A DNA stretch of 64,000 nt, taken from the IMG/VR virus record IMGVR_UViG_3300035180_001778, positions 1-64,000 of that record; one strand, given 5' to 3'. The DNA is from a virus. Positions 1-64,000 of this stretch are shown here, piece after piece. The number at the start of each line of letters is the position of its first letter. Within the stretch, counting starts at the first letter, position 1. The notes below the pieces were generated by a model. It was not told the DNA's origin. It saw nothing but the letters and a program-made list of their open reading frames with translations, and ran no database searches. Position numbers and translations under genes: made by a program.

Positions 1-117
1 CTTGTACCACCAGACGTGGAACATGTTGCTCCACCAGGCGACGCTTGCGACGTTCTCCGGCAAGCTGCACGCCTTGCGGACAGCCTTCAGAGAGATGGGG
101 GGCTTTTTCTCTTTCAT
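1..117 (-). CDS. Small protein, cut by the window edge
   Basis: Reads leftward from ATG at 117 to the left edge; 39 codons are visible and the C-terminus lies outside. The start overlaps the stop of the gene before it in an ATGA junction (114-117), the usual arrangement in this genome, which supports the start. It is rich in tryptophan near the visible end (VAWWSNMFHVWWYK). No family recognised. Confidence 0.6.
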   Translation of the reverse strand, partial: MKEKKPPISLKAVRKACSLPENVASVAWWSNMFHVWWYK

Positions 118-351
118 TTCGCGAACTTCCTCTGGATCAGATCCCGGAAGCCGCGGAGATGTTCCATCTCCGCTGTTTCGTCGGGGGCTCCGAAGGTCCC
201 GATGTACTTGTGGTGAGCGTGGGTCCCCACGCTTTTTGTGACGTACACCACCATCCCCCCGGACCGCAAGGGTGACGATGTAGGGGTTGATGGCCCACGA
301 AATGGCCATGCAAGCGGGTTCTTTTTCGGCTTTCGTTTCGGGTTCGCTCAT
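114..351 (-). CDS. Unknown protein, frameshifted in a G run
   Basis: Starts at ATG 351, overlapping the stop of the upstream gene (ATGA, 348-351). The first 32 or so codons (MSEPETKAEKEPACMAIS...) read in one frame. After a run of six G (about 256-261, minus strand) the protein-like sequence continues in another frame as MVVYVTKSVGTHAHHKYIG and ends ...RGFRDLIQRKFAK with a stop at 114 that overlaps the next ATG. Removing one G gives one continuous protein of about 78 residues. A real frameshift is possible but an assembly error is more likely. Function unknown. Confidence 0.55.
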
Positions 352-674
352 TGCTCGTGTCCTACACGACGGCGTTTGAACCGATCAACCTTCTTCTTGG
401 TCGACTTGCCGACCGGCGGCCTCAGCATCCGGCGAGCCTTGTGGTAGGCCTCCTGGATCGTCCGGCCGTAGAAGCTGTGGATGTTCATCCCGGCGAGGAG
501 ATATACCTTCCAGACGAAGCAGACACCCCGCTGCGTCTCGGGCGGGGTCGGATGCACCCCAACCTCTGTCGCCCTCGAAGCGTCCACGTAGACCTGCGAG
601 ATGCCCGCCAAGGTGTCCCGATCGCTTGCCCACTTCGCCAATTCCGTCAGGGCTTTGTCGACGTTCCACTTCAT
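348..674 (-). CDS. Hypothetical protein, 108 aa
   Basis: Starts at ATG 674 (MKWNVDKALTELAKW...), 17 bp from the divergent start at 692, and ends in an ATGA overlap with the next leftward gene. The C-terminus is strongly basic (GKSTKKKVDRFKRRRVGHEQ), suggesting nucleic-acid contact. The middle contains RGVCFVWKVYLL, which resembles GGVCFVWLLHQK in the protein at 1572-2420, so the two may share a small fold. No known family. Confidence 0.7.
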   Translation of the reverse strand: MKWNVDKALTELAKWASDRDTLAGISQVYVDASRATEVGVHPTPPETQRGVCFVWKVYLLAGMNIHSFYGRTIQEAYHKARRMLRPPVGKSTKKKVDRFKRRRVGHEQ

Positions 675-691
675 GGTGTAATCTCTTGGGG

Positions 692-1081
692 ATGGCCTAC
701 GAAATTGGGGATTGGCTGGAGCTTGAAGGACCCGCCTACTGGGCTGAAGTGGTCGCTCTTTCTGCGGATGGTATCTGGCTTCTGGCGGTGGGCGAATCCG
801 TAGACACCTCATTCGAGAAGATCGAGCTTGGCTGGGCCCCGTTCAAACCGAGAGAAGGGGGCACGCTGGTCCCTCATTGGGTACACCATGACGCGGTGTT
901 CGTGGACAAGGATCCCACACACTTCCGAAATATGGTCTCCGTCGTGACCATCAAAAAGGGCTGGCTGTCTTACCGCCGGGACGACTCGAAACAATTCAGG
1001 ATTTCGTCTTGGGATGACTTCTGTTTGGAATGGTCGCCTTTGAAGCATCCCACGGCCTGGGATGCCATCCTGGAGGATTGA
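692..1081 (+). CDS. Hypothetical protein with C-terminal acidic tag
   Basis: 129 residues. An upstream in-frame extension exists, but MAYEIGDWLELEG at 692 is chosen because the stretch before it overlaps the divergent gene at 348-674 and because an extended -10 like element (TGGTGTAAT) lies 9 bp upstream. The N-terminal part looks like a small beta-barrel. It ends in HPTAWDAILED, one of the clearest copies of the shared tag. The next gene begins one base after its stop. Function unknown. Confidence 0.75.
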   Translation: MAYEIGDWLELEGPAYWAEVVALSADGIWLLAVGESVDTSFEKIELGWAPFKPREGGTLVPHWVHHDAVFVDKDPTHFRNMVSVVTIKKGWLSYRRDDSKQFRISSWDDFCLEWSPLKHPTAWDAILED

Positions 1082-1082
1082 T

Positions 1083-1445
1083 ATGCCTGACCTGGTTATT
1101 TGGGATCTGAGATTCCCCACCTCGAACTCCGAGGAGTTCACTCGTTTCCGTCACTTTCAATCAGTCTTGAGAAGCGACGAGCATGTTCAAGAGGTGCATG
1201 TCTATTCACCCCCAAACAGTGCTCAGTCTGAAATGACTGTCTGCTTCCGAGACGGGTATAGCCGGCCTCACACCCATGAAGTCCAAGGGCTCAATGTTCT
1301 GTATCCCGCTCGATGGGCGATGGGGCAACCCCAGCTCATTCGCAAATTCGTGAGCCACATCGACTATAAGCACTATGGGCCGTCTTCGGTGCCGAGTGTT
1401 CGGACGTGGCATGAGCGTCTGATGAAAGAAGACGAAGACTTCTGA
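1083..1445 (+). CDS. Hypothetical protein with C-terminal acidic tag
   Basis: 120 residues beginning MPDLVIWDLRFPT, one base after the stop of the previous gene, so the two are co-transcribed. No family recognised. The C-terminus RTWHERLMKEDEDF is a copy of the T-W-x-x-x-L-[LM] acidic tag. An extended -10 element (CTGGTGTAGA) lies just after the stop and probably serves the next gene. Confidence 0.75.
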   Translation: MPDLVIWDLRFPTSNSEEFTRFRHFQSVLRSDEHVQEVHVYSPPNSAQSEMTVCFRDGYSRPHTHEVQGLNVLYPARWAMGQPQLIRKFVSHIDYKHYGPSSVPSVRTWHERLMKEDEDF

Positions 1446-1571
1446 TTTCTGTCCGAGACACGATATCTCTGGTGTAGAGTGGGTATACGACCGGGGCTCA
1501 GAGGAGTCTCTGTCTCCCTCGGAGTCCTCAGTGGAGGACCGAGGGTCGAAACACTCACACAGAGGTGTGTC

Positions 1572-2420
1572 ATGGCGAAGATCAAGGAAGGCTCGAACTC
1601 GTTTCTACTCCAGACCCTCACGGCGGTTCTCGCTTCGGAGGGCGCTCTCCGGCCCGACAAGGTGGACGCGGTGCGGACCAAGTTCCTGGAGCGGCTGATG
1701 TCGGAGCCGATGGGCAAGCAGTACCCGGCGGAGACGAACCGCCACGCCTGGACGATACTATCCAGGCTCTTCCCCGTCACGGAACAGGCGCCGGTTCTGG
1801 ATCTTCACAAGGAGGTTCCGATCGAGGCGCTCAAGCTTCCGGAGGCTGTCCGTTCCAAGACGGAAGAGGCTCTTCGGAACTTCCTTCAGGGGAAGGAGGA
1901 GAAGACTCCGCCCTCGAACCCGGGCGTGAATCTCGCGCTCGATCCGGCGGACATGGACCTCCTTTTGGAGGACGTGAACGATGCCGCTCCGGCTGCCCTG
2001 AAGGATGGCCTTCAGGTGGCTCTGGAGGAAACGGCAGACCGTTTCGCGAAGGGGTTGAAGCACCCCTTCATCGATACTCTCCGTCACGACGGGAAGTACT
2101 ACACGGTCGTCGGTACGGCGGTCATTCACTCGGCGAAGCGGGCGGGTTGCACGAGGAACTCGAACTGCACGGTCAACAACCTCCGTCGCATCAAGGACGC
2201 GGATGAGCGCATCCTGGTCCACCGCGACGGTCGTCCGATGGTCGTCTCTCGCGAGCTGGAGAATGGTGGCGGGGTCTGCTTCGTCTGGCTTCTTCACCAG
2301 AAGCCGGGGCTGGGCATCCGGTTCTGGCTGAACGAGAGGGACAACGGGACCTCGAAGGACAACCCGCGGGGGACCTTCCGGGTCACGCTGACTGAGGATG
2401 GCTGGAAGAAGGCCGGCTGA
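1572..2420 (+). CDS. Hypothetical protein, 282 aa
   Basis: Begins MAKIKEGSNSFLLQ and ends ...LTEDGWKKAG before a strong terminator. Residues 1-150 look helical and acidic; residues 170-282 form a beta-rich part with HDGKYYTVVGTAVIH and RELENGGGVCFVWLL. A CTGGTGTAGA promoter-like element sits near 1470 and a roughly 100-base leader with an imperfect hairpin (about 1518-1543) separates it from the start, so this gene, unlike many here, is not leaderless. No family recognised. Confidence 0.7.
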   Translation: MAKIKEGSNSFLLQTLTAVLASEGALRPDKVDAVRTKFLERLMSEPMGKQYPAETNRHAWTILSRLFPVTEQAPVLDLHKEVPIEALKLPEAVRSKTEEALRNFLQGKEEKTPPSNPGVNLALDPADMDLLLEDVNDAAPAALKDGLQVALEETADRFAKGLKHPFIDTLRHDGKYYTVVGTAVIHSAKRAGCTRNSNCTVNNLRRIKDADERILVHRDGRPMVVSRELENGGGVCFVWLLHQKPGLGIRFWLNERDNGTSKDNPRGTFRVTLTEDGWKKAG

Positions 2421-2424
2421 AACG

Positions 2425-2463
2425 AAAAAAGCCCCCGGAGCGAGATGCTCCGGGGGCTTTTTT
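2425..2463. terminator. Bidirectional intrinsic terminator
   Basis: Perfect stem (GCCCCCGGAGC paired with GCTCCGGGGGC) with a 5-base loop, preceded by six A and followed by six or seven T. It can stop the rightward gene ending at 2420 and the leftward gene ending at 2468. Confidence 0.9.
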
Positions 2464-2467
2464 GCGT

Positions 2468-2761
2468 TCACTTCCCGTAGGGGAGCGAAGCGAGGCGGTC
2501 CTTGACGGCCTTCAGCACGCTGGGGCTGAGGTTCGCGAGGAGCGCAGCCTGAGCGCTGGCGAGCTGGTTGAGTAAGCCGGCGGCGGCTTCGAACATGGCG
2601 CGGTCACCCTTCTTGGCCTTGGCCTTGGTGGTCGCCCACGCAGCCACGGCGTTGATGGTGGTGTCCACGGTCTTCTTGGCCACGGTCTTCTTGGCCGAGC
2701 GCTTGGTGCGCTTCGGGGTTGCAGTTGCGGTCGCGGTCGGAATCGAAGTGAGGTCGGTCAT
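2468..2761 (-). CDS. Small basic Lys/Ala-rich protein, histone-like
   Basis: 97 residues from ATG 2761. The first third is strongly basic with paired lysines (KRTKRSAKKTVAKKTV), like H1-type or HU-associated tails, followed by an Ala/Leu-rich helical part (AAAGLLNQLASAQAALLANL). This points to DNA or RNA binding but no domain is certain. The promoter is of the CTGGTGTA type, with the start 8 bp downstream of TGTACT. Convergent with 1572-2420 and sharing its terminator. Confidence 0.7.
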   Translation of the reverse strand: MTDLTSIPTATATATPKRTKRSAKKTVAKKTVDTTINAVAAWATTKAKAKKGDRAMFEAAAGLLNQLASAQAALLANLSPSVLKAVKDRLASLPYGK

Positions 2762-2804
2762 ACTTCCGTAGTACACCAGAAATTATCCCGGACATTCAGA
2801 GATT

Positions 2805-3230
2805 TCACAGAGGATGCGAAATCTCTGTTGCCAACCGCTGTCCGAGGTCATAGGCAGTCCGGGTTCCCTCGGAAGGGAATCTAGCTGCATCGCACCCCGC
2901 GAAGAATGAGATAGTCCCGGCGACCCCGACGCCGAGGAGCCTGCTTACCGTGGCGGTGGGAGCATACCTAACCCGCATTTCGTAGATGTAGGTCTCGGCG
3001 CCTTGATTCTCGTTGAGAATCAAGGCGCCGAGGAGATTCACAGGAAGTCCTGGGTTCGATCTCCATGGTGTGCCTTGTACCCACACGTGGGAGTCTTCGT
3101 CATAGGTGACGCCCCAGTCGCCGGACTGGACGATGATGCCGCGGGCTTTGCAGGCGAGGCAGGCCGCCGTGATCCGTTCTTCGATCTCATCGAAGTCGTT
3201 GAGGATCAGGTCCCAAGCCGTCGTGCTCAT
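2805..3230 (-). CDS. Hypothetical protein with tag-like N-terminus
   Basis: 141 residues. It begins MSTTAWDLILNDFDEIEE, the shared acidic tag placed at the N-terminus rather than the C-terminus. A later hydrophobic segment (LLGVGVAGTISFFAGC) could be a membrane helix. The coding sequence contains an 18-bp perfect inverted repeat at 2994-3032. Start overlaps the stop of the upstream gene (ATGA). Last gene of a three-gene leftward operon; function unknown. Confidence 0.7.
   Translation of the reverse strand: MSTTAWDLILNDFDEIEERITAACLACKARGIIVQSGDWGVTYDEDSHVWVQGTPWRSNPGLPVNLLGALILNENQGAETYIYEMRVRYAPTATVSRLLGVGVAGTISFFAGCDAARFPSEGTRTAYDLGQRLATEISHPL
2994..3032. repeat. Perfect 18-bp inverted repeat inside a gene
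   Basis: Arms CTCGGCGCCTTGATTCTC and its exact complement are separated by 3 bases, within the coding sequence of 2805-3230. There is no T run, so it is not a classical terminator. Confidence 0.9.
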
Positions 3231-3469
3231 GGCCCGGCATACACCAGAAGCTTCTTGGCCATCAACGACATGAGGATCGCGTCGTTGAGGATGGGGCTCT
3301 TTTTTTGAAGGTCAGGGATCGGATCCGGGGCGTAGTACTCCGTGAGGAGGTCGCGCACGGCTGTCTCCGGCATCGGTGGCAACTTGAAGTCGTTGCAGCC
3401 GTGATTGCCGAACTCGTCGGCCGCCATCTCCAGGAGGATGCCCGCCAGCCGCATCTCGCTTGGGGTCAC
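3227..3469 (-). CDS. Hypothetical protein, 80 aa
   Basis: Middle gene of a leftward operon, joined by ATGA overlaps at both ends (3227-3230 and 3466-3469). Begins MTPSEMRLAGILLEMAADEF. Mostly helical and acidic at the N-terminus, ending LMAKKLLVYAGP. No family recognised. Confidence 0.7.
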   Translation of the reverse strand: MTPSEMRLAGILLEMAADEFGNHGCNDFKLPPMPETAVRDLLTEYYAPDPIPDLQKKSPILNDAILMSLMAKKLLVYAGP

Positions 3470-3948
3470 AGGTCATCCTCCAGGATCTTGGCCCAAGCAT
3501 TCAACGGGCCCGCGACAACAGCCGGCGTGTCCTCCCAGAGGAGCTGCCCCTTCAGGTGAACCGGCCGCCAGAGGTGAGCCCGCCGCTCCCTCTTCCATGT
3601 GTTGTAGGGCACCTTCTGGTAGTCCCCGCCCTCGGTCGGCCAGTAAACGAAGGTCGGATTCCCGATTTCTTCGTCGGCGGTCATGTCCTGGTTCGGGTGG
3701 AAGAAGGCGTGGCCGGGGCCCTTCGCGAGCTGGACATAGCTCGGATTTGCGCCTTCCGGCTTCATGAGCTTGCGGGCGGTGAGTTCCGCGCAGCCCTTCA
3801 CCTCCATGGCGTTCTCCACGAACGCCTTCCTGAAGAGGTCTGCAACCCGGTCAGTCATTTCTGAGTTCGGAGTGAGAAAGAGGACGGATCCTCCATCGAG
3901 CACAGTCTGTGCGACTTCCAGGCGGAGTTTCTTGTCGAGCTTGGGCAT
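3466..3948 (-). CDS. Hypothetical protein with C-terminal acidic tag
   Basis: 160 residues, first gene of a leftward operon. The C-terminus PLNAWAKILEDDL is a near-perfect copy of the shared tag. The body has a beta-rich central part (PGHAFFHPNQDMTADE). The promoter is an extended -10 (CTGGTGTAAG) 11 bp upstream, back to back with the rightward TTGATC promoter of the lipoprotein gene. Function unknown. Confidence 0.75.
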   Translation of the reverse strand: MPKLDKKLRLEVAQTVLDGGSVLFLTPNSEMTDRVADLFRKAFVENAMEVKGCAELTARKLMKPEGANPSYVQLAKGPGHAFFHPNQDMTADEEIGNPTFVYWPTEGGDYQKVPYNTWKRERRAHLWRPVHLKGQLLWEDTPAVVAGPLNAWAKILEDDL

Positions 3949-3969
3949 GGCTTTTTTTACTTACACCAG

Positions 3970-3997
3970 TTGATCCGAATCCAGGTCGGACTGTAGA
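3970..3997 (+). promoter_or_regulatory. TTGATC-N16-TGTAGA promoter of the lipoprotein gene
   Basis: TTGATC, a 16-base spacer, TGTAGA, then 6 bases to the ATG at 4004. The expected transcription start falls at the start codon, so the mRNA should be leaderless. Confidence 0.75.
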
Positions 3998-4003
3998 GGC
4001 TAC

Positions 4004-4690
4004 ATGAAGCACACCGTTCTGGTCATACTCTCTGGTTTTGTCCTCGGTTGCGGCACGGACTACACGGTCCCGTGGCCCGACACCACCTCCAGCTCGTCTT
4101 CGACGGCCTCCAGCTCGTCTTCGACGACTTCATCCAGCTCCTCGGCTTCCTCCAGCTCCGGCACGGGCGGCGAAGGTGGAACCACGGTCTCCGTGTCGTC
4201 CAGCTCCAGCTCCTCGGGTACGGGCGGCTCCAGCGAGACCTCGTCCGGTACGGGCGGCACGGGAGGGACGTCTGGACTCGGCGGAGCTGGGGGTGAGATG
4301 GGGACGACGGGTGGGATGGACGGAGGGACGAGCGATACCAGCTCGTCGACCTCCGTTTCGGCGTCTTCGTCTTCGGGTGGCGGATTCTGCGCGACGGATG
4401 GGGATCTCTGTCCCGACGGAGTCTGCCTCGACGAAGTCTGCCTGCCCCATGTGCCCGTCGTCTGTGCTGTTCCGCAGCCTGGCGGCGGGTACTACACGGT
4501 GCTCGGGTGCTACGGGTCGGGGGATACTTCCCCAAACGGGTACAAGCTCTACCAGGGGAAGTGGAACGACCCGATGAGGAAGCTCCTCTGCTCGGGTGAC
4601 CCGGCCGACCTCGGCTTCTGCAAGCACGGAAGCATCTGCACGGCAGAGAGCAAGGTCGGCGGATGGTTCATCGAGGGGACCTGCTTCTAG
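4004..4690 (+). CDS. Ser/Gly-rich lipoprotein
   Basis: 228 residues. Residues 1-16 form a lipoprotein signal peptide with a lipobox ending V-L-G-C, so it should be lipidated at Cys16 and anchored in the host envelope. Residues 28-128 are a low-complexity linker of Ser runs and GTGG repeats, encoded by near-identical DNA repeats. Residues 129-228 form a Cys-rich domain with about ten cysteines (CATDGDLCPDGVC...). This design is common in Myxococcota surface lipoproteins. In a phage it might be a host-derived cargo gene altering the infected cell surface, for example to exclude other phages; that is inference. Its stop shares a CTAG with the convergent gene. Confidence 0.8.
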   Translation: MKHTVLVILSGFVLGCGTDYTVPWPDTTSSSSSTASSSSSTTSSSSSASSSSGTGGEGGTTVSVSSSSSSSGTGGSSETSSGTGGTGGTSGLGGAGGEMGTTGGMDGGTSDTSSSTSVSASSSSGGGFCATDGDLCPDGVCLDEVCLPHVPVVCAVPQPGGGYYTVLGCYGSGDTSPNGYKLYQGKWNDPMRKLLCSGDPADLGFCKHGSICTAESKVGGWFIEGTCF

Positions 4691-5115
4691 GCCCGCTTCC
4701 CGCCGTGAAGATGCGCGCGCCCTGCGTTCATCAGCATCTTCACGGCGACAGCCTTCGCCACATCGACGTTGAAGGCTTCGGCCCGATCGAGAGTCCGAAT
4801 GAAGGAGTCCGCGACTTCTTCTTCGGCGCTCGTGAGAACGGGTAGCCCCATCGAGCGCATCTTCTCGGCCTTATCGCACTCCGAGAAGAGAGTCCCATCC
4901 CGAAACGATTCCCAAAACTCGGCCAGCTCGCCGACCTCGTTCATCGTCATCACGGCAGCTCGGATGAGGATGCCGATCGGGCCCGCGATCTGAGTTGCCG
5001 TCAAGCCCTCCATGAGCTTCTCACGGAAGCCCTTCTTCGTCGAGTTCTCGACGACAAGGTCCTTGAGGTTGTTGAGGATGCTGAGGCCCTTGATGAAGGA
5101 CTCGGGAGAGGACAT
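4687..5115 (-). CDS. Hypothetical helical protein, 142 aa
   Basis: Begins MSSPESFIKGLSILNNL; an in-frame ATG three codons earlier (5124) is possible. The upstream TGTAGT box lies 8 bp from the 5124 start, so a leaderless start there cannot be excluded. Largely helical, with a mildly hydrophobic stretch (IAGPIGILIRAAVMTM). Converges on the lipoprotein gene with both TAG stops sharing the same CTAG. No family recognised. Confidence 0.65.
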   Translation of the reverse strand: MSSPESFIKGLSILNNLKDLVVENSTKKGFREKLMEGLTATQIAGPIGILIRAAVMTMNEVGELAEFWESFRDGTLFSECDKAEKMRSMGLPVLTSAEEEVADSFIRTLDRAEAFNVDVAKAVAVKMLMNAGRAHLHGGKRA

Positions 5116-5117
5116 GT

Positions 5118-5924
5118 CTAGCATGGGGCGGGACTACACCGCCCCATGCTGTCCAGCTCAGTGCATGGTGGGGGTGTCGGTCGAGGGGCTTGAGCCCTGA
5201 AGAGCCGGTAGCGATGAAACCGGACCAGCTCGACCGGAAGGATCTGCACAAGGGCCGTCGACTTTGCGCAGTCGAGGATGCATTGAGCAATCACACCATC
5301 GATTTGCGTCAGGCTCAGACCAACCAACTCGTTGGCGATGCCAGGAGCGTTGTACTTCATGCCCTGAACTTGCGCGGTGCTGCTATTCGACTGGGGCGCC
5401 ATCTCTTGAAACATCTTGTCCAAGGTGTCCAGGTGCGTCTGAATGCTCTCCAGGTCCTCGACGAACCGCTCCGGAACGACATGCACGATGTCCGCGAGGT
5501 CCTCGGGGATTCCCTTGGAGCTGCCCACGAAGACCAAAGTGTGCGTGTCGCACGGATCCAAGGTGCGCCGGCTCGCCTTGTCCCGAATGTGGCGATGAGC
5601 TTCCGGGTCCTGAAGCCAGCGATCTCCGTCGAGGATGATGTAGATCCGACGGAAGTCGTCGGACTGGGGGAGCGAAAGAAAGAACTTTCGAAAGCGGACC
5701 GGCACCAAGCGGACCGGGGGTCGCACCCCTTGCGCAAGATACTCGCGCAGAGGAACAAGACCGCGTTCGGAGTTGAACACCTCGATCCTCGTGTGGTTCT
5801 CGGGGTCTGTCGTATCCGCCGCCTTCATCCCATTCAAGATGCGGAGCAAAGCCCCTTCCTCCGCATTGACGTAGATGTGCGGGAGCATGCCGCGAAGCAG
5901 TCGAACGAATGCGTCCTTGTCCAT
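5118..5924 (-). CDS. Ycf46-like N-terminal domain without the AAA+ part
   Basis: 268 residues as read. It resembles the region preceding the AAA+ module in Ycf46-type ATPases: an opening like LLRGMLPHIYVNAEEGALL, a central IYIILDGDRWLQDPEAHRHI, then THTLVFVGSSKGIPEDL. No Walker A or B motif follows, so the protein stops before the ATPase domain and may act as a partner or dominant-negative form; that is inference. The last 20 or so residues look out of frame: adding one C to the CCCC run near 5170 gives the ending APSTDTPTMH and a stop just before the next promoter. Promoter: GTGGTGTAAC, 8 bp upstream. Confidence 0.6.
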   Translation of the reverse strand: MDKDAFVRLLRGMLPHIYVNAEEGALLRILNGMKAADTTDPENHTRIEVFNSERGLVPLREYLAQGVRPPVRLVPVRFRKFFLSLPQSDDFRRIYIILDGDRWLQDPEAHRHIRDKASRRTLDPCDTHTLVFVGSSKGIPEDLADIVHVVPERFVEDLESIQTHLDTLDKMFQEMAPQSNSSTAQVQGMKYNAPGIANELVGLSLTQIDGVIAQCILDCAKSTALVQILPVELVRFHRYRLFRAQAPRPTPPPCTELDSMGRCSPAPC

Positions 5925-5964
5925 GGCTCTAGGTTACACCACGGACCCCCAAGACGACCCCAAA

Positions 5965-6792
5965 TCAGTCGTCGTCTTCGAGGAAGGGCCTCTGTAGAAC
6001 CTCGAACGCCGTCGGGAGCTTCGCATGCTCCGCAGCTCGAATCGCCGCAGTACGGGCGTTTGCTTGAGGGGCAGGCACAGCCCTGGAGGTGTGCTCGATG
6101 AAGCTCGGACGGGGCGCGGGTTCGTCAACCGAGCGGGTGCTCCGATCCGAGAAGATGACCTGCCCGTTTCGGGTTCGTCCGATCTCTCGCATGTTGGCCC
6201 CAACCAGCTCTCGACGGAACGCGGTCTGATCCGTCGGGGGGCGCGTGACATTGAAGCGCGGCTGGCTGGCTGCCCCCATTCCCGAAGGCCTCGCTTGCTG
6301 CACAGGGGGATCGTAATCCAGCTCCCCGGTCGAGAAATCGATGTCGAGGCTTCCTCGCCGCCCGGTATCCCTCGCCACAGCCCCACCCCAGATGTCCTCC
6401 AGGCTCCCCAGGGACGCCGCCGGGTCCTCAGCGGGCTCATCTTCGGAGTCGAAGGAGGCTGCATACTCACGCCGAAAGACGTTCCTGTCCTCTCGGGGAG
6501 CCCGAGGAACGGGCATGCGCTGCGTGTAGCCTTCGGCGGCCCTCATCTCTCGGAGGGCGCTGCTCGATAGGAGCATCTCGGGGGTGAGGTCGGGGAGCTG
6601 TTGACGGATCGCAGCTTGACTCGCGGTTCGGGCCATTGTTGCTGGTCGTTGTAGCTTGACTCGCGGTTCGTGTTGCTTCTGAGCGAGAAGCTGACGCAAG
6701 GAGCCTTCAAGACAGGAGCAAGCTCCCGCGATGTGGTCCTCCCAATAGATCATCTGATGACAGCTCTTGCATTGAGCAATGACGGTGGCCAT
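5965..6792 (-). CDS. Unknown protein with zinc knuckle and tag-like tail
   Basis: 275 residues. A small Cys cluster opens it (CKSCHQMIYWEDHIAGACSC, residues 8-27), probably binding zinc. The middle is long, Arg/Pro/Glu-rich and likely disordered. It ends PTAFEVLQRPFLEDDD, a variant of the shared acidic tag. An 18-bp direct repeat (6613-6630 and 6653-6670) lies in the coding region in two different frames. Function unknown. Confidence 0.7.
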   Translation of the reverse strand: MATVIAQCKSCHQMIYWEDHIAGACSCLEGSLRQLLAQKQHEPRVKLQRPATMARTASQAAIRQQLPDLTPEMLLSSSALREMRAAEGYTQRMPVPRAPREDRNVFRREYAASFDSEDEPAEDPAASLGSLEDIWGGAVARDTGRRGSLDIDFSTGELDYDPPVQQARPSGMGAASQPRFNVTRPPTDQTAFRRELVGANMREIGRTRNGQVIFSDRSTRSVDEPAPRPSFIEHTSRAVPAPQANARTAAIRAAEHAKLPTAFEVLQRPFLEDDD

Positions 6793-6856
6793 ACCTATTT
6801 CCTACGATTCTTTGGGGAGTCCTGCAACGATAAAAGTGTCGGTGTAGGGACGGGGG

Positions 6857-7246
6857 ATGTGGCAAGAGACGGAAGACGACTTGGGGTTCCCTGTTTCCTA
6901 CGTGGCCCCCGCAGCAAAAGTCCCGTCTGTGAAGAGACCTTCCCGCACCAAAAAACCCGTCCCTGTTCCTGGAAACCCCAAGAACAAGTTCGATCACCGG
7001 CTCTCGGATGTGCGGGCTCCCGCTCTCACGGACCCTTGTTGGGTGGGGTGGACCGCCCCCATCTCCAAGTACTTGTCGGAACCTCGGACGTGGCCCCAGC
7101 TCGAAGCGTGGCGGAAGACGTCGGGGGTCTCCTCTGCCCTTCTACGGCATGGTCTCGCATGGCTCGAAGAGATGGGGCACGCGAGGTCGTACTCTCAGAA
7201 GGACGTCATCTACTGGGCTTCAAACATCACAGATTGTAGCGTTTGA
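6857..7246 (+). CDS. Hypothetical protein, 129 aa
   Basis: Begins MWQETEDDLGFPVSYV, 8 bp after a TCGGTGTAGG element, divergent from 5965-6792. A basic Pro/Lys-rich linker (PSVKRPSRTKKPVPVP) precedes a helical second half that could be a winged-helix-like region (TWPQLEAWRKTSGVSSALL). Its last 20 bases overlap the convergent gene at 7227. No certain family. Confidence 0.65.
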   Translation: MWQETEDDLGFPVSYVAPAAKVPSVKRPSRTKKPVPVPGNPKNKFDHRLSDVRAPALTDPCWVGWTAPISKYLSEPRTWPQLEAWRKTSGVSSALLRHGLAWLEEMGHARSYSQKDVIYWASNITDCSV

Positions 7247-8270
7247 GGCTCTTCTCCAGCATCTCGCTCTGACGTGAAGAGAGGGGCTTCTTGTCCCTCA
7301 TCAGGGTGTTGACGTTCTTCGCGAAGTTCGCGACCCACATGTCATCCTGCTCCGTTGCTGTGTCGATGAGCTTGATGCAGCGAATCCGCAATTTGGTGAT
7401 GCGCTCTTCCTCCTCGAACTTGGATCGGGCCCCCTGTTGCTTCTCGGCCAACAGCCTGGAGATCTCCGCCGGCTGCGACATCAAGAGACGGTAGCGAGCG
7501 AACCCCTTTTCGAGGGTGGCACTTTGAGCCGGGGATAGGTTCCAGGTGGTGCCCGCTCGTTCGAGCCTTGTTGCGATATCCCGAGCGAAGTTGTGCATCC
7601 ATGCGTCGTCGGAGACTTCCGCAGCACGGGCAAGAAGCCTTGCTCGGTCGATGAAGACTCGCTTCTCGGTGCGAGCTTCTTGGTCGTGCTCGTAGGGCCG
7701 GTTTGCAGCTCGTGACATGGCCTGTCGAACGGCCTGTCGAAATGGGCTCAGAGAGAAGGGGGTTGTCACCATGATGGTCTGCTTTCCTTTATCACCCCCA
7801 AAAAGCACAGCTTCATGGGCGCCCCACTCGACCGTAGGGAAAGTTTCGTCGAATACGTGATCTGCGTCGACCAACGGGTCTTCAGAATACCCCAAAGTCA
7901 CATGAGGCTTGAACTCGGGCCATTTCTTCGAGAAATCGACCCCGGCTGAGTCGAAGGCGTCCTGGAGAACTCGGTGGAAGTCGTGAAGGGCGTTGGAGTC
8001 CACCAGAGCGATCATGGGGGTCTTCTTCCCCTCCTGAGAAGGGAAAGTTGCCGCTCGACTCGTCTGCACTGAGAATGGCCTGGTCTTCGAGGCTACATCG
8101 TACAGCACACGAATGGCCTCGGTCAGAGTCTCAATGGGCACATCGTCCCCCAGATGGAGCAGCGTGATGTGCGCCTGATCCATGGGTTCCGGATTCCCAA
8201 ATCCCTTGAGGTCGATCTGCTTCAAGAGTTGAGCAGTCTCGGGCGGTACACGAAGTCTGATCATGGCCAT
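7227..8270 (-). CDS. 2H phosphoesterase (LigT / 2'-5' RNA ligase-like) with helical C-terminal extension
   Basis: 347 residues from MAMIRLRVPPETAQ; the open frame runs further upstream, but that part is antisense to the gene at 8304. Two catalytic H-x-T motifs of the 2H superfamily are present: HITLLHL near residue 33 and HVTLGY near residue 125. Such enzymes act on 2'-5' bonds or cyclic phosphates in RNA or on ADP-ribose 1,2-cyclic phosphate; phage members also destroy cyclic oligonucleotide signals, which is a plausible role here but not shown. Residues 190-347 hold two similar helical repeats (SDDAWMHNFARDIATRL and QDDMWVANFAKNVNTL) absent from ordinary LigT proteins. Confidence 0.8.
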   Translation of the reverse strand: MAMIRLRVPPETAQLLKQIDLKGFGNPEPMDQAHITLLHLGDDVPIETLTEAIRVLYDVASKTRPFSVQTSRAATFPSQEGKKTPMIALVDSNALHDFHRVLQDAFDSAGVDFSKKWPEFKPHVTLGYSEDPLVDADHVFDETFPTVEWGAHEAVLFGGDKGKQTIMVTTPFSLSPFRQAVRQAMSRAANRPYEHDQEARTEKRVFIDRARLLARAAEVSDDAWMHNFARDIATRLERAGTTWNLSPAQSATLEKGFARYRLLMSQPAEISRLLAEKQQGARSKFEEEERITKLRIRCIKLIDTATEQDDMWVANFAKNVNTLMRDKKPLSSRQSEMLEKSLKRYNL

Positions 8271-8303
8271 CGTGTATAGGGTTTTTTTAGGAAGATCCTC
8301 AGT

Positions 8304-9047
8304 GTGATCCTGAACCTTCCTCCGTCCGCTGGGCTTGCTCGTGAGCAGGCGATCCGAGCACTCGTCGCAGACGGGACCTTCGACCCTATTCTGTGGTCCA
8401 CGGTCACCTCCGACCATGGCGAGCACCACGCCGAGTTCCAGGTCTTCTCGGATGCCCTCAAAATCGAGGGCATCCGGATCAACGCTTCCGCCGAGACAGA
8501 GCAACACCTCGCGGATCTTCTCGGCTGCTCTCTGCTCACCCCGAAGCTGGCGGATCTCATCTGGGCGCAGAAGTCCGTCTCTTTGGAGCCGTCGATTCAG
8601 CCGTTCGATTCTTCCACGGCGGCGATGCTCGCACACAGCTCACGGATCGATGCAGCTCTTGCCGCTCAAGGCAACCCCCAGGGCATCGTGTGCAACGTCG
8701 GCAAGCACTGGGTCATCGACAACGCGATTCTCTCCCACCCGGGCTTCGTCGAGAACTACGGCTGGCACTTCGAGGGCGTGGGGTTCAAGGGCATCCGAGG
8801 GGAAGCCAATGTCTCTCTCACGAAGGACTCCAAGGGGCGCTTCGTCCGCGTCATTCAGGGTTGTGGGTGGCAACACAACATGGCGCACACGGACTACAGC
8901 CAGACGGTCACCCTCGTCTCGTTGGGCTGCACGGTCGACGGTCAGGACATGCACCTGTTCGACGTGTTCCGGAGCCCGGAGCTGGCGCCCCTCGTGAGCC
9001 ACAACGGAGCGCTGAAGCTCGTGCGTCTTCCTGGCGTGGGCCAATGA
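8304..9047 (+). CDS. Hypothetical protein, 247 aa, possible metal site
   Basis: Starts at GT6 (GTG at 8304) with an AGGA Shine-Dalgarno-like element about 10 bp upstream. The C-terminal half contains GKHWVIDNAILSHPGF and CGWQHNMAHTDYSQ, whose H-x-x-x-H-x-D spacing could bind a metal. The first half is helical. I do not recognise the family. Divergent from the 2H phosphoesterase, with only 33 bp between the starts. Confidence 0.65.
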   Translation: MILNLPPSAGLAREQAIRALVADGTFDPILWSTVTSDHGEHHAEFQVFSDALKIEGIRINASAETEQHLADLLGCSLLTPKLADLIWAQKSVSLEPSIQPFDSSTAAMLAHSSRIDAALAAQGNPQGIVCNVGKHWVIDNAILSHPGFVENYGWHFEGVGFKGIRGEANVSLTKDSKGRFVRVIQGCGWQHNMAHTDYSQTVTLVSLGCTVDGQDMHLFDVFRSPELAPLVSHNGALKLVRLPGVGQ

Positions 9048-9079
9048 AAAAAGCCCGGGAAGCCAAGACTTCCCGGGCT
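9048..9079 (-). terminator. Intrinsic terminator for leftward transcription
   Basis: Stem GCCCGGGAAG / CTTCCCGGGC with a 6-base loop; on the minus strand it is followed by six T. It should stop the transcript of the ATPase gene ending at 9119. There is no T tract on the plus strand. Confidence 0.8.
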
Positions 9080-9118
9080 CCCATGCCCACTCACCACGAC
9101 CGACCCAGAGAAACCAGC

Positions 9119-9844
9119 CTACTTCGCCGTCGTCGCTTTTGCAAGCGGCTTCTTCAGTGCGTCCAATACAGTTTGGATCCGCTTGAACCGAGCGTGAGAG
9201 ACCGCGTCCAGATCGCCGATGGCCCTGGGGATCGAGGGCGCGTCGAGCCAGGCCTGAAGCGTGTCCGGGTGCTCGGTGGACCCGAGGTGGACATAGTGCG
9301 GACGAAGGGGGAGCAGCTCCTTGACCAGGTCCTTGCTGTGAGAAACCACGAAGGCGGCCTTGGTGTGTTTCGGGATCTCTGTGACGAAATCTCGAATCGC
9401 AATCCCGACGCCCGCCGACCATCCGCCGGAGAGCCCGAAGTCCGGCTCATCCCAGAAGATGACGTGGTCTTTGTCACGGCTCTTACATGTGTTGATCCCG
9501 GCGGTCACGGTGTTGCCTGAAAGTTGCCCCGTCGAGTTGTACATCTCGTCGCCGTAAATCAATGCGGTCACAATCGGGGGCGCGAAGCCTCCTCGACGGC
9601 CCTCCATCGAGATGGTCATGCACTCCATCTCCGACCGCTGGCACATGCCCTGGACGATCCGACGCATGAAGCTCTTCCCGCTGGCGTTCTCGCCCACGAT
9701 GACCACGAGCGGGCAGTTGCCCGGAACCCAGAGGTGCGGGATGGCTGGCTCGGTGAACCCGTCTTCCTCGAAGGTGTGGAAGTAGTCGAGATCGAACGCC
9801 TTTTCGAGGAGCTGATCAACCGTCTCGAAGGAGAAGTCTTTCAT
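9119..9844 (-). CDS. ABC-type / RecF-like P-loop ATPase
   Basis: 241 residues. Walker A is GENASGKS (residues 51-58) and Walker B is HVIFWDEPDFGLS, where the E after D is the likely catalytic glutamate. The order and the conserved switch-like histidine in FVVSHSKDL match ABC-type ATPases of the RecF/OLD class, without transmembrane helices. Substrate unknown; DNA repair or an anti-defence role would fit. The start overlaps the reconstructed stop of the upstream gene (TAATG), so it is translationally coupled; a promoter-like TTGACC-N16-CGTAGA also sits 6 bp upstream. Confidence 0.8.
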   Translation of the reverse strand: MKDFSFETVDQLLEKAFDLDYFHTFEEDGFTEPAIPHLWVPGNCPLVVIVGENASGKSFMRRIVQGMCQRSEMECMTISMEGRRGGFAPPIVTALIYGDEMYNSTGQLSGNTVTAGINTCKSRDKDHVIFWDEPDFGLSGGWSAGVGIAIRDFVTEIPKHTKAAFVVSHSKDLVKELLPLRPHYVHLGSTEHPDTLQAWLDAPSIPRAIGDLDAVSHARFKRIQTVLDALKKPLAKATTAK

Positions 9845-10606
9845 TACTGTTCTACGAATTGAAGGATGCGAGGGTCAACCAGAATTCCTGGTAGAGCATC
9901 GACGCTGCCTGAAATCCCAAGCAGCTCCGCACACGCAAGGCCCAACGCCATTGCCGAACCCAGGCGCGAGCCTGTGCTCCGTGGAGCGACGAATAGCAGC
10001 CTCTTCGAGTCTGTTCGTCATAATGTCCCACGCATCTTGTCGAATGGAGGGTCGCGGGGTCGGAGGGGGATCCACGATGGGAGACGAGTTGTAGTCGACA
10101 GGGGGCCCGTCTATGATGGGGTCAGGGTCGGGCACGATGGGAGCCGGAGGATCCGGGCGAGCAACCAAGCCCCGTCCAAATTCGATCGTCTGGTGGACGA
10201 TCGCTTCGAGGTTGCGAAGGGCCATCTCTGCTTGGAAGCGATCGTGGTCCGTGGCGCCCTCAGCTTGCGCTTGCCTCCGTCGGTTCTCATAGTTGAGGTC
10301 GGCGTTCCCCATGCGAATGAGCATCGACTCGACGACTCCGAGGTGCATCACCCGCTCTTCGGACTCCAAACGACGGACGCACATCTGCGTCCAGAACTCG
10401 ACCGCAGCTTCATCCGGCGTGTAGTCCGGGCCGTAGGTCAGAGTGCCGTCAGGGTGAATCCGAACGAGGACCCGATCTTTGTATGTCCCGATGACGAGGT
10501 CTCCAGGATGCTTCCCGTAGAAGTTCGGGAGCGCGGGTTCAGGGACCGGCCCAACCTGTAGGTCTTCCCAGTATTCTTTGAGGTTGTCGTCGTCAGGGGT
10601 AGGCAT
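9844..10606 (-). CDS. Unknown protein, frameshifted near its C-terminus
   Basis: Begins MPTPDDDNLKEYWEDLQVG, an acidic Trp-containing N-terminus similar to that of 15145-15978. The uninterrupted frame ends at 9875, but from about 10005 another frame is more protein-like (LLFVAPRSTGSRLGSAMALG ... ILQFVEQ) and stops at 9844 in TAATG overlap with the ATPase. Restoring a lost AG in an AGAG repeat joins the two parts. A Pro/Asp-rich linker precedes an internal DAWDIMTNRL. Function unknown. Confidence 0.55.
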
Positions 10607-10609
10607 CGT

Positions 10610-11083
10610 CTACTTCTTCTCGGTGTTCTCGACCGTCCCGATCTCATCGCCCTCTTCGAGGAGCTTTGAGTGCCAAGTGGTCGGCTCCGGCGGGATCTTC
10701 TTTGCCCGAGACTTTCGCGGGGCCTTCTTGGGAGGCGAAGGGATCTCGGGGAAGAGTTCAGGTGAGGTGTCGCCCGCGGGGCGAAGGGCCGCGATCTGTT
10801 CTCGAAGATCCGCAATCGCTTGTTGGGCTCGACCTTGGAGGTGGGTGCGCCTCTGCACCTCCTCTTCCAGTCCTTGGATCTTCGCTCTGTCCAGGCGTTG
10901 CAAGGCGTCTGCAATGCGACGGTGCTTGCGAGCCCCTCTCAGGTAGGAGTCGAAACACCCGAGGAAGAAGAACGCGTTGAGCGCAAGAACCCCCCAGGGA
11001 TGCACCTTGCACCACTCGAAGATAGGGAGCGCCCACGTCTTCAAGTCTTGCCACACTGCAACGGCGTCGGGGTTCATCGCCAT
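10610..11083 (-). CDS. Membrane-anchored coiled-coil protein with tag near its C-terminus
   Basis: 157 residues. One hydrophobic segment (VLALNAFFFLGCFDSYL, about residues 32-48) is followed by a heptad-rich coiled coil (about 55-100) and a basic Pro/Lys-rich stretch. Near the end, TTWHSKLLEEGDEI is a copy of the shared acidic tag followed by an 11-residue tail. The layout resembles phage spanins or membrane tethers, but there is no lysis-gene neighbour to confirm this. Three bases separate it from the downstream gene. Confidence 0.65.
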   Translation of the reverse strand: MAMNPDAVAVWQDLKTWALPIFEWCKVHPWGVLALNAFFFLGCFDSYLRGARKHRRIADALQRLDRAKIQGLEEEVQRRTHLQGRAQQAIADLREQIAALRPAGDTSPELFPEIPSPPKKAPRKSRAKKIPPEPTTWHSKLLEEGDEIGTVENTEKK

Positions 11084-11086
11084 AGA

Positions 11087-11299
11087 TTACACCTTCGAAC
11101 TGGGCGCGGGCTCTTTTATCAGCCACGGTCCGCCTCGACACCACGAGCAGCAACACGAGGAGCCCGGCATAGGTCCCAGCGGACGGTTGTGCTCGCAGTG
11201 AACCACCGGGCATCGTTGCGTAGCATCCCCATGGGAGTGCAACGATGCCCAAGAGAGACGACGGCGCTCTTCCAGGGAGAGGTTCTGAGGGGTCGACAT
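11087..11299 (-). CDS. Small cysteine-rich protein, 70 aa
   Basis: Begins MSTPQNLSLEERRRLSW two bases after the stop of 11302-11541 and is co-transcribed with it. Six cysteines lie in the second half (CPVVHCEH and SCCCSWC), perhaps a zinc site. No family recognised; a chance frame cannot be fully excluded. Confidence 0.5.
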   Translation of the reverse strand: MSTPQNLSLEERRRLSWASLHSHGDATQRCPVVHCEHNRPLGPMPGSSCCCSWCRGGPWLIKEPAPSSKV

Positions 11300-11301
11300 G
11301 G

Positions 11302-11541
11302 TCAGAAGATGGGGGTGGACTTGGGGCGCTTGGGGGTGCCCACCTGACGGAAGCCCCCACCTTCTGCCATCACGGTGATGTTGCCGTCGCCGACGAGGGC
11401 GAGGAACTTCTTCCCGGAGACATTCAGGGTCCAGATGTCGCCCTGCGTCACCCCTTTCTTCACGACCTCCACATATTTGGGGTACATGACGCGGGTCAGA
11501 CGACGGATGGTGCGATCTTCGTAGTTGGTTCGACGGTCCAT
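11302..11541 (-). CDS. Hypothetical protein, 79 aa
   Basis: Begins MDRRTNYEDRTIRRLTRVMY. A basic N-terminus is followed by a beta-rich part (GDIWTLNVSGKKFLALVGD) that may be a small barrel. It is expressed from a leaderless promoter whose TGTAGG lies 6 bp before the ATG. No family recognised. Confidence 0.75.
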   Translation of the reverse strand: MDRRTNYEDRTIRRLTRVMYPKYVEVVKKGVTQGDIWTLNVSGKKFLALVGDGNITVMAEGGGFRQVGTPKRPKSTPIF

Positions 11542-11547
11542 GTTTCA

Positions 11548-11575
11548 CCTACAGCAAGAGGGTGGCCGGGATCAA
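11548..11575 (-). promoter_or_regulatory. TTGATC-N16-TGTAGG promoter for 11302-11541
   Basis: On the minus strand TTGATC, 16 bases, TGTAGG, then 6 bases to ATG 11541. It overlaps the last codons of the PEP-domain gene. Confidence 0.75.
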
Positions 11576-12897
11576 CCGCAGTCGTAGATGGCCCCGGTTT
11601 CCCGCGTGTGTATCCTCCCGTTTTTCGGCGAGAGGGTCAACCTCGCCCCCTTGGGGTAGCGAGTCAGAGCGTCGGGGACAAGCAGGATCGGGACGCAGTG
11701 CTCCATCGCCACCAGAGCCAGGTGCGCGAGCCTTCCTCCCGCTTGCGTGATGACGGCCTTCGACTTCATCACGGCTTCGAGGTTCTTGGGGTCGAGGTCG
11801 GACAGAACGAGGATGTCCTTGCCGACCTCCCCCGTCACATCCTCCCCCGAGACGACGACACCACACTCCCAGTTGCCGAGCTTCCGTTGAAGGTCGAAGC
11901 GTGCAGTCCAGGAGGCATCCTTGACCAGGCCCTCGTAAGCCGACTTGAGGGTCTGCCAGGCTCCGAGAACCCAGTCCGTGTGGTTGACATCGTCCCCCGG
12001 CATCTTCATACCCGGACTGGAGATACACTTCCACGGCGGGGCAAGGTGGCTCAGCGACGTGTTCCGGAGGGCCCAGTTCTCGAAGGGTGCCCGCGGGACC
12101 TTGATCGTCGACCCGTCCTCCAAGGGCAGCTCGAACGTATCGTCGCCAGCTTGAAGCACCACCTGAGCCCCGATGGTGATGCACTTCATCGAGAAGGCAG
12201 CGATCTCCTTCCGATCCTCTTCGTCCTCCTTGGCCCGCTTGGCAGCAATGGCCTGCTTATCGTCGTCCGTGAGGGGCGGCGGGGTGATCTTCTTGGTGTG
12301 GGCCTGGTAGCGACGCGACCAGCCATACAGCTCCAGCTTGCGCCCGGCGGCCAGGAAGTCCTTGAGAGCGGCATCCGTCGTCCGGTTGACTGGCCACCAA
12401 TGCGGCGGCTCTCCGGTCGGTTCGAAGATGAGGGAGTCCCCCTCGACATCGAAGACGCGCTCATCCTTGAGCCCGTAGTGAGCGACGCGCTGACGTCCGA
12501 TCTCGTGGAGCTGTGCCTTGCCTGCCGTGGTAGCCCGGTCGCCTGCCACGGCACCCTTCGGCCAATCCTCGGGGCCGAAGTTCGTGACCTTGGCTCTCGG
12601 CCGCCACCATCGTCCCTCTTTACGGATGCGGCCGGCGTAGATGTACCGGGCCTGCTTTTGGAAGTCCGCCGCGTCATCGTCGACCGGCTCCAGGCCCACC
12701 GTCTCGTTGCCGACGAGCTTGGTCTTCCCGTTGAGGATGAGCTTGGCGTAGTACTCGGCTTGTCCCGGCTCCCCGCCCATCAGGCCTTCCGTGATGAAGC
12801 GCCACGCAGCATCAGGGCGCTCCTCCAGAAAGAAGTCCCTGGCGATGCGGGTGAAGTCGTCTCCGTCGATCCGAAAGTGCATTTGGCCGGTCGTCAT
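11572..12897 (-). CDS. Protein with C-terminal PEP-utilising mobile (swivelling) domain
   Basis: 441 residues. The C-terminal 100 residues match the phosphohistidine swivelling domain of pyruvate phosphate dikinase, PEP synthase and rifampin phosphotransferase: AVITQAGGRLAHLALVAMEH, with the predicted phospho-His at residue 392, then a conserved VPILLV strand. Neither a PEP-binding barrel nor a clear ATP-grasp domain is visible; residues 1-330 are not recognisable, so the phosphate source and acceptor are unknown. It may shuttle phosphate within a phage-specific enzyme or mimic a host one. Its start overlaps the upstream stop (ATGA). Confidence 0.7.
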   Translation of the reverse strand: MTTGQMHFRIDGDDFTRIARDFFLEERPDAAWRFITEGLMGGEPGQAEYYAKLILNGKTKLVGNETVGLEPVDDDAADFQKQARYIYAGRIRKEGRWWRPRAKVTNFGPEDWPKGAVAGDRATTAGKAQLHEIGRQRVAHYGLKDERVFDVEGDSLIFEPTGEPPHWWPVNRTTDAALKDFLAAGRKLELYGWSRRYQAHTKKITPPPLTDDDKQAIAAKRAKEDEEDRKEIAAFSMKCITIGAQVVLQAGDDTFELPLEDGSTIKVPRAPFENWALRNTSLSHLAPPWKCISSPGMKMPGDDVNHTDWVLGAWQTLKSAYEGLVKDASWTARFDLQRKLGNWECGVVVSGEDVTGEVGKDILVLSDLDPKNLEAVMKSKAVITQAGGRLAHLALVAMEHCVPILLVPDALTRYPKGARLTLSPKNGRIHTRETGAIYDCG

Positions 12898-13166
12898 ACT
12901 TCCCAGTCTTCGTCGTTCAGTTGGAGGTACTCAGCGGCGAGAAGAAGGGCAGCTTCCTCATCCCCGTCTGTATTCGGTCGCCAGGCCAGATCCCGAAAGT
13001 TGAAGCTCGCAGCCCCAACCAGACGCGGGTTCTTGAAGTCCTCCAGGTCCTCAGCCAGGTCCTCAGCCAGGTGCATGATCGCCCAGTACGCGCGGGTACT
13101 CTGCGAAACCAGGGCTGCGATCTCTCGAAGTTGTTTCGAGATTTCAGGGAGGGTGGCGAGGGCCAT
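12894..13166 (-). CDS. Small helical acidic protein, 90 aa
   Basis: Begins MALATLPEISKQLREIAALV and contains a short tandem repeat in DNA and protein (LAEDLAEDLEDF). Ends LQLNDEDWEV. It leads the operon with the PEP-domain gene and has a leaderless promoter 6 bp upstream. Function unknown. Confidence 0.7.
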   Translation of the reverse strand: MALATLPEISKQLREIAALVSQSTRAYWAIMHLAEDLAEDLEDFKNPRLVGAASFNFRDLAWRPNTDGDEEAALLLAAEYLQLNDEDWEV

Positions 13167-13172
13167 GACCTT

Positions 13173-13200
13173 CCTACAAAAACACCAGGCAGAGGATCAA
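13173..13200 (-). promoter_or_regulatory. TTGATC-N16-TGTAGG promoter for 12894-13166
   Basis: Minus-strand TTGATC, 16-base spacer, TGTAGG, 6 bases to ATG 13166. Lies back to back with the rightward promoter at 13216. Confidence 0.75.
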
Positions 13201-13215
13201 CCAGGGAAAATCTGG

Positions 13216-13243
13216 TTGATCCTCCTCGGGCTTCCTGTGTAGA
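13216..13243 (+). promoter_or_regulatory. TTGATC-N16-TGTAGA promoter for the P-loop kinase
   Basis: TTGATC, 16-base spacer, TGTAGA, 7 bases to ATG 13251. Divergent from the promoter at 13173-13200. Confidence 0.75.
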
Positions 13244-13250
13244 GGTACAC

Positions 13251-13736
13251 ATGCCGAAGGTTATCGTTCTGCAAGGTCCGTCTGGGGTGGGGAAGTCCAC
13301 GATCGCCAAGAAGTTGATCGATGGCGTCCCCCAGTCCGTCATCGTCTCCACGGACGATTCGTTCATCAACGAGGCAGGCGTGTACGAACACGATCTGTCC
13401 AAGCTCGGAGAGGCTCACGGGGCGTGCTTCCGCTCGTTCCTCCGCGCTCTGGAAGCGGACAAGGCGCTCATCATCGTGGACAACACGAATACGTGCGCCT
13501 CCGAGATTTCGCCCTACATGCTCGCGGCTTCGGCCTTCGGGTACGAAGCGGCCATCCTGCGCATCGAGTGCTCCGTCGAGAAGGCGGCAGCTCGGAACCT
13601 GCACGGGACTCCCCTGGACGTCGTCCAGGCCATGGCCGCTCGGGTCGCCGAGCCCCTCCCGCTCGGGTCGCCGAGCCCCTCCCGCCCTACTGGACGGTCG
13701 AGACGATCACCAACGACTAGTCAAAGTCGTCCGTGA
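13251..13736 (+). CDS. P-loop kinase (AAA_33 / polynucleotide-kinase-like), frameshifted by a 23-bp tandem duplication
   Basis: Begins MPKVIVLQGPSGVGKST, a Walker A motif at residues 8-16. STDDSF and IIVDNTNTC match the D-x-S/T and NTN motifs of the zeta-toxin / polynucleotide kinase group (Pfam AAA_33). Likely a nucleotide or RNA-end kinase. A 23-bp unit (GCTCGGGTCGCCGAGCCCCT and 3 more bases) occurs twice in tandem at about 13635-13680 and shifts the frame. With one copy the protein ends AEPLPPYWTVETITND at 13720, where its TAG shares a CTAG with the convergent gene. That exact junction supports the one-copy version as ancestral. Confidence 0.8.
   Translation: MPKVIVLQGPSGVGKSTIAKKLIDGVPQSVIVSTDDSFINEAGVYEHDLSKLGEAHGACFRSFLRALEADKALIIVDNTNTCASEISPYMLAASAFGYEAAILRIECSVEKAAARNLHGTPLDVVQAMAARVAEPLPLGSPSPSRPTGRSRRSPTTSQSRP
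13635..13680. repeat. 23-bp tandem duplication inside the kinase gene
   Basis: Two identical adjacent copies of a 23-bp unit beginning GCTCGGGTCGCC. Because 23 is not a multiple of 3, it replaces the last 10 or so residues of the kinase. Confidence 0.85.
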
Positions 13737-14004
13737 GAAGCTGTTCCTCAAAGGACTTCGGGGGCAGCTTCTTTTTCTGGTACTTCGGCGTTCCGTCATA
13801 CTCGGCCGCAATCCGAGACACGCAGTCCGGCCAGTGCTTGCAGCCGTAGAAGCGGCCGTAGGGACCGTCGATAAGCCTCATGGGCCCACGCTCGCAGACA
13901 GGGCAAGACAGCTTCATCCTGTGGGTGATAGCTATCTGGTTCATCCTCAACTGAACCCCCGGCAAACGCTGTTTGGGGACCCATCCTTCAGGGTAGCGTT
14001 TCAT
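13717..14004 (-). CDS. Topoisomerase-type zinc-ribbon protein with C-terminal tag
   Basis: 95 residues. C-P-V-C...G-x-F-Y-G-C...P-D-C (about residues 34-62) matches the C4 zinc ribbon found at the C-terminus of bacterial topoisomerase I, here free-standing, so single-stranded nucleic-acid binding is likely. It ends SFEEQLLTDDFD, a copy of the shared tag. The start at 14004 has a good GGGGAG Shine-Dalgarno and follows the upstream gene by 4 bases. Last of a four-gene operon. Confidence 0.75.
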   Translation of the reverse strand: MKRYPEGWVPKQRLPGVQLRMNQIAITHRMKLSCPVCERGPMRLIDGPYGRFYGCKHWPDCVSRIAAEYDGTPKYQKKKLPPKSFEEQLLTDDFD

Positions 14005-14008
14005 CGCG

Positions 14009-14614
14009 TCACTCCCCAATGGAGTCGTCGAGGATTGCTTCCCACGCGTTCGTGACCCCGAAGTGTTCTCGCACCAAGATGGCAAGCTTTCCGCACATCT
14101 CGATGGAGAATCGGGCGATGTGGGCCTCTGTGGGGAGGATGCCCATGGTCTCAGCCATCCAGGTGTAGGCCTGGATTCGGCTCAGATTGGAGCCGGGCTG
14201 GTTCCAGATACGGTCGAAGACCAGGTGGACCGCAGTGCGGGCTTGACGGGTCGCGAGATCCCCAGGGATACCTTTCGGAGCGCCGTCTGCATTGGCCCCG
14301 TGAGTGCCCTTGCACGCGGGGTAGGAAGGGCACCCGTAGAAGAGCCCGTGCATGGACTTTCGGAGCTGCATGAATGTCTTCGCGCAGTCGGGGCACTTCA
14401 AGTCGAAGCGCTCACCCGAGAGACCCATGCCCACGGGTTTCTCGTCCATGTCGATGTCGTAGATGGTCTGAACCTTGGGGTTCTTGAACAGGTCCTCAAC
14501 CGAGATGTGGTCACACGAGGTGTACGGCTCGTTGGGGTTGAAGATGGCCCGGCAGATGAGGCAGCGCGGAGGGCTCATCCCCATGCCGCTTTGGGGGTCT
14601 AGCTGATGGGGCAT
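14009..14614 (-). CDS. Zinc-finger protein (two Cys clusters) with C-terminal tag
   Basis: 201 residues from 14614; starts at 14584 or 14578 are possible. An N-terminal C-x-x-C is followed by a second topoisomerase-like C4 ribbon (CPDCAKTFMQL...FYGCPSYPAC). The helical second half ends VTNAWEAILDDSIGE, one of the best copies of the shared tag. Together with the neighbour at 13717 it makes a pair of free-standing topoisomerase-type ribbons. Function beyond nucleic-acid binding unknown. Confidence 0.75.
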   Translation of the reverse strand: MPHQLDPQSGMGMSPPRCLICRAIFNPNEPYTSCDHISVEDLFKNPKVQTIYDIDMDEKPVGMGLSGERFDLKCPDCAKTFMQLRKSMHGLFYGCPSYPACKGTHGANADGAPKGIPGDLATRQARTAVHLVFDRIWNQPGSNLSRIQAYTWMAETMGILPTEAHIARFSIEMCGKLAILVREHFGVTNAWEAILDDSIGE

Positions 14615-14635
14615 CCCTTATATGGACACCAAGAG

Positions 14636-15148
14636 CTAGATGTCGTCGTCGTCCATCTTCTCCCAGGCCGTCGGACGACGCTGATCGTTCGGCTTCCCCG
14701 TGTCGATCGACGTGACTTGGCCGTTTTCGATGTGGATGGTCGTACGATCTGCGCCGGTCTTGACAGGATCGAAGTTGCCCATGATCCAGAACGCAGGGGT
14801 GCTCCCAGGCTCGATCGTGAGCTTGAGATTTCGGCCCCCCGTGTGTTCGATGGATAGGTCGAAATTCCGATGCGATTCTTTCCCATTGCGGACCGCCGAG
14901 CGGATTTGATACTTCCCCGGCTGAGTGGCTTGTCTCTCTCGATAGACCAGTCCCCCCGTCGAGCGGGCTCCCGCTGCAATCGGAATGTCGTCCCATTCCC
15001 CCGTTGCTGCGAACTGATGCTGCACATGGTCATTCCCCCCGATGGGGGTTGTGGCCGTGGCGACGAGCATGAGGAGGTCTTCGTCCCCTTCATCAACGTC
15101 GAGAGGTTCGAGTTCGACGACATCACATGTGAAGTTGATCCGGATCAT
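14636..15148 (-). CDS. Beta-rich hypothetical protein with C-terminal tag
   Basis: 170 residues. Starts at ATG 15148 in ATGA overlap with the upstream stop. Pattern of short strands (KLTIEPGSTPAFWIMGNF and TTIHIENGQVTSIDT) suggests a beta sandwich. It ends RRPTAWEKMDDDDI, a shortened form of the tag with four Asp. Function unknown. Confidence 0.75.
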   Translation of the reverse strand: MIRINFTCDVVELEPLDVDEGDEDLLMLVATATTPIGGNDHVQHQFAATGEWDDIPIAAGARSTGGLVYRERQATQPGKYQIRSAVRNGKESHRNFDLSIEHTGGRNLKLTIEPGSTPAFWIMGNFDPVKTGADRTTIHIENGQVTSIDTGKPNDQRRPTAWEKMDDDDI

Positions 15149-15978
15149 GACTTGGACCAGGCGAGCCCGGCCTCCAATTCGGCGGTGAGGTTTTGATTGA
15201 GCTTGCGGAGTTTTGCGGTATCGCTTCGAGTCGTCGAGAATCCAAGGAGTATGCCGATCGGGCAATGGGTGATCAGCGCCCATCGTCGGACTTCAGAGGC
15301 GAGAGACACGAGCTGGCGAAGAGCATCCTTGTTCTCCGCTTGAATGGCCTGGTCCAACCCATTGAAGGCCAGAACCAAGCTGCTCTGGATCTCATTCTGA
15401 GAGGCGAGGGTGCGGAGGAAGCACAGCACTTCCACTTTCTCTCGGAAGGATGTGCGAAACTTCGAGACTCCGAGGGCCCGGAGCCTCTGTACCTCATGCT
15501 CTCGGAGGTGTGCATCACGGATCCACCGTCGAAAGATATCGAACAGCTCCTCAGCTTGAACCGAGTTCTCTCGACGCAAGAACCTGATTTCCCAGAGGAG
15601 CCGGAACACATCGTGCTCCAGGTAGTGGGTCGTGTCGGCCATCGTTCGGATGGTGCCCTCCAGATCGAGGTCCTGACAGGAGACGAGCGCTGCTATGGTC
15701 GTGTCGAGGCCCACCTCCAACCAGGCGTCGTTTTCCGGGTCGCACTCAAAATGGGTGATCCCCCCGATTCGGGCCACTGCTCGAAAAGTCAGGCATCGCT
15801 CCATCGGTGTGCCCGGGACAACCATGAGAGGGGTGTGACCCGGCGAGCCGAGGGTCTTGGCCCATTCGGTCGCGGTCTCAAGGGAGATCACAGGGGACGG
15901 CATGGGCTCAGGGGTTCGCCTCTGCGGCTCGGGCCGCAGCACGGCCCAGTAATCGTCCAGCGAGGCATCGTCGTACAT
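15145..15978 (-). CDS. Hypothetical protein, 277 aa, tag-like N-terminus
   Basis: First gene of the operon 15978-13717. It begins MYDDASLDDYWAVLRPEP, an acidic Trp motif resembling the N-terminus of the gene at 9844-10606. Residues 110-210 are helical (REHEVQRLRALGVSKF). The promoter is an extended -10 (TCGGTGTAAC) 8 bp upstream. No family recognised. Confidence 0.7.
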   Translation of the reverse strand: MYDDASLDDYWAVLRPEPQRRTPEPMPSPVISLETATEWAKTLGSPGHTPLMVVPGTPMERCLTFRAVARIGGITHFECDPENDAWLEVGLDTTIAALVSCQDLDLEGTIRTMADTTHYLEHDVFRLLWEIRFLRRENSVQAEELFDIFRRWIRDAHLREHEVQRLRALGVSKFRTSFREKVEVLCFLRTLASQNEIQSSLVLAFNGLDQAIQAENKDALRQLVSLASEVRRWALITHCPIGILLGFSTTRSDTAKLRKLNQNLTAELEAGLAWSKS

Positions 15979-16069
15979 GGGGAGAGGTTACACCGACTTC
16001 GACAGGTAGCTTCTAGTATGTTAGATCACGTACTAGACGGAAACTTGAAAGTCTCCTCTCCAGATAGAC

Positions 16070-16585
16070 TCACTGTTCCTCGACTCCGGCGAACATGTCC
16101 ACTGCAACAGGCACGGAGATAAGCTTGTCACGCATCCAGGTCGGGACAGGATCGGATGCGAGGTAGCTGTAGGACACCCAGTGGGCCGGGGGCTCGTCAA
16201 ACTGCGTGGAGATCCCGATACGAAGGTTGTTGAAGAAAGAGGCGATGAGCTTTGCAGCTTTCACCTTGGCCTCCTTCTGACTGGGCATCTTCTTGAGGCG
16301 CTCGAAGAAGCCTTTGGCAATCTCCTTGAGCCTTTTCAGACACCAGACCAGCTCGTCTGCGGACCGAACCAAGAAGAACACCTGGTTCGGTTCCTCTTCG
16401 TTTTCGGGCCACGTTTGGGCTAGCCCCAAAATGATGGTGGCGTCCAGAATCGACAGATCACGTTCGTTGTGGGAGAACCCTCGTGCTTTGGGGTATGCTG
16501 CATAGAGATGTTCTTGAGTCGAGTCCGGAGACTTGCTCAGGAACATCTCGTGAATCGCCTTGAGCTTCTTTGAGTCGATGGGCAC
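16070..16585 (-). CDS. Hypothetical protein, 171 aa
   Basis: Starts with GTG at 16585, 7 bp downstream of the TGTAGA in a TTCTGGTGTAGA element, so the transcript should be leaderless. Mixed helices and strands; a lysine-rich helix lies in the middle (RLKKMPSQKEAKVKAAKL). No family recognised. Confidence 0.7.
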   Translation of the reverse strand: MPIDSKKLKAIHEMFLSKSPDSTQEHLYAAYPKARGFSHNERDLSILDATIILGLAQTWPENEEEPNQVFFLVRSADELVWCLKRLKEIAKGFFERLKKMPSQKEAKVKAAKLIASFFNNLRIGISTQFDEPPAHWVSYSYLASDPVPTWMRDKLISVPVAVDMFAGVEEQ

Positions 16586-16619
16586 GAAGGCGTCTACACC
16601 AGAAGTGAAGGCGTTCTAG

Positions 16620-16667
16620 AAATTATGAGCCTTTTGGGGATCAACACCCCCAAAAGGCTCATAATTT
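16620..16667. repeat. Intergenic 20-bp perfect inverted repeat
   Basis: Arms of 20 bp (AATTATGAGCCTTTTGGGG plus one flanking pair) around an 8-base loop containing ATCAAC. It lies between the divergent genes at 16585 and 16752. It is not followed by a U tract and could be an operator or an RNA structure. Confidence 0.85.
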
Positions 16668-16751
16668 GGTCGATTTCTCTTGATTTCGACTTTATCTGGT
16701 GTAGAAAGGCCAGCCCTGCTCTTTTTGGGGCAGGCTTTCAGGAGGTTGATT

Positions 16752-17450
16752 GTGAAGTTTCTTGTTTCTTGGATCCTGGCGTTCTTGGTGGCCAAGGCTC
16801 CGCCGGGTCACACCCAATATGGGGGAGGTCTCGAAACTCCCGAGCAAACCCAGGCACGGTATGAGCAGACCGCCCAAGACCTTGCTGAAGTGGTCATGAG
16901 CGAGCCCTCGTTCTACAGCGCATCGACGAAGGGCTCTGATCACGGCTTGGTCCGCACGGCGGCGGCAATGCTCGGAGGGGCCTACTTCGAGTCGGGTCGT
17001 TTCGCTGTGAAGGTGGACAATGGCATCCTTCGAGGCGATGGTGGGAAGAGCGTCTGCTTGATGCAGATCAACGTGGGCAAGGGGCGAACGAGGGACTGGA
17101 ACAAGACCCTGAGTCGATGGGCTTCTCCCTACGATGATGCCGCTGATGTCCAGGTTGGCTGGACGGCTGACGAGCTGCTTGCGGATCGGAAGAAGTGCTT
17201 CCGAGCTGCGCACCACTTGATGAAGTCGTCCGTGGCTTCGTGCTCGCGTCTCGGCACACTGGAGGGTCTCCGGGCCTATGCGAGCGGCTCGTGCGATGGA
17301 GGCTCCAAGGAGAGCCAGCTCCGCATGGGGGTTGCTGTCCGCTGGTTCGGGACGCACATCCCGAGCTTCACGACCGCGGACATCCTGAAGCCGGAGGCTC
17401 CCGCAGAGCCGGTCGAGTCGATGACCATCCCGACGATCTCGATGCTCTGA
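16752..17450 (+). CDS. Secreted lytic transglycosylase (GH23-like)
   Basis: 232 residues. The GTG at 16752 is chosen because a perfect AGGAGG lies 6 bp upstream and because it starts a Sec signal peptide (MKFLVSWILAFLVAKAPPGH). The catalytic Glu is in YFESGRF and the SLT-type motif is CLMQINVGKG; four or more Cys may form disulfides. It would cleave peptidoglycan glycan strands in the periplasm. A TCTGGTGTAGA element near 16690 is the likely promoter. It could help lysis or modify the wall during infection. Confidence 0.8.
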   Translation: MKFLVSWILAFLVAKAPPGHTQYGGGLETPEQTQARYEQTAQDLAEVVMSEPSFYSASTKGSDHGLVRTAAAMLGGAYFESGRFAVKVDNGILRGDGGKSVCLMQINVGKGRTRDWNKTLSRWASPYDDAADVQVGWTADELLADRKKCFRAAHHLMKSSVASCSRLGTLEGLRAYASGSCDGGSKESQLRMGVAVRWFGTHIPSFTTADILKPEAPAEPVESMTIPTISML

Positions 17451-17457
17451 TGTCGGT

Positions 17458-17494
17458 GTAGATGTGGGAGATGCACCCCATCTCCCACATCTAC
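17458..17494. terminator. Hairpin after the transglycosylase gene
   Basis: 16-bp stem (GTAGATGTGGGAGATG and its complement) with a 5-base loop, 7 bases after the stop. There is no strong T run, so termination strength is uncertain. About 165 bases of featureless sequence follow up to 17661. Confidence 0.6.
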
Positions 17495-17661
17495 AGACTT
17501 GGGGCTACAGGTTCCGCTGGGGCAGCAACGTGTATGCGAAGCTGCCAGGTCGAGCGCAAACTTGACCCTGCTTCTGGGGGTTTCCTCTACAGGATCAATC
17601 GCGGGCCCTGGCAGAAACAAGCCCCTTCCTGCATCCCTCGACGCAGGTTTTGGCGGCCCGT

Positions 17662-18786
17662 CTAGTTCCTCATCTGCCACTCGGCCAGAAGCGCCTTCCG
17701 GGTCATGGGTCCGATGATCCCGTCGACCTTGAGCCCGTGGACCCCCTGGAAAGCGAACAGGGCATCCGTGGTCTTGATCCCGATCCGCCCATCAGCTCCC
17801 GCCGGTCCGAGGTCATAGCCCTCTGCGATCAGCTCCGTCTGAACCTCTTTCGGGGTCAGGAAAGGAGGCATCGAGTCTGTAGGGTCGATCCCCAGCTTCG
17901 CGCTCCAAGCCCGGAGATCCGCTGCGAAGTCGGGCAGGTCCACACCGTAGATCCGCTCGATGAGCGGCCGGATCCCGTTGTAGCGAACCGGGTAGATTGT
18001 GATCTGCGGCCCAAACGTGAGCTGCTTCAAGATGTCGATGCACCAGTCCGAGGACCACTTCGGAGCCTTCGACTTCGCGACGGCGATCTTGAGCTGGTTG
18101 CTTGCGACGGTGGGGAGATTGGCGGCAAAGGAAAGGTAGGCCGAACGGAGAGCCCCGATCCAGCCTGAAGACATGGAAGAAGCCTCCGTCGAGAGAGAAC
18201 CCCCCCATAGAATGGCGTGGGCTTCCGGCGTGACGAAGCCCATGAGCTTCGGGACCGTGAAGGCTACTTGGACCTTCTGCGCCTCGGGGAGTGCCAGGGT
18301 GTTTGCAATGGCTGCCGCCCAGCTCTTGGCATACTCCTTTGAGCCCTCGTCCCAAGTTCCCTTCAAGCCGTTCGAGCGGAGCAAGAAGAGCTGCTTCTGC
18401 TCATCGAGCCGGTCGACCTCACCTCGGAAGTCACGGAAGAAGAACCTCCAGCGGCCCTTGGCATTCTTCTCGAAGTTGATGCCGGCGTTGGAGAGCTGAG
18501 TCTGGAAAGGCTTCGGGAAGCCCCCTGCCTGGTCAACGATGGCCCCGAGCATATCGGAGACGCTGTACTGGCCCGCCTCGCCCCACTGAATGATCCCTGC
18601 TGTGCAGATCATCCGGTCGTAGAGGTTCATGGCATCGTAGCGTCCGCCTTCGGTCGCTGTGATCACCGCCATGACCTTGTCCATGCTCGACGGGTCGGCC
18701 GGAAGGGTATAGGGAACGGACCCTCGAAAGAAGGGTCCCTCGTAGCCCTTGTAGGATCCCCACCCGATGTCTTCGATCTTCGCCAT
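17662..18786 (-). CDS. Endolysin with C-terminal PG_binding_1 domain
   Basis: 374 residues; start at 18786 with GGAGG 6 bp upstream. The C-terminal 70 residues are a peptidoglycan-binding domain (GPAGADGRIGIKTTDALFAF ... GLKVDGIIGPMTRKALL). The N-terminal 280 residues include ITATEGGRYDAMNLYD and IIQWGEAGQYSVSD, consistent with a lysozyme-like muramidase fold. It has no signal peptide, so release would need a holin. Neighbouring zinc, membrane and pseudokinase genes read the same way. Confidence 0.8.
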   Translation of the reverse strand: MAKIEDIGWGSYKGYEGPFFRGSVPYTLPADPSSMDKVMAVITATEGGRYDAMNLYDRMICTAGIIQWGEAGQYSVSDMLGAIVDQAGGFPKPFQTQLSNAGINFEKNAKGRWRFFFRDFRGEVDRLDEQKQLFLLRSNGLKGTWDEGSKEYAKSWAAAIANTLALPEAQKVQVAFTVPKLMGFVTPEAHAILWGGSLSTEASSMSSGWIGALRSAYLSFAANLPTVASNQLKIAVAKSKAPKWSSDWCIDILKQLTFGPQITIYPVRYNGIRPLIERIYGVDLPDFAADLRAWSAKLGIDPTDSMPPFLTPKEVQTELIAEGYDLGPAGADGRIGIKTTDALFAFQGVHGLKVDGIIGPMTRKALLAEWQMRN

Positions 18787-18822
18787 GTTGAGCCTCCACA
18801 TCGAGAGGCTCAACAAGAAGAA

Positions 18823-19107
18823 TCAAGGAGATTCGGGCTTCGGTCCCTGAGCGGCGATCAGGAGTTGCAGGTTCTCAGCTCCGAAATCGCGGTCATCTCC
18901 CCAACCCTCTGCGGTCTGCTTTTCCACGACGGCGATCTTCTTGGACAAGCACTGTGCGTCACACAGGTGGATCAGAGCAAGATGCTCCTCGGACCCCTCC
19001 GCCATTTTGACCGTGAGGAAGGGTCGGATCTGTCGAGTCCCGCTGGTCAACATGGTCCGGCAAAAGTCACAGATCGTTGCGCCCCTGCCTCCGTTGAACT
19101 TGAACAT
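18823..19107 (-). CDS. Small zinc-binding protein, 94 aa
   Basis: Begins MFKFNGGRGATICDFCRTML. Two Cys pairs (CDFC at about 13-16 and CDAQC at about 49-53) suggest one zinc. GGGAG lies just before the start. It sits between the endolysin and the membrane protein in one leftward operon. Function unknown. Confidence 0.7.
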   Translation of the reverse strand: MFKFNGGRGATICDFCRTMLTSGTRQIRPFLTVKMAEGSEEHLALIHLCDAQCLSKKIAVVEKQTAEGWGDDRDFGAENLQLLIAAQGPKPESP

Positions 19108-19115
19108 GGGACTCC

Positions 19116-19292
19116 CTACTTCCCTTCCACAGCCTTCCCCCGCACCCAGGTGAAGAGGTGGTCGAGGGTCGAGAAGGTGGCCGCCCCGAAGAGGAAGCAG
19201 GCGATGAGGTGATGATCCACTCCGCTTCCCCACAGGAGAAGGGCCACGAGGGTCATCACGAACAGGACGGGAGTGTTTCTTTGCAGATTCAT
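19116..19292 (-). CDS. 58-residue two-helix membrane protein, holin candidate
   Basis: Two hydrophobic segments (PVLFVMTLVALLLWGSG and LIACFLFGAATFSTL) are separated by a short polar turn, and it ends in a basic tail (WVRGKAVEGK). Size, topology and position two genes upstream of the endolysin fit a class II holin, but small membrane proteins are common in phages and the link is inference. Two bases separate it from the upstream pseudokinase gene. Confidence 0.6.
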   Translation of the reverse strand: MNLQRNTPVLFVMTLVALLLWGSGVDHHLIACFLFGAATFSTLDHLFTWVRGKAVEGK

Positions 19293-19294
19293 GG

Positions 19295-20209
19295 TCACAC
19301 CTTGGGGGGCATCTCGAACTTGAAGTACTTCGGCGGGCCGATCACTCGTCGAAGTACCTCGTTGAATTTCTCGACGAGGTCCCATGCGTTGTTCGGCCGG
19401 AGGTGTTGCATGGGAGACAGGCACTCCCTCAAGAACCTCTGAATGGGCTCCGGTGTGGTATCCGGCATCGCGTTCGTGGTGACGTCCCCGCCTTGCAGGG
19501 CGACCATGCACTTGGCCAGCATGTAGATGTCCGTCGCCGCCGTCGGGATCTCCTTGGCGAGAATCTCGGGAGCGTAGAAGCTACGCCAAGGGGCGGACAT
19601 GGCCCGAACCTTGTTCCGCCGTGTGTTCGCGTTGGTGACGGCGTAAGACCAGTCGATCAGCTTGGCCCCGTGGTCGGCCGGATGGATCAGCAAGTGCGGA
19701 GGGAGGACCGCTCCGTGAAGGACGTTCTTCTCATGGACGTACCCGAGGCCTTCCAGCCCGCGCTTGAACATCCAGACCATGTTCTGGTACTCGATGCCCG
19801 CGGGGTAGGCCTTCAGGATGTCCGCGACGGAGACGTGCTCCCCAAGCCAGGGAAAGACGTTGATCCGTTTCCCCTCCCGTTCGTTGTGGAAGGAGTAGCT
19901 GAGCTTGGAAAGGTAGCGGAGGAACCCAGCGTTCGCCTCTTCTGCGGGGAAGAGGTGCCGGATGACGTCCGCCTCGTGCTCGACGAGGTCGTTGACGTCG
20001 ACCCCATGAGAGACCTTCAGGGCCGCAGGGCGGCCGTTGTAGGTGCCTCGGTAGATGTCGCAGAGGTCCCCTTCCGCAACCTTCATGTCGAAGGTGAAGA
20101 TTGCGGTGTCCCCCTCGAGGTTACCATCGTCATCCGCCATGAGCGCTTCCCACGCATTGGTGGCGTGACGTGGTCGCGTGGGGGGCAGAATAATCGTGAT
20201 GAGGTCCAT
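19295..20209 (-). CDS. Pseudokinase (protein-kinase fold without catalytic Asp), tag near N-terminus
   Basis: 304 residues. The start overlaps the purA stop (TAATG). Residues 17-29 (TNAWEALMADDDG) match the shared acidic tag. The rest follows the protein-kinase fold: ALKVSHGVD for the Lys strand, then HGAVLPPHLL where HRDLKPEN is expected, and KLIDWSY where DFG is expected. The catalytic Asp is absent, so phosphotransfer is unlikely and a binding or scaffold role is more plausible. The APE-like FYAPEIL and a tail rich in Arg/Pro remain. Host signalling interference is possible. Confidence 0.75.
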   Translation of the reverse strand: MDLITIILPPTRPRHATNAWEALMADDDGNLEGDTAIFTFDMKVAEGDLCDIYRGTYNGRPAALKVSHGVDVNDLVEHEADVIRHLFPAEEANAGFLRYLSKLSYSFHNEREGKRINVFPWLGEHVSVADILKAYPAGIEYQNMVWMFKRGLEGLGYVHEKNVLHGAVLPPHLLIHPADHGAKLIDWSYAVTNANTRRNKVRAMSAPWRSFYAPEILAKEIPTAATDIYMLAKCMVALQGGDVTTNAMPDTTPEPIQRFLRECLSPMQHLRPNNAWDLVEKFNEVLRRVIGPPKYFKFEMPPKV

Positions 20210-21552
20210 TATCGCTTGTCCTTGGCCGTGGGGCCGAACGACTTGATGGTGATCGGCGTCTTCAGGAGGTCTTCGATCGTGGGGATGAACATTCCCCAGT
20301 TGACCTTCTCTTCCAAGTACACCGGACACGCCTGAGAGAGATTCAAAGAGATTTTCTCTCGGTCGTCAAAACGCCCCCGGATATCGGACACCCAAGACAC
20401 ATCCCTCAACTCCGATGCAACACCCAGGCCCCCCAGGTAGTCCACACATATCCTGTGCGGTTCATTCGTCCGCAGACACGCCACATCGCAGTGCGTCATG
20501 GCGATCTCGTCGACACCCCCAATAACCCTCAGAGCGTATTGGGTGGCAAACGCGTCGAAGGCCCCCAACCTGAAATCCTGTTGCCAGGAGTTGAGCGCGT
20601 TGTGCTCGACCTTCGGGGTCGGGAGAAAGACGCCCTTGCCTTCCGTGACGAACGGACCCGCCCCGTGCCGGGTCATGTAGGACCGGAGGATACCGATCTT
20701 CCTGATGTCCCCCGAGAAGCCTTCGATCAGGTTGAGGGCGTTGCCGAATGTCGTGTCGGACCAGGTCGTGTAGGGGTGGAACCCGTAGTCTTGGTCGAGC
20801 AGGACACCCTGAGCGCCCTCGAAGATCGTGGTCCCTTCTTTCATGATGCGCTGGAGATAGGCTGAACCGACAACCTGGAGCGGGAGCTGGCGGAAACCAT
20901 TCAGCAAATCCCTGATCACAGGGTGAAGGCTGTTGCTCAACAGCATGTTCCACTCTGCCTTGAAAGAGCAGATGCAGTCGAGGTCCCTGGACTTGCACTC
21001 GGGGCTGTGGAGATGAGACAGCTCTGTGAGGTAGCGATCCCGGACCTTCGTCAACTGGATCCCAACCTTAGCCCGGTCTTCCAGGTCTCCGACTTGAAGG
21101 TCGTGATCCGGGAAGCTCAAGTGACTGCTCACCGTCTCGCCGATCCCCATTCCACAGGAGCCGTGGCGGTTCGAGCGGGCCATCTCCCGGATGCGGTTCG
21201 CCGTCACATGGTAGGGCGTTGTGACCAGAGCTTCTCTCTCGATGGTCAGCCGCTCGAAGGCGTCGAGGACACCCACAGAACGGAGGTGCTTCTCCTCGGA
21301 GAGCATGAAGATCGGGTTCACGAGCATGTGCCGGCTGAGGTGCGTCTTCACTCCGGGCACGAAGGTGGCGCTCCCGAACTGAGCGAAGGTGTGATGCCGA
21401 CCATCCTCCAGGACCACGTTGTGACCAGCCTGTGCTCCTCCGTTAAATCGGCACACTACCTTTGCGTTGTGTTTTCGGGCCAAATAATCAACGATGGTTC
21501 CTTTACCTTCGTCACCATAATTCAACCCAAGAACAATCAACGCTTCAGACAT
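20209..21552 (-). CDS. purA: Adenylosuccinate synthetase family protein
   Basis: 447 residues. Family motifs are in order: YGDEGKGT (residues 13-20, with the catalytic Asp kept), NGGAQAGHNVV, FEGAQGVLLDQDYG, YMTRHGAGPF and THCDVACLRTNEPHR. It should join IMP (or a related nucleotide) and aspartate using GTP. The usual TTGRGIGP segment is replaced by HGSCGMGIGETV, so it belongs to a divergent branch. The phage 2-aminoadenine enzyme PurZ has lost the first Asp; this protein keeps it, which argues against that activity. Overlaps the HNH gene by 8 bp and the pseudokinase by 1 bp. Confidence 0.85.
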   Translation of the reverse strand: MSEALIVLGLNYGDEGKGTIVDYLARKHNAKVVCRFNGGAQAGHNVVLEDGRHHTFAQFGSATFVPGVKTHLSRHMLVNPIFMLSEEKHLRSVGVLDAFERLTIEREALVTTPYHVTANRIREMARSNRHGSCGMGIGETVSSHLSFPDHDLQVGDLEDRAKVGIQLTKVRDRYLTELSHLHSPECKSRDLDCICSFKAEWNMLLSNSLHPVIRDLLNGFRQLPLQVVGSAYLQRIMKEGTTIFEGAQGVLLDQDYGFHPYTTWSDTTFGNALNLIEGFSGDIRKIGILRSYMTRHGAGPFVTEGKGVFLPTPKVEHNALNSWQQDFRLGAFDAFATQYALRVIGGVDEIAMTHCDVACLRTNEPHRICVDYLGGLGVASELRDVSWVSDIRGRFDDREKISLNLSQACPVYLEEKVNWGMFIPTIEDLLKTPITIKSFGPTAKDKR

Positions 21553-22114
21553 GACTAACCTCGAAATGCTTGAGATATATACTCTTCACGTGCTCTAGGA
21601 ACGCTTCGAGTGAAAGAGACCTCTTGGCGTAGTTGCAAATTGCGCAACATGTGACGACGTTATCAGTCGTGTACCCAAGGGAGTTGTTCTTCCGATCGAT
21701 ACCGTTGTATGTGATGGAACTACCAGTCTTTCGGACCCCTTTGGGGATGCGCCGGCAAACACTTTTGGGGGGAGCGCCGCAGTAGTAGCACGCACACTTG
21801 ATGAGCGTCTGGAAGGCGGCAGCCGACAAGTCCCAGGAATGGCCCCTTCGAGTGGCGTGTCTCTGGTAATTCTTCGACAGAGCTGCAAGTGCTGAAGCTT
21901 CTCTATCCTGACGAGGCTTGGACCCATGAGGCAAACACCCACAACTTTTGGTGTTCCCTTTCTTCAAGGATTCTGCAAACCCCGTCCAATCGTTCCCGCA
22001 CGCGCACTTCCCTCGGACGATTTGGCCCCTGTGCTTGTACCCGAGCTTGTGTGCCCCTCCCAGCGATTCGCACACAGTAATCAGTCCGAATGTTTGTCCG
22101 AGCAAGTCTTCCAT
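21545..22114 (-). CDS. HNH endonuclease (homing type)
   Basis: 189 residues. The N-terminal 65 residues are the zinc module usual in phage homing HNH enzymes (GQTFGLITV ... KSCGCLPHG). The HNH core is CYYCGAPP, then YNGIDRKNNSLGYTTDN and CCAICNYAKRSLS. Such enzymes cut DNA at a specific site and spread by homing. It overlaps the start of purA by 8 bases, so it has been inserted without breaking the operon. Confidence 0.85.
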   Translation of the reverse strand: MEDLLGQTFGLITVCESLGGAHKLGYKHRGQIVRGKCACGNDWTGFAESLKKGNTKSCGCLPHGSKPRQDREASALAALSKNYQRHATRRGHSWDLSAAAFQTLIKCACYYCGAPPKSVCRRIPKGVRKTGSSITYNGIDRKNNSLGYTTDNVVTCCAICNYAKRSLSLEAFLEHVKSIYLKHFEVSHV

Positions 22115-22169
22115 GAGGGTGCGGTGTAAGAGAGGATCGATAACCCTTTCGTACTACCGCACCCGACGG

Positions 22170-22538
22170 TCAGTCCGCCTGGTAGTACATGCTGATGTTG
22201 TCCCAGCCCGCGTTGACGAGGTGGTCACAGAGAGCTTCCGCGGCCTTCGTTCGCGAGTAGGCCTGCCCGCCACAGCCGGGACCGAAGACGAAGCGACGGT
22301 TCTTGTGATTACCGAACGAGTCTCCCGTCCAGTAGCCGGGAACCCCTGCTTCCGTGGCGGCCTTCTCGAACTCCGCCCGCACCTTGGGGGACGGAGAACG
22401 GCTGAAGTGGAACTTGGGGGCGTCGAAGTTACAGGTGCCGCCATCGTGGGTGGCCGCCGCAACCTGCTTGGCCACGATGAGGCCATCCTTGAGGTCCGCA
22501 GTGAGCTTGGTGAAGTCGTACGTGGTCTTGGTGGGCAT
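22170..22538 (-). CDS. Hypothetical protein, 122 aa
   Basis: Begins MPTKTTYDFTKLTADLKDGL; central FDAPKFHFSRSPSPKV and GYWTGDSFGNHKNRRFVF. It is expressed from its own leaderless promoter (22545-22572). No family recognised; no membrane segments. Confidence 0.7.
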   Translation of the reverse strand: MPTKTTYDFTKLTADLKDGLIVAKQVAAATHDGGTCNFDAPKFHFSRSPSPKVRAEFEKAATEAGVPGYWTGDSFGNHKNRRFVFGPGCGGQAYSRTKAAEALCDHLVNAGWDNISMYYQAD

Positions 22539-22544
22539 GGTAGT

Positions 22545-22572
22545 CCTACAGCCGGGGCGGGTTTCGGATCAA
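22545..22572 (-). promoter_or_regulatory. TTGATC-N16-TGTAGG promoter for 22170-22538
   Basis: Minus-strand TTGATC, 16 bases, TGTAGG, 6 bases to ATG 22538. Overlaps the last codons of the upstream gene. Confidence 0.75.
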
Positions 22573-22928
22573 CCTCGGCGGGGGTAAAACTTCTCTTCGG
22601 CGGTACGAACGCAATCCCAGGCGAGATCCCATTCCGCTTTGGCGTCCACCGCGGGCTGGCCCGTCTTCGTGGGCTTCAGGGCTCGTTCGAAGAGCACTCG
22701 GGCCATCGCCGCGATGTCTTCGGTCGTGGCCACACCCTCGCCACGGTGCGTCGAGCTGGCCGGGAGGTGGTGATCCGAACGTGAGTAGTCGTCGCAGCGT
22801 TCGGGATGCGGTACCCCATCAGCATCTCGGGGGCAGTACACGCAAGTACCCCAGTGCCCGTTGCGAGCGACCAGGATTTCACGGTAGGAGGTTCTGAGAG
22901 CAAGAGCACGATCGATGGTATTCAGCAT
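22569..22928 (-). CDS. Hypothetical protein, 119 aa
   Basis: The start MLNTIDRALALRTSYREIL at 22928 has GGAGAA upstream and follows the preceding stop by one base. CVYCPRDADG plus a following Cys/His (CDDYSRSDHH) may form a metal site. C-terminal helix ...DCVRTAEEKFYPRRG. Function unknown. Confidence 0.7.
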   Translation of the reverse strand: MLNTIDRALALRTSYREILVARNGHWGTCVYCPRDADGVPHPERCDDYSRSDHHLPASSTHRGEGVATTEDIAAMARVLFERALKPTKTGQPAVDAKAEWDLAWDCVRTAEEKFYPRRG

Positions 22929-22929
22929 T

Positions 22930-23163
22930 TCAGTTCTCCACGGAATCAAGGCCGTTTACCCAGGACCACAGCTCATTCCGCCCCATGAGCATGTATCCGT
23001 GAGTCTTCAGGGCGCGCTTCTTTCCTTCGGGGATGATCCCGAAGAACATGATTCCTGCGAAACCCTTCTTCGGGTCGATCGTGAAGCCTTTGCCCGTTTC
23101 GGGCACTCGGACTTTCACCGGCTTGTTGGCGAATAGGGCGTCAACCATTTCTTCAGGAGTCAT
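22930..23163 (-). CDS. Hypothetical protein, 77 aa
   Basis: Begins MTPEEMVDALFANKPVKVRV. Small alpha/beta protein with a glycine-rich hydrophobic strand (GFAGIMFFGIIPEG). Leads a two-gene operon from a leaderless promoter. No family recognised. Confidence 0.7.
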   Translation of the reverse strand: MTPEEMVDALFANKPVKVRVPETGKGFTIDPKKGFAGIMFFGIIPEGKKRALKTHGYMLMGRNELWSWVNGLDSVEN

Positions 23164-23169
23164 GATCAG

Positions 23170-23197
23170 CCTACAGTCCGAGGGAGCCGCCGATCAA
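23170..23197 (-). promoter_or_regulatory. TTGATC-N16-TGTAGG promoter for 22930-23163
   Basis: Minus-strand TTGATC, 16 bases, TGTAGG, 6 bases to ATG 23163. Confidence 0.75.
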
Positions 23198-23200
23198 CCT

Positions 23201-23473
23201 CTACATGCTCGGTCCGTTGCCTCGCGGGGCGAACGTCCGAGCATCAGCAACCGTCCCCGGGGTGATGGGTGCATCACTCGGTTCTCCGTTGACCATTCGC
23301 CATTCGCGAATCGGCGTCGTGGGGTCAGAGAACAGGACGAAGCGAGCCACCCGCCTCTCCTCCTTGGAGTCATGTACCCACTGCTCCGCCTGTTACATGT
23401 ATTCCAGGTTGCGAGCGACCCCAATCAGGGTGCCGCCTTCGTCTGTCGTGTCGTCGTGGATTTCGAGGTTCAC
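23201..23473 (-). CDS. Small protein interrupted by an in-frame TAA
   Basis: Starts with GTG at 23473 in GTGA overlap with the stop of the gene before it. The frame reads MNLEIHDDTTDEGGTLIGVA...EYM, meets TAA at codon 27, then continues in the same frame with equally protein-like sequence (QAEQWVHDSKEERRVARFVL ... APRGNGPSM) to a TAG at 23201. Either the TAA is a mutation or error, or it is read through, or translation restarts at a GTG within this stretch that has AAGGAGGAG six bases before it. Too short to be obvious by length alone. Function unknown. Confidence 0.5.
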
Positions 23474-23649
23474 AGGTGCCTCACGAGCTGGTTGCGGAAG
23501 TTGTTGGTGTTGTCCGCCAAGGTGTTCACCATCACCTTGCAAAGGATGCCCGGAAACTCGTGCTCCGGGATGTGCCCTTCGTCCCGCAGACGGGCGAACA
23601 GGTCGTCAATGGAAGCACCCCCGCCGATCAAGCCGGCGAGGGTGTTCAT
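23470..23649 (-). CDS. Small helical protein, 59 aa
   Basis: Begins MNTLAGLIGGGASIDDLFAR and ends NTNNFRNQLVRHL. Its ATG overlaps the stop of a 9-codon leader frame (ATGA), and its own stop overlaps the next GTG. Coupling at both ends supports it although it is short. Function unknown. Confidence 0.65.
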   Translation of the reverse strand: MNTLAGLIGGGASIDDLFARLRDEGHIPEHEFPGILCKVMVNTLADNTNNFRNQLVRHL

Positions 23650-23675
23650 GAGCTGGGGGAGAGTTCGATGGGCAT
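23646..23675 (-). CDS. Nine-codon leader peptide
   Basis: MPIELSPSS then TGA. Its ATG lies 7 bases after the TGTATA of a class-1 promoter, so ribosomes would load on this leaderless start. Its stop overlaps the ATG of 23470-23649. It probably serves to deliver ribosomes to the main gene. Confidence 0.45.
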   Translation of the reverse strand: MPIELSPSS

Positions 23676-23682
23676 GGGGATC

Positions 23683-23710
23683 TATACAAGGCGGGGAGCC
23701 TTTGGATCAA
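23683..23710 (-). promoter_or_regulatory. TTGATC-N16-TGTATA promoter
   Basis: Minus-strand TTGATC, 16 bases, TGTATA, 7 bases to ATG 23675. Confidence 0.7.
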
Positions 23711-23726
23711 CCCATGCCCTGGGGGT

Positions 23727-24244
23727 TCACCGCGGGTCGTGAGCGTACCGGCGGAGCGCATCCGTGTGGAGCGGGAAGCCCAGCTCCGCATCCCAGAGGG
23801 CGATGGCCACCTCGGATACCTCGCGGTTCGGCTTGAACGCCTTCTGGACGTCTTCCCAGAGAACGATAGGTCCTCCGCAGAAGATGATCAGGCTCGACCC
23901 CGAGGGAGTCGTCTTGACTTCGAGGAGACGGTACTCCGAGGCGGGGGTCACGATCCCCACTTCTTCCTCGATCTCCCGAGCTGCCGCTTGCTCGAAGGAT
24001 TCTCCGAAGTCGACGTAGCCGCCGGGGAGAGCGAGGGTCCCCTTGGCCGGTTCGATGTTGCGCCGGATGACGAGGGCTCCCATCAGGGTTTTGTGCTTAC
24101 TGACGGGGACGATGGCCACCACGACCGGGGCTGGATTGCGGTAGGTGCTGCATTCGCAGGTTGCACACTTCCAGGGCCACAACTTCAGTGCCTCGGAGGA
24201 GTAGTGCTGCCCGCAGAAGTGACAGAAAAGATGGGGGTAGGCAT
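23727..24244 (-). CDS. Nudix hydrolase with NudC-like zinc ribbon
   Basis: About 172 residues. A zinc ribbon (FCHFCG ... CATCEC) precedes the Nudix box GYVDFGESFEQAAAREIEEE, the order seen in NADH pyrophosphatase NudC, which also removes NAD caps from RNA. Cleavage of NADH, ADP-ribose or capped RNA is therefore plausible. The ATG at 24244 stands 6 bp after TGTACT but is out of frame; adding one C to the CCCCC run near 24235 gives MPTPHLFCHFCG and fixes it. Without that change only a TTG at 24257, inside the -10 box, is available. Confidence 0.7.
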
Positions 24245-24250
24245 GGCGGA

Positions 24251-24277
24251 AGTACAAGAGACGCCCCCGAGGATCAA
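24251..24277 (-). promoter_or_regulatory. TTGATC-N15-TGTACT promoter inside a hairpin
   Basis: Minus-strand TTGATC, here with a 15-base spacer, TGTACT, 6 bases to ATG 24244. The -35 box lies in the loop and the -10 box at the foot of a 13-bp inverted repeat (24255-24295). Confidence 0.6.
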
Positions 24278-24295
24278 CCCCAGGGGCGTCTCTTG
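24255..24295. repeat. 13-bp inverted repeat overlapping a promoter
   Basis: CAAGAGACGCCCC pairs with GGGGCGTCTCTTG across a 15-base loop, directly after the stop of the vWA gene at 24299. It may act as a terminator and overlaps the promoter of the Nudix gene. Confidence 0.8.
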
Positions 24296-24298
24296 TTG

Positions 24299-25258
24299 CT
24301 AGAGCCGGATGGTCGAGCTGGTGCTGGCCTTGCCGAGGCTTTCGGCGAGGGGCGTCAGGCTGGCGACGGTGTCGTTGATCAGCTTGCCCGAGACACCCGC
24401 CGTCGCGAGGCCCTGGCGAGCCCGGTCGAGATCGGTCGTCCCTTCGCAGAGCCCCACGGTGAGGGCGATCGTCTCGGCCACGCCCTCGGCGGAGGCCAGA
24501 GCGAGGACGTGGGTCTCGTCGAAGAGCTTGACCCAGTAGTTGCGGATCCTGGAGTCACGCCCGCCGGACGTCTCGGCCGGGATGATGAAGAAGACGTTGT
24601 ACTTCTCCTGGGCTTCCGCGATGATCTGCTCCAGGGGGATGTCCTCCTGGAGCGTCTCGCCGAAGAGCGCCTCGACTTCACGCTTGCTCACCCTCAGGTA
24701 GGCCTCCTCATCGCCGAGGAGGAAGAGGTAGCCCTTCTTGTTGCGCTTCTCGACGCAGTCGATCTGCGTGTGCCGGGCGAAGAAGTAGAGCGCGTTCTGG
24801 TAGCTCTCCTGCTTCGTGCCCCCGCCGCCCGCTTCGAGCCAGACGTTGCTGAAGGTCTCGTCCATCTCGTTGCCCGACTCGAACTCGCCGATCTGGATCG
24901 AGCCCTTGTCGCTGCGGGCATCACCGACGCATCCGAAGAGGAGCTGAGGATGCTGGACGCCGTTCTCCGTGAGGAGGTTCATCAGCCGCGGGAGCTTCTC
25001 CTGAAAGCTCTTCGGGGTCGTCGACATCGAGCCCGTCACGTCGAACATCACGGCCACGGCGAGCGACTCGGGATGAGCCGCCGAGTCGCGGGACTCGCGG
25101 ATGAGCTTGTTCTTGGGGTCGAGCAGAGCGTGCGTCCGCTGCTCGGAACGCGGCTTTGACACGACGGCCGCCGAATAGGCGAACGTCGTGGTTGCCGTGC
25201 GGACACGATCCGCCTTGCGCGCATTGTAGAAGTCTTCGCTGTAGCTGGAACCGCCCAT
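24299..25258 (-). CDS. von Willebrand factor A domain protein
   Basis: 319 residues. The vWA metal site (MIDAS) is VMFDVTGSMS at about residue 72, with a later FLLGDEEAYL. No signal peptide or membrane helix, so it should be cytoplasmic, where vWA proteins often mediate metal-dependent assembly. The N-terminus MGGSSYSEDF is shared with the small protein at 25334-25513. A Shine-Dalgarno-like AAAGAGAG lies upstream of the ATG. It ends just before the inverted repeat at 24255-24295. Confidence 0.8.
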   Translation of the reverse strand: MGGSSYSEDFYNARKADRVRTATTTFAYSAAVVSKPRSEQRTHALLDPKNKLIRESRDSAAHPESLAVAVMFDVTGSMSTTPKSFQEKLPRLMNLLTENGVQHPQLLFGCVGDARSDKGSIQIGEFESGNEMDETFSNVWLEAGGGGTKQESYQNALYFFARHTQIDCVEKRNKKGYLFLLGDEEAYLRVSKREVEALFGETLQEDIPLEQIIAEAQEKYNVFFIIPAETSGGRDSRIRNYWVKLFDETHVLALASAEGVAETIALTVGLCEGTTDLDRARQGLATAGVSGKLINDTVASLTPLAESLGKASTSSTIRL

Positions 25259-25289
25259 GGGGGACTCTCTTTCTTCGTCTCAGGTGAGA

Positions 25290-25327
25290 AGGTGTTGGGG
25301 TCACTCGCACTATGCGGCAACCCCAAC
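25290..25327. repeat. 8-bp inverted repeat between vWA and small gene
   Basis: GTTGGGGT and ACCCCAAC are separated by about 22 bases in the gap between the genes at 24299-25258 and 25334-25513. A weak terminator or processing site is possible. Confidence 0.5.
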
Positions 25328-25333
25328 ATCGCT

Positions 25334-25513
25334 TCAGGGGGTCGCCGGGGTCTCGCCGGTCGGGGTCGTGGTGGGAGCCGGGGTCGTGACCGGGGGCTCT
25401 TCCTTGGTTTCCGGGACCGTCGGAGCGACCACCGCCGGGGTCGCCGGGACGGTCTCGCTCACAGCCTTCTTGGCACTGTCGCTGAACTCTTCGCTGTAGA
25501 CGCTGCTGCCCAT
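25334..25513 (-). CDS. Small Pro/Thr-rich protein sharing its N-terminus with the vWA protein
   Basis: 59 residues. MGSSVYSEEFSDSAKKA is clearly related to MGGSSYSEDFYNARKA of the neighbouring vWA protein; the rest is a Val/Pro/Thr linker (ETKEEPPVTTPAPTTTPTG). The start has AGAAAAGAGG upstream and lies about 50 bases from a CTGGTGTA promoter, so it has a leader. Shared N-termini suggest a common sorting or binding signal. Confidence 0.7.
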   Translation of the reverse strand: MGSSVYSEEFSDSAKKAVSETVPATPAVVAPTVPETKEEPPVTTPAPTTTPTGETPATP

Positions 25514-25541
25514 GGGGGGCCTCTTTTCTTCTTGGGGGTCG

Positions 25542-25588
25542 ACTTCGGTAGATGAGAGATACACCAGATACCCTTCATCTACCGAAGT
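25542..25588. terminator. Hairpin with T tract, promoter in its loop
   Basis: 14-bp perfect stem (ACTTCGGTAGATGA and complement) with a 19-base loop, followed on the plus strand by TTTTCTTCTT. The loop holds a minus-strand CTGGTGTA element that likely drives 25334-25513. Confidence 0.65.
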
Positions 25589-25601
25589 TTTCTTCTTGGG
25601 G

Positions 25602-26987
25602 TCAGAAGATGTGACGTTCCGAGATTTTCCGGATCTCGGCGAGGGTCGGCTGAACCAGGATCTTCCCGTTCTCGAAGACCGGGATGAGGGCGCTGTTCCG
25701 GCGCAAGCCCTGGACGGTCTTGTACTCGCCGTTCTCGTGTATGAGGTCGAGGAGCCCTGCCTTCGAGCGCTTGCCCTTGTCGGTGACGGGGTCCTTGAAG
25801 ACATCCCGGGGCTCGCCGTCGACCACGATGTTCGAGCACTTGTAGGCGAAGCGCTGGGTGTCGCGATTGACACCCTGAAGCAGAGCGCCACCCATGCCGA
25901 ATCCGATGTTCGAGGCGCTGTAGCCGTTGGCCATCATCACGTTGAGGATCTCGCGAATCGACTCCTCGTTCACGCCGTCGCCCTGGATCAGGCGGATGTA
26001 CTTCGGAAGGACCTTGAAGCCCTTGGTGTTGGTCGTCATCCCGACCTTGCGCTCCAAGATATGGAGACACTTGAGGATGACCTCCGAAGGATTGCCCGAG
26101 TCCGGCCGGATCACGAGGGTCGCGCCCGACTCCTTGATCTCCTCGCGGAGGGTGTCACCCCAGATGTTCTCGACCGTGTTGTAGAGGTCGTAGGAGTCGC
26201 TGACGCAGGCGAACATCTTGCCCGGCTTCGCGAACTGGTGAACCATGTTGCGGTAGGCGTCGATCTCGTTCGACTTGCCCCAGCTCGTGATCGTCGAGTG
26301 CTCCGACGCGGGGATCGAGAAGCCCGCCATCTTGTCCTTGTAGTAGAAGTTGGCGAAGCGGATGCCCTCGATGGTGTCCGAGCCGAGGAAGTTGACCAGG
26401 TGGCTCATGCCGCCGATGCCGGCCGATTCCCGCGAGCTGACGCCCCGGCTGCCGAAGTCGTGGAGCTTGAATCCGATCTCGCCGACCGGGTCATCCGAGG
26501 ACTTCACGAGGGCCTCGAAGATGATCTTCTTGATGAAGAACGACTGGGTGGCGACGGTGATCGGATACCAGAGGCGCACGAGCTGGTTCTCGATCCACGA
26601 GCCGACCCACGGAGCCTCGGAATCCGTCGACTCGACGGTCATGAGCACGTTGTGCGTCGGGACGAGCGTGCCTTCCGGAACCGCGTTGATCTTCACCGGG
26701 TAGAAGCCGCCCTTGGCCACCAGACGGTCCCAGGCGGCCTTGGGGAAGGGCTCACCATGGAGAGCGGCGAAGTCGGCCGCTTCGTTGACGTGGGCCTGCG
26801 TGAAGCCCTTGCTGAGGTACTCCTGGCACAGGTAGCTGAGGCCGAAGAACAGGGTCGAGCCGTAGCGGCCACCGCGCGACTCGAAGTAGTTGAACATGCG
26901 CGTCATGCCCGGCGGATATTGCAGCTCGGGGTGCGAGAGCTTGTAGCTGTCGGTGTCGAGGATCGGGTTCGTTTCGTACGTGGTCAT
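25602..26987 (-). CDS. nadV: Nicotinamide phosphoribosyltransferase (NAMPT)
   Basis: 461 residues from MTTYETNPILDTDSYKLSH; GGAG lies 6 bp before this ATG. Earlier in-frame ATGs at 26999 and 27002 overlap the upstream stop. It converts nicotinamide and PRPP to NMN, the salvage route to NAD. Signature residues are present: DTDSYK near the N-terminus, LHDFGSRGVSSRESAG, the catalytic His in PASEHSTITSWG, and VIRPDSGNPSEV. Full family length. It is coupled to a Nudix-winged-helix gene upstream. No NMN adenylyltransferase is visible in the window, so the host would complete NAD synthesis unless the gene lies elsewhere. Confidence 0.95.
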   Translation of the reverse strand: MTTYETNPILDTDSYKLSHPELQYPPGMTRMFNYFESRGGRYGSTLFFGLSYLCQEYLSKGFTQAHVNEAADFAALHGEPFPKAAWDRLVAKGGFYPVKINAVPEGTLVPTHNVLMTVESTDSEAPWVGSWIENQLVRLWYPITVATQSFFIKKIIFEALVKSSDDPVGEIGFKLHDFGSRGVSSRESAGIGGMSHLVNFLGSDTIEGIRFANFYYKDKMAGFSIPASEHSTITSWGKSNEIDAYRNMVHQFAKPGKMFACVSDSYDLYNTVENIWGDTLREEIKESGATLVIRPDSGNPSEVILKCLHILERKVGMTTNTKGFKVLPKYIRLIQGDGVNEESIREILNVMMANGYSASNIGFGMGGALLQGVNRDTQRFAYKCSNIVVDGEPRDVFKDPVTDKGKRSKAGLLDLIHENGEYKTVQGLRRNSALIPVFENGKILVQPTLAEIRKISERHIF

Positions 26988-26998
26988 GGGGGTCTCCA

Positions 26999-27715
26999 TC
27001 AAATCTCGAAGTTGAAACCTTCACGAACAGCTCGCTCGTAAGCAACGCTGTCGAATCTGTAGAGGGTTGCTCGTCGGTGCGGAACACCAACCTGGACACC
27101 CGCCTCTTTGAGGATGCCCATTGCCAGGATGCGCTTGCGGAAGTTCCGCTTGTCGAGCGTCCGATTGAGGATCAGCTCGTAGAGCGATTGCAGCTCCGTC
27201 AGAGAGAACTTCGGCGGAAGAAGGTTGAACCCGATGGGGGCATATCGAACCTTCGCCTGGAGCCTTGCCCAAGCATCCTTGAGAATCTTGTCGTGATCGA
27301 AAGCCTTGTACATCTGGAGGGCTTTCTCGATCGGCCACCACTTGGCCTCTGCCGCATCATCACCACCCTTGACCGGATGGTCTTCCAGGCGGACCAGAGC
27401 GTAGTAGGCGACCGAGATCACCCGGCCTCGCGGGTCTCTCCCGGGGGTTCCGTAGGTGCCGAGCTGCTCCAGAAAGCCCACTTGAGCCCCCGTCTCCTCG
27501 CTCAGCTCACGTTGCGCCGCTTCGTCCAGGGACTCGCCCTGATTCCCGGTATCCGAGGTCTCGACGAACCCGCCCGGAAGAGCCCACAACCCCTGAAAGG
27601 GATCGGAGCCACGGCGGATCAGGAGAACGTGCATCTCCTTGAGATGGTCTGCGACGCCGAAGACAACGCAGTCGACCGTGACGGACGGTCGGGGATATTC
27701 GTACGTGTGACTCAT
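26999..27715 (-). CDS. Nudix domain fused to C-terminal winged helix (NrtR-like)
   Basis: 238 residues. Nudix box [20 protein letters not shown] then [10 protein letters not shown], an enlarged version of the motif. Residues 155-238 have the winged-helix layout of NrtR regulators ([17 protein letters not shown] ... [16 protein letters not shown]). NrtR proteins sense ADP-ribose and control NAD genes; others of this build are active ADP-ribose pyrophosphatases. The E residues needed for catalysis appear present. It shares an operon with nadV (TGATG junction). Palindromes in its promoter region could be its own operator. Confidence 0.8.
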
Positions 27716-27716
27716 G

Positions 27717-27760
27717 GTGTTTCTTCTACACCAACCATGGTGTGCTTTTCACACAAATCA
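27717..27760. promoter_or_regulatory. Promoter with two short palindromes, possible NrtR-type operator
   Basis: On the minus strand GTGTG-AAAAG-CACAC is followed by ACACCA-TGGT-TGGTGT, the latter merging into the TTGGTGTAGA promoter element. The start of 26999-27715 lies 9 bp further on. The arrangement suits autoregulation of the Nudix-nadV operon by the winged-helix protein. This is inference from position and symmetry. Confidence 0.45.
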
Positions 27761-27799
27761 ACAGGCTGGCGGACGATTGTTGCTAACCCCTCGGAATCC

Positions 27800-27964
27800 C
27801 TAGCGGTTTTTCAGCTTCGGGGTGGGGTTCTTGCGGATCCACTGCGCGACGGCCTTGCACAGGCCGTCGTGAGACTTCGTCCCGAGCGGAATCTTGAGGG
27901 CTCGGGCAAGCCTGACGACGTTCGCGGGGTCCGCGTTGAAGAGGTCGTTGTAGTCGATCGTCAT
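27800..27964 (-). CDS. Small protein, 54 aa
   Basis: MTIDYNDLFNADPANVVRLA, then LKIPLGTKSHDGLCKAV and a basic end (KNPTPKLKNR). A compact helical protein with a SAP-like feel, perhaps DNA-binding. A class-1 promoter lies upstream with the ATG 10 bp after TGTATT. Confidence 0.65.
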   Translation of the reverse strand: MTIDYNDLFNADPANVVRLARALKIPLGTKSHDGLCKAVAQWIRKNPTPKLKNR

Positions 27965-27974
27965 GGCGGGGAGC

Positions 27975-28002
27975 AATACAGCTCGACCCTTCCGCGGATC
28001 AA
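27975..28002 (-). promoter_or_regulatory. TTGATC-N16-TGTATT promoter for 27800-27964
   Basis: Minus-strand TTGATC, 16 bases, TGTATT; 10 bases to ATG 27964. Confidence 0.65.
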
Positions 28003-28191
28003 CTACCAGAGACCTTTCGAGCGGAGAATTTCGGAGGTGTGTTCGATGCCCACATCGTAGGCACGGTAGAACGCATCAGCGTCCTCTTCAGACATCCTGG
28101 AGAGGGTCCCAGAGGGGTCGCAGAACAGGACCCGGCTTTGGACGTCTTCCCCCGAGACAAACCAGAAGCAGTCAATGACGAAGCAATCCAT
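28003..28191 (-). CDS. Small protein, possibly the second half of an interrupted gene
   Basis: 62 residues from ATG 28191 (MDCFVIDCFWFVSGEDVQSR ... SEILRSKGLW). Protein-like sequence in the same frame extends upstream (QEIRHDLARLQELGTQSFIG) with no start codon until it reaches the TGA that ends 28255-28509. So either an ATG upstream was lost or the two reading frames are one gene with an in-frame TGA (TGA followed by CAA). Function unknown. Confidence 0.5.
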   Translation of the reverse strand: MDCFVIDCFWFVSGEDVQSRVLFCDPSGTLSRMSEEDADAFYRAYDVGIEHTSEILRSKGLW

Positions 28192-28254
28192 CGTCCCGAT
28201 GAAGGATTGCGTACCCAGCTCTTGGAGCCTGGCAAGGTCGTGTCGTATCTCTTG

Positions 28255-28509
28255 TCAGTGCTTCGGAGGATAGATCAGACAGGGAAGGAGGCCTGAAATC
28301 TCTTTCTCATGAGAAAAAGCAGAAATCTCCCACCAGAGCTGTTCGATGGCAAACCGGAGACCCTCTATCGTTGTGCCGAGCACGAGATGGGGTTTAGGCT
28401 CCAAACGAAGCCCTCGAAAGCACGAGATGGGTTCGATCTTGCCCGAGGTCCGAGGAGGAGTTGGGGACGGTGGGTGCAAGAGGTCCCACATTTCGTCGAT
28501 CTCGGCCAT
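28255..28509 (-). CDS. Hypothetical protein, 84 aa
   Basis: Begins MAEIDEMWDLLHPPSPTPPR, 6 bases after the stop of 28516-28713. It ends LPCLIYPPKH at a TGA after which the frame stays open and protein-like to 28003. No family recognised. Confidence 0.6.
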   Translation of the reverse strand: MAEIDEMWDLLHPPSPTPPRTSGKIEPISCFRGLRLEPKPHLVLGTTIEGLRFAIEQLWWEISAFSHEKEISGLLPCLIYPPKH

Positions 28510-28515
28510 GACTTC

Positions 28516-28713
28516 TCAGTCGTCTTCCATGAGGTGATCGTGCCAGGTTGCTTGCTTCGATGCCTCCTCCGGCACCTCGACAATCGTCCCCGAGAAGATA
28601 GAGCGCTGCAACCAGGGCTGCCGCACCAAGTCCTCTTCGGTGATGGTCGCCCCCTTGGCGAAGAGGATGGAGTTGCCTACCCCAAAGAAGTCCTTCATTG
28701 CACGGTATTTCAT
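28516..28713 (-). CDS. Tandem-family small protein 3, C-terminal tag
   Basis: 65 residues, start at ATG 28713 in ATGA overlap with the preceding paralogue. M-K-Y-R-A-M-K-D-F-F opens the same pattern as the two upstream neighbours, followed by a predicted small barrel, and it ends ATWHDHLMEDD, a clear tag copy. The most diverged of the three. Confidence 0.75.
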   Translation of the reverse strand: MKYRAMKDFFGVGNSILFAKGATITEEDLVRQPWLQRSIFSGTIVEVPEEASKQATWHDHLMEDD

Positions 28714-28898
28714 AGGTCGTCCGCGAGCAAGCGCTCTTGCCAAGTAGGGGGCTCGGATGAGACAAGCCAACCCTGCTTGATAGCGTCCTCCAGATTGTAC
28801 TCTTTCACTTCCCAGTCCGACACGATGTCGTCCTTGTAGACCGTGATGTCGCCGAGCATCAGCGAGTAGTAGAATTCTTGGGTCGCCCTATACGGCAT
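28710..28898 (-). CDS. Tandem-family small protein 2, C-terminal tag
   Basis: 62 residues beginning MPYRATQEFYYSLMLGD and ending PPTWQERLLADDL. It shares M-x-Y-R-A, a central G-D-I and Q-G-W-L-V with the upstream paralogue. Two bases separate the genes. The body looks like an SH3-type barrel with the tag on an extended tail. Confidence 0.8.
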   Translation of the reverse strand: MPYRATQEFYYSLMLGDITVYKDDIVSDWEVKEYNLEDAIKQGWLVSSEPPTWQERLLADDL

Positions 28899-28900
28899 GC

Positions 28901-29116
28901 TCAGATGATCTCGTCCGCGAGCAAATGGGCTTGCCAGGTAGGATATACTCCACGAGGGACTTCAGGGATTCCCACCAACCATCCCTGGTGAACAGCTCCT
29001 TGAAGTGCAGGATGTTCTCTGAACAGGTCATCAGAAATGATATCCCCTGCTCTGAATACTTGGTCTCTTCCAGGACCATGCTTTACCGTGAAGTTTCGGG
29101 TCGCGCGGTAGCTCAC
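28901..29116 (-). CDS. Tandem-family small protein 1, C-terminal tag
   Basis: 71 residues, GTG start at 29116 overlapping the upstream stop (GTGA). Begins MSYRATRNFTVKHGPGRDQV, has GDIISDDLF and QGWLVGIPEV, and ends YPTWQAHLLADEII. First of three tandem paralogues that share both the fold and the tag, so the tag duplicated with the domain. Confidence 0.8.
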   Translation of the reverse strand: MSYRATRNFTVKHGPGRDQVFRAGDIISDDLFREHPALQGAVHQGWLVGIPEVPRGVYPTWQAHLLADEII

Positions 29117-29418
29117 GGAGCGACTCGGACGCACTTCCCGAAGATGGCTCCTCGGGTCACCCAGCCGTTGACGTGCCCTTTGTTGTTGGATATCTGGTAC
29201 TGGCGGTCGCGCACCGCGGAGATGAGGTGGACGTACTCGTTGCCCTTCACCTTGCAAAGGACGATGTCCCCCATCTCCAGGGGGGTCGCCATCAGCAGGG
29301 GCTCGATCGTCACGAGCTGGCCGCTCTCGATCTTCCCTGTCATCGAGTGGCCGTGAGGTCGAAATTGAACGACCTCACCCTTTTGAAGCTTCGCGATGTG
29401 GTGTGCTGCCCAGCCCAT
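29113..29418 (-). CDS. S24/S26-like (LexA/signal-peptidase fold) small protein
   Basis: 101 residues. HGHSMTGKIESGQLVTIEP resembles the G-x-S-M serine motif of LexA/UmuD-type peptidases, and MGDIVLCKVKGNEYVHLIS the following strands, but a clear catalytic lysine is not obvious. It may be an inactive S24 fold used for binding. It leads the operon of the tandem tagged proteins. Confidence 0.6.
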   Translation of the reverse strand: MGWAAHHIAKLQKGEVVQFRPHGHSMTGKIESGQLVTIEPLLMATPLEMGDIVLCKVKGNEYVHLISAVRDRQYQISNNKGHVNGWVTRGAIFGKCVRVAP

Positions 29419-29421
29419 GAT

Positions 29422-29684
29422 CTAGCTCTCCAGAAGTTCTTGAAGCTTCTTCTTGGCAGCTTCCTGCCCCACCCCATAGTGCTTTTTGACGCAGGCCATA
29501 CAGCACTGTGTCTTCACCATCCCAGGGAGTATTTTGTGGAGGGTGTCGGGCCAGACGAAGGCGGGCCCCTGTTCTCAAGCTTTTGGAAGGCCGTGAACAG
29601 CTCGACGGCCACGGCTTCACCAATTCGGATGGCTAGCGCGGCGCCTCGGAGGCGTTTTTGATCTTCTGTGAGCTTCTTTGTCAC
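29422..29684 (-). CDS. Hypothetical protein, frameshifted in a G run
   Basis: GTG start at 29684, 7 bp after TGTATG. It reads MTKKLTEDQKRLRGAALAIR, then at AGGGGCCC (near 29572) must gain one G to continue as PAFVWPDTLHKILPG ... KKKLQELLES, ending at 29422. The total length, three times 88 minus one, fits a single lost base. C-C-M-A-C in the second half may bind metal. About 87 residues; function unknown. Confidence 0.6.
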
Positions 29685-29708
29685 GGTGGATCATACACCG
29701 AAATGACC

Positions 29709-30428
29709 TCAGCCAAAGGCCAGAGATTCGGCTGCCTCCCTGGCGCATCTCGCCAGGTCATCGAGCGTCCCATCGTTGACGATGACGACGTCAAAGTTTT
29801 CGTTGGGGATCGACATCTGCTCGACCTCGCTCGCGTGAAGCCCCGTCGCCCCCTTCAGCCCAGCCCCGGGCCGCACGACCCGAATGAGCTTCCCGCCGGC
29901 TTCCTTGATGGCGGTCATCTCGTTCTTGAATCGAACGTCGGAAATGGCCACCCCTTGGCCAAAGGTCGGGATCTCCAGAGCCGTCACGAGGCTGTAGAAG
30001 CCTGTCATCTGGTTGTACCCCACCAGATTCGGCCCGAGTAGCTTCCTGGCGTTCTGGATCGCGAGGTTCACCCAGGTGTTGTCGAAACATGCTCGACCCC
30101 ATTCGGTGCCGAGCATCTGGAGAGCGAATCGAGGCGTGAGGTGGCAAGGACCGCCTTCCTCGAATCCGTCGAGTTTCCCAGGCATGCCGCAGCAAGCGCA
30201 CTTGCTGTCCGTCGTCCAGGGGCCGTGCTTGCGGAGGTATCGCGTGTCCGGCTTGTTGCGGCTTGCCGAGGGACCCCAGAGCTGGTCCTCCGTGAAGTCG
30301 AAGACCTCTCGGCAGATCCTCTTGAGAGGATCCGCTAGGGCGATGGGAACGAAGTTGAGGTTGCGGAGGAAATTGGCAACGGTGTCTTTGCCAGAGCCCG
30401 CAAGACCAGAGATTCCGAGTAGCTTCAT
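29709..30428 (-). CDS. Deoxynucleoside monophosphate kinase
   Basis: 239 residues. P-loop GISGLAGSGKDT at residues 5-16. Overall layout as in T4 gp1-type dNMP kinases: LADPLKRICREVF after the loop, a short insertion with CACCG cysteines, and late GVAISDVRFKNEMTAI with the substrate-binding DVRF. It would supply dNTP precursors. Promoter: TCGGTGTAGC, 8 bp upstream, with no leader. Confidence 0.85.
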   Translation of the reverse strand: MKLLGISGLAGSGKDTVANFLRNLNFVPIALADPLKRICREVFDFTEDQLWGPSASRNKPDTRYLRKHGPWTTDSKCACCGMPGKLDGFEEGGPCHLTPRFALQMLGTEWGRACFDNTWVNLAIQNARKLLGPNLVGYNQMTGFYSLVTALEIPTFGQGVAISDVRFKNEMTAIKEAGGKLIRVVRPGAGLKGATGLHASEVEQMSIPNENFDVVIVNDGTLDDLARCAREAAESLAFG

Positions 30429-30450
30429 GCCCCCCGGCTACACCGAGACT

Positions 30451-30924
30451 TCAGCCGATATCGTCGTCGAGAAGAGCCTTGCTGAAAGGCGTCGACTCGG
30501 ATTTGAGAGAAGCGCGCAGCTTGGTGGTGGCATTCTTGGCCGCCCCCGGGCCCGCATCACGATCGAAGAGCCTCTCGTCGAACTCGTCGCCGCTGAGATC
30601 GGCCTTGATGGGCCGCCCCAGGAAGTAATCGATGTTGGACGACTGGGCGAGCTTCTCGGAGGCATTGGCCTCACTCGGAGAGATCCCAGCTTGAAGCCGC
30701 CCCAAACCGAGGGGTTGGGTGGCGTTGCACAGCGCCACCAAAACAGAAGCCTTGTTCAAACCTTTGATACTGATCATGGTGTGTCTTCCTGCCGTGTGGT
30801 CGGCGTCAGGCACCTCTTTGAAGGAGGTGCTTTGCATGTCCGGGTGGAACCTGCACTTCGGGCACATTCCGGTCTGATCCAGGAATTCCCCGCAGTCGTC
30901 ATCATGAAAGAGCTTCTTGGCCAT
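30451..30924 (-). CDS. Conserved phage/bacterial hypothetical with C-terminal tag
   Basis: 157 residues. An N-terminal zinc-like cluster (HDDDCGEFLDQTGMCPKC) precedes a conserved block: ISIKGLNKASVLVALCNAT, PLGLGRLQ, then DYFLGRPIKADLSGDEF and FDRDAGPG, a pattern I associate with a widespread uncharacterised small family. It ends TPFSKALLDDDIG, the tag. The ending of 38732-39211 is nearly identical although the bodies differ. Confidence 0.75.
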   Translation of the reverse strand: MAKKLFHDDDCGEFLDQTGMCPKCRFHPDMQSTSFKEVPDADHTAGRHTMISIKGLNKASVLVALCNATQPLGLGRLQAGISPSEANASEKLAQSSNIDYFLGRPIKADLSGDEFDERLFDRDAGPGAAKNATTKLRASLKSESTPFSKALLDDDIG

Positions 30925-30946
30925 ACCAACAGGTACACCAAAAAGC

Positions 30947-31111
30947 TCAGCCGACGTAGATTTCGCTGGAGGGGGAGTCGTGGGACTCGGCGGGGGTGAA
31001 GTCGACTGAGTCCGCGGGGACTGCGTTCTTCGCCGCCACGACGAGTAGGATACGGACGACCCACTTGATAATGGGGGTCATCACGACGCGGGAGGAAATG
31101 GGGTCAGACAT
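30947..31111 (-). CDS. Small membrane or secreted protein, 54 aa
   Basis: MSDPISSRVVMTPIIKWVVR continues into a hydrophobic segment (ILLVVAAKNAVPADS), then a polar acidic tail. Either a signal-like N-terminus or a single membrane helix. Expressed from a class-1 promoter with ATG 9 bp after TGTAGA. Confidence 0.6.
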   Translation of the reverse strand: MSDPISSRVVMTPIIKWVVRILLVVAAKNAVPADSVDFTPAESHDSPSSEIYVG

Positions 31112-31120
31112 GGTCCCCCT

Positions 31121-31148
31121 TCTACAGAGGGACCATGTCTCGGATCAA
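31121..31148 (-). promoter_or_regulatory. TTGATC-N16-TGTAGA promoter for 30947-31111
   Basis: Minus-strand TTGATC, 16 bases, TGTAGA, 9 bases to ATG 31111. ATGGTCCC and GGGACCAT flank the -10, forming a short inverted repeat. Confidence 0.7.
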
Positions 31149-31151
31149 CCC

Positions 31152-33722
31152 CTAGACGAGGACCTTTTCCTCTTCCTGCCCGACGATGAAGTCGACCTTG
31201 GAGCCGTCGACCGTCGTCATCGTCGCCAGGGTGCCGAGGAGGTTCCGGGGGTCCTTCTTCGTCGGGATCGTGAAGGCGACCGGGGTCGCGTACTCCGGCT
31301 CGGAGAACCAGACCTGCCCGACGATGATCGAGAAGACCATCTGAGCCTTCTCACGGAGCGCTGCCCGCGTCTCCTTGACCGTCTGGTCGGCCTGCCCCTC
31401 GATCCAGGCCGCGAAGAGCGTCTCCGGGTCCTTCGCCTTCGTGTAGACGTCGGACTTCTTGAAGGCTTCCACCTCCTTGACGACCTCCGCCATGAGAGCC
31501 GCCCCGCCGGCCATCTTGCCGTTCGCGGCGATCTTCTTGTTCAGCTCCGCCATGCTCGGGAGCGTGTCGAGCTTGCCCGTGGCTGCCTTGCCGGCCGCGA
31601 TCTTGTCCTTGGCGCCCTCCTCGTAGAGCATGACCGTGAGGATCCGGCTCATGTAGAAGTCGATCGGGTCGGCCGTCGTCACCTTCGGAGCGAAGCCGCC
31701 GGACTCCGTGAGTCCCAGCTCCTTGAGGAACTTCTCCGCGTGCTCGCCGTAGATGGCCACGAAGCCTTCCGACTTCTTCGCTCCCACCGTCTCGGTCTTG
31801 AAGGCCTTGTAGACCTTCTGCGCCGCCCGGAGCTTGGTGAGGCGGTACTCCAGCTCGAAGAGCTTGAGCGCCGAAGTCTCCTTCACCATCTGGCGGTTCA
31901 TCGTCGGCATCCCCTTCAGGATGATCGTGACGTCGACATCACCCGCCGTCGGGAAGCTCGTGGGCGGGTCCTTGAGCATGGCCATCGTGAAGCCCGCCGC
32001 GACCAGCTCGTCCAGGGTGGCCTTCGTCAGACGAACCGGAAGCTCGTCGGCGTTGCACCAGCCGTCCTTGATGGGGGCGTAGTTGCGGTAGCGGAAGGTG
32101 TCCATCACCTCGGGGATCTTGGCGATCTGGAGGAGCTTGTCCGCGTTCTCGCTGTCGTTTGCGGGGGTCGCCTTGCTGTCCGCGACGAGGCGAGCCATCT
32201 CCGCCTGGATCCGGTCCTTGAGAGCCACCTTGCCCTGACGCGTCGTCAGCACGGAGACGTTGGGGGTCTCCTCGTTGAAGACGAGGCTCGTCATCGGGAT
32301 CCCTTCCGGGACCGGGGTCGCCTCGAACTTGAGGGCCGGAGACTTCGAGTCCAGGATGGCCTGGATCTTCGCCTCGACGACGGCGATCTTCTCCTTGATC
32401 TGCTCGATGACCATCGAGGAGCGCTTGCCCTTCATGTCCGCACGGAGCACGTCGATCTCGGCGTTGTACTCCCCGACCTTCGCGGCCTCATCCACCGTGA
32501 GGTTCTCGGCGGAAGCGATCTTCGCGCGGCCGATCTTCGCGTAGCTCTTCTCGAACTCCTCGATCCGGAGCTTGTTTCCCGGGTTCTTGGTGAGGATCTC
32601 CAGGAGGCGGAAGACCGTGAAGGCGTCGTCCGCGGGGACGGCGTCGGGGTTGTAGCCCTTCTCGAACCGCCCGCGACCGAAGGCCGCCTCGCGAGCGAGC
32701 TTCTCGAAGTCGGAGTACTTCTCCTTGCCGAAGCAGGTCGAGAAGGCCTCGATGAGCTTGACGTCGCCGAGGGCCTTGAGGAGCGGGATCACGACCTCGC
32801 CCTTGAGGCGCACCGCGAAGAGGCTCAAGGCCGCGTAGGCGTTGTCGAGCCCCGTGTAGTCGCCCTTGACCTTGTCGTTGTTGTCCTTGGCGAGCTGCGT
32901 GAGCGAGAGGTGACGGGTTGCATCGCCCACCGCCGTGGCCGAGATGTACGAGATCGCCGTCACATCCTCGGGGACCGAGACGAAGCCGTTGGCGACCGAG
33001 AACGTGAGCAGGTCGTTGCCCTGGAAGCCGTACACGAGGCCCGCGACGGGCTCTCCGTCGAGCTTGACGTCGACACGCTTGCCGCCCGTGAGCTTGCGAC
33101 CCATGGTGGCCTCGAACTCCGGCTCGTAGGCTGCGAAGTTGGCCGCGAAGAGACGACGACCGTTGCCCACGGTGGCCATGTCGGTGAGGAGCGCGCGGTT
33201 GGCGTATCGACCGAACTCGACGACCGTGACGCTGTCCATCTTGGCGGACGCGAGCTTCATGGCATCGATGACCTGAGCCCGGCTGCCCTGGTTCTCGTCA
33301 CCGTCGCTGAGGAACCAGAACGAGTTGGCTCCCGGGTGCTTCGCCCCGACCCGATCACGCATGGCCGCGATCTCCTTCAGGGGGTCGATGAAACCCGTGT
33401 AGTTCGTGGCCCGGACCAGGCGATCGATGAGCGGGTAGACGGACTTGAAATCCGCCATCTTGACGCCCTCGCAGACCTTGTGGACCTCGCCACGGCTGGA
33501 GAAGACGACCATCGAGAGGGTGTCGTTGGGACCCATGATCGACGGGAGCTTCATCTTGACCTGGTTTCGCAGGTCGTCGATGGTCCCGTACATGCTGCCA
33601 GACCCGTCGATGCAGACGTAGTTGTTGACCGGCACGGGGGCCGCAACAGCCGGCGTGGCCGTGCTGACGGCGGCGAGAACGAGGAAGAGACTGGTGGTGA
33701 TTCGGAAAGATCGTGAGGGCAT
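31152..33722 (-). CDS. Large secreted vWA-domain protein
   Basis: 856 residues; start at 33722 gives a Sec signal peptide (MPSRSFRITTSLFLVLAAVS, cleavage after VAA). The vWA MIDAS motif is CIDGSGSMYG at residues 37-46, with FLSDGDENQGS following. The next 600 residues are helical and unrecognised, with several Lys/Glu-rich stretches. It should be exported to the periplasm or surface, unusual for a phage protein. A GTGTAGT element 25 bp upstream and an AAGGA Shine-Dalgarno suggest a leadered mRNA. A second, cytoplasmic vWA gene lies at 24299. Confidence 0.8.
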   Translation of the reverse strand: MPSRSFRITTSLFLVLAAVSTATPAVAAPVPVNNYVCIDGSGSMYGTIDDLRNQVKMKLPSIMGPNDTLSMVVFSSRGEVHKVCEGVKMADFKSVYPLIDRLVRATNYTGFIDPLKEIAAMRDRVGAKHPGANSFWFLSDGDENQGSRAQVIDAMKLASAKMDSVTVVEFGRYANRALLTDMATVGNGRRLFAANFAAYEPEFEATMGRKLTGGKRVDVKLDGEPVAGLVYGFQGNDLLTFSVANGFVSVPEDVTAISYISATAVGDATRHLSLTQLAKDNNDKVKGDYTGLDNAYAALSLFAVRLKGEVVIPLLKALGDVKLIEAFSTCFGKEKYSDFEKLAREAAFGRGRFEKGYNPDAVPADDAFTVFRLLEILTKNPGNKLRIEEFEKSYAKIGRAKIASAENLTVDEAAKVGEYNAEIDVLRADMKGKRSSMVIEQIKEKIAVVEAKIQAILDSKSPALKFEATPVPEGIPMTSLVFNEETPNVSVLTTRQGKVALKDRIQAEMARLVADSKATPANDSENADKLLQIAKIPEVMDTFRYRNYAPIKDGWCNADELPVRLTKATLDELVAAGFTMAMLKDPPTSFPTAGDVDVTIILKGMPTMNRQMVKETSALKLFELEYRLTKLRAAQKVYKAFKTETVGAKKSEGFVAIYGEHAEKFLKELGLTESGGFAPKVTTADPIDFYMSRILTVMLYEEGAKDKIAAGKAATGKLDTLPSMAELNKKIAANGKMAGGAALMAEVVKEVEAFKKSDVYTKAKDPETLFAAWIEGQADQTVKETRAALREKAQMVFSIIVGQVWFSEPEYATPVAFTIPTKKDPRNLLGTLATMTTVDGSKVDFIVGQEEEKVLV

Positions 33723-33848
33723 TTTCGTTGGTTTTCCTTCGGGGGTTACTACACCGAAACGGGCTGAAAAATAGCCCGTAGTTGATCGAGAACGGCCGAA
33801 ACTTTGCGGGTCGTGGGGTAGAGGATGAAGTTCTCCCCCACCTTCTGA

Positions 33849-33895
33849 GACACCGTCATTTGCGTCCCCGTTCAAGGGACGCAAATGACGGTGTC
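33849..33895. repeat. Perfect 20-bp inverted repeat
   Basis: GACACCGTCATTTGCGTCCC and its exact complement with a 7-base loop. The right arm codes for the last residues of the small gene 33872-33997. It could terminate leftward transcripts although no T run follows. Confidence 0.85.
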
Positions 33896-33997
33896 GGTCA
33901 GGACGACCTCGCCGTCCAGCTCTTCGATGCCCTCGCTATGCGAGAGAACCGGGAGGGAGTTCTTCTTGAAGGACCGTGCAAGCTTGGCTGCTTTCAT
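33872..33997 (-). CDS. Very small protein, 41 aa
   Basis: MKAAKLARSFKKNSLPVLSH then acidic GIEELDGEVV and ends DTVICVP. Supported mainly by its class-1 promoter, which places the ATG 6 bp after TGTATG. Its stop lies inside the hairpin at 33849-33895. Confidence 0.55.
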   Translation of the reverse strand: MKAAKLARSFKKNSLPVLSHSEGIEELDGEVVLTDTVICVP

Positions 33998-34003
33998 GGC
34001 CAC

Positions 34004-34031
34004 CATACAGAGGTAGGAGCATAGGGATCAA
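34004..34031 (-). promoter_or_regulatory. TTGATC-N16-TGTATG promoter for 33872-33997
   Basis: Minus-strand TTGATC, 16 bases, TGTATG, 6 bases to ATG 33997. Confidence 0.7.
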
Positions 34032-34264
34032 CCGGGGACCGAGATTTTGGGGGTCCTGACGTAGCCCCGGATGTTGACCCCATCTCGCCGCATTCGAGCC
34101 GCGTTGATGCCGATCATGTGCATCGCGATGGGGAAGATGACCGCGCAGGGGCAGCCAGGATGATGCACGAAATGCGAAGGATCGTAGATCCTGCAAATCG
34201 GGCAGATGTGGGCGTAGTCGGCCTTGGAGGCGACACGGGATTTGGAGGAGGATTTGCGGGCCAT
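34028..34264 (-). CDS. Small zinc-binding protein, 78 aa
   Basis: MARKSSSKSRVASKADYAHI then CPICRIYDPSHFVHHPGCPC, a dense Cys/His cluster likely to bind zinc, after a basic N-terminus. Leaderless promoter, ATG 6 bp after TGTAGC. Possible nucleic-acid binder. Confidence 0.7.
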   Translation of the reverse strand: MARKSSSKSRVASKADYAHICPICRIYDPSHFVHHPGCPCAVIFPIAMHMIGINAARMRRDGVNIRGYVRTPKISVPG

Positions 34265-34270
34265 GCTTCT

Positions 34271-34298
34271 GCTACAAGCTGGAGGCCCTTCGGATCAA
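34271..34298 (-). promoter_or_regulatory. TTGATC-N16-TGTAGC promoter for 34028-34264
   Basis: Minus-strand TTGATC, 16 bases, TGTAGC, 6 bases to ATG 34264. Confidence 0.75.
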
Positions 34299-34753
34299 CT
34301 GATCCCCTCATCTTGAGGGAGAACCAGATCCCACCAGGGCATGGTGGACAGAGGCGAGTCGAGCGCTGTGATTCGGGGCTCGTAGGTCTTGAGGATCTTC
34401 TCGATCCCTTCGCGCCAGCACGAATCGTGGTCGGCGACCTTCTCCCAGGGCTTCGTGGTCTTGACGTAGCCCTTCCCCTCTTTGGGAACCATCTCGCCCG
34501 TCTGATCCTCGGGGTCCGATTCCTCCATGTCGTCGAGCGAGATGACGTTGGATTGCTCCCGGCAGTAGACCTGGACGTAGTTCGACGCGCCGTAGATCAG
34601 GACGTCGAGGTAGCGGTAGCCCTCTTCCACCTCGTGATTGGTCTGAAGGCGGAACGTGAACTTGAAGGCCTGCGGCACGGGCTTCTTGCTCTGCCACTTG
34701 CCGCAGACAGCCTCGAACGTCGTACAGATCATCGACTTGAGAATGCTTCGCAT
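34295..34753 (-). CDS. Hypothetical protein with tag-like C-terminus
   Basis: 152 residues from ATG 34753; an earlier ATG (34765) is part of the -10 box itself, so the later one is preferred. Beta-rich centre (FKFTFRLQTNHEVEEGYRYL). Ends TMPWWDLVLPQDEGIS, close to the tag form seen at the N-terminus of 2805-3230. Function unknown. Confidence 0.65.
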   Translation of the reverse strand: MRSILKSMICTTFEAVCGKWQSKKPVPQAFKFTFRLQTNHEVEEGYRYLDVLIYGASNYVQVYCREQSNVISLDDMEESDPEDQTGEMVPKEGKGYVKTTKPWEKVADHDSCWREGIEKILKTYEPRITALDSPLSTMPWWDLVLPQDEGIS

Positions 34754-34762
34754 GATGAGGCT

Positions 34763-34790
34763 CATACAGGCTGAAGCCCGTGGGGATCAA
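34763..34790 (-). promoter_or_regulatory. TTGATC-N16-TGTATG promoter for 34295-34753
   Basis: Minus-strand TTGATC, 16 bases, TGTATG, 9 bases to ATG 34753. Confidence 0.7.
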
Positions 34791-35539
34791 CCTTTGGGGA
34801 TGGGGGACAGCCGCGAGACGGTCGCGACGCCCCACTTGCTACGGGCCCACACCGCCTCGAAGACGAAGTACATGCACAGCCCAGTTCCCTGGCAAGCCAG
34901 GATTACGTGCCAGGGGATGGCGCTGAAGGCCACCTTGAAGAGGGACGTGAGGATCGTGGTCGAGACGAGAGCGTAGGTTGCCGTCTTTGCGCAGACGCGG
35001 CGGAAGAATACGTGATCGGGGTCTCCAGCTCCGTTGTCTCCGATCCCGAAATTCGAGTCGTGCCAGATCCTCTCGTGAATGAACCCGAAGGCGGCCATCA
35101 GCCCGACGAACACCATCAGGATCTTCGGGGAGTACCCGAGGCTCAAGAGAATCGCCACGTACCAGCCTGTACCCGCGACCCCCACAACCGCGACCTTCCC
35201 GGCGCTCCGCCAGTTGGAAGACTGCGCCCCGCGATCCGGCTCCCACGGTTCACGCCCCTGGACTCGGTCGTACATCCGGAAGGCCCAGAAAGCGGCGGGG
35301 TAGACCAGCGGCTCGAAGTGCATGACGAGGAAGAACGGGATGAGCGCGGGCATCCCACATTTCCAGGAGATGAAGGGGAACAGTACGTCCTCGATCAGCT
35401 CCCAGATGACCGCAAAGACGAAGAAGCGGCGGCCGTGCTTCTTCCCGATCTGGAGCAGCGTCTTCCACGTCTCGAAGACGTTGATCTTCTCCCAGGCTTC
35501 TCCGACGAGCCAGCGCAAAGCGCGAACGATGGTCTTCAT
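34787..35539 (-). CDS. Multi-pass membrane protein
   Basis: 250 residues with about six hydrophobic segments, including FFVFAVIWELIEDVLFPFIS, LIPFFLVMHFEPLVYPAAF, VAVVGVAGTGWYVAILLSL and ILMVFVGLMAAFGFI. It should sit in the host inner membrane. No transporter signature recognised. The promoter is class 1 with ATG 7 bp after TGTAGA. Confidence 0.75.
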   Translation of the reverse strand: MKTIVRALRWLVGEAWEKINVFETWKTLLQIGKKHGRRFFVFAVIWELIEDVLFPFISWKCGMPALIPFFLVMHFEPLVYPAAFWAFRMYDRVQGREPWEPDRGAQSSNWRSAGKVAVVGVAGTGWYVAILLSLGYSPKILMVFVGLMAAFGFIHERIWHDSNFGIGDNGAGDPDHVFFRRVCAKTATYALVSTTILTSLFKVAFSAIPWHVILACQGTGLCMYFVFEAVWARSKWGVATVSRLSPIPKG

Positions 35540-35546
35540 GGGGCAA

Positions 35547-35574
35547 TCTACAGGAAGTCACTGCGTCGGATCAA
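35547..35574 (-). promoter_or_regulatory. TTGATC-N16-TGTAGA promoter for 34787-35539
   Basis: Minus-strand TTGATC, 16 bases, TGTAGA, 7 bases to ATG 35539; it overlaps the end of the GT51 gene. Confidence 0.75.
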
Positions 35575-35576
35575 CC

Positions 35577-37259
35577 TCAAGGGGAGGGATCCCAGCCCGC
35601 GGCGTCGAGCGGGCCGTCATCGATCCCCATGTCGGGGATCCGGCCTTCCTTGGTGAACCGGGCCATCAGCTTCTTCACGCGGGCCAACGTCGCAGCATCC
35701 GGAGGGTTGGCGGTCCGAGGCCGGGGGAGGATCGACACGAGGTAGAAGGCCTCTTCGGGGGCCAATCCCATGGCTGAGGTCTTGAAGTACTTCCTGGACG
35801 CCGGGCCGATCCCGTAGAGCCCCTTGCCGAACTCGACCACGTTCACGTAGAGCGCGAGGATCTCTTCCTTCGAGAGGCAGCTCTCCAGCCCCATCGTCAA
35901 GAAGGCCTCCTGAACCTTGCGGCCAATGGTCTTCTCTTGGGTGAGCCAGAGGTTCTTCGCGAGCTGCATCGTGAGGGTCGATCCCCCGCGCACGAACTTG
36001 TTCGCCTTGAGGTTCATCTGGAAAGATTTCTCGATGGCCATCCCGCTGAGGCCCCGATGCTGGAAGAAGCCCGGGTCTTCCATGGTGGTCAAAGCCGTGA
36101 TCACATCGGGGCTCACTTGAGCCAGAGGCGTCCAGTCCTTTCCTCCAGGTCCGATCGCTCGCATCCCCGGCGTCCCGTCCGCCTCCAAGATGTCGTAGGC
36201 GAAGGTCTTCTTGAGGTTCTTGAACAGCGGGACGTCACATGTCGCCTTGCATGTGTAGAGAAAGAAGGCATGCGGAGGGTCCTTCGAGACATCGAAGGAC
36301 ATGTTTCCCGTCATGTCCAGTTGCTTGACGTACTCGTTCTTGAGCTGGTCCGGCATCTCTTCGAGCCATTCCGAACAGGTGCCCTTGCCCGTCAGCGTCT
36401 TCTTCCTGAAGTTGCCCGTGATCACAGGGGTGAAGCCCGAGTCGTGCCAGACCGTGAATTCCCCGCTCTCGAACGTGTAGGCATCCACCGGGATCCGCAT
36501 CTGATGCACAGTCAGAGGCTTGCTGAAGAGCTTCGGGTGCTCGATGGTGGCTGAACCCAGGAGGAGGGCCACCCGGTGGATCTTGTCTTCGCCTATGTAC
36601 TCTTCGAGCCGGACCGCTGAAGCGCTCGCGTTCAGCTCGGCTACTTCAGCGTGTTCGATCGACGCCCGCCATTCCTTTTCGGGGTTGCGGGAGACCTCGA
36701 TAGCCGTGGCGGTCAACGTTCCGAGCTGGTCGGGGCCGTCTTCCGGGATGACCATCGACGCTGAATCGATGTGGGCGAAGTCCAGGTGGTTCTTGTTGAA
36801 CTTGACCCCGTTGAGATAGGCATTCCGGCCATACCTATGAGCCCCGACATTGTCGATGGTCACCATGGGGCCGTGCAGGGAGAGACCTCCGAAAGCAAAG
36901 ACACCTTCGGGAGATATCACCGTACCTTCGAGGTCAGTGATGGTGATGTCTTTGCTCGGGCCCTCCCCAGTCGAGGAGGGTCGCTTCTCGGGGTACACGC
37001 GAACGATTCCGCCCTGTATTGTGATGGCATCCTTCCAGGTGATCATGACCGTATCGAGCTTCCCGCATACCCACCCGCGGTCGAACGTGACTGTGTGGAG
37101 GACCGTCTTCCCCCATTGGGGTTCGATGAAGTCCACCTTCACATCCGGGTAGCGCTCTGCGAGCTTCTCGCTTACCCGCCAGCGAACGAACGCCGGGGCG
37201 TAGTAGTAGAGGGTCAGAGCGATCAGGACGAGAAGGCCGAGGGCAATACGTCGTTTCAT
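35577..37259 (-). CDS. GT51 peptidoglycan glycosyltransferase with AsmA-like N-terminal part
   Basis: 560 residues. Residues 7-22 are a membrane anchor; residues 30-350 form repeated beta segments like AsmA-type periplasmic domains. Residues 385-520 carry the full GT51 set: EDPGFFQHRG (394-403, first catalytic Glu), GGSTLTMQLAKNLW (425-438), RKVQEAFLTMGLE and EEILALYVNVVEFG (second Glu region). It should polymerise lipid II into glycan strands. No transpeptidase domain follows, as in monofunctional MtgA. A wall-building enzyme is very unusual in a phage and may repair or remodel the wall during infection. Promoter: TTGGTGTACT, 10 bp upstream. Confidence 0.85.
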   Translation of the reverse strand: MKRRIALGLLVLIALTLYYYAPAFVRWRVSEKLAERYPDVKVDFIEPQWGKTVLHTVTFDRGWVCGKLDTVMITWKDAITIQGGIVRVYPEKRPSSTGEGPSKDITITDLEGTVISPEGVFAFGGLSLHGPMVTIDNVGAHRYGRNAYLNGVKFNKNHLDFAHIDSASMVIPEDGPDQLGTLTATAIEVSRNPEKEWRASIEHAEVAELNASASAVRLEEYIGEDKIHRVALLLGSATIEHPKLFSKPLTVHQMRIPVDAYTFESGEFTVWHDSGFTPVITGNFRKKTLTGKGTCSEWLEEMPDQLKNEYVKQLDMTGNMSFDVSKDPPHAFFLYTCKATCDVPLFKNLKKTFAYDILEADGTPGMRAIGPGGKDWTPLAQVSPDVITALTTMEDPGFFQHRGLSGMAIEKSFQMNLKANKFVRGGSTLTMQLAKNLWLTQEKTIGRKVQEAFLTMGLESCLSKEEILALYVNVVEFGKGLYGIGPASRKYFKTSAMGLAPEEAFYLVSILPRPRTANPPDAATLARVKKLMARFTKEGRIPDMGIDDGPLDAAGWDPSP

Positions 37260-37280
37260 GCCCTCGGTTAGTACACCAAG

Positions 37281-37778
37281 TCAGCCCGCGCTCAACGTGA
37301 GGTACAGCTCGATGGGGCGATCTTCGGGGATCCTGATCTTGGTGGCAATGCTTCGAATGAGCATCGCCATTTCCGTCGTTCCCAGGAGTGACCTCGAAAT
37401 GGCATCTTGGGTAGATCCCCCACGATGACTCCCCGTTGTCAGGAGTTCAATACCGAGCACCGGGGTGATTTCCTTGTCGCTCATGCTGCTGGGAAAGGGT
37501 TGGCCGTCGTAGATTCCGACGTTCTTTTCCCAGTCCCCGATGCTGAAGAGGTCTTCAGGAGGAATCCTCAGCGTCTCTGCATACGCGCGGAGTGCGGCCG
37601 TGGGCCGGCGGATGTACTTTTCCTTGAACGGGGTGCCGTCTTGGGGGCAGAACTCGAAGGAGTTCTCCCTGACGTGCCCCTTTTTACAGAGCACGGAAGG
37701 TTCGGGGTCTCTCGGGAATAGCTCCTCGCGAGAAACGGCCACACCCAAGATCAGATTTGCTGAATAGTCAACGCCCAT
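37281..37778 (-). CDS. Hypothetical protein, 165 aa
   Basis: Begins MGVDYSANLILGVAVSREEL, with CKKGHVRENSFEFCPQDGTP suggesting a zinc-ribbon. The second half is alpha/beta (DKEITPVLGIELLTTG). TCGGTGTAGT lies 8 bp before the ATG. No family recognised. Confidence 0.7.
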   Translation of the reverse strand: MGVDYSANLILGVAVSREELFPRDPEPSVLCKKGHVRENSFEFCPQDGTPFKEKYIRRPTAALRAYAETLRIPPEDLFSIGDWEKNVGIYDGQPFPSSMSDKEITPVLGIELLTTGSHRGGSTQDAISRSLLGTTEMAMLIRSIATKIRIPEDRPIELYLTLSAG

Positions 37779-37807
37779 GGGGGCGGACTACACCGACTGA
37801 GGCAGCT

Positions 37808-37978
37808 TCACTTGGCGGGAAGCTCGGTGTCCGGCTTGCACTTCTCCTGGCAGGCGTACAGCGCATCGCTGTCACCCTTGTGTGCATCTTCACACTTCGC
37901 CACGCAAGCAGCCTGCTCGTCAGTACACCCGATGAACAGGCAACCCGCGACGAGGATGGACGCAAAGAACGTTTTCAT
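37808..37978 (-). CDS. Small lipoprotein, 56 aa
   Basis: MKTFFASILVAGCLFIGCTD is a lipoprotein signal with Cys in F-I-G-C; the mature part is short, with four more Cys (CVAKC and CQEKC) in a repeated C-x3-C pattern. GGAG lies 9 bp before the ATG. A TATATC element upstream looks more like an ordinary -10. Envelope-located; role unknown. Confidence 0.7.
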   Translation of the reverse strand: MKTFFASILVAGCLFIGCTDEQAACVAKCEDAHKGDSDALYACQEKCKPDTELPAK

Positions 37979-38043
37979 ACTATCTTCTCCGATATATTGC
38001 CGACATTGACGACAAGTGAGTCCTGCCGTACTACGCGGACATA

Positions 38044-38391
38044 CTACACCGGATAGCCGAGAGCCTTACGAAAAGCGTTCCAGGCAGCCCAAGCATCCTC
38101 TTCTTTGGCCCCGGGACCAATGACCTCGAAGTCGACTCCCACCTGGTTATTGGTGTAGAGACGCCAATAACCAGGTGTATTCTCCCAGATCCAGAGCCGG
38201 CATTCCGGCCCCTTGACGAAGGTGGTGGTCTGTCTTCCGAGCTTCAGCTTGAAGAGGTCGAGAAGAGACACCCCAGGGCCCTTCTGCGTGTCGAGCCAGG
38301 CCCGGAGTTCCATCTCTTCATTGATGTACCGATCCCGATCAACATGCACGATGTTGATCATGGGGTTGGACCAGGCGCGTTTTTTGGGCAT
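38044..38391 (-). CDS. Hypothetical protein, paralogue of 38394-38729
   Basis: 115 residues from MPKKRAWSNPMINIVHVDRD. The C-terminal half, RLWIWENTPGYWRLYTNNQV then FEVIG and DAWAAWNAFRKALGYPV, aligns with the neighbour upstream. A 14-bp perfect inverted repeat lies in the coding sequence (38140-38177). Function unknown. Confidence 0.7.
   Translation of the reverse strand: MPKKRAWSNPMINIVHVDRDRYINEEMELRAWLDTQKGPGVSLLDLFKLKLGRQTTTFVKGPECRLWIWENTPGYWRLYTNNQVGVDFEVIGPGAKEEDAWAAWNAFRKALGYPV
38140..38177. repeat. 14-bp perfect inverted repeat inside a gene
   Basis: CACCTGGTTATTGG and its complement with a 10-base loop, coding for part of YWRLYTNNQVGVDF in 38044-38391. Confidence 0.85.
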
Positions 38392-38393
38392 GT

Positions 38394-38729
38394 TCACACC
38401 GGACATCCGACGGCTTTGCGATAAGCCGTCCAGGCAGCGAGAGCATCTTGCTCGGAAGGGGTTCGGTGGTCCTTGGCACAGATGACCTCGACTCCGATCC
38501 CTTTCGTGTTGGAGACGTAGACTCGCCAGCGTTCTTCCAGGTTCTCCCACACCCAGTAACGCTTGAAGCCTTGAAAGGTGTAGGCCTGTTTCCCGAGCAG
38601 CTCTTTATGACGGGCAACGAGGTCCCCATGCCCGATGTACTCACACAGAGCCATGTACTCGGAAACCCAGTTGGGGTAGTTCCAAGCACTGTTGCTCAGA
38701 GGCGTGTATTCAGGGCGCCCTTGAGGCAT
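38394..38729 (-). CDS. Hypothetical protein, paralogue of 38044-38391
   Basis: 111 residues, MPQGRPEYTPLSNSAWNYPN, with RYWVWENLEERWRVYVSNTK and DALAAWTAYRKAVGCPV matching its downstream neighbour. Tandem duplication; the N-termini differ. Two bases separate it from the genes on each side. Confidence 0.7.
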   Translation of the reverse strand: MPQGRPEYTPLSNSAWNYPNWVSEYMALCEYIGHGDLVARHKELLGKQAYTFQGFKRYWVWENLEERWRVYVSNTKGIGVEVICAKDHRTPSEQDALAAWTAYRKAVGCPV

Positions 38730-38731
38730 GA

Positions 38732-39211
38732 TCAGCCGATTCCGTCGTCGAGGAGAGCCTTGCCGAAAGGCGTCGACTCGGGCTTCGGGGGAGGCAGGGG
38801 CTTCTGGGGCTTCGGCTTCCCCACGACGTAGAGGGTCGTCTTCGCCACATGGAAGCCGGCATCACGGGCTTCTCTCTCGCGGTTGATGTCGTCCACCGTA
38901 TCGGGCCCCTCGACGAGGAAAGCCACGACCTCATCGCGAACTTCCTCGGGGATCTGTGCGATGACCTCCGCGACGCTGGGCTTGAAGAAGCCGGCGTAGG
39001 AGAAGCTGTGCAGGGTGCGAAGGGTCAGACCATGAGGTTTGACGATCGCTTCCTCGGTAGTCAGCGTCGTCCACGAGAACGATGTGTTGCGGTGATCGCT
39101 CTTGCTGTCGTAGTAGTAGAGCTTGCCGTCTCTCTTGCCGACGGGACGGATCGTCTTCGCGCGTTTTGCCAGCTCAGGATTCGAGATGGCAGGGATGCTC
39201 AGGGTGGGCAT
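38732..39211 (-). CDS. Hypothetical protein with C-terminal tag
   Basis: 159 residues from MPTLSIPAISNPELAKRAKT. A beta-rich first half (GKLYYYDSKSDHRNTSFSW), a helical second half, a Pro/Lys linker (GKPKPQKPLPPPKPES), then TPFGKALLDDGIG, the tag set on a flexible tail. The linker-plus-tag layout is typical of peptide signals that must be exposed. Confidence 0.75.
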   Translation of the reverse strand: MPTLSIPAISNPELAKRAKTIRPVGKRDGKLYYYDSKSDHRNTSFSWTTLTTEEAIVKPHGLTLRTLHSFSYAGFFKPSVAEVIAQIPEEVRDEVVAFLVEGPDTVDDINREREARDAGFHVAKTTLYVVGKPKPQKPLPPPKPESTPFGKALLDDGIG

Positions 39212-39215
39212 GGGA

Positions 39216-39395
39216 TCACCGGGTGAAGAGGGTGAGAAGTCCAACGATACCCAGGCCGAAGAGCCCCGCCAGGGCCATCAACGCCAGGAAGAGGCGGAAG
39301 AGCTGCCGGTTCTCGTTGTCCTGGATCTTCCGGGCGATCTCGACGTTCGCCCGGCGAAACTCATCGTCATTCTTCCGAAGCTCGTGATAGTTCAT
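39216..39395 (-). CDS. Small tail-anchored membrane protein, 59 aa
   Basis: MNYHELRKNDDEFRRANVEI is a charged helix, followed by a hydrophobic C-terminal segment (FLALMALAGLFGLGIVGLLT) ending TLFTR. Probably tail-anchored in the membrane. It lies within an operon of tightly packed small genes. Confidence 0.65.
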   Translation of the reverse strand: MNYHELRKNDDEFRRANVEIARKIQDNENRQLFRLFLALMALAGLFGLGIVGLLTLFTR

Positions 39396-39402
39396 ACGTT
39401 CC

Positions 39403-39615
39403 CTACTTGCAGCCGCAGTGACCGTGGAAGTGGTCGAACTCGTCTGTGCAGCTTGGTTGAGGCCGATCGGCCGCTTCTCGGAGGCGGCGGGCGAATTCCC
39501 GGGCCTCTTTGGGCATCGTGAGCACGTCCACGATTGAGCCGTCCGACAGGGTGAGGTTGAACCCCCCTGTCGGAGTCTGAGAAGCGGATACGATCTTGCT
39601 AATGGTGTTCGTCAG
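39403..39615 (-). CDS. Small protein, 70 aa, unclear start codon
   Basis: The frame TNTISKIVSASQTPTGGFNL ... HGHCGCK is protein-like and ends at 39403. The only codon in start position is CTG at 39615, overlapping the upstream TGA (CTGA); an ATT lies 3 codons later. A rare CTG start or a base error is possible. His/Cys-rich C-terminus (FDHFHGHCGC) may bind metal. Confidence 0.5.
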   Translation of the reverse strand: MTNTISKIVSASQTPTGGFNLTLSDGSIVDVLTMPKEAREFARRLREAADRPQPSCTDEFDHFHGHCGCK

Positions 39616-39803
39616 GATGCCACTGCGGCATCCCAGTCCGGGATCTCGTACAGAAGCCGGGTGCCCGCGATCAACTTCCGGTTGACCGACGTGCTCTGAA
39701 TGAAGACGGCGTACTCTTCGAGGTGCGCCGTCCGAAGACGGATGTCTTCATCATGCAGCGGGAGCGAGAGCAGCTCCCGAGCCTTCTTGGCTTCCCGACT
39801 CAC
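39612..39803 (-). CDS. Small helical protein, 63 aa
   Basis: MSREAKKARELLSLPLHDED, ending LLYEIPDWDAAVAS. Joined to the upstream gene by ATGA overlap. No family recognised. Confidence 0.65.
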   Translation of the reverse strand: MSREAKKARELLSLPLHDEDIRLRTAHLEEYAVFIQSTSVNRKLIAGTRLLYEIPDWDAAVAS

Positions 39804-40003
39804 TTGGCAATCCCCGCCGAGAAGATTTTGACGACACCGTGGTCCACGACCACGACGGCGAGCCCCTTGTGCGCTCGAAGGATCTCGCCCTCTTCCTTGT
39901 CGAGGATGTCGATGACATCCTGAATCCCCTCCCGACCGGCGAGCCCGCGAGCGAAGGGGACCTCACCCCCGTCACGCATCGCCTGCCAGTCGCAACCTGG
40001 CAT
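39800..40003 (-). CDS. Small protein, 67 aa
   Basis: MPGCDWQAMRDGGEVPFARG then GLAVVVVDHGVVKIFSAG. The start overlaps the upstream stop (TGATG); a GTG two codons earlier is possible. Sequence suggests a small barrel. Function unknown. Confidence 0.65.
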   Translation of the reverse strand: MPGCDWQAMRDGGEVPFARGLAGREGIQDVIDILDKEEGEILRAHKGLAVVVVDHGVVKIFSAGIAK

Positions 40004-40239
40004 CAGCACGTCCGCGAGAGGGCCCCGTGGACATCGTCCACGTTGATGACCGTGATGACGACCTCCGACGGGAGCTTGCCGAGGTCTCGGACTCGGTTGA
40101 CGAAGTGCTCGACGCGTTCGGCATGGAGCGCGAGGGTGTTCGCGCAGTTGTGTTTTCCGACGGCTTGGATCATTCCGTTTGCGACGTCGGAATCGTGAGG
40201 GGACAGAACGGCGAGGACTTCGGAAGGGTACTGGGGCAT
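40003..40239 (-). CDS. Small protein, 78 aa
   Basis: MPQYPSEVLAVLSPHDSDVA ... VEHFVNRVRDLGKLPSEVVI. First gene of the operon 40239-38044, from a leaderless promoter. No family recognised. Confidence 0.7.
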   Translation of the reverse strand: MPQYPSEVLAVLSPHDSDVANGMIQAVGKHNCANTLALHAERVEHFVNRVRDLGKLPSEVVITVINVDDVHGALSRTC

Positions 40240-40245
40240 GGGGAA

Positions 40246-40273
40246 CCTACATCTGGCGGGGCCGTGGGATCAA
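40246..40273 (-). promoter_or_regulatory. TTGATC-N16-TGTAGG promoter for 40003-40239
   Basis: Minus-strand TTGATC, 16 bases, TGTAGG, 6 bases to ATG 40239. Confidence 0.75.
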
Positions 40274-40518
40274 CCGGGAGAGACTTCGCTGAGGACCTGC
40301 CAGCCGAAGGACCTCCAGCGGTCCTCGGTCGCCGGCTTCCCGCTGGGACTGAACCGGCGGAGAGTCACCGTCCGTACTTCTTCGGACGTCCTCAGCTTGT
40401 AGGAGTCCTCCTCCGTCTTCGGTCCGCACATGTCGTACCGGAGCATATCCCAGGGGAACTCACCCGACCCGCGGACTTCGAGGATCGTGACGAAGAGCTT
40501 CTCTGCTTTCTTGGGCAT
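40270..40518 (-). CDS. Hypothetical protein, 82 aa
   Basis: MPKKAEKLFVTILEVRGSGE ... DRWRSFGWQVLSEVSPG. AACGGTGTAAG lies upstream with the ATG 7 bp after TGTAAG. Probably a small alpha/beta protein; function unknown. Confidence 0.65.
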   Translation of the reverse strand: MPKKAEKLFVTILEVRGSGEFPWDMLRYDMCGPKTEEDSYKLRTSEEVRTVTLRRFSPSGKPATEDRWRSFGWQVLSEVSPG

Positions 40519-40565
40519 GACCCCTCTTACACCGTTTTGGGGGTAGAACAGGGCCAATTTTACGG

Positions 40566-40593
40566 TTGATCCGTCCGACCCCCAACTTGTAGG
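40566..40593 (+). promoter_or_regulatory. TTGATC-N16-TGTAGG promoter for 40600-40851
   Basis: TTGATC, 16 bases, TGTAGG, 6 bases to ATG 40600. Confidence 0.8.
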
Positions 40594-40599
40594 ACCCCC

Positions 40600-40851
40600 A
40601 TGACGCCCAAGACTTTCATGACGTGGCTCAAGACCTTCCTCAGCGAGAAGGAAATCTCCCTCGACGAGCCCCTCGAAGTGGAAGGGCCCAGCGGGACCAA
40701 CTACATGACGATCGGGATCCTCCTGGACGTCATGAAGACGGCGCCCTTGAAGGAGCTGGTGGGGATCAAGACGATGCTCGTCCAGATCGACTTCGTGAAC
40801 GCCCCTGTCCGCCCCTACCTGAAGCACCTCGCGACGGCCATCGCGAAGTGA
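40600..40851 (+). CDS. Hypothetical protein, 83 aa
   Basis: MTPKTFMTWLKTFLSEKEIS ... VNAPVRPYLKHLATAIAK. Helical with one conserved-looking strand pair. Lone rightward gene from a leaderless promoter, facing the large unknown gene at 40852; the two stop codons are adjacent. Confidence 0.7.
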   Translation: MTPKTFMTWLKTFLSEKEISLDEPLEVEGPSGTNYMTIGILLDVMKTAPLKELVGIKTMLVQIDFVNAPVRPYLKHLATAIAK

Positions 40852-43167
40852 TCAGTCGATGTTGAGAACCCAGACCCCGGTGGGGTTGTTCTCGTAGGAC
40901 TTGCAACGCCGAACCTCGTACGTGCCAGCCGGCATCGCCTTGATGTTCTCGTGCTCGGGGTGCTTCACCATGAAGATGCCCTCGCAGATGAGGTGCCCCA
41001 GCCGGTTCTTGATCTTCGTGGTGTTTGGAGCCAGGAGCACGGGCTTGTCCTGCTTGGGGACGAAGCAGTGAGACTCGAACTCCTTCACCGGCTTCACCGC
41101 GTCGGTGATCTCGATCTTCTGGTCCGTCTTGATGAAGATGAGGTCGCCCTGCTGTGCGAAGATTTCCTCCGCCCGGATGTTGCCCGCCATGTAGCGGTAT
41201 CCCTCCTCGATGAGCTTGGATGCCGGCGTCTCACGGCCGTCCTTCGAGCGGCACGGGTGGACCCGGTGGAAGTGGACGTGCGTCTTCGAGATGGTCTTGC
41301 GCCGTTCGAAGATGATCAGGAAGGCGGGGTAGCCCGTGTTCCTCGCGGTCCCCGTCAGCGTGAAGTACATCATCCCGTAGTCGTCGCGCCCGTTGAGCTT
41401 CTTCTCCAGCTCACGGACGATCGGGGTGCTCGACTGACGGTCGATGTCCATCGTCTCGAAGACCTGGTAGTCGAGCGAGTAGCAGTAGGTCGTCTGAATG
41501 CCCGAGATCGCCATGGCGACGTAGGGAACCACGACGGTCCGCTTGGCGTTGTTGACGTCGGGAGTCATCGCGGAACGACGCTTGGTGGTCCCCGCTTCTG
41601 ACGCCTCTTCGTCCTTCATCTCCAGCTCGTACTCCGACTTCACGAACTTGGGCATCATCTTCCAGCCCGCGCCCGGCTCCGTGTTCCGATCGAGGTAGTT
41701 GGGCAGCCGGAACAGGAAGGCGAGGTAGGGCGTGATGTCCTTCTCGTACTTGCTCCGCCGGCTCGCATCGTGGGCGATCTCGGAGAGGATCGGCCTCCAG
41801 CCCGGCTGAACGAGAGCCATCTCCCAGAGATCGAACTCCGTGTTCACGAGGGCCAGAGCGTCTCCGTGCTTGTGGAAGAGGCTGAGCGGGATCTCCTGAG
41901 CCTCGATGGCCGCAAGGAGGGTCGGGTGGCCTTCGGGGGACACGCCCAAGCCGATGGCCTGGTTCCGTGCGCCCTTGCGCATGTTCCACTCCTTCTTCGA
42001 GCGCTGCTCCTCGTTCTTCTCGGAAGCACCCGGGAGCGAGAGGCAGATTTCCCGCCGCCCCATCGGCTGCTCGTACGAGTAGGAGTTGGCACCACCCCGA
42101 CGACTCCGCCAGCTCTTGGTGATGGTCACCTTCCCCGGGGCCGCTGCCATGGCCGTACGAAGGCCCGCGACGACAGCATCGTAATCCGTCCCATGCTTCG
42201 TCAGGAAGGCCGCCAGCAACGTGTTGTTGCTGGTCCCGCCAGAGGTCTTGCTCTCGTGGAGCCAGTCGTAGAAGCGAGCGAGAAGCGGCTCCTCGACACG
42301 CAGCCGAGCGAGGACTTCCTTGACAGCCTTCCGACCCTCGATGCCCTTGACCTTCGCGACGTCTTCCCCGTTCTTCGCGTTGTCGTCGAGGAATCGAGTC
42401 CAGAGCGCATCAGCACCCTCTGCGATCTTGTATCCACGGAGAAGCTCGGTCATCTTCGACCACTGCTGATCGCGACCCTCACCATAGCGATTGGTGTCGA
42501 GCGCCAGCGACTCGGTCCACGTCAACGGCAGCCCGAAGAAGTTCAGGGAAGCCTTGAAGTCCAAAGACCCCTGGTTCAGCGTGAGGGTGCCGCCCAAGGG
42601 ACGGTGGATCTTGAGGTTGACCTCCTGTGAGACCGACCCCGCCGTGACCTTCATCTTGCAGAAGTTCCACGGGGCGCCAGGCACATGGCGCTTCAGATCG
42701 TAGTCGTAGCGATCGTTGTAGGTGTCCAGTCGCGAGACGGTCCTTGACGACCAACGACTGAAGTAAGGGGCATTCTGGTTTTCGTACTGCTTGGTGACCT
42801 GGACTTGCCGATGCTCCGGGACTCCGATGACCTGCATCTCGACGAACGGCTCGACCTCTTCAACCCCCCCGACGATCTGGTAGGTGCTGATGTCGGTATA
42901 GTGATGGTCCCCGACGAACACGTAGTCCCCCCACGCGTAGACGTTCAAGGAGAGAGCGCTTGTTGTGGTCTCCTCTTGCTCGATCCAGTACGCCATGAGT
43001 TCATCCCCCTCTTCCGGCGGGGCGACCCCGTTCGTGATCGGAATCGCGACATTGCATTTCAGGACCTTGATTCCGGCCGGAGGAAGCGGGAGGCCATGCT
43101 TCTGGAGGATCCGATGCGGGTCCTGGTTGATTTCGTCTTGCAGAGAGAAGATTTTGAAGTCGCCCAT
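40852..43167 (-). CDS. Large hypothetical protein, 771 aa
   Basis: Starts MGDFKIFSLQDEINQDPHRI at 43167, 9 bp after TCGGTGTAGG. The N-terminal 250 residues are beta-rich (YVFVGDHHYTDISTYQIVGG), the middle is helical and charged, the C-terminal 250 residues are beta-rich with DYGMMYFTLTGTARNTGYPA and GTYEVRRCKSYENNPTGVW. I recognise no catalytic motif. Its length and mixed domains would suit a structural, adhesion or packaged protein; no evidence decides. Confidence 0.7.
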   Translation of the reverse strand: MGDFKIFSLQDEINQDPHRILQKHGLPLPPAGIKVLKCNVAIPITNGVAPPEEGDELMAYWIEQEETTTSALSLNVYAWGDYVFVGDHHYTDISTYQIVGGVEEVEPFVEMQVIGVPEHRQVQVTKQYENQNAPYFSRWSSRTVSRLDTYNDRYDYDLKRHVPGAPWNFCKMKVTAGSVSQEVNLKIHRPLGGTLTLNQGSLDFKASLNFFGLPLTWTESLALDTNRYGEGRDQQWSKMTELLRGYKIAEGADALWTRFLDDNAKNGEDVAKVKGIEGRKAVKEVLARLRVEEPLLARFYDWLHESKTSGGTSNNTLLAAFLTKHGTDYDAVVAGLRTAMAAAPGKVTITKSWRSRRGGANSYSYEQPMGRREICLSLPGASEKNEEQRSKKEWNMRKGARNQAIGLGVSPEGHPTLLAAIEAQEIPLSLFHKHGDALALVNTEFDLWEMALVQPGWRPILSEIAHDASRRSKYEKDITPYLAFLFRLPNYLDRNTEPGAGWKMMPKFVKSEYELEMKDEEASEAGTTKRRSAMTPDVNNAKRTVVVPYVAMAISGIQTTYCYSLDYQVFETMDIDRQSSTPIVRELEKKLNGRDDYGMMYFTLTGTARNTGYPAFLIIFERRKTISKTHVHFHRVHPCRSKDGRETPASKLIEEGYRYMAGNIRAEEIFAQQGDLIFIKTDQKIEITDAVKPVKEFESHCFVPKQDKPVLLAPNTTKIKNRLGHLICEGIFMVKHPEHENIKAMPAGTYEVRRCKSYENNPTGVWVLNID

Positions 43168-43224
43168 GGGCAGATCCCTACACCGACAGCGGCCCGAATC
43201 GCCAGGATTTCCAGGGCCGTGTGA

Positions 43225-43251
43225 CGTTTTTGGGGTCCGACCCCAAAAACG
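43225..43251. terminator. 13-bp hairpin between divergent genes
   Basis: CGTTTTTGGGGTC and its complement around one base, directly before the ACGGTGTACT promoter of 43267. As it lies between divergent starts, an operator role is at least as likely as termination. Confidence 0.6.
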
Positions 43252-43266
43252 GTGTACTAGGGAGAC

Positions 43267-43494
43267 ATGGGCCTGAACCTCAATCTCGTTTCCATGCTGG
43301 GCATGCCGACAAAAGCGGTCTGCCCGCACTGCGAACAGATCAACGAGCTGTACTTCGATGGCTTCGATGTCGAAGGAGTGAAGACTCCAAAGGGCGGAGT
43401 CTTCACTCTCGGCAAAGAGTGCCACACCTGTGAGAAGAACTTCACAGTCGTCTGCAAGTTCGAACCCCCCACCATCTTCATCAAGAAGGCCTGA
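43267..43494 (+). CDS. Zinc-ribbon protein, 75 aa
   Basis: MGLNLNLVSMLGMPTKAVCP with CPHC and CHTC about 34 residues apart, a two-pair zinc ribbon. First of a rightward operon; ATG 8 bp after TGTACT. Likely a small nucleic-acid or protein-binding factor. Confidence 0.75.
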   Translation: MGLNLNLVSMLGMPTKAVCPHCEQINELYFDGFDVEGVKTPKGGVFTLGKECHTCEKNFTVVCKFEPPTIFIKKA

Positions 43495-43495
43495 A

Positions 43496-43930
43496 ATGCT
43501 TCCTCGCCGGGTTATCGTAGATCACGCGCTCGACGTCATGGAGTGCCTCATGCTCCGCCGGCTCGGAGCGGACGAAGCGAATGCTGTGGAGCAGATCGCC
43601 GTTCTGGGGTTGCAGCTCCGGGAGCCCATTCAGAAGCTCGACGATGCTCGTGCGGAGCTGAACAAGCTCTCGGCGCAGTTCCCCAAGGCCACTCCCGAAG
43701 GGAAGGAGGATCTGAAGAAGGCGGCGAACAAGGTCAAGACCATGATCTCGTACTGGGAATCCACGGCTCGTCGGCTCCAGGACGCGATGAAGGAGCACGA
43801 GGGTAGGATCCCCAACATCCCCTCGCCCGACTGTCCGCTTCCTTCGCACCTGACCCCTGACCAGGTCGAGTGGAAGCGGATCCTGCTCCGCCGGGTTCAC
43901 CGTCTCATCGCAGAGGAGAATGGGGGATGA
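43496..43930 (+). CDS. Coiled-coil protein, 144 aa
   Basis: Starts MLPRRVIVDHALDVMECLML one base after the upstream stop. Residues 30-105 are a long amphipathic helix (EPIQKLDDARAELNKLSAQF). No family recognised. Ends in ATGA overlap with the next gene. Confidence 0.7.
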   Translation: MLPRRVIVDHALDVMECLMLRRLGADEANAVEQIAVLGLQLREPIQKLDDARAELNKLSAQFPKATPEGKEDLKKAANKVKTMISYWESTARRLQDAMKEHEGRIPNIPSPDCPLPSHLTPDQVEWKRILLRRVHRLIAEENGG

Positions 43931-44244
43931 TTACCTACCCCGGATTCAGCCGCGTTGAATCCGAGAAGCAGCTCTTCATCTGTGAGAACTGCCAGCATGC
44001 TTGGTGGTACGAAACAGGGACGGCTCCTTCCTGTTGCAACGAGCCCAGCCGAGCGGCAACGCCGGAAGAGACTGCTTTGGCCCTGGAGTGCCTCGCGGAA
44101 TCAGATGTTCTTCGGCTCCCACCAGAGAACAAACCTCTTCGTCGTGCTTGGTTGGCACGTTGGCGAGGGCATTGCGAAGTCTGCGGGGAACCGTGGAAAA
44201 ACCACAAATGCCTGAATGGGGTGCGCGTCGGGGAGCCTCGATGA
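43927..44244 (+). CDS. Zinc-finger protein, 105 aa
   Basis: MITYPGFSRVESEKQLFICE then CENCQHAWWYETGTAPSCC, and a second pair near the end (CEVCGEPWKNHKC). Related to the C-terminal part of the next gene (Y-P-G, then I-C-[ED]-N-C, W-Y). The last codons overlap a leaderless promoter for 44285. Confidence 0.75.
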   Translation: MITYPGFSRVESEKQLFICENCQHAWWYETGTAPSCCNEPSRAATPEETALALECLAESDVLRLPPENKPLRRAWLARWRGHCEVCGEPWKNHKCLNGVRVGEPR

Positions 44245-44250
44245 AACGAG

Positions 44251-44278
44251 TTGATCGTCCCACCCGTTCCCCTGTAGG
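44251..44278 (+). promoter_or_regulatory. TTGATC-N16-TGTAGG promoter for 44285
   Basis: TTGATC, 16 bases, TGTAGG, 6 bases to ATG 44285. Confidence 0.8.
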
Positions 44279-44284
44279 TCCACC

Positions 44285-44811
44285 ATGACGACCCAACTGG
44301 AGGCTGCCCGTCAGGCAGCCCGTGACGAAGTTCTGATTACCCGCGTCCCGAGAGATGGAGGGTACAACGTGCTCCTCGGCCTGGGGAAGCCGTACGAGTT
44401 GTACGTCTGTGTCAACGTCAACCTGGACACGGCCCAGCATCGGGCCCGGATGCTCGCTCACGCGCTCATCTGCACGGCCGACCCCCACTGCCTGATGACC
44501 GAGGTCAACGCGCTCATCGACGGTATCAAGGTGGTCGGAGGATCAAGTATCCCGGCTACAAGGCGAGCAACCCCCGCCACGCTCGCATCGTCATCTGCGA
44601 CAACTGCAAGGAAGCTTGCTGGTACAGCAGCTTCCCCAACCCCCGCTGTGGAAGCTGCCCGTACATCATGCGGGACGGAACCCAGGAAGAGGAAAAGCTC
44701 GCCGAGCAGTGCGCGTCGGAGTGTGAGGTGGCCTACCCCAAAGCCGGAGGCGGCTACCAGCTCTACGACGTCTGGCTGAAGAAGTGGCGCCCTGGTGTGC
44801 TCGGACCCTAG
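44285..44811 (+). CDS. Two-part protein (unknown N-domain plus zinc finger), frameshifted
   Basis: Residues 1-85 (MTTQLEAARQAARDEVLITR ... NALIDGIKVVGG) read from ATG 44285. From about 44540 the coding sequence moves frame: IKYPGYKASNPRHARIVICD with CDNCKEACWY and CGSCPYIM, ending at 44811. One extra G at GGAGG joins both parts in one protein of about 175 residues, and the total length fits a single lost base. Alternatively they are two genes and the second has lost its ATG. The zinc part is paralogous to 43927-44244. Confidence 0.55.
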
Positions 44812-44819
44812 AGTACCCC

Positions 44820-45053
44820 ATGCCTAAGATGGACCGGCAGCTTGCCACCAACAAGTTCTTGGACGAAAATCACCCCGGATTGCCCGATTGGGTCCGGGAT
44901 ACGATTGCGTTCAGGGTGGAATACGCCTGGTTGGCGGTTTTGAGGTTCGCCGGGTTCGCCTCCCAAGGGGACGGATTCCGCAACCTCGTTCGCCGCATGA
45001 CCCTTCGGGCTCTCCAGGATTTGGAAGCTGGGGTTCTCGAACGAATCGTGTGA
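44820..45053 (+). CDS. Hypothetical protein, 77 aa
   Basis: MPKMDRQLATNKFLDENHPG ... LQDLEAGVLERIV. Helical, with GLPDWVRDTIAFRVEYAWLA in the middle. Part of the rightward operon; 8 bases after the upstream stop. Function unknown. Confidence 0.7.
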   Translation: MPKMDRQLATNKFLDENHPGLPDWVRDTIAFRVEYAWLAVLRFAGFASQGDGFRNLVRRMTLRALQDLEAGVLERIV

Positions 45054-45058
45054 CCTGG

Positions 45059-45086
45059 TTGATCGAGACGGCCCCCAACCTGTAGA
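45059..45086 (+). promoter_or_regulatory. TTGATC-N16-TGTAGA promoter for 45093
   Basis: TTGATC, 16 bases, TGTAGA, 6 bases to ATG 45093. Confidence 0.8.
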
Positions 45087-45092
45087 GGAAGC

Positions 45093-45389
45093 ATGAAACG
45101 TGAAGCCCCTACCTCCGCCGCTGTGAACGACACTGTTGCCAGGTGGTCGGCGAAGCACCCCGACCTCGGTCCCCGTATGGAGCGAGCCAAGGCGCTCGTC
45201 GCCAACGTCAAGCCGGGTCGCTGCGACCACGTCTACTTCGTCGAGTCCGCGCCCACCCAGGACTACATCGTCCGGGTGAACCGCCGTGCCCGGACGTCAA
45301 CCTGCAACTGTCCGGACTCGACCCTTCGGGGCGCCCACTGCAAGCACCGTCTTGCTGCGGCCCTCTTCGAGTCTGCCCACGTCTCCTGA
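45093..45389 (+). CDS. SWIM-type zinc-finger protein, 98 aa
   Basis: The C-terminal half is a SWIM finger: YIVRVNRRARTSTCNCPDST, then GAHCKHRLAAAL, giving C-x-C ... C-x-H. SWIM fingers bind DNA or proteins. The N-terminal helix (NDTVARWSAKHPDLGPRMER) is characteristic of small SWIM proteins in bacteria. Leaderless promoter. Confidence 0.8.
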   Translation: MKREAPTSAAVNDTVARWSAKHPDLGPRMERAKALVANVKPGRCDHVYFVESAPTQDYIVRVNRRARTSTCNCPDSTLRGAHCKHRLAAALFESAHVS

Positions 45390-45409
45390 ACCCCGGAAAG
45401 AACCCTCCC

Positions 45410-46096
45410 ATGCTTCGAGAAGTATTCAACATCTCCCGTCAGGACAACACGATTCCGGAGACCCTCGCATTCAGCGCGAGGGTCCTCCACGAAGTGGCTC
45501 TCCCGATCGATCTCGCAACCGTGCTCCGAAAGTCCTGTAACAACTACACCAAGATCCGGTTCACCTCCCTGGAGTCGACCCCTCTCGCTCTGGGGCTCAA
45601 GGTCTACTGGATCGCTGAGCTGGGGGCTATCGTCATCACGGGCCGGATCGCCAGTGCTGGAAACGAGTACAAATCTCCGCCGCGAGGTAACCGCGTCTAC
45701 GGCGAGGGCAAGAAGTGCCTCAACACGACTTCCGCCACCCCGGATGTGGTGGACGAGATCCCGGGCGGCCGGTCGTACATGCGAATCATCCCCGAGGACA
45801 ACTTCTACGCGGCAACGGCCCGCGTCGTGGCCCTGGTCGAAGAGGAAGGACAGCGCATCCGGAACCTCCTCGCCGGTAAGCTCAACCCGACCTCGAACGA
45901 GAAGGGTTTTCAGGAAGCCCTGACCGAGGAAGCTCTCGGTCTTCTGGTGAAGGACCGCCCGATCCTGGAGAAAGAGGAGCCCATGCCGGCTCCGGAACCC
46001 GCTCCGGAGGATCTCGCGACCCTTCCGGAACCGGCGAAGCCCGCGGAGCCCTTCTTCTACCCGCCCAAGGCCGAAGACCCCTTCGCCAAGTCGTAG
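45410..46096 (+). CDS. Hypothetical protein, 228 aa
   Basis: MLREVFNISRQDNTIPETLA. Alpha/beta core for about 170 residues, then an acidic Pro-rich tail (EKEEPMPAPEPAPEDLATLP). It follows the SWIM gene by 20 bases and is followed by a hairpin (46104-46123). Function unknown. Confidence 0.7.
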   Translation: MLREVFNISRQDNTIPETLAFSARVLHEVALPIDLATVLRKSCNNYTKIRFTSLESTPLALGLKVYWIAELGAIVITGRIASAGNEYKSPPRGNRVYGEGKKCLNTTSATPDVVDEIPGGRSYMRIIPEDNFYAATARVVALVEEEGQRIRNLLAGKLNPTSNEKGFQEALTEEALGLLVKDRPILEKEEPMPAPEPAPEDLATLPEPAKPAEPFFYPPKAEDPFAKS

Positions 46097-46103
46097 ACGC
46101 AAA

Positions 46104-46123
46104 GTTGGCCTGGGGGGGCCAAC
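46104..46123. terminator. Short GC-rich hairpin
   Basis: GTTGGCC / GGCCAAC with a 6-base G-rich loop, followed by CTTCTACC. A weak terminator for the operon ending at 46096. Confidence 0.5.
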
Positions 46124-46139
46124 CTTCTACCCTACCTAC

Positions 46140-46316
46140 ATGGTCAAGCTCACCGCCACGATTCAGATCGACGCCCCGCCGGATGCTCCCGCCGCCGAGT
46201 TAGGCGACGTCCTCAAGCAGATCCGGAACATCGTCCTCCCCGAAGGATGGACCATCAAAATCGGACCCGTCGAGATCAATGCCCCGGTCCGCGTCATCCG
46301 CAAGAAAACCAGGTAG
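46140..46316 (+). CDS. Small beta-rich protein, 58 aa
   Basis: MVKLTATIQIDAPPDAPAAE ... NAPVRVIRKKTR. Codon pattern and regular strands support it, and CCTACCTACATG before it looks like the TGTAG-poor version of the local promoter. Its end overlaps the convergent HNH gene by about 117 bases, so one of the two 3' ends is probably misplaced. Confidence 0.6.
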   Translation: MVKLTATIQIDAPPDAPAAELGDVLKQIRNIVLPEGWTIKIGPVEINAPVRVIRKKTR

Positions 46317-46589
46317 AAGCCCATCGTGGACTTCCCGGTGACAGCGGCAGCAAAGAAGCACGCACCTGTCTAGCTCGGGTCGGATCACCTTCCAAGAGGT
46401 CATCCGACCCGAGATGGTGAAGTCCTTCTCTCGGGGGTCCACATGGTGGAAGTCGAAAGCTGTGACGCAGCGATCGTACCCACACTTGGGGTTCATGCAG
46501 CGACCCCCAAGATACGAGACAGCCTTTTCGCGTAGCGCTCGACGGCGTAGCGATGTTTTCAACCGACGATCGGTGTAAGGATCAGCCAT
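46200..46589 (-). CDS. HNH endonuclease-like protein
   Basis: 129 residues. CGYDRCVTAFDFHHVDPREK then CVLLCCRCHREVHDG is the HNH core seen in small YxxH-type phage nucleases. After HREVHDGL the sequence turns into an acidic stretch antisense to 46140-46316, so the true end may be near 46330 after a frameshift. Its ATG overlaps the divergent ATG at 46588 in a shared CATG. Confidence 0.7.
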   Translation of the reverse strand: MADPYTDRRLKTSLRRRALREKAVSYLGGRCMNPKCGYDRCVTAFDFHHVDPREKDFTISGRMTSWKVIRPELDRCVLLCCRCHREVHDGLLPGFLADDADRGIDLDGSDFDGPSFGEDDVPDLLEDVA

Positions 46590-46998
46590 GAATTTCGAGG
46601 ATTTCGAGGATGAGGTGCCGCCGACCTGCGAGTCTCGCTATCACGATAGGGTCGAGAAGTTCGTTCAAGACGGTACACCGAACCCGCGACTTCGCCACCA
46701 CCTCTTGTGGCTGGCGCACAACTGCGTCGCTCACCCTCTCCTGGGGGTCCTCCCGAACATGAGGACGGTCGAGCTGCATACGGTCACCTCGAACTGGCTC
46801 AACAAGAACCGCGCGATGCGTGACCTGGTTCCGATGTTCACCGAGATGCGCCTCAAGGAGATCCCCACGAAGCCCGATAAGTGGTGGGTGCTCCACAACG
46901 TGGCCGCGCACATTGCCATCGGCCTCGCTCCCATCAAGCCCTGCTTCGACTTCCACGACTGTAGCGCGAAGAAGATGAACGTGCCGGGGTGGGTCTGA
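46588..46998 (+). CDS. Hypothetical protein, 136 aa
   Basis: MNFEDFEDEVPPTCESRYHD. His/Trp-rich (HHLLWLAHNCVAHPLLGVLP, VLHNVAAHIAIGLAP), which could reflect metal binding or membrane association. TCGGTGTAAG lies upstream, ATG 8 bp after TGTAAG. The next gene starts in TGATG overlap. Confidence 0.7.
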   Translation: MNFEDFEDEVPPTCESRYHDRVEKFVQDGTPNPRLRHHLLWLAHNCVAHPLLGVLPNMRTVELHTVTSNWLNKNRAMRDLVPMFTEMRLKEIPTKPDKWWVLHNVAAHIAIGLAPIKPCFDFHDCSAKKMNVPGWV

Positions 46999-47462
46999 TG
47001 AGCACCCGAGGTTGCGTGGCAGTGGGCAATTACTCCCAGTGGCAAGGCGTCTACAACCACTGCGATTCGTACCCCACAGGTCTTGGGAAAGAGTTGTGGG
47101 ATTGGGTGCAACAGGCCGGCAAAACGGGTCTGGGTTTTGACTCCCATCTCAAACTCTTGCTCAAATCGAAGAGGTGGGAAGCCTTCGTTGGCAAGAGGGA
47201 GGTAGACGAATCTGAACCCTTGATGACCAGTGAGAGATACAACTTCGATATCAGGTGGATCTATATCATCGACCCCCAAGCAGACACCCTGATCGTCTCT
47301 TACCGCAATGGGGAGGGTGGGCGGGACTCCTACGCTTTCCCGCTGGCTGGGCCCGAACCCGACTGGGCCGAACTCGAACAATGGGTGGGGAAGAACACGA
47401 CGCCGTCCACCCCGGAGCCCCCCAAGACCTTCTGGGACCAGCTCAACACGGACGAGCTGTGA
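46998..47462 (+). CDS. Conserved hypothetical (W-x-G-V-Y-x-H-x-D-S-Y-P family) with C-terminal tag
   Basis: 154 residues. RGCVAVGNYSQWQGVYNHCD then SYPTGLGKELW matches a small family seen in many bacteria and phages in which this Y-x-H-x-D-S-Y-P motif is invariant; its role is unknown. The Pro-rich linker PSTPEPPK leads into TFWDQLNTDEL, a tag variant. GTGA overlap with the next gene. Confidence 0.75.
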   Translation: MSTRGCVAVGNYSQWQGVYNHCDSYPTGLGKELWDWVQQAGKTGLGFDSHLKLLLKSKRWEAFVGKREVDESEPLMTSERYNFDIRWIYIIDPQADTLIVSYRNGEGGRDSYAFPLAGPEPDWAELEQWVGKNTTPSTPEPPKTFWDQLNTDEL

Positions 47463-47662
47463 GACTCCGTTTCAAATTCAAGGCGGCGGAGCAGGCGCAG
47501 ACTCTCTTCACGTCGTCAAAGACGACCCCCGTTGTGGGTGACGTGATCAAGGTGTACGACAAGGCGACGTGGTCGGGGAACAAGCCCACCTTGGTGCGGG
47601 TCGTCGAGATCGTCACGCACATCAAAGGCGGGGACATCTTCATCATTGAATATCTGGTGTAG
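47459..47662 (+). CDS. Small beta-barrel-like protein, 67 aa
   Basis: GTG start at 47459 overlapping the upstream stop. MRLRFKFKAAEQAQTLFTSS ... VVEIVTHIKGGDIFIIEYLV. Regular strands suggest an SH3- or ASCH-like barrel. The last codons overlap the CTGGTGTAGG promoter of rnhB. Confidence 0.65.
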   Translation: MRLRFKFKAAEQAQTLFTSSKTTPVVGDVIKVYDKATWSGNKPTLVRVVEIVTHIKGGDIFIIEYLV

Positions 47663-47670
47663 GCTCGGGT

Positions 47671-48336
47671 ATGCCCGAGCTTCCCTACGATCCTTCGAGC
47701 GACTTCCACATCATCGGCTGTGATGAGGCTGGCTACGGAAGCTGGGCTGGGCCTCTTGTCGCTGCGGTCGTGATCGCCCCAGCGGGTTGGTGTGGCTCGC
47801 CTCGGATTCGGGACTCGAAAGACCTCACGGAGAAGAGGCGCAAGCTCGCTTTTGACGAGCTGATGGCCGACCCCTCCATCAACTGGCTCTGGCGCTTCTC
47901 GGACTCGGTCGAGATCGACGCGAAAGGGGTCTACGTGTGTCTTTGCCAGATGCACACGGCCAACGTCGCATGGGCACAGGCTCTCATGAAGGAGAGCCAC
48001 CCGGGCTCGACCATGGCCATCGTGGATGGGAACCTCAAGATTGAAGGGGCTCGGAGCATACACAAAGCGGACAGCTTCATCCCGGCGGTCTCCGCTGCCA
48101 GCATCATCGCCAAGACCATTCAGAGCGAGATGATGATCGAGATGGGCAAGCTCTACCCCGAGTATGGCTTCGAGCAGCACAAGGGCTACGGCGGAGACGA
48201 CGCCCACCAACACACGCGGGCTCTTCAGGCGCACGGACCTTGCTCGATCCACAGGCGAAGCTACGAACCCGTGGCCCGAGTCCTCCGGGAGCGGTCCGTG
48301 GATGAGCCGCTCCTTTCTTGGGAGGTCGACCTGTAA
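47671..48336 (+). CDS. rnhB: Ribonuclease HII
   Basis: 221 residues. The acidic catalytic set is present: GCDEAGYGSWAGPL (D and E at about 16-17), MAIVDGNLKI (Asp about 114) and SIHKADSFIPAVSAASIIAK (Asp about 133). It removes RNA from RNA-DNA hybrids during replication. Full family length. The start is 7 bp after TGTAGG, so leaderless, and the ATG sits in the 4-base loop of a GCTCGGG / CCCGAGC hairpin. Confidence 0.95.
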   Translation: MPELPYDPSSDFHIIGCDEAGYGSWAGPLVAAVVIAPAGWCGSPRIRDSKDLTEKRRKLAFDELMADPSINWLWRFSDSVEIDAKGVYVCLCQMHTANVAWAQALMKESHPGSTMAIVDGNLKIEGARSIHKADSFIPAVSAASIIAKTIQSEMMIEMGKLYPEYGFEQHKGYGGDDAHQHTRALQAHGPCSIHRRSYEPVARVLRERSVDEPLLSWEVDL

Positions 48337-48343
48337 TTCCAGG

Positions 48344-48371
48344 TTGATCCCCAAGCTGGTCGTCCTGTAGG
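48344..48371 (+). promoter_or_regulatory. TTGATC-N16-TGTAGG promoter for 48378
   Basis: TTGATC, 16 bases, TGTAGG, 6 bases to ATG 48378. Confidence 0.8.
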
Positions 48372-48377
48372 AGATCC

Positions 48378-48719
48378 ATGCGTAACACCGGCAAGCTCAT
48401 CGCCTTCCCCGAGTTCGGCTGCTTCATGATGGTGAAGGAGGGACCCCTCCCCGCTGAAGTGCCCATCGAGTTCGAGGACATCTGGCTGGACGGCACCCTT
48501 CTGACGTGCGCGATGTTCAACGACAACACCCCCGACATCGAGAACATCGGGGAGTTCGAGATCATCTGCGGGCACGTCGTGAACGCGGCCAACAAGACGT
48601 TCGGCACCACCTTCGTCTGCGAGGACTTCAACCAAATGGGGGTCGAGAGTCACGCCAGCGACCCCTGTGAGTGCCGCGAGGAAGCTCGGGCTCTGCACTC
48701 GGACGGCGTGGGGAACTGA
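48378..48719 (+). CDS. Acidic hypothetical protein, 113 aa
   Basis: MRNTGKLIAFPEFGCFMMVK. Highly acidic, with conserved-looking FNDNTPDIENIGEFEIICGH. Three Cys near the end (CEDF ... CECREE). Leaderless promoter. Function unknown. Confidence 0.7.
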   Translation: MRNTGKLIAFPEFGCFMMVKEGPLPAEVPIEFEDIWLDGTLLTCAMFNDNTPDIENIGEFEIICGHVVNAANKTFGTTFVCEDFNQMGVESHASDPCECREEARALHSDGVGN

Positions 48720-48721
48720 CC

Positions 48722-49022
48722 ATGATCAAAGCAAGCGAAATCGAAGAGCGCGTCCGCGTCGTGGACGCGCAAATCATCAAGCAGGGGAGGAACACATCGA
48801 TCGGGTGATCGAAACGGATTGGCAGCCGGGGTCAACGATCCTCGTCAGCTTCGATCAGCAGTTCACGTCTCGTATCCTCGACGAGCTGAAGTCGAGGATA
48901 CGAGACCGAAGGCGGGTGGCACGTCGAGAAGGGCGGGGGCGACCAGAGGGATGAGGGATGGTGGCTACTGGCTCAAGCTCACGAAGCGTGTGGCCTCCGC
49001 CAGCAGCTTCTACGAACGATAG
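48722..49022 (+). CDS. Hypothetical protein, several frameshifts
   Basis: MIKASEIEERVRVVDAQIIK reads from 48722; a missing G at AGGGGAGG (about 48787) restores EEHIDRVIETDWQPGSTILV and SFDQQFTSRILDELKS. A 16-bp inverted repeat follows (48867-48906), after which at least one more shift is needed to reach GGYWLKLTKRVASASSFYER at 49022. The coincidence of the palindrome with the break suggests a template-switch change or poor sequence. Function unknown. Confidence 0.5.
48867..48906. repeat. 16-bp perfect inverted repeat in a broken gene
   Basis: GTCTCGTATCCTCGAC and its complement with an 8-base loop, just where the reading frame of 48722-49022 is lost. Confidence 0.85.
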
Positions 49023-49043
49023 GCGGTGTAGCCGGGGGAGGGC

Positions 49044-49976
49044 ATGTCCTCCCCCGCGCGCCCCTTTCTCAAATGGGTTGGTGGCAAGACCACCCTTCTA
49101 TCCTTCCTCCTCAAGACCTACCCCAAGAAGATCGGGACCTACTACGAACCCTTCCTTGGGGGTGGCGCTAGTTTCTGGGCGCTCGCTCAAGAGAAGAGGT
49201 TCGAGAAGGCCGTCCTGACCGACTTGAATGCCGAGCTGGTCAACGCATACCTGATGGTCGGCGGCTTCGGTGAAGAGGTGATTCGAGACCTTCTTGCGGT
49301 ACAAACCGCGTATCGCATCGCCCCCAAGGAAACGTTCACGACCTGGCGGCAGATGGACCCGGCGCTTCTGGAGCCGGTCACCCGAGCTGTCAGGATGATC
49401 TTCCTGAATAAGACCTGCTTCAACGGCTTGTACCGGACCAACAAGAAGGGGCAGTTCAACTCTCCCTGGGGGAAAGAAGAGAACGCCTCGATTTGCGATG
49501 GGGCCAATATCTCGGCTTGTGCGGAGGTCCTCCGGAGGGTCGATTCGACACTGGACGGACTCACCATTCAGCACAAGCCGTGGTGGCAAGAGGTCTCTCA
49601 GGCTCAGCCGGGGGACCTCGTCTACTTCGATCCCCCCTACGTGCCGGTCTCTGACACCGCGAGCTTCACGGGATACACTTCAGAGGGCTTCCCTGAAGCG
49701 GAACAGAGAGCCCTCGCCAAGAGCTTCTCTGAGCTGGCAGAACGTGGGGTGGCCGTCGTCCTCTCGAACTCGGATACGCCCCTTGTGAGAGAGCTGTACG
49801 AGGGGTGGGAAATTCACGAGGTGAAGATGGGGCGCTCTATCAACTCGGACGGAGCGAAGCGCGAAGCTGTGGGCGAAGTGGTCGTGGTGGGTCGCCGGGA
49901 CGGACTCACCCCTTTCATCTCGGAGCACCAAGAAGACCCCTTCGCCTACATGAACGCCCTCATGGAAGAGTTCTAG
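49044..49976 (+). CDS. DNA N6-adenine methyltransferase (Dam / D12 class)
   Basis: 310 residues. FLKWVGGKTTLL (residues 8-19) and YYEPFLGGGASFWAL form the SAM site; YFDPPYVPVS is the D-P-P-Y catalytic motif; the order is that of alpha-class D12 enzymes such as Dam. It likely methylates adenine in a short motif, protecting phage DNA from restriction or marking it. No partner nuclease is seen, so it is a solitary methylase. GGGGGAGGG lies before the ATG and GCGGTGTAGC further up. Confidence 0.9.
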   Translation: MSSPARPFLKWVGGKTTLLSFLLKTYPKKIGTYYEPFLGGGASFWALAQEKRFEKAVLTDLNAELVNAYLMVGGFGEEVIRDLLAVQTAYRIAPKETFTTWRQMDPALLEPVTRAVRMIFLNKTCFNGLYRTNKKGQFNSPWGKEENASICDGANISACAEVLRRVDSTLDGLTIQHKPWWQEVSQAQPGDLVYFDPPYVPVSDTASFTGYTSEGFPEAEQRALAKSFSELAERGVAVVLSNSDTPLVRELYEGWEIHEVKMGRSINSDGAKREAVGEVVVVGRRDGLTPFISEHQEDPFAYMNALMEEF

Positions 49977-51225
49977 CGAACTTGACCTTCCCAGGGATGG
50001 CGATGTGGAGCCAGTGTCGGACTTGCTCCGGCACTCGGCCGGGACCGTAGGCGACCATGAGCCCAATGGCCTCGCAGAAGGCCTCCTCGGGGTTCTTGTT
50101 GGCGTAGGCTGTGATGGGTGTCGAGGGGACTCGAACGGTCTTGGTGCCCTCTGAGAGGAGCTTCTCGAAGTCGTCTCGGTTGAAGCGGTCGTGCAGGTAG
50201 GCACGGTCGTGAGACAGCGCATCGAGCTGGAGCGCAAGAACGGGGTCCGATGTCTCCAGGTGCTTCATCAGCGAATGCGTGAAATGTCCGACGTTGGGGG
50301 GCCACTTGCTCAACAGCTCGGCGATGTCGAGTTCCTTCAGGTCCCCGCTGATCACGGCGTACCAGAAGTCGCTCCCATCCTTGCCGAGGTGCTTGAACAG
50401 GTGGTGGCCCATCTCGTGAGCCATCACATGGGTTGCCCACTCGGGCCGTTCTGAGATCAAGGAGGCCGTCGAGAGAGTGATGGTGCCGTCTCCGTTGTAG
50501 CGGCCCCCCTCATCGAGGGTCATCCCGAAGTCCAGGATGACCGGGAGCTGGTTCTGGATCAACCAGGGGAGAATCTTGGCGGCTTTGGTCTTGTAGTCCT
50601 GGAGCCCCTGCTTCAGCTTCGAGAGAACCTTCTCATTCCAATGCGTATCGGACAAGTCGGTTCGATCGGACTTGAACCCGTGCATGATCACCTGGAATCC
50701 TTCCAAGGTGATCGTCTCATCCTTCGGGACATCAACAGGGATTTCGGGCGCCATCCCATTTGTCTTGAGCATCTCGAAGACTTCACGCATCGCTGTCCAG
50801 AAGACTCGGGCTTTGGCTTGAACGCGAGCCTTCCACTTGGGGGCATTGCGCTCGAACTCCAAGAACCGGCTCTCCTCGGAGTAATACTCGTTGGCAAACC
50901 CGATGGGCATGCTCTTCAGCTCCGACATCCATGTCCAAGCGACCGCACGAGTCTTGTGGTCGATCCAAGAGACATCGTGTCCTGTTGCCTTGGAAATGTC
51001 GTACTTGACGGCGTCCCCAAGGAAGTGCTTGAAGAACATGTCATCGAACCGATTGGAGTAGATCCGAATCGCTACCCGCAGCTCATGCGCTGTCTTGTAG
51101 TCTTTGACCAGGGGTATGTTCTTGACCAGCGTCAAGAAGTCCTTCCGGAGCTTCTCGATGAGAGCAAGGTCGACCATGACCTTGTCGGCGATCAGGAACC
51201 TGGCGAGAACTCGGTGAGCGATCAT
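49960..51225 (-). CDS. Zinc metalloprotease (HExxH)
   Basis: 421 residues from MIAHRVLARFLIADKVMVDL; start in ATGA overlap with the topoisomerase stop. Catalytic HVMAHEMGHHLFKHLG near residue 282. A late Glu for the third ligand lies about 20-60 residues on. The N-terminus carries the R-V-L-A-R-F motif found in all four genes of this cluster. Its substrate is unknown; a virion or ejected-protein protease is possible. Converges with the methyltransferase gene (17-bp overlap). Confidence 0.8.
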   Translation of the reverse strand: MIAHRVLARFLIADKVMVDLALIEKLRKDFLTLVKNIPLVKDYKTAHELRVAIRIYSNRFDDMFFKHFLGDAVKYDISKATGHDVSWIDHKTRAVAWTWMSELKSMPIGFANEYYSEESRFLEFERNAPKWKARVQAKARVFWTAMREVFEMLKTNGMAPEIPVDVPKDETITLEGFQVIMHGFKSDRTDLSDTHWNEKVLSKLKQGLQDYKTKAAKILPWLIQNQLPVILDFGMTLDEGGRYNGDGTITLSTASLISERPEWATHVMAHEMGHHLFKHLGKDGSDFWYAVISGDLKELDIAELLSKWPPNVGHFTHSLMKHLETSDPVLALQLDALSHDRAYLHDRFNRDDFEKLLSEGTKTVRVPSTPITAYANKNPEEAFCEAIGLMVAYGPGRVPEQVRHWLHIAIPGKVKFARTLP

Positions 51226-52958
51226 CGGAAGGACACCGGGCGCAGGAAGTAGTAGGCAAACCACTTCTCGCTCTCATACCCCTTCATCGCGTCCAAGAGG
51301 TCGTACATCTTGTCGCTCGGGGCCTCTCGTCGGATTTCTGCGTCCGCTGCCTTGATGCGGCGTTCGAGATTGTCGAGCCAGTGATCGAGGGCTTGGGCCA
51401 TCTTGGGATCGCTCATGTCCTGGGGGACCATCTCCGCCGTGACCTCCCGGGCGTACCGCGTCCCCTTGAAGAAGAACTGGAACCACTTGGTGTGTTGGCG
51501 CTCGCCGATGGCATCCGTGAGCTGCACGAAGGCCTTCCCGGGTGTGCCCTGCCCCCGAAGCTCCTGGTTGGCCCGCTGAGTCAACTGGAGCAGGTTGTCG
51601 AGCCACTTGTCGAGGTCCTTCGACATCGTTCCGGGGTCAACCCAGGAATCGGAGTTGTCGTCGTAGTAGCTCGCTTCCTTGTACTTCGACATGAAGCGGG
51701 CGAGGATCCGTTCCGACTGGTCATGCTCTTCGGGTTTCCCGTGGCAGCTACAGCTCTCGCACCCCTGCTTGAGGGACGCCGCCTTCTCGTGGAGCTTGTC
51801 CATGACCGTCCCATCCTTCAGATATGTGTCCTCCAGTCCGGGGACGAGATACTGGCTCTTCAGCGTGGCAGGCTCGTGGCCCACGGCTTCCGCTGTGACT
51901 TCGAGGGCTTCCTTGAACTCTTCCTTGAGCTGCTTCTCCCGCTTCTTGGGGTCTTCGGGGAGCTTGCCGCCCTTCTTCCTGGAGGCCTTGAGCTGGTCCT
52001 GCATCTCGACGTTCGCGTGCAACCCACGGATGTCCTTTGCCGAGATGTCAAATTCCTTCAGGTAGGCGTTCACCTTCTCGGCTGAGACCTTGCCCCCGTC
52101 CCACTCGAAGATACAGGACGTCTCGTTCTCGGCCGCCTCACAGGCATCCTTGAGCGCCTTGGTGATGGTCGAGTCGGTCACCTTCTTGACGTGCTTGACG
52201 CCGGACTTGCCGACGTACTTGATGGTCGCCCCGCCCTTGCTGAAGGTGATGTGGTCCTTCTGCCAGCCCGTGACCCCGAAGTGCCCGTCGTCCGCGCTCT
52301 CGTCGTTCCCGACCCGCTCGAACGTGTGATCCATCAGCATCACGGCGAGGGCCGTGAGCATCTTCTCGGGATCGCTCGACTTCAGGTCCTTCTTGGCCTT
52401 CGAGCGGACGTCGTCGATCTTGCCCCGGAGCTTCTCGATTCGCTTCGCCTTCTCCCGGTTCCGGTTGGCGATCTGCTTGTCGGAGTACTCGTAGACGGTC
52501 ATATCCTCGCCGTCTTGAGTCTTGACCTTCTTTTTCTTCTTGTAGCGGGCCGCGACTTTTTCGGTGATACCCATCATCTTGAGTTCGATCGGGGAGTAGA
52601 ACTGGAACACAGGGTTGGGAATGGTCACGGTCGACGCCGAAGAGATGTCGTCCCGCTGGAACACGTAGGGATTCCCGATGGTGCCTCCCTTGGGGTCGCG
52701 GGATGTCCACAGCTCGGACTTCCCATACACTCCCACGAAGACGATCCAAGAGCCTCCGTCGATGACCCCGAGGTAGCCTCCAACCTCTTTGGGGTTGGAG
52801 TAAATCTCCGTCAGGCCCGCGGTCAGAGCAGGGTGGTCCGCCATCTCCGGCGGTAGAGGCATCCCCCCGGAGCTTCCCCTTGCCACGACGGATCGTAGAG
52901 CGGCCTCCCGGCGGGAGACGACATGTTGAGCAGCTACTCGGAGGGACCGGCTGTGCAT
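51222..52958 (-). CDS. DNA topoisomerase IB with C-terminal repeat extension
   Basis: 578 residues from MHSRSLRVAAQHVVSRREAA, 5 bases after the upstream stop. Poxvirus-type active site: Arg in TFERVGND, Lys in KSGVKHVKKV, Arg in AKDIRGLHANVEM, His in AVGHEPATLKSQY and the nucleophile Tyr in that same segment. Residues 1-400 cover the enzyme. Residues 405-578 are extra: CESCSCHG, then RILARFMSKYKEA, then two repeats with D-x-W-L-D-N-L ... K-W-F-x-[FY]-[FY]. It relaxes supercoils. Confidence 0.9.
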   Translation of the reverse strand: MHSRSLRVAAQHVVSRREAALRSVVARGSSGGMPLPPEMADHPALTAGLTEIYSNPKEVGGYLGVIDGGSWIVFVGVYGKSELWTSRDPKGGTIGNPYVFQRDDISSASTVTIPNPVFQFYSPIELKMMGITEKVAARYKKKKKVKTQDGEDMTVYEYSDKQIANRNREKAKRIEKLRGKIDDVRSKAKKDLKSSDPEKMLTALAVMLMDHTFERVGNDESADDGHFGVTGWQKDHITFSKGGATIKYVGKSGVKHVKKVTDSTITKALKDACEAAENETSCIFEWDGGKVSAEKVNAYLKEFDISAKDIRGLHANVEMQDQLKASRKKGGKLPEDPKKREKQLKEEFKEALEVTAEAVGHEPATLKSQYLVPGLEDTYLKDGTVMDKLHEKAASLKQGCESCSCHGKPEEHDQSERILARFMSKYKEASYYDDNSDSWVDPGTMSKDLDKWLDNLLQLTQRANQELRGQGTPGKAFVQLTDAIGERQHTKWFQFFFKGTRYAREVTAEMVPQDMSDPKMAQALDHWLDNLERRIKAADAEIRREAPSDKMYDLLDAMKGYESEKWFAYYFLRPVSFR

Positions 52959-52963
52959 GGGTT

Positions 52964-54841
52964 CTACATCAGGGGCGACGTACAAGAGAAATCTCCCCCA
53001 AGAAGCTGGAACCGAGCGAGGACTTGCTCAGCGGTCACGAGGGAGGATCGCTTCAGGATGAGCTTGAAGGTTTCGAGCTGGTCACGAGACATGTCCCAGT
53101 TCATGACGTAGGACCGAAACACCTCGGCCCATGCTTCGCCAATGTTGCTCCGGCCATAATCAGAGACAGGGAGGACCTCACGAGGATCAGCATCCCACTC
53201 GTCTTCCCAGGCCTTGGTGCGAAGCTCGATGTTGGTTTCTTGAAGCTCCTTCGCGTTCGAGTCCTTGATCGATTCGTCGATGAATGCGAAGGAGGTCTTC
53301 ATCGATTCGTCGATGAGAGCAATGCCCTTTTTGGCCCAAGCCGCCAAGATAGCCTTGAACGCAGTGTTCTTTGCCTCCTCGTCAGGGTACTTGGTGAGCT
53401 TCAGGGCCAGCTTGGGTGCCGCTTTGAAGTACACGTAAAGAGCCTTGCTCTTGGCGAAGGCATCCCAGTACAGCTTCTCGATCTCGGGGGTCCCTCGCTT
53501 CCAGGTGGTGTTCGTGAACACACTGGAAAGTTCATCCCGATGCTTCTTCGCAGCCTCTTCCAGAGGGGGCCCGAACTTGGCGAGAGTCTCCTGATACCCC
53601 AATTTGGAGTCCGTCATGTTCCCCAAGGGCTCTGCAATCGCCCCGAGGAGATCGAGAATCTGGTTTTTGCCCTTCTTGATCTTCTCGGGAGGGATGATGT
53701 AGGGGTCCCTCGTCTTCTCGGGCTTCTTGTTCTTATGCACCCGGACGAGGCTCTCAAAGAACTCTCGCTGTCTTGAGGAGAGCTGATGGAACCAGTACCT
53801 ATGGCCCAGCTCGTGGGCCATATAGCCCACGATGTGTTCGCTAGGGCGGGCGTAAATCATGACGACGTCTTTGCCGATATTGTATCTACCGGCTACTCCC
53901 AGGTCCGCCCCATTTTGATTGACCCCACCGCACGACTCACATTGAATGAAGACGACACCATACCACGCAGACTCAAGCTTCTTGGCTCGAAGGCGGTTGT
54001 AGGTCTCGTCGAGGTATCTGATGTAGAGACGGGTGTCGTCAGGGGTGACCTTCGAGTCCTCGATGATGACCCGCATCCCGTACATGTCAAAGTCGGTGAC
54101 TGTCGGAGTAGGGTTCGCTTCTTGGGCTTGTGCTGAGAACTTCTCGATGAGGTCCTTTTGAACGACGTCCACCCAATCCATGATCCATCCCCCGAACCCA
54201 GAGGGAGACTTGAGCAGAAGCTTCTTGCTGGCAGCGGTGAACCCCGACTGAGTCAGGTACTCCCAACGCCGCTTGCTGTCCGCGTCGTCTCCAAAAGACT
54301 CGGCCATGCCGTTCTTGAAGGCGGCGATCAGCTCGGGGGTTGTGATGCCCTTGAGGGCTTTCTGGACAAGGCTGTCCCGCTTCGGTAGGTCCACCCTCCA
54401 GTAGTACTTGATGTAGTCGAGCAGCGTGGAGACCTGGTCTTTGAAGGCGTACTCGATGTCAATACGTATCGTCCACTTGAGATACCCCTCGATATCCCCC
54501 GGAGCCGGAGTAGGGACAGATGTCAACATCTCCGCTGACTTCTGAGCCACCATGAGGTTCTCGGCCATGATCTTGTACCGAGTGTTGATGTACTCCCGGG
54601 CCGGGGCGAACGTGATGATGCTGTTGAAGTCTTCCTGGAATTCCAGGAAGAAGGTCTTCAAGTCCGTCATGACCTTGTACGCCACGTCCTCGGGGCTATT
54701 CGAGTTCCCCAGGGGAGTCTTGAGGCGCTTCCGCAATTCGGCCTTCTTCTCTTTGAAGAACTTGCTCGAAAGGAAGAACTCCGGGTCAGGAGCCTTCTTC
54801 GCCCCAAGGAATCGGGAAACTACACGAGAGGATAGAGACAT
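52964..54841 (-). CDS. Large zinc metalloprotease (HExxH)
   Basis: 625 residues. Catalytic VGYMAHELGHRYWFHQ at about residue 340, C-E-S-C just before it, and a helical C-terminal half with an internal IDES[MI]K repeat. MSLSSRVVSRFLGAKK opens it and AEQVLARFQLLGGD nearly ends it, both versions of the R-V-[LV]-[AS]-R-F motif. Distant from the other protease at 49960. The stop precedes the topoisomerase start by 5 bases. Confidence 0.8.
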   Translation of the reverse strand: MSLSSRVVSRFLGAKKAPDPEFFLSSKFFKEKKAELRKRLKTPLGNSNSPEDVAYKVMTDLKTFFLEFQEDFNSIITFAPAREYINTRYKIMAENLMVAQKSAEMLTSVPTPAPGDIEGYLKWTIRIDIEYAFKDQVSTLLDYIKYYWRVDLPKRDSLVQKALKGITTPELIAAFKNGMAESFGDDADSKRRWEYLTQSGFTAASKKLLLKSPSGFGGWIMDWVDVVQKDLIEKFSAQAQEANPTPTVTDFDMYGMRVIIEDSKVTPDDTRLYIRYLDETYNRLRAKKLESAWYGVVFIQCESCGGVNQNGADLGVAGRYNIGKDVVMIYARPSEHIVGYMAHELGHRYWFHQLSSRQREFFESLVRVHKNKKPEKTRDPYIIPPEKIKKGKNQILDLLGAIAEPLGNMTDSKLGYQETLAKFGPPLEEAAKKHRDELSSVFTNTTWKRGTPEIEKLYWDAFAKSKALYVYFKAAPKLALKLTKYPDEEAKNTAFKAILAAWAKKGIALIDESMKTSFAFIDESIKDSNAKELQETNIELRTKAWEDEWDADPREVLPVSDYGRSNIGEAWAEVFRSYVMNWDMSRDQLETFKLILKRSSLVTAEQVLARFQLLGGDFSCTSPLM

Positions 54842-54844
54842 GGT

Positions 54845-55852
54845 TCAGTCTTCCCCGTCGTCGAGCATGGCGGCCTGGGTGTAACGAGCGAGCACCTTCT
54901 GAGCAAGAGCCGGCGGAGGGTCGTGCCAGATCTTGTAGAGGCCGATGATTTGGTTCTTCTTCCGGCCCTTGGGGACGGGCTCAATCTCGATGATGGGGTT
55001 CCCCTTGACGTCGAGCCCCACGGAGACGATCCTGCCCTTCTTGTTCTTGTACTTGCCGTACAGAATCCGGTCCCCCACATCGAAGAATCCCCGAGCGGAC
55101 ACGCTTTTCGAGGCGGTCATGTGGTGCGAGTAGACTTCGAGAAACTGCGCCTCGAACTCCCCAATCCGAGTTGAATCGTTCTCGTCGATCTTCACGTTCG
55201 CTGGGACCAAGACGTAAGCAGTTGCCATCTCGTATTCTTCGCTGATGTTCGTCTGAAGGATGGACCCACCCATTGCCGCCAGCTCGTGTTCGAGCCTCTT
55301 GACCATGGTCTGTGCGAGTTCCACAGACCATCCGCCAAAAGGGATGTCGAACTCGACGTAGCCCTTGAGAGGGAGTTGCTGTCCCTTCTCGTGGTGGCTC
55401 TTTCGAAAGCGAACCAGGTACTCGATGTACTTCGCGTCGTGGGGGGAAACGAAGACAGCGACCACGTCAGCTACCCGGACGCTGGCCGTCACGACCTCAT
55501 ACCCTCGCATCTGGGCGAAGTGTGTTGCCATCTTGAAGGACGGCGTCCAGGAGAGGAACTTCCGGACGATCGCCGGCTTGTCCACGGGCTCCCCTCGGTA
55601 GAGCGTGACCTCTGCCCCATGCTTGCTGTGGACCAGGTTGCGGACTGGCGTGTAGAGGTCGTACAGCTCGTCAGCATGGGCTTCCAGGGCCGGCGCAGAG
55701 CCTCCGAACACCCCGTGAAGGAAAGTCTCCACGCCGTGCTTCAAGTCGCTCGGAAGAGCCTCGAACACCGCAAGAGCGGCCTCTCGAACAGCCCCGTCCG
55801 TAGCGAGAGTCCCCGCGTATCTTTGCGCCACTTTTGAGGAAGCCGGAGCCAT
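54845..55852 (-). CDS. Putative ADP-ribosyltransferase with SH3-like C-terminal part and acidic tail
   Basis: 335 residues. Residues 80-150 follow the R-S-E ADP-ribosyltransferase pattern: EVTLYRGEP (Arg86), FLSWTPSFKMATHFA (S-x-T-x-S at 101-105), then KYIEYLVRFR (Glu144). Such enzymes use NAD to modify proteins; T4 Alt, packaged and injected, is a phage example. Residues 265-310 resemble a small KOW/SH3 part (GFFDVGDRILYGKYKNKKGR). SKVAQRYAG near the start and QKVLARYTQAAMLDDGED at the end combine the cluster motif and an acidic tail. The function is inferred from motifs only. Confidence 0.6.
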   Translation of the reverse strand: MAPASSKVAQRYAGTLATDGAVREAALAVFEALPSDLKHGVETFLHGVFGGSAPALEAHADELYDLYTPVRNLVHSKHGAEVTLYRGEPVDKPAIVRKFLSWTPSFKMATHFAQMRGYEVVTASVRVADVVAVFVSPHDAKYIEYLVRFRKSHHEKGQQLPLKGYVEFDIPFGGWSVELAQTMVKRLEHELAAMGGSILQTNISEEYEMATAYVLVPANVKIDENDSTRIGEFEAQFLEVYSHHMTASKSVSARGFFDVGDRILYGKYKNKKGRIVSVGLDVKGNPIIEIEPVPKGRKKNQIIGLYKIWHDPPPALAQKVLARYTQAAMLDDGED

Positions 55853-55887
55853 GTATCTACGGAGAGGGCCCTATCAATACTTTCCGG

Positions 55888-55915
55888 TTGATCCCCAAGG
55901 TTCTCGGTGTGTAGT
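55888..55915 (+). promoter_or_regulatory. TTGATC-N16-TGTAGT promoter for 55922
   Basis: TTGATC, 16 bases, TGTAGT, 6 bases to ATG 55922. Confidence 0.8.
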
Positions 55916-55921
55916 AGGGAC

Positions 55922-56271
55922 ATGATTATCGACGCGTATGCCGAATGGGACGACCCCCACGCTTTCCGTGTCTACCTCGTTGAGGAATACGACGAGTTCG
56001 AGAACAAGCCCCTGAAGGCGTCCTACACGGAGAACGACACTCACGGTCGGCTTTTCCGGGCCTGTTTTCTGGCCAACCCGAAGGACTTCGCGGGTCAGAC
56101 CGTGGGGATCCTCTGGTCGGCTGGGCGAAGGTGGCCCCCGCCAAGCGAGCGGCCACGGCTGTCAAGAAGGAGCTGAAGAAGATCGCGAAAGGTCTTCCCG
56201 GCCCGACCATGGCCGATGTCGCGTTCGCGGCTCAGCTCGCCATGATCATGACGAAGAAGCCGAAGGGTTGA
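55922..56271 (+). CDS. Hypothetical protein, frameshifted in a G run
   Basis: MIIDAYAEWDDPHAFRVYLV ... FAGQTVG, then one G must be added at GTGGGGATCC (about 56103) to continue as DPLVGWAKVAPAKRAATAVK ... LAMIMTKKPKG, ending at 56271. The length fits one lost base. The basic Ala/Lys-rich C-terminus suggests a DNA-binding or surface helix. The stop codon overlaps the next -35 box. Confidence 0.65.
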
Positions 56272-56295
56272 TCCCGGATCCCTTCCTCCTGTAGG
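56268..56295 (+). promoter_or_regulatory. TTGATC-N16-TGTAGG promoter for 56302
   Basis: TTGATC (sharing TGA with the preceding stop), 16 bases, TGTAGG, 6 bases to ATG 56302. Confidence 0.8.
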
Positions 56296-56301
56296 ACTCC
56301 C

Positions 56302-56595
56302 ATGAGCACCCAACAAAACGCATTCGACGCGGGCATCATCGAGATCGTTCTACGTCTCGGAGGCTGGCAAGGTGTCCGCGAGGCCCTCTACATCAAAACC
56401 CTGGCGGGCCCTCTTCGCGTTCTTCCGCAGTGGGACTATGTCGACTGTCGGTTCGACGACCCCAAAGCGGCCAGCCAGCTCACGGGCGACCCCATCGACC
56501 CTCAGACGGGCAAGTGGAACCACGAATACCTCGGAAAGTCCATCCGCACAGCGCTGAAGGAATTCGAGGAGACTCTCCGAAAGGTGCTGCCGTGA
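56302..56595 (+). CDS. Hypothetical protein, first of a tandem paralogue pair
   Basis: 97 residues. AFDAGIIEIVLRLGGWQGVR, CRFDDPKAASQLTG and GKWNHEYLGKSIRTALKEFE align with the next gene. Small alpha/beta fold, function unknown. Its stop overlaps the next GTG. Confidence 0.75.
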   Translation: MSTQQNAFDAGIIEIVLRLGGWQGVREALYIKTLAGPLRVLPQWDYVDCRFDDPKAASQLTGDPIDPQTGKWNHEYLGKSIRTALKEFEETLRKVLP

Positions 56596-56969
56596 TCAAG
56601 AAGTTGACCAAGAAGCAAAAGGCGGCTCAAGAGGTCGCCTTCAATGCCGGGGTGGTCGAGATCGGTACCCGTCTGGGTGGGGTCTCTCAGGGCAAGGAAT
56701 GGCTCCCCAACTACTACGAGATCACGACCCGAGCAGGGTATCTCAGCATTGCCACCTACGGTAACTGGGTCGCCTGCAAGTTCAACGACCCTGACGCGGC
56801 GAAGGCTGTCGTGGGGACATCTGGGCTCAACCCATTCTCCGGGAAGTGGAACCAGAACTACTTCGACGTGCCCGTCAAAGACGCCTTGGAAGACTTCGAA
56901 CGAGTTCTCCGGAGGATTTTGCCTCCCGAGGTTGATCGTCTCGCCCCCGTTCGTGTACTGGCTTCGTAA
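56592..56969 (+). CDS. Hypothetical protein, second of a tandem paralogue pair
   Basis: 125 residues, GTG start. AFNAGVVEIGTRLGGVSQGK, CKFNDPDAAKAVVG and GKWNQNYFDVPVKDALEDFE match its neighbour. The last 15 residues (EVDRLAPVRVLAS) are encoded by a class-1 promoter. Confidence 0.75.
   Translation: MIKKLTKKQKAAQEVAFNAGVVEIGTRLGGVSQGKEWLPNYYEITTRAGYLSIATYGNWVACKFNDPDAAKAVVGTSGLNPFSGKWNQNYFDVPVKDALEDFERVLRRILPPEVDRLAPVRVLAS
56932..56959 (+). promoter_or_regulatory. TTGATC-N16-TGTACT promoter for 57004
   Basis: TTGATC, 16 bases, TGTACT; here the ATG is 44 bases downstream and has GAGGAG 6 bp before it, so this class-1 promoter makes a leadered mRNA. Confidence 0.65.
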
Positions 56970-57003
56970 ACGGGCTTTGCCCCATCTCACAGAGGAGTTT
57001 CGA

Positions 57004-57363
57004 ATGTTCATCCCCGATGCAACCCACACCGCGCTGTTCCAGGCCATGAGCGACCTCGACAAGAGCCGCACAGCACTCAAGTCGGGCCAGTGGGCCGCGA
57101 AAGTGCTCACCATGCTCCTGACCTCCGCTGATGTCGGTGCCCTCGATTCGAGCATCGCGTTCCTGAAGGCGAACGCGGACAAGATCAACAAGATCCCCGG
57201 CGTTTGCGCCGAAGGTTCCGAGGCGATCGAGAAGGCGAACTCCGCCCTGGAGAGGGCCCGCTCCAAGATCCCCAACACCACGCCCCCGGATCCCCGCGGC
57301 TTCGAGTCCTGTGCGGCTCCGAGCGAGCCGGTGGACGAGTGGGCATTCATCCCCCCGACCTGA
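57004..57363 (+). CDS. Hypothetical helical protein, 119 aa
   Basis: MFIPDATHTALFQAMSDLDK ... EWAFIPPT. Mostly helical with Ala/Lys-rich repeats (ALDSSIAFLKANADKINKIP). Good GAGGAG Shine-Dalgarno. Function unknown. Confidence 0.75.
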   Translation: MFIPDATHTALFQAMSDLDKSRTALKSGQWAAKVLTMLLTSADVGALDSSIAFLKANADKINKIPGVCAEGSEAIEKANSALERARSKIPNTTPPDPRGFESCAAPSEPVDEWAFIPPT

Positions 57364-57370
57364 CCTTCGG

Positions 57371-57398
57371 TTGATCGCGTCGAGCTTGGCCTTGTAGG
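57371..57398 (+). promoter_or_regulatory. TTGATC-N16-TGTAGG promoter for 57405
   Basis: TTGATC, 16 bases, TGTAGG, 6 bases to ATG 57405. Confidence 0.8.
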
Positions 57399-57404
57399 AC
57401 CCCC

Positions 57405-57653
57405 ATGAAGGCCAAGCTCGACAAGAAGACGAACAAGTACGAGTTCGAGTTCGAGTTCAACGGGCGGGAGTACACGGTTGACGGCGACCGCTTGTTCGAT
57501 GCCCTCGCCGTCAGTATCGGTGGCACTTGCTACCATGTGGGCTGGTTGGCTGAGGTTCTGGGCCGTAACTCCCTGACTCTCAGCCCCCTCAGCATGGGAG
57601 ATGTCATCCCCGGCTGGCAGATCGCCCCCGCCAAACTCCTCCCCCAGTTCTGA
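57405..57653 (+). CDS. Hypothetical protein, 82 aa
   Basis: MKAKLDKKTNKYEFEFEFNG, a beta-rich start, then DGDRLFDALAVSIGGTCYHV. Leaderless promoter. Converges on the DHH gene with one base between stops. Function unknown. Confidence 0.7.
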   Translation: MKAKLDKKTNKYEFEFEFNGREYTVDGDRLFDALAVSIGGTCYHVGWLAEVLGRNSLTLSPLSMGDVIPGWQIAPAKLLPQF

Positions 57654-57654
57654 G

Positions 57655-58650
57655 CTACCCGTCGATGAGATTCCTGTAGGGCTCGTCGTTGACCTCCGAG
57701 TAGAAGGTCTCCTTGGGGCCTTCGAACAGCGCGAGAGTCCGACGGATCATCTCGTAAGGCTGCGGATCAGTCGGGACCATCGTCCGATTGAACCCCGCGG
57801 CTTTCGTGTGTCCGCCACCCCCGAAGACCTTCGCGAACTTCGCACAGTCGAACGTCGTGTGGCTCCGCGTCGAGAACGCGAGCTTGTGGTTCTCCCCGTC
57901 GAACTGGCATGAGAACCCGATGACGAGGTCTGCATCCTCGCCAAGCAGCTCCGCTGCATCGCTCGTCGTCGTGAGCCCCTGGAAGACCACCACCCGCGTC
58001 CCGACCGGCGTCGTGTAGCGGTAGGCCCTCGCCACAATGCTCTCGACCTTGGCTTGCTGCTTCTGGACAAGGACGGGCCCGATCTCCGCAAGGTCGGACC
58101 AATCGATCGCATCACACTTGAGCCACTTCTCTCGCGGCCAGAACAGAAGCGCTTCAGCCTGAGCACAGGCTTCGAGCCAGCGAGGGCTTCTCCTCTGCCA
58201 GGTGTCCCGGATGCCAGCGAGGGTTGCGAAGTCTTCGATCAGCTTCTCATAGGCCGTGGGCCTCGTTCGGCCTGCGAGCCGGCACATCGGACGCCACACC
58301 TCACGGAAAGCGAGGACCGCTCCGGAGACACCCGGTTCCAGAGCTTCGTCTGCGTAGACGCTGTTCTCCCCGAAGGACTTGATGGTCGCCTCCGAGGACT
58401 TGTGGTGGTCGAGCACGATGGCGCCCGCGTCCACGAACTTCTGGGCCTGGTCGGCGTGAGGGGTGAAGTCGCAGAAGAGCATCCCCGGCTTGGGCTCCAG
58501 GGCGGCCAGCTCGGGGGACATGTGCCGCATGAAGACGATCTCGGCCTTGGGCAGAGCGTCATGCAGGATCATCGCTGAGGCGAGACCATCCGGGCAGTTG
58601 TCGTGAACGATGAGGGTGGTGACGGCGTCGAGCTTGTCGAGGGAGATCAT
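57655..58650 (-). CDS. DHH-family phosphoesterase
   Basis: 331 residues. Motifs: IVHDNCPDGLASAMI (I), LFCDFTPHADQAQ (II), AIVLDHHKSSEATI (III, DHH), and the C-terminal DHHA1 signature VFGGGGHTKAAGFN. Enzymes of this kind cleave short oligonucleotides, cyclic dinucleotide products or pAp. Here it could recycle nanoRNA or remove a signalling molecule; the sequence does not decide. TTGGTGTAGC, 8 bp upstream, is the promoter. Confidence 0.85.
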   Translation of the reverse strand: MISLDKLDAVTTLIVHDNCPDGLASAMILHDALPKAEIVFMRHMSPELAALEPKPGMLFCDFTPHADQAQKFVDAGAIVLDHHKSSEATIKSFGENSVYADEALEPGVSGAVLAFREVWRPMCRLAGRTRPTAYEKLIEDFATLAGIRDTWQRRSPRWLEACAQAEALLFWPREKWLKCDAIDWSDLAEIGPVLVQKQQAKVESIVARAYRYTTPVGTRVVVFQGLTTTSDAAELLGEDADLVIGFSCQFDGENHKLAFSTRSHTTFDCAKFAKVFGGGGHTKAAGFNRTMVPTDPQPYEMIRRTLALFEGPKETFYSEVNDEPYRNLIDG

Positions 58651-58659
58651 CCCACGCAG

Positions 58660-58931
58660 CTACACCAAGAACGTGCGCCCAAGCTGGAGAGCGCGAGCAT
58701 CCGCCGCTTCTTTTGCCTTCTCGAAGTCCAGATCGAAGCCCTTCCAGTCATTGGACCCATGACAGACCTTCCAGATCCATCCCAGCCCCGGCTTTCTTTG
58801 GAGCCAAGTCTTCTTCTCGGTTTCATCGATCTCTTTTGGGGAAAGAGACATGATTGACGACCCAGTCTCGTGATCACGACGACAGAGAAAACGAGCGTCT
58901 GCTGAGGCAGGTTCCCAGATCGAAGGATCAT
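58660..58931 (-). CDS. Hypothetical protein, frameshifted in a G run
   Basis: The ATG at 58931 overlaps the macro-domain stop (ATGA). After MILRSG one G must be added (GGG near 58916) to read EPASADARFLCRRDHETGSS, then MSLSPKEIDETEKKTWLQRK and WIWKVCHGSNDWKGFDLDFE, ending LQLGRTFLV at 58660. Length fits one lost base. About 90 residues; function unknown. Confidence 0.6.
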
Positions 58932-59461
58932 GCTCGGTAGGTCCCTCCAGGGACGTCGTACACGTAGACATCGAGGCCACCCATGGTCTCTTCGATGATC
59001 TTGGAGACCTCCGCCCAAGACCCACCCGCGAGCCCACAGCCGATCCTCGGCATGTGGATCGTGGCTTGGGTGGTCCTGGCAGCCTTTGCCACCTTCTGGA
59101 GGCACTTCCTCAGTGCGTCGTAGCGAATCGGAGGCCCGTCATCGTCTGCGCCCTTGTGCTGCGTCTTCTTGGAGCCGTAGCCGGTTTGGGCGATCATGTT
59201 CATCACCCAGATCCCGTTGTCCTCATGGGTCTTCCCCTGGACGCTCACGCTTTGAACCTCCCCAAGAGCGAACGGTCCGCTTCGAGGATGCTTCCCGTTT
59301 CGATACCACTCTCGGTAGGCGATCTCGGGGTCAAACCAACGCCCCGAGATCGCGAGGACGAATCCAGCGCCCCATCCCCCGACGTCGTTGCAGATGTGGA
59401 CGATGTATCGCGTCCCCGTGCCTTGGGGTCGGACGGCATTGCCGATGAGGTAGTGGATCAT
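58928..59461 (-). CDS. Macro domain (Poa1p-like ADP-ribose phosphatase / hydrolase)
   Basis: 177 residues, a single macro domain. VHICNDVGGWGAGFVLAIS binds ADP-ribose, MIAQTGYG and IHMPRIGCGLAGGSWAEV complete the pocket. This subgroup removes phosphate from ADP-ribose 1''-phosphate or strips ADP-ribose from proteins. With the putative ADP-ribosyltransferase at 54845 it could form a write/erase pair, and it could also counter host ADP-ribose signals. Coupled to both neighbours by ATGA. Confidence 0.9.
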   Translation of the reverse strand: MIHYLIGNAVRPQGTGTRYIVHICNDVGGWGAGFVLAISGRWFDPEIAYREWYRNGKHPRSGPFALGEVQSVSVQGKTHEDNGIWVMNMIAQTGYGSKKTQHKGADDDGPPIRYDALRKCLQKVAKAARTTQATIHMPRIGCGLAGGSWAEVSKIIEETMGGLDVYVYDVPGGTYRA

Positions 59462-59710
59462 GCTTCACCAACAGAATCCGACAAGGCCGATACCAGATTC
59501 TCCTCGAACACGAAGAACTCGCTGGAAAGGGCCACAGAGGACCAAGAGTTCTTCGTCTTCGGGTGCCATATCCCAAAGAGGGACTTTGACCCATGTATCC
59601 GTTGTGTGCCCAATGCTGCGATCTGCCTGAAGGAAGAAAGCAGAACCTCCCTTGGGGACATCGTAACTGGGTGAGGCCCCAAGGGGTAGATTGTCTTCTT
59701 CGGTAGTCAT
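59458..59710 (-). CDS. Hypothetical protein, frameshifted
   Basis: MTTEEDNLPLGASPSYDVPK ... APEDEELLVL, then a change of frame near 59535 gives VALSSEFFVFEENLVSALSD then SVGEA with a stop at 59458 overlapping the macro-domain ATG. Two lost bases (a TG in TGTG) would repair it. About 84 residues. Function unknown. Confidence 0.55.
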
Positions 59711-60053
59711 GCTTCCAGGAGAACGGGGAAACGGGTTGCTTGCCACATCGAGGTGGGGTGTGGCAAGCAACCCGGTAGCAGTCGTGGGGTATGCTGTTCT
59801 CAGGCGCCCCGATGAGCCCCGCTGTCTTCAGACGCGAGAAGACCCACGCCACGAGCGCTTGCTTGGCTCGCATCGAGTTGACGAACGACTCGATGCACAC
59901 ATGGTAGCGGTACTTGTGGTGCGGAAGAGCTGCGAAGTCCTTCTTGATGGCCTCTCGGATCGCAACAAGAAGCTTCTCCCTCTCCCACCGCCTCATCGAG
60001 GCACGGATCTGGGATTTGCGTCGAAGCGACCCGCCGGATCGGTAGGTGATCAT
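59707..60053 (-). CDS. Winged-helix-like protein, paralogue of 60050-60382, frameshifted at the end
   Basis: ATG 60053 overlaps the upstream stop. EKLLVAIREAIKKDFAALPH, AKQALVAWVFSRLKTAGLIG and IPHDCYRVACHTPP align with the next gene. Adding one C to CCC near 59728 gives the end KQPRFPVLLEA with a stop overlapping the next ATG (59707-59710). The LVAWVFSRLKxxGLIG segment looks like the recognition part of a winged helix. Confidence 0.65.
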
Positions 60054-60382
60054 GGCTTCAGAGTTACGATGAAACAGGTTGCTTGCCAAATCATGCCGGC
60101 TCGTTTGCCGGAGTACATTTCTTGGGGGACGGCATTGCAGGGCGGTCCGATGAGCCCCTCCGCCTTCAACCTGGAGAAGCACCAAGCGACCAGGCTCCGC
60201 TTGGCTCGGTACTTCTCAGCCACCTTCTCGATGAAGAGGCCGATCATTGATCGGTGATACGCCAAGATGTCCTGGACATCTTGGCGTATCACGGAGAGGA
60301 GCTTCTCCTTGTTCCACCGCCGGCACGATGGACGCATCCCCTGTTTTCGCTCAGGGGAATTGTAGTGCCTGGAGGTGTGCAT
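60050..60382 (-). CDS. Winged-helix-like protein, 110 aa
   Basis: MHTSRHYNSPERKQGMRPSC, then EKLLSVIRQDVQDILAYHRS and AKRSLVAWCFSRLKAEGLIG. Possibly DNA-binding. Promoter TCGGTGTAAG, 8 bp upstream, with GGAGG as well. A 39-bp near-perfect palindrome (60254-60292) lies in its coding sequence. Confidence 0.7.
   Translation of the reverse strand: MHTSRHYNSPERKQGMRPSCRRWNKEKLLSVIRQDVQDILAYHRSMIGLFIEKVAEKYRAKRSLVAWCFSRLKAEGLIGPPCNAVPQEMYSGKRAGMIWQATCFIVTLKP
60254..60292. repeat. 19-bp-arm palindrome inside a gene
   Basis: GTGATACGCCAAGATGTCC and its exact complement, separated by a single T. It codes for VIRQDVQDILAYH on the minus strand. Far too long and perfect to be chance. Confidence 0.9.
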
Positions 60383-60403
60383 CCTCCAATCTTACACCGA
60401 AAC

Positions 60404-60799
60404 CTACGGGAAGAGGAGCATCTTGATCCCCGCCGCCCTCGCTCGGGTGTGGCAGTCCTTCGTCCCCCGGCTGCGCTCCAGGTCGGGGGTGAAGGCGATC
60501 CCGAGGTCGAAGGACGTCCCGTCCTTGTGGGGGTGCTCGTCGCGGATCATCTTCGCGTTCCGGATCGGGCCCGCAGACTTGGGGTTGCCCGCTGCTTTCG
60601 CCGCGTCCCAGTCGGCGGGGTAGGCCCGCACCTCGAAGCCGTACTCCTTGGCCAGCTCGGTCGCCATGGCATCAGCCCCCGTCGGACAGTCCCCGTGGAC
60701 GATGATGATGCGGAGGGTCTTCTCGGCGAGCTTGTCGAAGACCCTCCGCATCCCGAGCTGGTTCTTGTAATCCCTCGACCCGGTCACGAGCACTTTCAC
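60404..60799 (-). CDS. SLOG-superfamily protein (DUF2493 / YspA-like)
   Basis: 131 residues, GTG start overlapping the upstream stop. MKVLVTGSRDYKNQLGMRRV, HGDCPTGADAMATELAKEYG, then YPADWDAAK and AGPIRNAKMIRDEHPH follow the DUF2493 pattern. SLOG folds bind nucleotides or NAD/ADP-ribose-derived ligands and several act in immune signalling. It could sense or sequester such a ligand, close to the macro-domain gene. Ligand unknown. Confidence 0.85.
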   Translation of the reverse strand: MKVLVTGSRDYKNQLGMRRVFDKLAEKTLRIIIVHGDCPTGADAMATELAKEYGFEVRAYPADWDAAKAAGNPKSAGPIRNAKMIRDEHPHKDGTSFDLGIAFTPDLERSRGTKDCHTRARAAGIKMLLFP

Positions 60800-61317
60800 T
60801 GGTTCTGTTCTCCTTCTGCGGACTTCTTGAGACCCCACGCTGTCAACAGCGATTTACGACTCCGGATCGCATCGAAGAGAGCGTTCCGAAGGCTCGATGT
60901 CTTCACCATCTCTCGGCGCTCTTTGGTGAGGCTGTACCACTCATTGAGCTTATCCAGCTCAGCCAACTGCTCCAGCTCCGAGAGCAGAGCGCGTTGAATG
61001 TCGTACTCGTAGTACTGCGCCGGGGGATTCTTGTACTCCTCCGCGGCCTTGGAAGTTGCAGCCTCCGGGATGTCCTTGAGCTGCTCGGTCACCTCGGTCA
61101 CCTTGCGGCCCAACTCAAGGGACATGTCCAGGGCCTTTCGGCCTTCCGTCTCCTGAGCCAGGTTTCCCGCGCAGATTTCGTTGAAGGTGAAGCGAAGCGC
61201 GTCAAACGATGCCATGAAGGCGTTGAACTGCGCCTGGCTCGTGACCGCCGGCATTTGTGCCTGAAGGGCACGGGCAAACTCCTCGTTCGGTTCCAGGGGC
61301 TCTCTGTTGTCGCTCAT
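60796..61317 (-). CDS. Hypothetical helical protein, 173 aa
   Basis: MSDNREPLEPNEEFARALQA. Extended helices with a likely coiled coil (GRKALDMSLELGRKVTEVTE). Coupled to the SLOG gene by GTGA overlap. Function unknown. Confidence 0.7.
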   Translation of the reverse strand: MSDNREPLEPNEEFARALQAQMPAVTSQAQFNAFMASFDALRFTFNEICAGNLAQETEGRKALDMSLELGRKVTEVTEQLKDIPEAATSKAAEEYKNPPAQYYEYDIQRALLSELEQLAELDKLNEWYSLTKERREMVKTSSLRNALFDAIRSRKSLLTAWGLKKSAEGEQNQ

Positions 61318-61325
61318 ACATATCC

Positions 61326-61613
61326 TCAGTGGGTGGGATGGTTGGCCCCACGAATCAGAAAATCGTAATACTTCCGAGCCTTTGACTCTGCATCGGGGAC
61401 CCCCTCCGAGCGCAAAGCGAGCTGGAATGTCCCCCGGATGAGCTGTGCGCCCTGCTCCGGGTTCGAGAGTAGTCGAAAGCATGGTCGACAATACTCGTAC
61501 TCATTTTGAGGCTCTTGCCCCATTTGTCGTACCGACTCCTTCTCGGAGTCCGATAGTCGAAGCGTGACACAGGCCGACGACTCGATCTTCTTCGAGCAAA
61601 CACAGCATTTCAT
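61326..61613 (-). CDS. Small zinc-binding protein, 95 aa
   Basis: MKCCVCSKKIESSACVTLRL then EYEYCRPCFRLL, two Cys pairs of a treble-clef or ribbon type. ATGA overlap with the upstream gene. Function unknown. Confidence 0.7.
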   Translation of the reverse strand: MKCCVCSKKIESSACVTLRLSDSEKESVRQMGQEPQNEYEYCRPCFRLLSNPEQGAQLIRGTFQLALRSEGVPDAESKARKYYDFLIRGANHPTH

Positions 61614-62242
61614 CCGACGTCCCCATACTCTTTCAAGAGCGTGTGCTGTACGTCTTCTATCGCAAGTTTACCCGAACAGACACGCTCCGCGAGTAGTAGC
61701 GCTTTGGAGATAGGTAGAGGGATATGTTTCAACACATGCTGACGGAGCTTGGAAGCCTCCATCTGGTGGAAATCTCGAATGGTGTCCGCTCTCGGGACGA
61801 TCCCTGTTCGAGGTCCGAATCGGTGCGGGTGGCAATCGTAGGGGTCCCCCGTCGACCAGGTTGTCCTACAGACGAAGGGTCGGCCCTCGTGTGCAGAGCA
61901 CTTGCTCTCAGAGAGAAGTGGGCAAGGGATGTTGCTCAGGAACCAGACTTCATGAGCAAGGCCCCATACCTGCGTCGAGTGAGTCTGGAGCTTTGCCTGT
62001 AGGCTCGCAGTCCAAAGCCCTCGTTCGACCAGCCATCGGAAGAGACTGATACCCTCAAGAATAGAGATCCCCACAGGGTGGGAACAGCAGGCGGAGCACT
62101 TCACGACACACGAGATTACCCGTCCGAGATCCTCTGCCGTGTCACGAACCGAAGCCTCGAAGGCCCCAGCTCGCTCGAAGCGTTGAGCTTCGACCTCATG
62201 TGTGTCTCTCTCCAAAAGAAGGGGGAGCGACCGTCGGGTCAT
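61610..62242 (-). CDS. YkgJ-like CxxCxxCC metal-binding protein
   Basis: 210 residues. CVVKCSACCSHPVG and NIPCPLLSESKCSAHEGRPF then VCRTTWSTGD follow the YkgJ (Fe-S or zinc chelating) pattern, with Cys spacing C-x3-C-x2-CC and C...C...RP-x-x-CR. Such proteins are linked to methylation or oxidation of targets, but the role is not established. Joined to both neighbours by ATGA. Confidence 0.75.
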   Translation of the reverse strand: MTRRSLPLLLERDTHEVEAQRFERAGAFEASVRDTAEDLGRVISCVVKCSACCSHPVGISILEGISLFRWLVERGLWTASLQAKLQTHSTQVWGLAHEVWFLSNIPCPLLSESKCSAHEGRPFVCRTTWSTGDPYDCHPHRFGPRTGIVPRADTIRDFHQMEASKLRQHVLKHIPLPISKALLLAERVCSGKLAIEDVQHTLLKEYGDVG

Positions 62243-62757
62243 TCGTCGAACTCGGCGTCATCGAGAAGATGGGTATAGGCGTTCTTCTCGGGTTTCGGCT
62301 TGACGGCGACGTGGGCGATTCGTTGCTTGACCGTCTTGAATTGCGCGGTGATGTCGATCCGCGAGCGGCCTTTCTCGTGAACGGCCACGAGGAGGTTCCC
62401 AGATTGCAGCCCCAACATGGGCGAGAAGAACACGGGCCCACCCATTCGAGCGGGGTCGCTCGCCACCCAGTCAACGTACAACCTCAAGGGTTCTTCCGTC
62501 GGAGTTGCCAGAGGCCCGATGATGCGAGCGATGTACTGCAACCGGCCCAAGCTGGGCCTGGACTGCATGACCACGAACGGCCACTCCGTCTGCGGGTTGG
62601 AGAGAACCGTCGCCTCTCCCTTGAGATCCGCATCGAAGCGAATCTCCTTCACCTGCCCGGAGGCTGCGAGAAGCTCCGACATGTGCGTACGCTTCAGGTC
62701 GTACTTGCGGACAATCCAGTGCTGCCCATCGTGCAGAAGAAGGTCTCCGAGCTTCAT
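62239..62757 (-). CDS. Hypothetical beta-rich protein with C-terminal tag
   Basis: 172 residues. MKLGDLLLHDGQHWIVRKYD opens a barrel-like domain; the Lys/Pro linker VKPKPEK precedes NAYTHLLDDAEFDE, a tag with Tyr in place of Trp. ATGA overlaps on both sides. Function unknown. Confidence 0.75.
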   Translation of the reverse strand: MKLGDLLLHDGQHWIVRKYDLKRTHMSELLAASGQVKEIRFDADLKGEATVLSNPQTEWPFVVMQSRPSLGRLQYIARIIGPLATPTEEPLRLYVDWVASDPARMGGPVFFSPMLGLQSGNLLVAVHEKGRSRIDITAQFKTVKQRIAHVAVKPKPEKNAYTHLLDDAEFDE

Positions 62758-63125
62758 GCTTCCACCACTGCCGGAATCAGGAGGTCTTGAGGCGTGAACT
62801 GCTCCTCGAACTTCTTGAGGATGGGGAACGCCGTTGCTGCGTCATCTTCGAACGACCGACGCACGTCGTAAAGCGCATTCCGGAAGGAATTCTCTATGAC
62901 GTGCGTCAGGATGGCTTTTTGAGGAGGATCCGAGAGATCCCAGGTCTTGAGGTGCCCCACCCACTCGGCGTGAGCGGACTTCTCGATGTCGTCTTCCAAC
63001 CCGAGCATGCGATGGTAGGGACCGATGTCCCCCTCCTCTCGACTTCTCGGGAGGTAGACAGTCCTTCGAGCCAGACTGCGAAGAAGGCGTTGGGCGAGGT
63101 GTTGAGCGAGAAGAGCGGAGGGCAT
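62754..63125 (-). CDS. Hypothetical helical protein, 123 aa
   Basis: MPSALLAQHLAQRLLRSLAR, an amphipathic Arg/Leu helix resembling the R-x-L-A-R motif of the 49960-55852 cluster, then mostly helical sequence. First gene of the operon 63125-60404. Function unknown. Confidence 0.65.
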   Translation of the reverse strand: MPSALLAQHLAQRLLRSLARRTVYLPRSREEGDIGPYHRMLGLEDDIEKSAHAEWVGHLKTWDLSDPPQKAILTHVIENSFRNALYDVRRSFEDDAATAFPILKKFEEQFTPQDLLIPAVVEA

Positions 63126-63170
63126 CGCCTATACTGACACCGAATCCGCTCCCAAGCAGAGAGGGATCGT

Positions 63171-63965
63171 TCAGCCGCCGAAAGGACCGCCGAGTTCGAG
63201 GCCGGCATCCTTGAGGACGTCGTCCGTGCTCTTGCGCTTCACGACGGACGCCTTGGGAGTCGTGGCGGGAGCCTCGTCTTCGACGGGAGCTGCCTTCACT
63301 TCCGATTCCGCCTTCTTGTCTTCGTCCGAGGACGCCTTGACAGGCTCGACGGCAGCCTTGGGCGAGCTGCCCTTGGCGAGCTTCTGCGCGACGAGGGCAG
63401 GGGGAGCCTCGTACGAGGACACGACGCGATAGAAGCCGCGTCCCTTGGCCGGGACCTTCTCGAAGGTCTCCTTGGCCGAGGAGAGGGTGTACGAGATGTA
63501 TCCTCGCGGGTTGTCCGAGAAGGGCAACCAGCCCATCTCCTTCATCTCCGTGAAGAGGGTGTCCGCGTTCACGATGCGATCCCCAGCCGTGACTGCCATG
63601 GCGTCGTGCAGCTTGGGACGATCCCCATTGGCCACCTGGCGACGGCCTTCCGCGGCTCGGCTCATGCCCGCCACCTTGGGCTTCGGGTCTGCGGCGGACT
63701 CGTCCTTGGCCTTCGGCTTGCGACCCGGCTTGCCCTTCGGCTTCACAGGTTCCGGAGTGCTCGTGGCATCCTCCGTTGCAGCCTTCGGCTTGCGGCCGGG
63801 CTTGCCCTTGGGGGCCGCTGCGGGAGCTGCTGAGGCCGACGATCCGTCACCGAAGATTTCGACGAACTTCGTCACCTTGTCCGCGGCCTTCACCGCTTCG
63901 GCCTGCTTCGTGGCAACTTCGGCCTGAAGCTCGGATAGGGTGCTCTCGTACGTGATCTTGTTCAT
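63171..63965 (-). CDS. DNA-binding protein with AT-hooks and winged helix-like core
   Basis: 264 residues. Two AT-hook-like blocks, each KGKPGRKPKA (about residues 53-62 and 77-86), lie in a basic linker. Residues 112-180 resemble a winged helix (GDRPKLHDAMAVTAGDRIVN ... NPRGYISYTLSSAKETFEKV). The tail is Lys/Ala/Glu-rich and probably disordered. Likely an abundant nucleoid-type or transcription protein. GGAG lies 11 bp before the ATG. Confidence 0.75.
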   Translation of the reverse strand: MNKITYESTLSELQAEVATKQAEAVKAADKVTKFVEIFGDGSSASAAPAAAPKGKPGRKPKAATEDATSTPEPVKPKGKPGRKPKAKDESAADPKPKVAGMSRAAEGRRQVANGDRPKLHDAMAVTAGDRIVNADTLFTEMKEMGWLPFSDNPRGYISYTLSSAKETFEKVPAKGRGFYRVVSSYEAPPALVAQKLAKGSSPKAAVEPVKASSDEDKKAESEVKAAPVEDEAPATTPKASVVKRKSTDDVLKDAGLELGGPFGG

Positions 63966-64000
63966 ATTGGGATGATCTCCAGATGCACATGCCGTCTCTC

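Follow-up and report, generated by a model that had tools for sequence, protein, structure and literature searches.

The encapsulation peptides of microcompartments and encapsulins are short terminal amphipathic helices, carried on linkers by unrelated cargo proteins, and the capsid targeting sequence of phage T4 is an N-terminal signal that is cut off by the prohead protease. The acidic tail of SSB, with its DDDIPF end, and the sliding-clamp peptides with their QLxLF box are terminal acidic or hydrophobic peptides that bind one hub, and a basic, hydrophobic tail on a single adaptor, SspB, tethers substrates to the zinc-binding domain of ClpX. We know of no described virus in which a single terminal peptide, specific to the genome, labels a large part of the proteome. 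In E. coli, residues T199, R228 and H230 of ClpX contact the ssrA degron (PMC7652416), and protein import in chimalliviruses relies on a recognition surface, with no conserved terminal signal found (PMC11087766).

Here, we analysed a window of 64,000 nucleotides (positions 1 to 64,000 of the IMG/VR virus record IMGVR_UViG_3300035180_001778) from a 350-kb phage, in which unrelated proteins share a short acidic tag, most often at their C-termini. Our results suggest that the tag is an undescribed signal for addressing or turnover, with a single partner protein, possibly an altered phage ClpX. No published description of the tag, or of phage ClpX specificity, was found in the open-licence literature, in agreement with a preliminary description of the window, which had called the tag undescribed.

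Results

One motif on unrelated proteins

The preliminary description listed about 17 proteins ending in a shared peptide, together with two N-terminal cases. Every quoted peptide was present at its gene among the window ORFs, with more than two residues between a quoted C-terminal peptide and the stop only in ORF 10610-11083 (nine residues). Both N-terminal examples and 14 of the 15 listed C-terminal ones form a single ungapped 11-residue motif, [TNS]-x-[WF]-[DE]-[RHK]-[LI]-[LM]-x-[DE]-[DE]-[ILF], with a variant in which W is shifted one place earlier, and these same peptides score at least 10 with a clade-wide profile. The motif comprises an N-capping box (T-x-x-E/D), a hydrophobic face (W/F at position 2/3, L/I at 6, L/M at 7) and an end that is acidic or DDI/DDL/DE-like. 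It is nearly always C-terminal and is joined to unrelated protein bodies by Pro/Lys/Arg-rich linkers, bearing out the linker noticed earlier. The proposed amphipathic helix with an acidic cap stands as to amphipathicity and acidic end, and a helix would form in the bound state; AlphaFold placed a short helix at the tag of two carriers with low confidence (mean pLDDT 48.8 and 37.7), and these models are not evidence.

The tags are listed below with profile scores; G000 is the phage of the window, and G001, G002 and so on are other genomes of its clade.

1046..1078, + strand: C-terminal tag HPTAWDAILED, ORF 692-1081; score 22.9; the G001 orthologue ends in TVWDAILED
1401..1442, + strand: C-terminal tag RTWHERLMKEDEDF, ORF 1083-1445; score 25.3; G001 orthologue identical at 10/11 tag and 1/20 linker residues
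3195..3224, - strand: N-terminal tag TTAWDLILND, ORF 2805-3230; score 20.9; same tag at residue 4 of the G001 homologue
3469..3504, - strand: C-terminal tag LNAWAKILEDDL, ORF 3466-3948; score 23.7; kept in G001
5968..6015, - strand: tail PTAFEVLQRPFLEDDD, gene 6792; score 7.6, below threshold; possible degenerate tag; end kept in G001
10640..10681, - strand: near-C-terminal tag TTWHSKLLEEGDEI, ORF 10610-11083, 9 residues ahead of the stop; score 21.1; G001 tag 9/11
13720..13755, - strand: C-terminal tag SFEEQLLTDDFD, ORF 13717-14004, Top1 Zn-ribbon protein (Pfam Zn_ribbon_Top1); score 16.3
14012..14053, - strand: C-terminal tag TNAWEAILDDSIGE, ORF 14009-14614, DUF3268/Zn-ribbon protein; score 23.6; G001 tag 11/11; helix predicted at residues 190-195 (low-confidence model)
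14639..14674, - strand: C-terminal tag PTAWEKMDDDDI, ORF 14636-15148; score 25.6; G001 tag 11/11 against body 104/139
20126..20161, - strand: tag TNAWEALMADDD in the N-terminal extension of protein-kinase-like ORF 19295-20209 (HRD changed to HGA); score 27.8
28519..28551, - strand: C-terminal tag ATWHDHLMEDD, ORF 28516-28713; score 29.0; G001 tag 10/10 against body 12/35
28713..28748, - strand: C-terminal tag PTWQERLLADDL, ORF 28710-28898; score 26.5; kept in G001
28904..28942, - strand: C-terminal tag PTWQAHLLADEII, ORF 28901-29116; score 23.5; kept in G001
30454..30492, - strand: C-terminal tag TPFSKALLDDDIG, ORF 30451-30924; score 14.2
34304..34339, - strand: PWWDLVLPQDEG, gene 34753; score 4.4; unsupported as a tag
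38735..38773, - strand: C-terminal tag TPFGKALLDDGIG, ORF 38732-39211; score 10.1; G001 counterpart TPFGKALLDDEIG
47427..47459, + strand: C-terminal tag TFWDQLNTDEL, ORF 46998/47016-47462; score 19.8; G001 TFWEQLDADE
62242..62283, - strand: C-terminal tag NAYTHLLDDAEFDE, ORF 62239-62757; score 18.8; the carrier followed furthest through the clade

The shared tag is thus upheld except in three of the tails first assigned to it, those of genes 34753, 6792, which retains a TAFEVL core, and 55852 (score 0.1), the last being unsupported as a tag. None of the carriers is a large structural protein; they are mostly small, and the recognisable ones are host-takeover-like. Elsewhere, the large protein at L008:2886-6878 ends in EADLFEF, unlike the tag.

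Enrichment at protein ends

A profile built from 14 window tags alone was applied, at a cut-off score of 15 or more, to 244 predicted proteins from ten 20-kb stretches (200 kb) of the same phage outside the window. It gave eight matches at protein ends (2,196 positions) and none at internal positions (48,304 positions), compared with a mean of 0.01 and a maximum of 1 in 200 shuffles of the tails, so that the end-specificity proposed earlier held in independent proteins. Across 264 kb of the phage genome, 30 ORF ends are tagged (score 9 or more). All scans used an ungapped profile, and part of the genes are predictions of a simple codon-usage gene caller or plain ORFs.

Conservation and mobility

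Between G000 and G001 orthologues, identity is 87% in the tag, 65% in the linker and 68% in the body. Third-base identity at shared tag residues is 0.46 against 0.47 expected, and the tags are therefore not copied DNA. The tag also changes place: the G002 orthologue of the kinase-like protein (39% identity to the product of ORF 19295-20209) carries TAWARLMDEDD in an insert between its DFG- and APE-like motifs, as opposed to the N-terminal extension used in G000.

By inspection, the three short ORFs at 28516-29116 look like paralogues, and part of an array of tag carriers in G009 consists of paralogues. Such carriers lend something to the idea that the tag is functionless and that gene ends are shared through duplication or recombination of 3' ends. 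We give that idea hardly any credence, since the carrier bodies are unrelated, the tag is conserved above them, its codon usage is as random as the genome average and the signal persists once paralogues are removed. The tag is under selection, mobile and terminal, with dialects across the clade; being short, borne by unrelated carriers and conserved against a diverging background, it has the properties of a short linear motif.

Distribution in a clade of huge phages

Across the clade, whose huge phages measure 93-529 kb, the tag recurs in a dialect particular to each genome. Extending the search to relatives, as had been suggested, the clade-wide profile matched 68 C-termini, 4 N-termini and 4 mid-protein sites in eight clade genomes. 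Eight phages from outside the clade that encode ClpX had no C-terminal match in 850 proteins. Clade tags are part of this profile; scans that left out one genome at a time gave a concordant result. ORF 62239-62757 has orthologues in eight other genomes (body identity 27-40%), most of which end with the tag in the local dialect. Those of G007, G013 and G015 have only tag-like ends, and the profile detected no strong tag in the sampled parts, holding few genes, of these three genomes and G005, all four of which have the clade ClpX. The two nearest tagless relatives are LR745208 and Tunturi_5. Recurrent C-terminal peptides of another kind occur in the isolated Sinorhizobium phage Phosso and its separate lineage, and 50 kb sampled from Agrobacterium phage Atu_ph07 held no recurrent protein end.

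The highest share of tagged proteins is in G009, with 44 of 155 sampled (about 28%). This bears on capsid targeting, an option raised in the preliminary description. In such a scheme, tagged early proteins would be loaded into the capsid and ejected together with the DNA, comparable to the T4 signal or to P1 DarA/DarB. An ArdC-like anti-restriction protein (L008:18100-18993) and a relative of defence-associated kinases, both tag carriers, would be plausible ejection proteins. However, the tagged share in G009 is too large for capsid cargo, large structural proteins are untagged, the tag also occurs mid-protein, and some proteins of these phages already bear another mark, an N-terminal motif of the [RK]VVxRF type. 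Capsid targeting is less likely because close structural relatives do without the tag: LR745208 has none, although it shares structural proteins at identities of up to 54%. We regard packaging as unlikely, at least as the main role.

We also considered that the phage might hijack a conserved host protein to which the tag docks, as phage early proteins are often aimed at host machines, and ClpP, RNA polymerase and the like are always there. Searching 84,980 genomes of bacteria and archaea for a DNA pattern of TAWExLLxDD nevertheless gave 29 matches, none a C-terminal tag, and the large dialect differences would fit a conserved receptor poorly, making this reading quite improbable. We likewise reject the idea that the tag came from bacteria or archaea, the matches being internal and due to chance, several within one recurring local sequence context.

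Phage ClpX as a candidate receptor

The clpX gene of G000 lies at about 71-73 kb, just beyond the window. ClpX is encoded in all three phages whose tag was found independently of it (G000, G001 and G002), which thus have a motor-intact ClpX available to recognise a tag of any type, and is absent from the whole records of LR745208 and Tunturi_5. Most clade genomes were found through ClpX, so its co-occurrence with the tag there is ascertained; retrieval through DnaB, independent of ClpX, added just one contig. The phage has no clpP gene.

Clade ClpX forms a monophyletic group, and its support is still 1.0 when the zinc-binding domain and the two recognition loops are omitted. The equivalents of T199, R228 and H230 are lost in 17 of 17 clade sequences, as against T/S in 65, R/K in 71 and H/N in 66 of 71 sequences outside the clade. 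The motor is kept, with a GYVG pore loop, an invariant pore-1 Tyr-Val and a GF-type ClpP loop. In many members the zinc-binding domain has changed from ICDEC to IC[ND][RK]C, and this acidic-to-basic change plausibly fits an acidic ligand; loss of the basic RKH residues alone is no argument for an acidic tag. We tentatively favour the clade's own ClpX as the tag receptor, a reading that may well prove wrong.

Against ClpX, the contrast between tag and ClpX is that of one clade with two outgroups, and other clade-specific genes co-occur as well, for example those of a DUF1848 protein and two small proteins. The true receptor could be one of these other proteins or be encoded in unsampled DNA. 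Another hub, such as a scaffold, a compartment or a replication or transcription assembly factor from a different clade-specific gene, might dock the tag, which we consider somewhat less likely than ClpX. In favour of it, the sampled DNA encodes several clade-specific proteins that occur as widely as ClpX, and dialects imply a co-evolving receptor without naming one. Mid-protein tags would be natural for plain docking, and the four such matches suit docking more than a classical terminal degron. Yet no protein with a visible peptide-binding fold emerged as a candidate, and the changes in ClpX recognition would lack a partner.

Discussion

Of the roles first suggested, binding to a hub protein fits best, the tag being mobile, under selection and different in dialect from genome to genome, as though it co-evolved with a receptor encoded by the phage. 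It is highly probable, in our view, that the tag acts as a short linear docking motif and that a single receptor recognises it. The linker-borne, amphipathic peptide of 11 residues with its acidic end would become helical when bound, and the dialects indicate a co-evolving receptor, most likely encoded by the phage. Should this be phage ClpX, with AAA+ motor, pore-1 loop and ClpP-binding loop kept and its degron-recognition parts rebuilt, tagged proteins would undergo timed turnover by phage ClpX together with host ClpP, or be remodelled by ClpX acting alone, on a route parallel to host ssrA traffic. Such a private terminal-tag system, labelling a tenth to a quarter of proteins, with a phage ClpX diverged to match, orthogonal to host ssrA and mutually incompatible between dialects, is a possibility that we advance with more reserve than ClpX binding itself.

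If confirmed, one tag would predict a shared partner or fate for many huge-phage proteins annotated without function. The natural dialects are a ready-made candidate set of orthogonal tag-receptor pairs, and they allow the question of what huge phages do with their own ClpX to be put to direct test. The recurrent ends in the Phosso lineage suggest that scans of protein ends may uncover further such systems.

Among described systems, the SSB tail and clamp peptides are alike as acidic or hydrophobic terminal peptides for one hub; as an identity for the tag they were rejected, its consensus containing neither DDDIPF nor QLxLF. Chimallivirus import is also a phage-encoded sorting of phage proteins, differing in its use of a surface in place of a terminal peptide. 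The phage-nucleus compartment suggested earlier accordingly gains no support, the searches made, which did not target the chimallin shell protein, having returned no chimallivirus match or hallmark. Encapsulation peptides share the short terminal amphipathic design, the linker and the unrelated carriers, but their sequences are unrelated to the tag and far more phage proteins are tagged; no shell or encapsulin gene was noticed in the phage, in searches aimed at neither. The T4 capsid targeting sequence is similarly a short terminal signal common to unrelated phage proteins, whereas the present tag is mostly C-terminal and sometimes mid-protein, as in the G002 kinase-like protein, where removal would cut the protein; it is thus no removable terminal propeptide. 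Like the SspB tail, the tag might tether its carriers to ClpX, several clade zinc-binding domains having turned from acidic to basic, but SspB has a basic, hydrophobic tail on one adaptor in place of an acidic, helix-like tag on many proteins. ssrA and ClpXP of E. coli offer a short C-terminal peptide on unrelated proteins and a ClpX whose motor and ClpP loop are the same; ssrA, however, is attached by tmRNA and has an Ala-Ala end, whereas the phage tag is genome-encoded, acidic and amphipathic, ends in no Ala-Ala or similar small hydrophobic pair, and accompanies a ClpX that has shed the ssrA contacts.

A shared acidic-ended tag in a huge phage

The window forms the first 64 kb of a virus record of 350,469 bases (60% GC; genome G000), and its protein content suggests a huge tailed phage. 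Four enzymes and chaperones are phage-encoded (L-numbers denote sampled DNA stretches):

window 25602-26999, nicotinate/nicotinamide phosphoribosyltransferase
window 51222-52844, eukaryote-type topoisomerase I core
window 35577-37259, transglycosylase
L007:297-2015, GroEL

In a head-protease search, the match in uncultured phage LR745208 (485 kb) was full-length but distant, and that in Tunturiibacter phage Tunturi_5 (309 kb) was partial. G000 has a close relative in G001 (IMGVR_UViG_3300020122_000238, 275 kb) and a more distant one in G002 (IMGVR_UViG_3300036766_000988, 252 kb), the latter with many common proteins at ~35-70% identity.

Every peptide quoted in the preliminary description of a tag shared by unrelated proteins was found in the sequence; the weaker tails at 34753, 6792 and 55852 fail on the tag profile. 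The tag tails form a gapless 11-residue alignment, with T, N or S at position 1, W or F at 2 or 3, D or E at 4, a basic or polar residue at 5, L or I at 6, L or M at 7, D or E at 9 and 10, and often I, L, F or D at 11. T1-x-x-E4 would form a helix N-capping box, with positions 2/3, 6 and 7 making a single hydrophobic face; Pro, Lys and Arg are over-represented in the preceding linker. When a profile built from 14 window tags was run on held-out DNA from this genome (ten stretches of 20 kb), eight C-terminal and no internal sites scored at least 15 (shuffled tails, 0.01). Within 264 kb of G000, 30 tagged ends score at least 9.

Most carriers have no known domain, and none is a large structural protein. 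Of the recognisable ones, one is an ArdC-like anti-restriction protein, two have Top1-type Zn ribbons (with DUF3268 as well in one), one is protein-kinase-like and another is possibly a helix-turn-helix protein. The kinase-like protein (ORF 19295-20209) carries its tag within an N-terminal extension in both G000 and G001; in the G002 orthologue (39% identical), which lacks this extension, an insert separating the DFG- and APE-like motifs contains TAWARLMDEDD. Since HRD is changed to HGA, the protein is probably a pseudokinase, and it may be a decoy against host defence. It shows a weak relationship to the defence kinases MAD6 and PglW.

Conservation of the tag

For ten G000 tags compared with their G001 orthologues, identity was 87% in the tag, 65% in the preceding 20 residues and 68% in the body; in ORF 28516-28713, the body matched at 12 of 35 residues and the tag at 10 of 10. 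Third-base agreement at shared tag residues (0.46) was close to the genome expectation (0.47), indicating that the tags are not copied DNA. G001 tags also sit on proteins without a homologue in the G000 DNA compared.

Searching with ClpX yielded 80 loci. The top 15 (54-97% identity) were monophyletic with support 1.0 in a tree that left out the zinc-binding domain and recognition loops. Leave-one-out scans, using profiles built without the genome under scan, detected locally spelled tags in G006, G008 (TAFDHLLEGDD), G010 (TAWEHLLDEG), G011 and G012 (LWDHL). In G009, a de novo test assuming no sequence found one common C-terminal pattern on 39 of 154 proteins, and inspection found RFDREEVL-like ends on 44 of 155; 14 of these had one or more paralogues within the set. 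With paralogues removed, the pattern was still extreme (35 of 144; -log10 P 71 versus a null maximum of 6.8). At L187:5663-19727, G009 has ~30 same-strand tandem genes of ~125-150 residues, most with RF[DE]RE-type ends, and body similarity between most of them is slight or absent.

The dialects are tied together by the orthologue of ORF 62239-62757, whose body identity is 27-40%:

Ends of ORF 62239-62757 orthologues
G002, NAFSRLLSDD
G007, TTLDRLMD
G008, TAFDHLLEGDD
G009, SRFTREADD
G011, TVFDLLREE
G012, NLYDHLMGDE
G013, LFARLRKRDE (looser)
G015, TLFRLLKDPE (looser)

Where G005, G007, G013 and G015 were sampled, the profile gave no strong tag, so tag frequency varies among clade genomes.

A divergent phage ClpX as candidate receptor

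G000 encodes a ClpX at ~71-73 kb, with zinc-binding domain and AAA+ motor; no ClpP was found in this genome. G001 and G002 likewise encode ClpX. The whole records of LR745208 and Tunturi_5 contain none, and no tag turned up in the stretches of these two that were sampled. In E. coli ClpX, the ssrA degron is contacted by Y153, V154, T199, V202, R228 and H230 (PMC7652416). All 17 clade sequences retain Y153, V154 and V202, replace T199 with Tyr or Phe, and have lost R228 and H230, with variable sequence in place of the RKH loop; 71 non-clade sequences have T/S199 in 65, R/K228 in 71 and H/N230 in 66. Several clade zinc-binding domains also show acidic-to-basic residue swaps. These differences indicate changed substrate recognition.

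Eight ClpX-encoding phages outside the clade gave no C-terminal matches in 850 proteins; eight clade genomes gave 68. The tag is very probably one docking motif for one receptor. That the clade ClpX is this receptor is a tentative proposal, held slightly below even chances because the remaining clade genomes (all but G000-G002) were retrieved by way of ClpX, making co-occurrence there non-independent, and because further genes also co-occur.

Other recurrent terminal peptides

In another ClpX-encoding phage lineage, many small proteins share a distinct C-terminal peptide, approximately [D/K]A-M-[LM]-F-K-L-T-W-G-G:

L132, L210-L213 (G017)
L116, L224, L225 (G022)
L206, L207, L209 (G016)
L222, L130 (G020)
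L231 (Sinorhizobium phage Phosso)

After paralogue removal, 20 of 133 G017 proteins and 10 of 62 in Phosso have such an end, which may be either another tag system or the hallmark of a small, rapidly evolving domain. Several proteins (6 of 345 versus ~1.8 expected), one of them S-adenosylmethionine lyase-like, share an N-terminal motif of the form R-V-[VL]-[AS]-R-[FY]-[LM], possibly a virion or processing signal:

window 49960-51225 and 52964-54841
L001:4311-5102 and 5130-5480
L008:13984-14559
also G001, G002 and LR745208

The proteins at window 49044-49976 and L008:8163-9326 end in EDPFAYMNALMEEF and EDDFDYMEQLMAEFDGS, closer to each other than to the main tag.

Comparison with known systems

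No published description of the tag was found in the open-licence literature. In its principle of action the tag is a short linear motif whose closest parallel is the recognition of ssrA or the SspB tail by ClpX, but it lacks the features that define the ssrA degron and T4-type packaging signals. To our knowledge, lineage-specific terminal tagging that covers a tenth to a quarter of a virus's proteins is a new kind of system; should the tag turn out to be a plain degron, a new variant of degron-unfoldase pairs would be the more fitting label.

Follow-up and report, generated by a model that had tools for sequence, protein, structure and literature searches.

A short peptide motif built around R-V-x-x-R-[FY] recurs at the N-terminus, at the C-terminus or at domain joints of many unrelated proteins in a group of related jumbo phages, and the comparisons presented here make it very probable that this motif is a portable sorting tag. 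It is also probable, at a lower level of confidence, that the tag targets its carriers to the capsid, a reading in which we infer the head as destination as well as packaging, ejection and a binding partner.

The window analyzed here, a stretch of 64,000 nucleotides, is part of a 350,469-bp IMG/VR virus record (the home genome), in which our own codon-model caller defined 496 genes. Since the major head protein (190469-191350), head maturation protease (193460-194947), portal (200338-202176) and terminase (204426-206462; all record coordinates) are confirmed by profile, the home virus is a jumbo tailed phage. Relatives were chosen via the capsid protein and comprise G002, G003, G004, G007 and G011, together with the more distant LR745208 and Tunturi_5, the latter being the nearest isolate. 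Counts for six phages refer to the home phage and the first five of these relatives, with the home phage and G011 closely related and not independent; the records of the related phages may be fragments. Tags are undercounted because gene calling misplaced several starts (e.g., those of home 207157, G004 86699 and home 268174). A DNA similarity search with the cluster region against phage records gave no match.

The motif was first noticed in four adjoining genes on the minus strand at 49960-55852, which overlap one another or lie apart by a few bases (49960-51225, 51222-52958/52985, 52964-54841 and 54845-55852) and contain the following features.

49960..51225, minus strand: metalloprotease, 421 aa, with N-terminal tag; HEMGHH, weak Peptidase_M64 similarity
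51187..51222, minus strand: tag 1, IAHRVLARFLIA (aa 2-13); profile score 26.6 in the leave-one-genome-out scan
51222..52958, minus strand: topoisomerase IB with N- and C-terminal extensions; Pfam Topoisom_I 1.6e-25, PDB topoisomerase IB matches
51855..52469, minus strand: topoisomerase IB catalytic core (Pfam)
52533..52568, minus strand: tag 2, ITEKVAARYKKK, joint ahead of the topoisomerase core; score 21.2, aligned in orthologues
51684..51719, minus strand: tag 3, QSERILARFMSK, joint between core and C-terminal extension; score 11.3, weak alone
52964..54841, minus strand: second metalloprotease (HELGH), 625 aa, with a tag at each end
54800..54835, minus strand: tag 4, LSSRVVSRFLGA, N-terminal; score 22.7
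53000..53035, minus strand: tag 5, TAEQVLARFQLL, C-terminal; score 16.9
54845..55852, minus strand: putative ADP-ribosyltransferase, then a KOW/SH3-like module (KOW E 0.073, below cut-off), with a tag at each end
55808..55843, minus strand: tag 6, ASSKVAQRYAGT, N-terminal, weak; score 12.1
54872..54907, minus strand: tag 7, LAQKVLARYTQA, C-terminal; score 21.0

The six peptides quoted in the initial annotation are all found in the genes it named. Their placement mostly near an end holds for both metalloproteases and for the ADP-ribosyltransferase candidate but not for the topoisomerase, where RILARF (aa 385 of 546) is found at the point where the core meets the C-terminal extension; its counterpart in G011, QSERVIARFLSQ, is conserved. 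A further copy in the same protein, KVAARYK (aa 102), had been overlooked and occupies the joint ahead of the core. The likely start of the topoisomerase, on the basis of the upstream reading frame, is the ATG at 52958 (MHSRSLRVAAQHV..), with 52862 as an alternative. Among the proposed identities, the two metalloproteases are supported by HExxH and a weak M64 match and the topoisomerase IB by its Pfam E value, while that of the ADP-ribosyltransferase is not confirmed, as the protein has no match in Pfam or the PDB and its AlphaFold model, made without relatives, has a pLDDT of 41. Each protein of the home cluster has one recognized catalytic domain. For the metalloprotease at 52964-54841, a scan of IMG/VR for close relatives returned its own sequence only, and relatives were obtained via genome comparison. 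In IMG/VR the ADP-ribosyltransferase candidate has, besides its own sequence (L309), relatives that are limited to the KOW-like end. This KOW/SH3-like module (54953-55099; GKYKNKKGxI..GNPxIExxPxPKGRKKNxxxGLYKIW) recurs among tagged effector proteins (G003_10101, G004_71385, G007_285850 and L311-L322). Near the candidate, at 58928-59461, lies a Macro-domain protein (weak Pfam match, PHROG 335 phosphatase), which might possibly be its ADP-ribose reversal partner.

The motif had been presented as a feature of these four genes. It is present in all four, and when the whole window was scanned in six frames for the strict pattern [RKQ][VI][LV][AS]R[FY], five matches were obtained, all inside the cluster; the motif is nevertheless group-wide across related jumbo phages. 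Extending the six-frame search beyond the window, as had been proposed, gave 10 strict matches in the genome as a whole (350 kb), among them N-terminal matches at 69465 and 207534. The consensus of 57 N-terminal copies is M-x(2-6)-[LI]-[AST]-x-R-V-[AVL]-x-R-[FY]-[LAQ]-x-A. Here R0, V1, R4 and F/Y5 are almost invariant, with R4 and the aromatic residue partly imposed by the search pattern and the flanking [LI], [AST], [LAQ] and A not imposed. In the N-terminal tags of the home phage, the first arginine or lysine is at aa 5-7. Within the first 18 aa, the six phages have 10, 9, 9, 10, 15 and 5 matches to a relaxed pattern (total 58), compared with 0, 1, 1, 1, 1 and 0 to the reversed pattern (total 4); LR745208 has one such N-terminal match and Tunturi_5 none. 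A leave-one-genome-out profile at ≥12 bits yields 19, 24, 18, 21, 15 and 14 matches in the six phages, against expectations of 1.05-1.65 derived from shuffled proteins (1.05 for the 19 of the home proteome), and none in Tunturi_5. Over seven records, LR745208 included, the tag is found on 104 proteins from 56 sequence families. Matches of a housekeeping type are seen for some tagged proteins, a point against a packaging tag; one of these, a Thy1 protein, has the tag inside its domain and is probably a chance match, about one per genome being expected.

The near-invariant R-V-x-x-R-[FY] is encoded by varied codons, and therefore selection acts on the peptide; the same codon variety rules out DNA duplication as the origin of the tag copies. 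The mean helical hydrophobic moment of the tag is 0.531, compared with 0.359 ± 0.022 for shuffled 12-mers. As the moment at the beta angle is also raised (0.486), an amphipathic helix of about 12 residues is the likelier form of the tag and a beta reading remains an alternative. With the 12-residue profile, tags are found on 14 of the 182 home genes at 49-210 kb, among cluster, tail and head genes, compared with 0/314 outside this late/structural region (Fisher p = 6e-7). The untagged part includes the 226 genes at 211-350 kb, where replication and nucleotide genes are recognizable, their identities being our own judgement. The initial proposal of a short signal that groups proteins and maybe targets the head is strongly supported in its first part, as a portable, position-independent sorting tag on about 50 families in six phages. 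A search of the open literature for this motif or for a cargo tag of jumbo phages found no relevant publication, which is not proof of absence, and no known packaged protein with the RVxxRF motif was found.

The mobility of the tag is exemplified by topoisomerase IB. The tag is N-terminal in G002 and G007, forms the last residues in G004, lies near the C-terminus in LR745208 and G003_9370, and occupies domain joints or linkers in the home phage. Among topoisomerase IB relatives in IMG/VR, 55 of 75 ORFs have at least one tag beside the core; many of the tagged ones are at least 600 aa long (600-2807 aa), and ORFs of this size contain 51 tags where 0.4 would be expected. The orthologues of the metalloprotease at 49960-51225 (L325, L326, L328 and L330) are tagged too, with N-terminal copies and, in three, an additional C-terminal copy. 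L328 is itself a fusion in the order Nudix-tag-topoisomerase-tag-metalloprotease-tag, in which we take the first domain to be Nudix from its sequence, and the internal tag of the home 67052 protein corresponds in G011 to the N-terminus of a stand-alone protein. As judged from such arrangements, the internal tags of the home phage are explained by domain fusion, as in L328. Of the 78 reciprocal orthologue pairs in which at least one member is tagged, 45 are tagged in both members.

Topoisomerase IB is also a recurrent module of giant multidomain proteins (up to 2807 aa) in huge phages (L234-L308). The polyvalent make-up, with several effector or enzymatic domains per polypeptide, is seen in the relatives L280 (InPase, topoisomerase IB, RNA ligase and a carboxypeptidase-like domain) and L270 (InPase, i.e., inorganic pyrophosphatase, and topoisomerase IB). 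Pfam matches among 76 tagged proteins comprise topoisomerase IB (four), DnaJ (two), single matches to ART-PolyVal (in a tagged G003 protein), DRAT, LigT/2'-5' RNA ligase (with a weaker Acb1 match), HAD, Peptidase_Mx and M64, and a weak match to Zeta toxin. Polyvalent proteins, which combine ART, metallopeptidase and further enzymatic domains, have been proposed to be packaged and injected (PMC5512222). By their predicted domains, the tagged cargo types match these polyvalent effectors in ART-PolyVal, InPase, RNA ligase, LigT/Acb1-like domains and metallopeptidases.

A second tag, YDRR (often MSYSYDRRxA, or more loosely MxYSYDRRxA), occurs in the six phages in 27 copies within 18 aa of the N-terminus and in nine near the C-terminus, often as SYDRR at the very end, compared with just one to three occurrences of the reverse RRDY anywhere per proteome. 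It is carried by up to about 10 proteins per phage, in G003, G004 and G007 as in the home phage (L002, L006, L007, L012 and L016), where the genes are as follows.

72625-72957, 147906-147998 and 151789-155301, home record coordinates, outside the window: YDRR genes
170151-170867, 267715-268068 and 335387-336106, home record coordinates, outside the window: YDRR genes

The gene at 151789-155301 (L006) encodes a large helicase (PHROG helicase, E 1.8e-85), lies among structural genes and has YDRR at each end of its product, which is possibly virion-associated. In two orthologue pairs YDRR replaces RVxxRF: the home 49960 protein begins MIAHRVLARF and G003_2713 has MTYSYDRRVAKD, and G004_277443 has MSLAERVAHRFLQA where the frame of home 268174 opens with MAYSYDCRA upstream of the called start. 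These replacements suggest that RVxxRF and YDRR are two interchangeable labels. We would go further only tentatively, with somewhat more doubt than belief, to the idea that the RVxxRF helix and the interchangeable YDRR form a general address code that directs, in each phage, dozens of effectors to the head, that the tags travel with domains and build giant polyvalent proteins, and that the injected proteome could be read from sequence.

The evidence for the head as destination, all of it indirect, consists of a linker and tag shared with a head-module protein, tagged genes beside those for portal, protease and terminase, the restriction of tagged home genes to 49-210 kb, and cargo of the polyvalent type. 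A 55-aa linker ('..EREDEEAERLVRPxPKxKPPRxDLRR..DDPD..DKDLSLNYK..') followed by the tag forms a conserved unit. It stands at the N-terminus of a large head-module protein (home 197341-200307, L009), whose gene is flanked by those for the head protease and the portal and has orthologues at about 35 capsid-gene loci (L019, L065, L084 etc.), and about 35 topoisomerase polyproteins also contain it, either internally or at their end; the linker search gave 88 matches, 50 of them with a tag scoring at least 11. A protein of about 126 aa encoded beside the terminase gene has an N-terminal tag in all six phages. The tagged fraction of the home head module, 5/29 compared with 4/76 for the genes at 100-185 kb, is not a significant excess (p = 0.11), and the retention of several tags in fused proteins, where one should serve packaging, counts against the head. 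If the tag does target the capsid, a head-assembly component, either the scaffold or core or the inner capsid surface, would bind the tag helix, and the bound enzymes, such as metalloproteases, topoisomerase IB, ADP-ribosyltransferases and 2H phosphoesterases, would be enclosed as the prohead forms. Any protein with the tag at an accessible end or joint would be packed, and the packed enzymes would be ejected into the next host together with the DNA.

Other explanations can be placed against the same data. A tag arising by chance or composition bias might be expected in an Arg/Ala-rich proteome, and R and A codons are abundant because the home genome is GC-rich (60%); yet the profile finds 14-24 matches per genome against 1-2 in shuffled proteins, N-terminal matches number 5-15 against 0-1 for the reversed motif, and the similarly GC-rich Tunturi_5 (58%) has no match, leaving chance a negligible probability. 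Shared ancestry or duplicated DNA, by which gene copying or fusion would have spread a common N-terminus whose motif has no function, would be in line with the clustering of the genes and with the aligned tag ahead of the core in topoisomerase orthologues. It is very improbable, as the 56 families lack similarity beyond the motif, the motif is kept as its flanks diverge, and N-terminal, C-terminal and internal positions, with shifts between orthologues, contradict it.

More weight, within what we still regard as unlikely, may be given to a processing signal at which a head protease or phage metalloprotease cuts, splitting giant polyproteins into single-domain effectors, a role that would be compatible with a packaging tag. 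Cleavage sites of T4 and phiKZ/SPN3US have an acidic P1 residue, whereas no conserved acidic P1 residue is found beside the tag and no conserved E at a fixed position behind the motif. A cut at C-terminal copies, 2-18 aa from the end, would free almost nothing, and single-domain proteins need no splitting. In favor of processing, fused proteins bear several tags each at their domain joints, a head maturation protease is encoded in the home genome, and the targeting peptides of T4 and SPN3US are cleaved too (PMC5694885, PMC10052503). A comparably low probability is given to a sorting tag with another destination, such as a replication compartment, the nucleoid, a membrane or an early-infection vesicle. 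The sequence indicates only a likely common partner, arginine-bearing amphipathic helices can bind membranes, and topoisomerase works on DNA, all of which would suit such a destination; on the other side stand the absence of tags from the replication and nucleotide gene region at 211-350 kb, the linker and tag in common with a head-module protein, and a set of metalloproteases, ART and 2H domains that does not make a replisome.

The proteins delivered with jumbo-phage DNA are mostly unknown, as functions are lacking for the majority of genes and virion analyses are scarce. If capsid targeting by the tag is correct, the delivered proteins of such phages could be read from the genome by tag lookup, and about 12 to 24 proteins per phage in the six phages would be nominated as delivered effectors, many of them without known function and some of them candidates against bacterial defence. 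The tag would then also be a ready peptide for packing very large heads with foreign enzymes, and the growth of polyvalent proteins could be explained by fusion of pre-tagged modules.

Among known systems, encapsulin and microcompartment peptides are short, are found at either terminus or between domains, and load unrelated enzymes into a protein shell, those of microcompartments being amphipathic helices. The tag shares their positional freedom; no kinship in sequence is claimed, and the shell here would be the phage head. Closer to the present case, the T4 capsid targeting sequence is an N-terminal peptide of 10-20 aa that sends several unrelated proteins into the prohead, an ADP-ribosyltransferase among them (PMC5694885). 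As with the T4 internal proteins and Alt (Mullaney and Black 1996), a short terminal peptide is found on several unrelated proteins. The T4 signal differs in sequence, is N-terminal and is removed by the prohead protease, whereas the tag described here is also C-terminal and internal, lacks an evident cleavage site and occurs on many more proteins. We do not class it as a T4 signal because of this difference in sequence, the lack of an evident cleavage site and its being known here from genes alone. The ejection-protein propeptides of SPN3US and phiKZ likewise target numerous internal proteins of a giant phage to the head; they are mostly 111-254 aa long and cleaved, and two are as short as 20-24 aa (PMC10052503). 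The tagged giant proteins have the same multidomain make-up as the polyvalent proteins of Iyer et al. (2017); a common packaging tag is not described in the part of that paper considered here (PMC5512222), and topoisomerase IB is a recurrent module in the tagged giants. In P1, an N-terminal signal packages the large multidomain antirestriction protein DarB, with the signal mapped to residues 6-10 and the first 30 aa sufficient for a reporter (PMC9024508); it was demonstrated for one P1 protein, and the likeness considered here is one of position. By analogy, the best reading is that the RVxxRF tag would work like the T4 and P1 DarB signals, with a sequence that is new.
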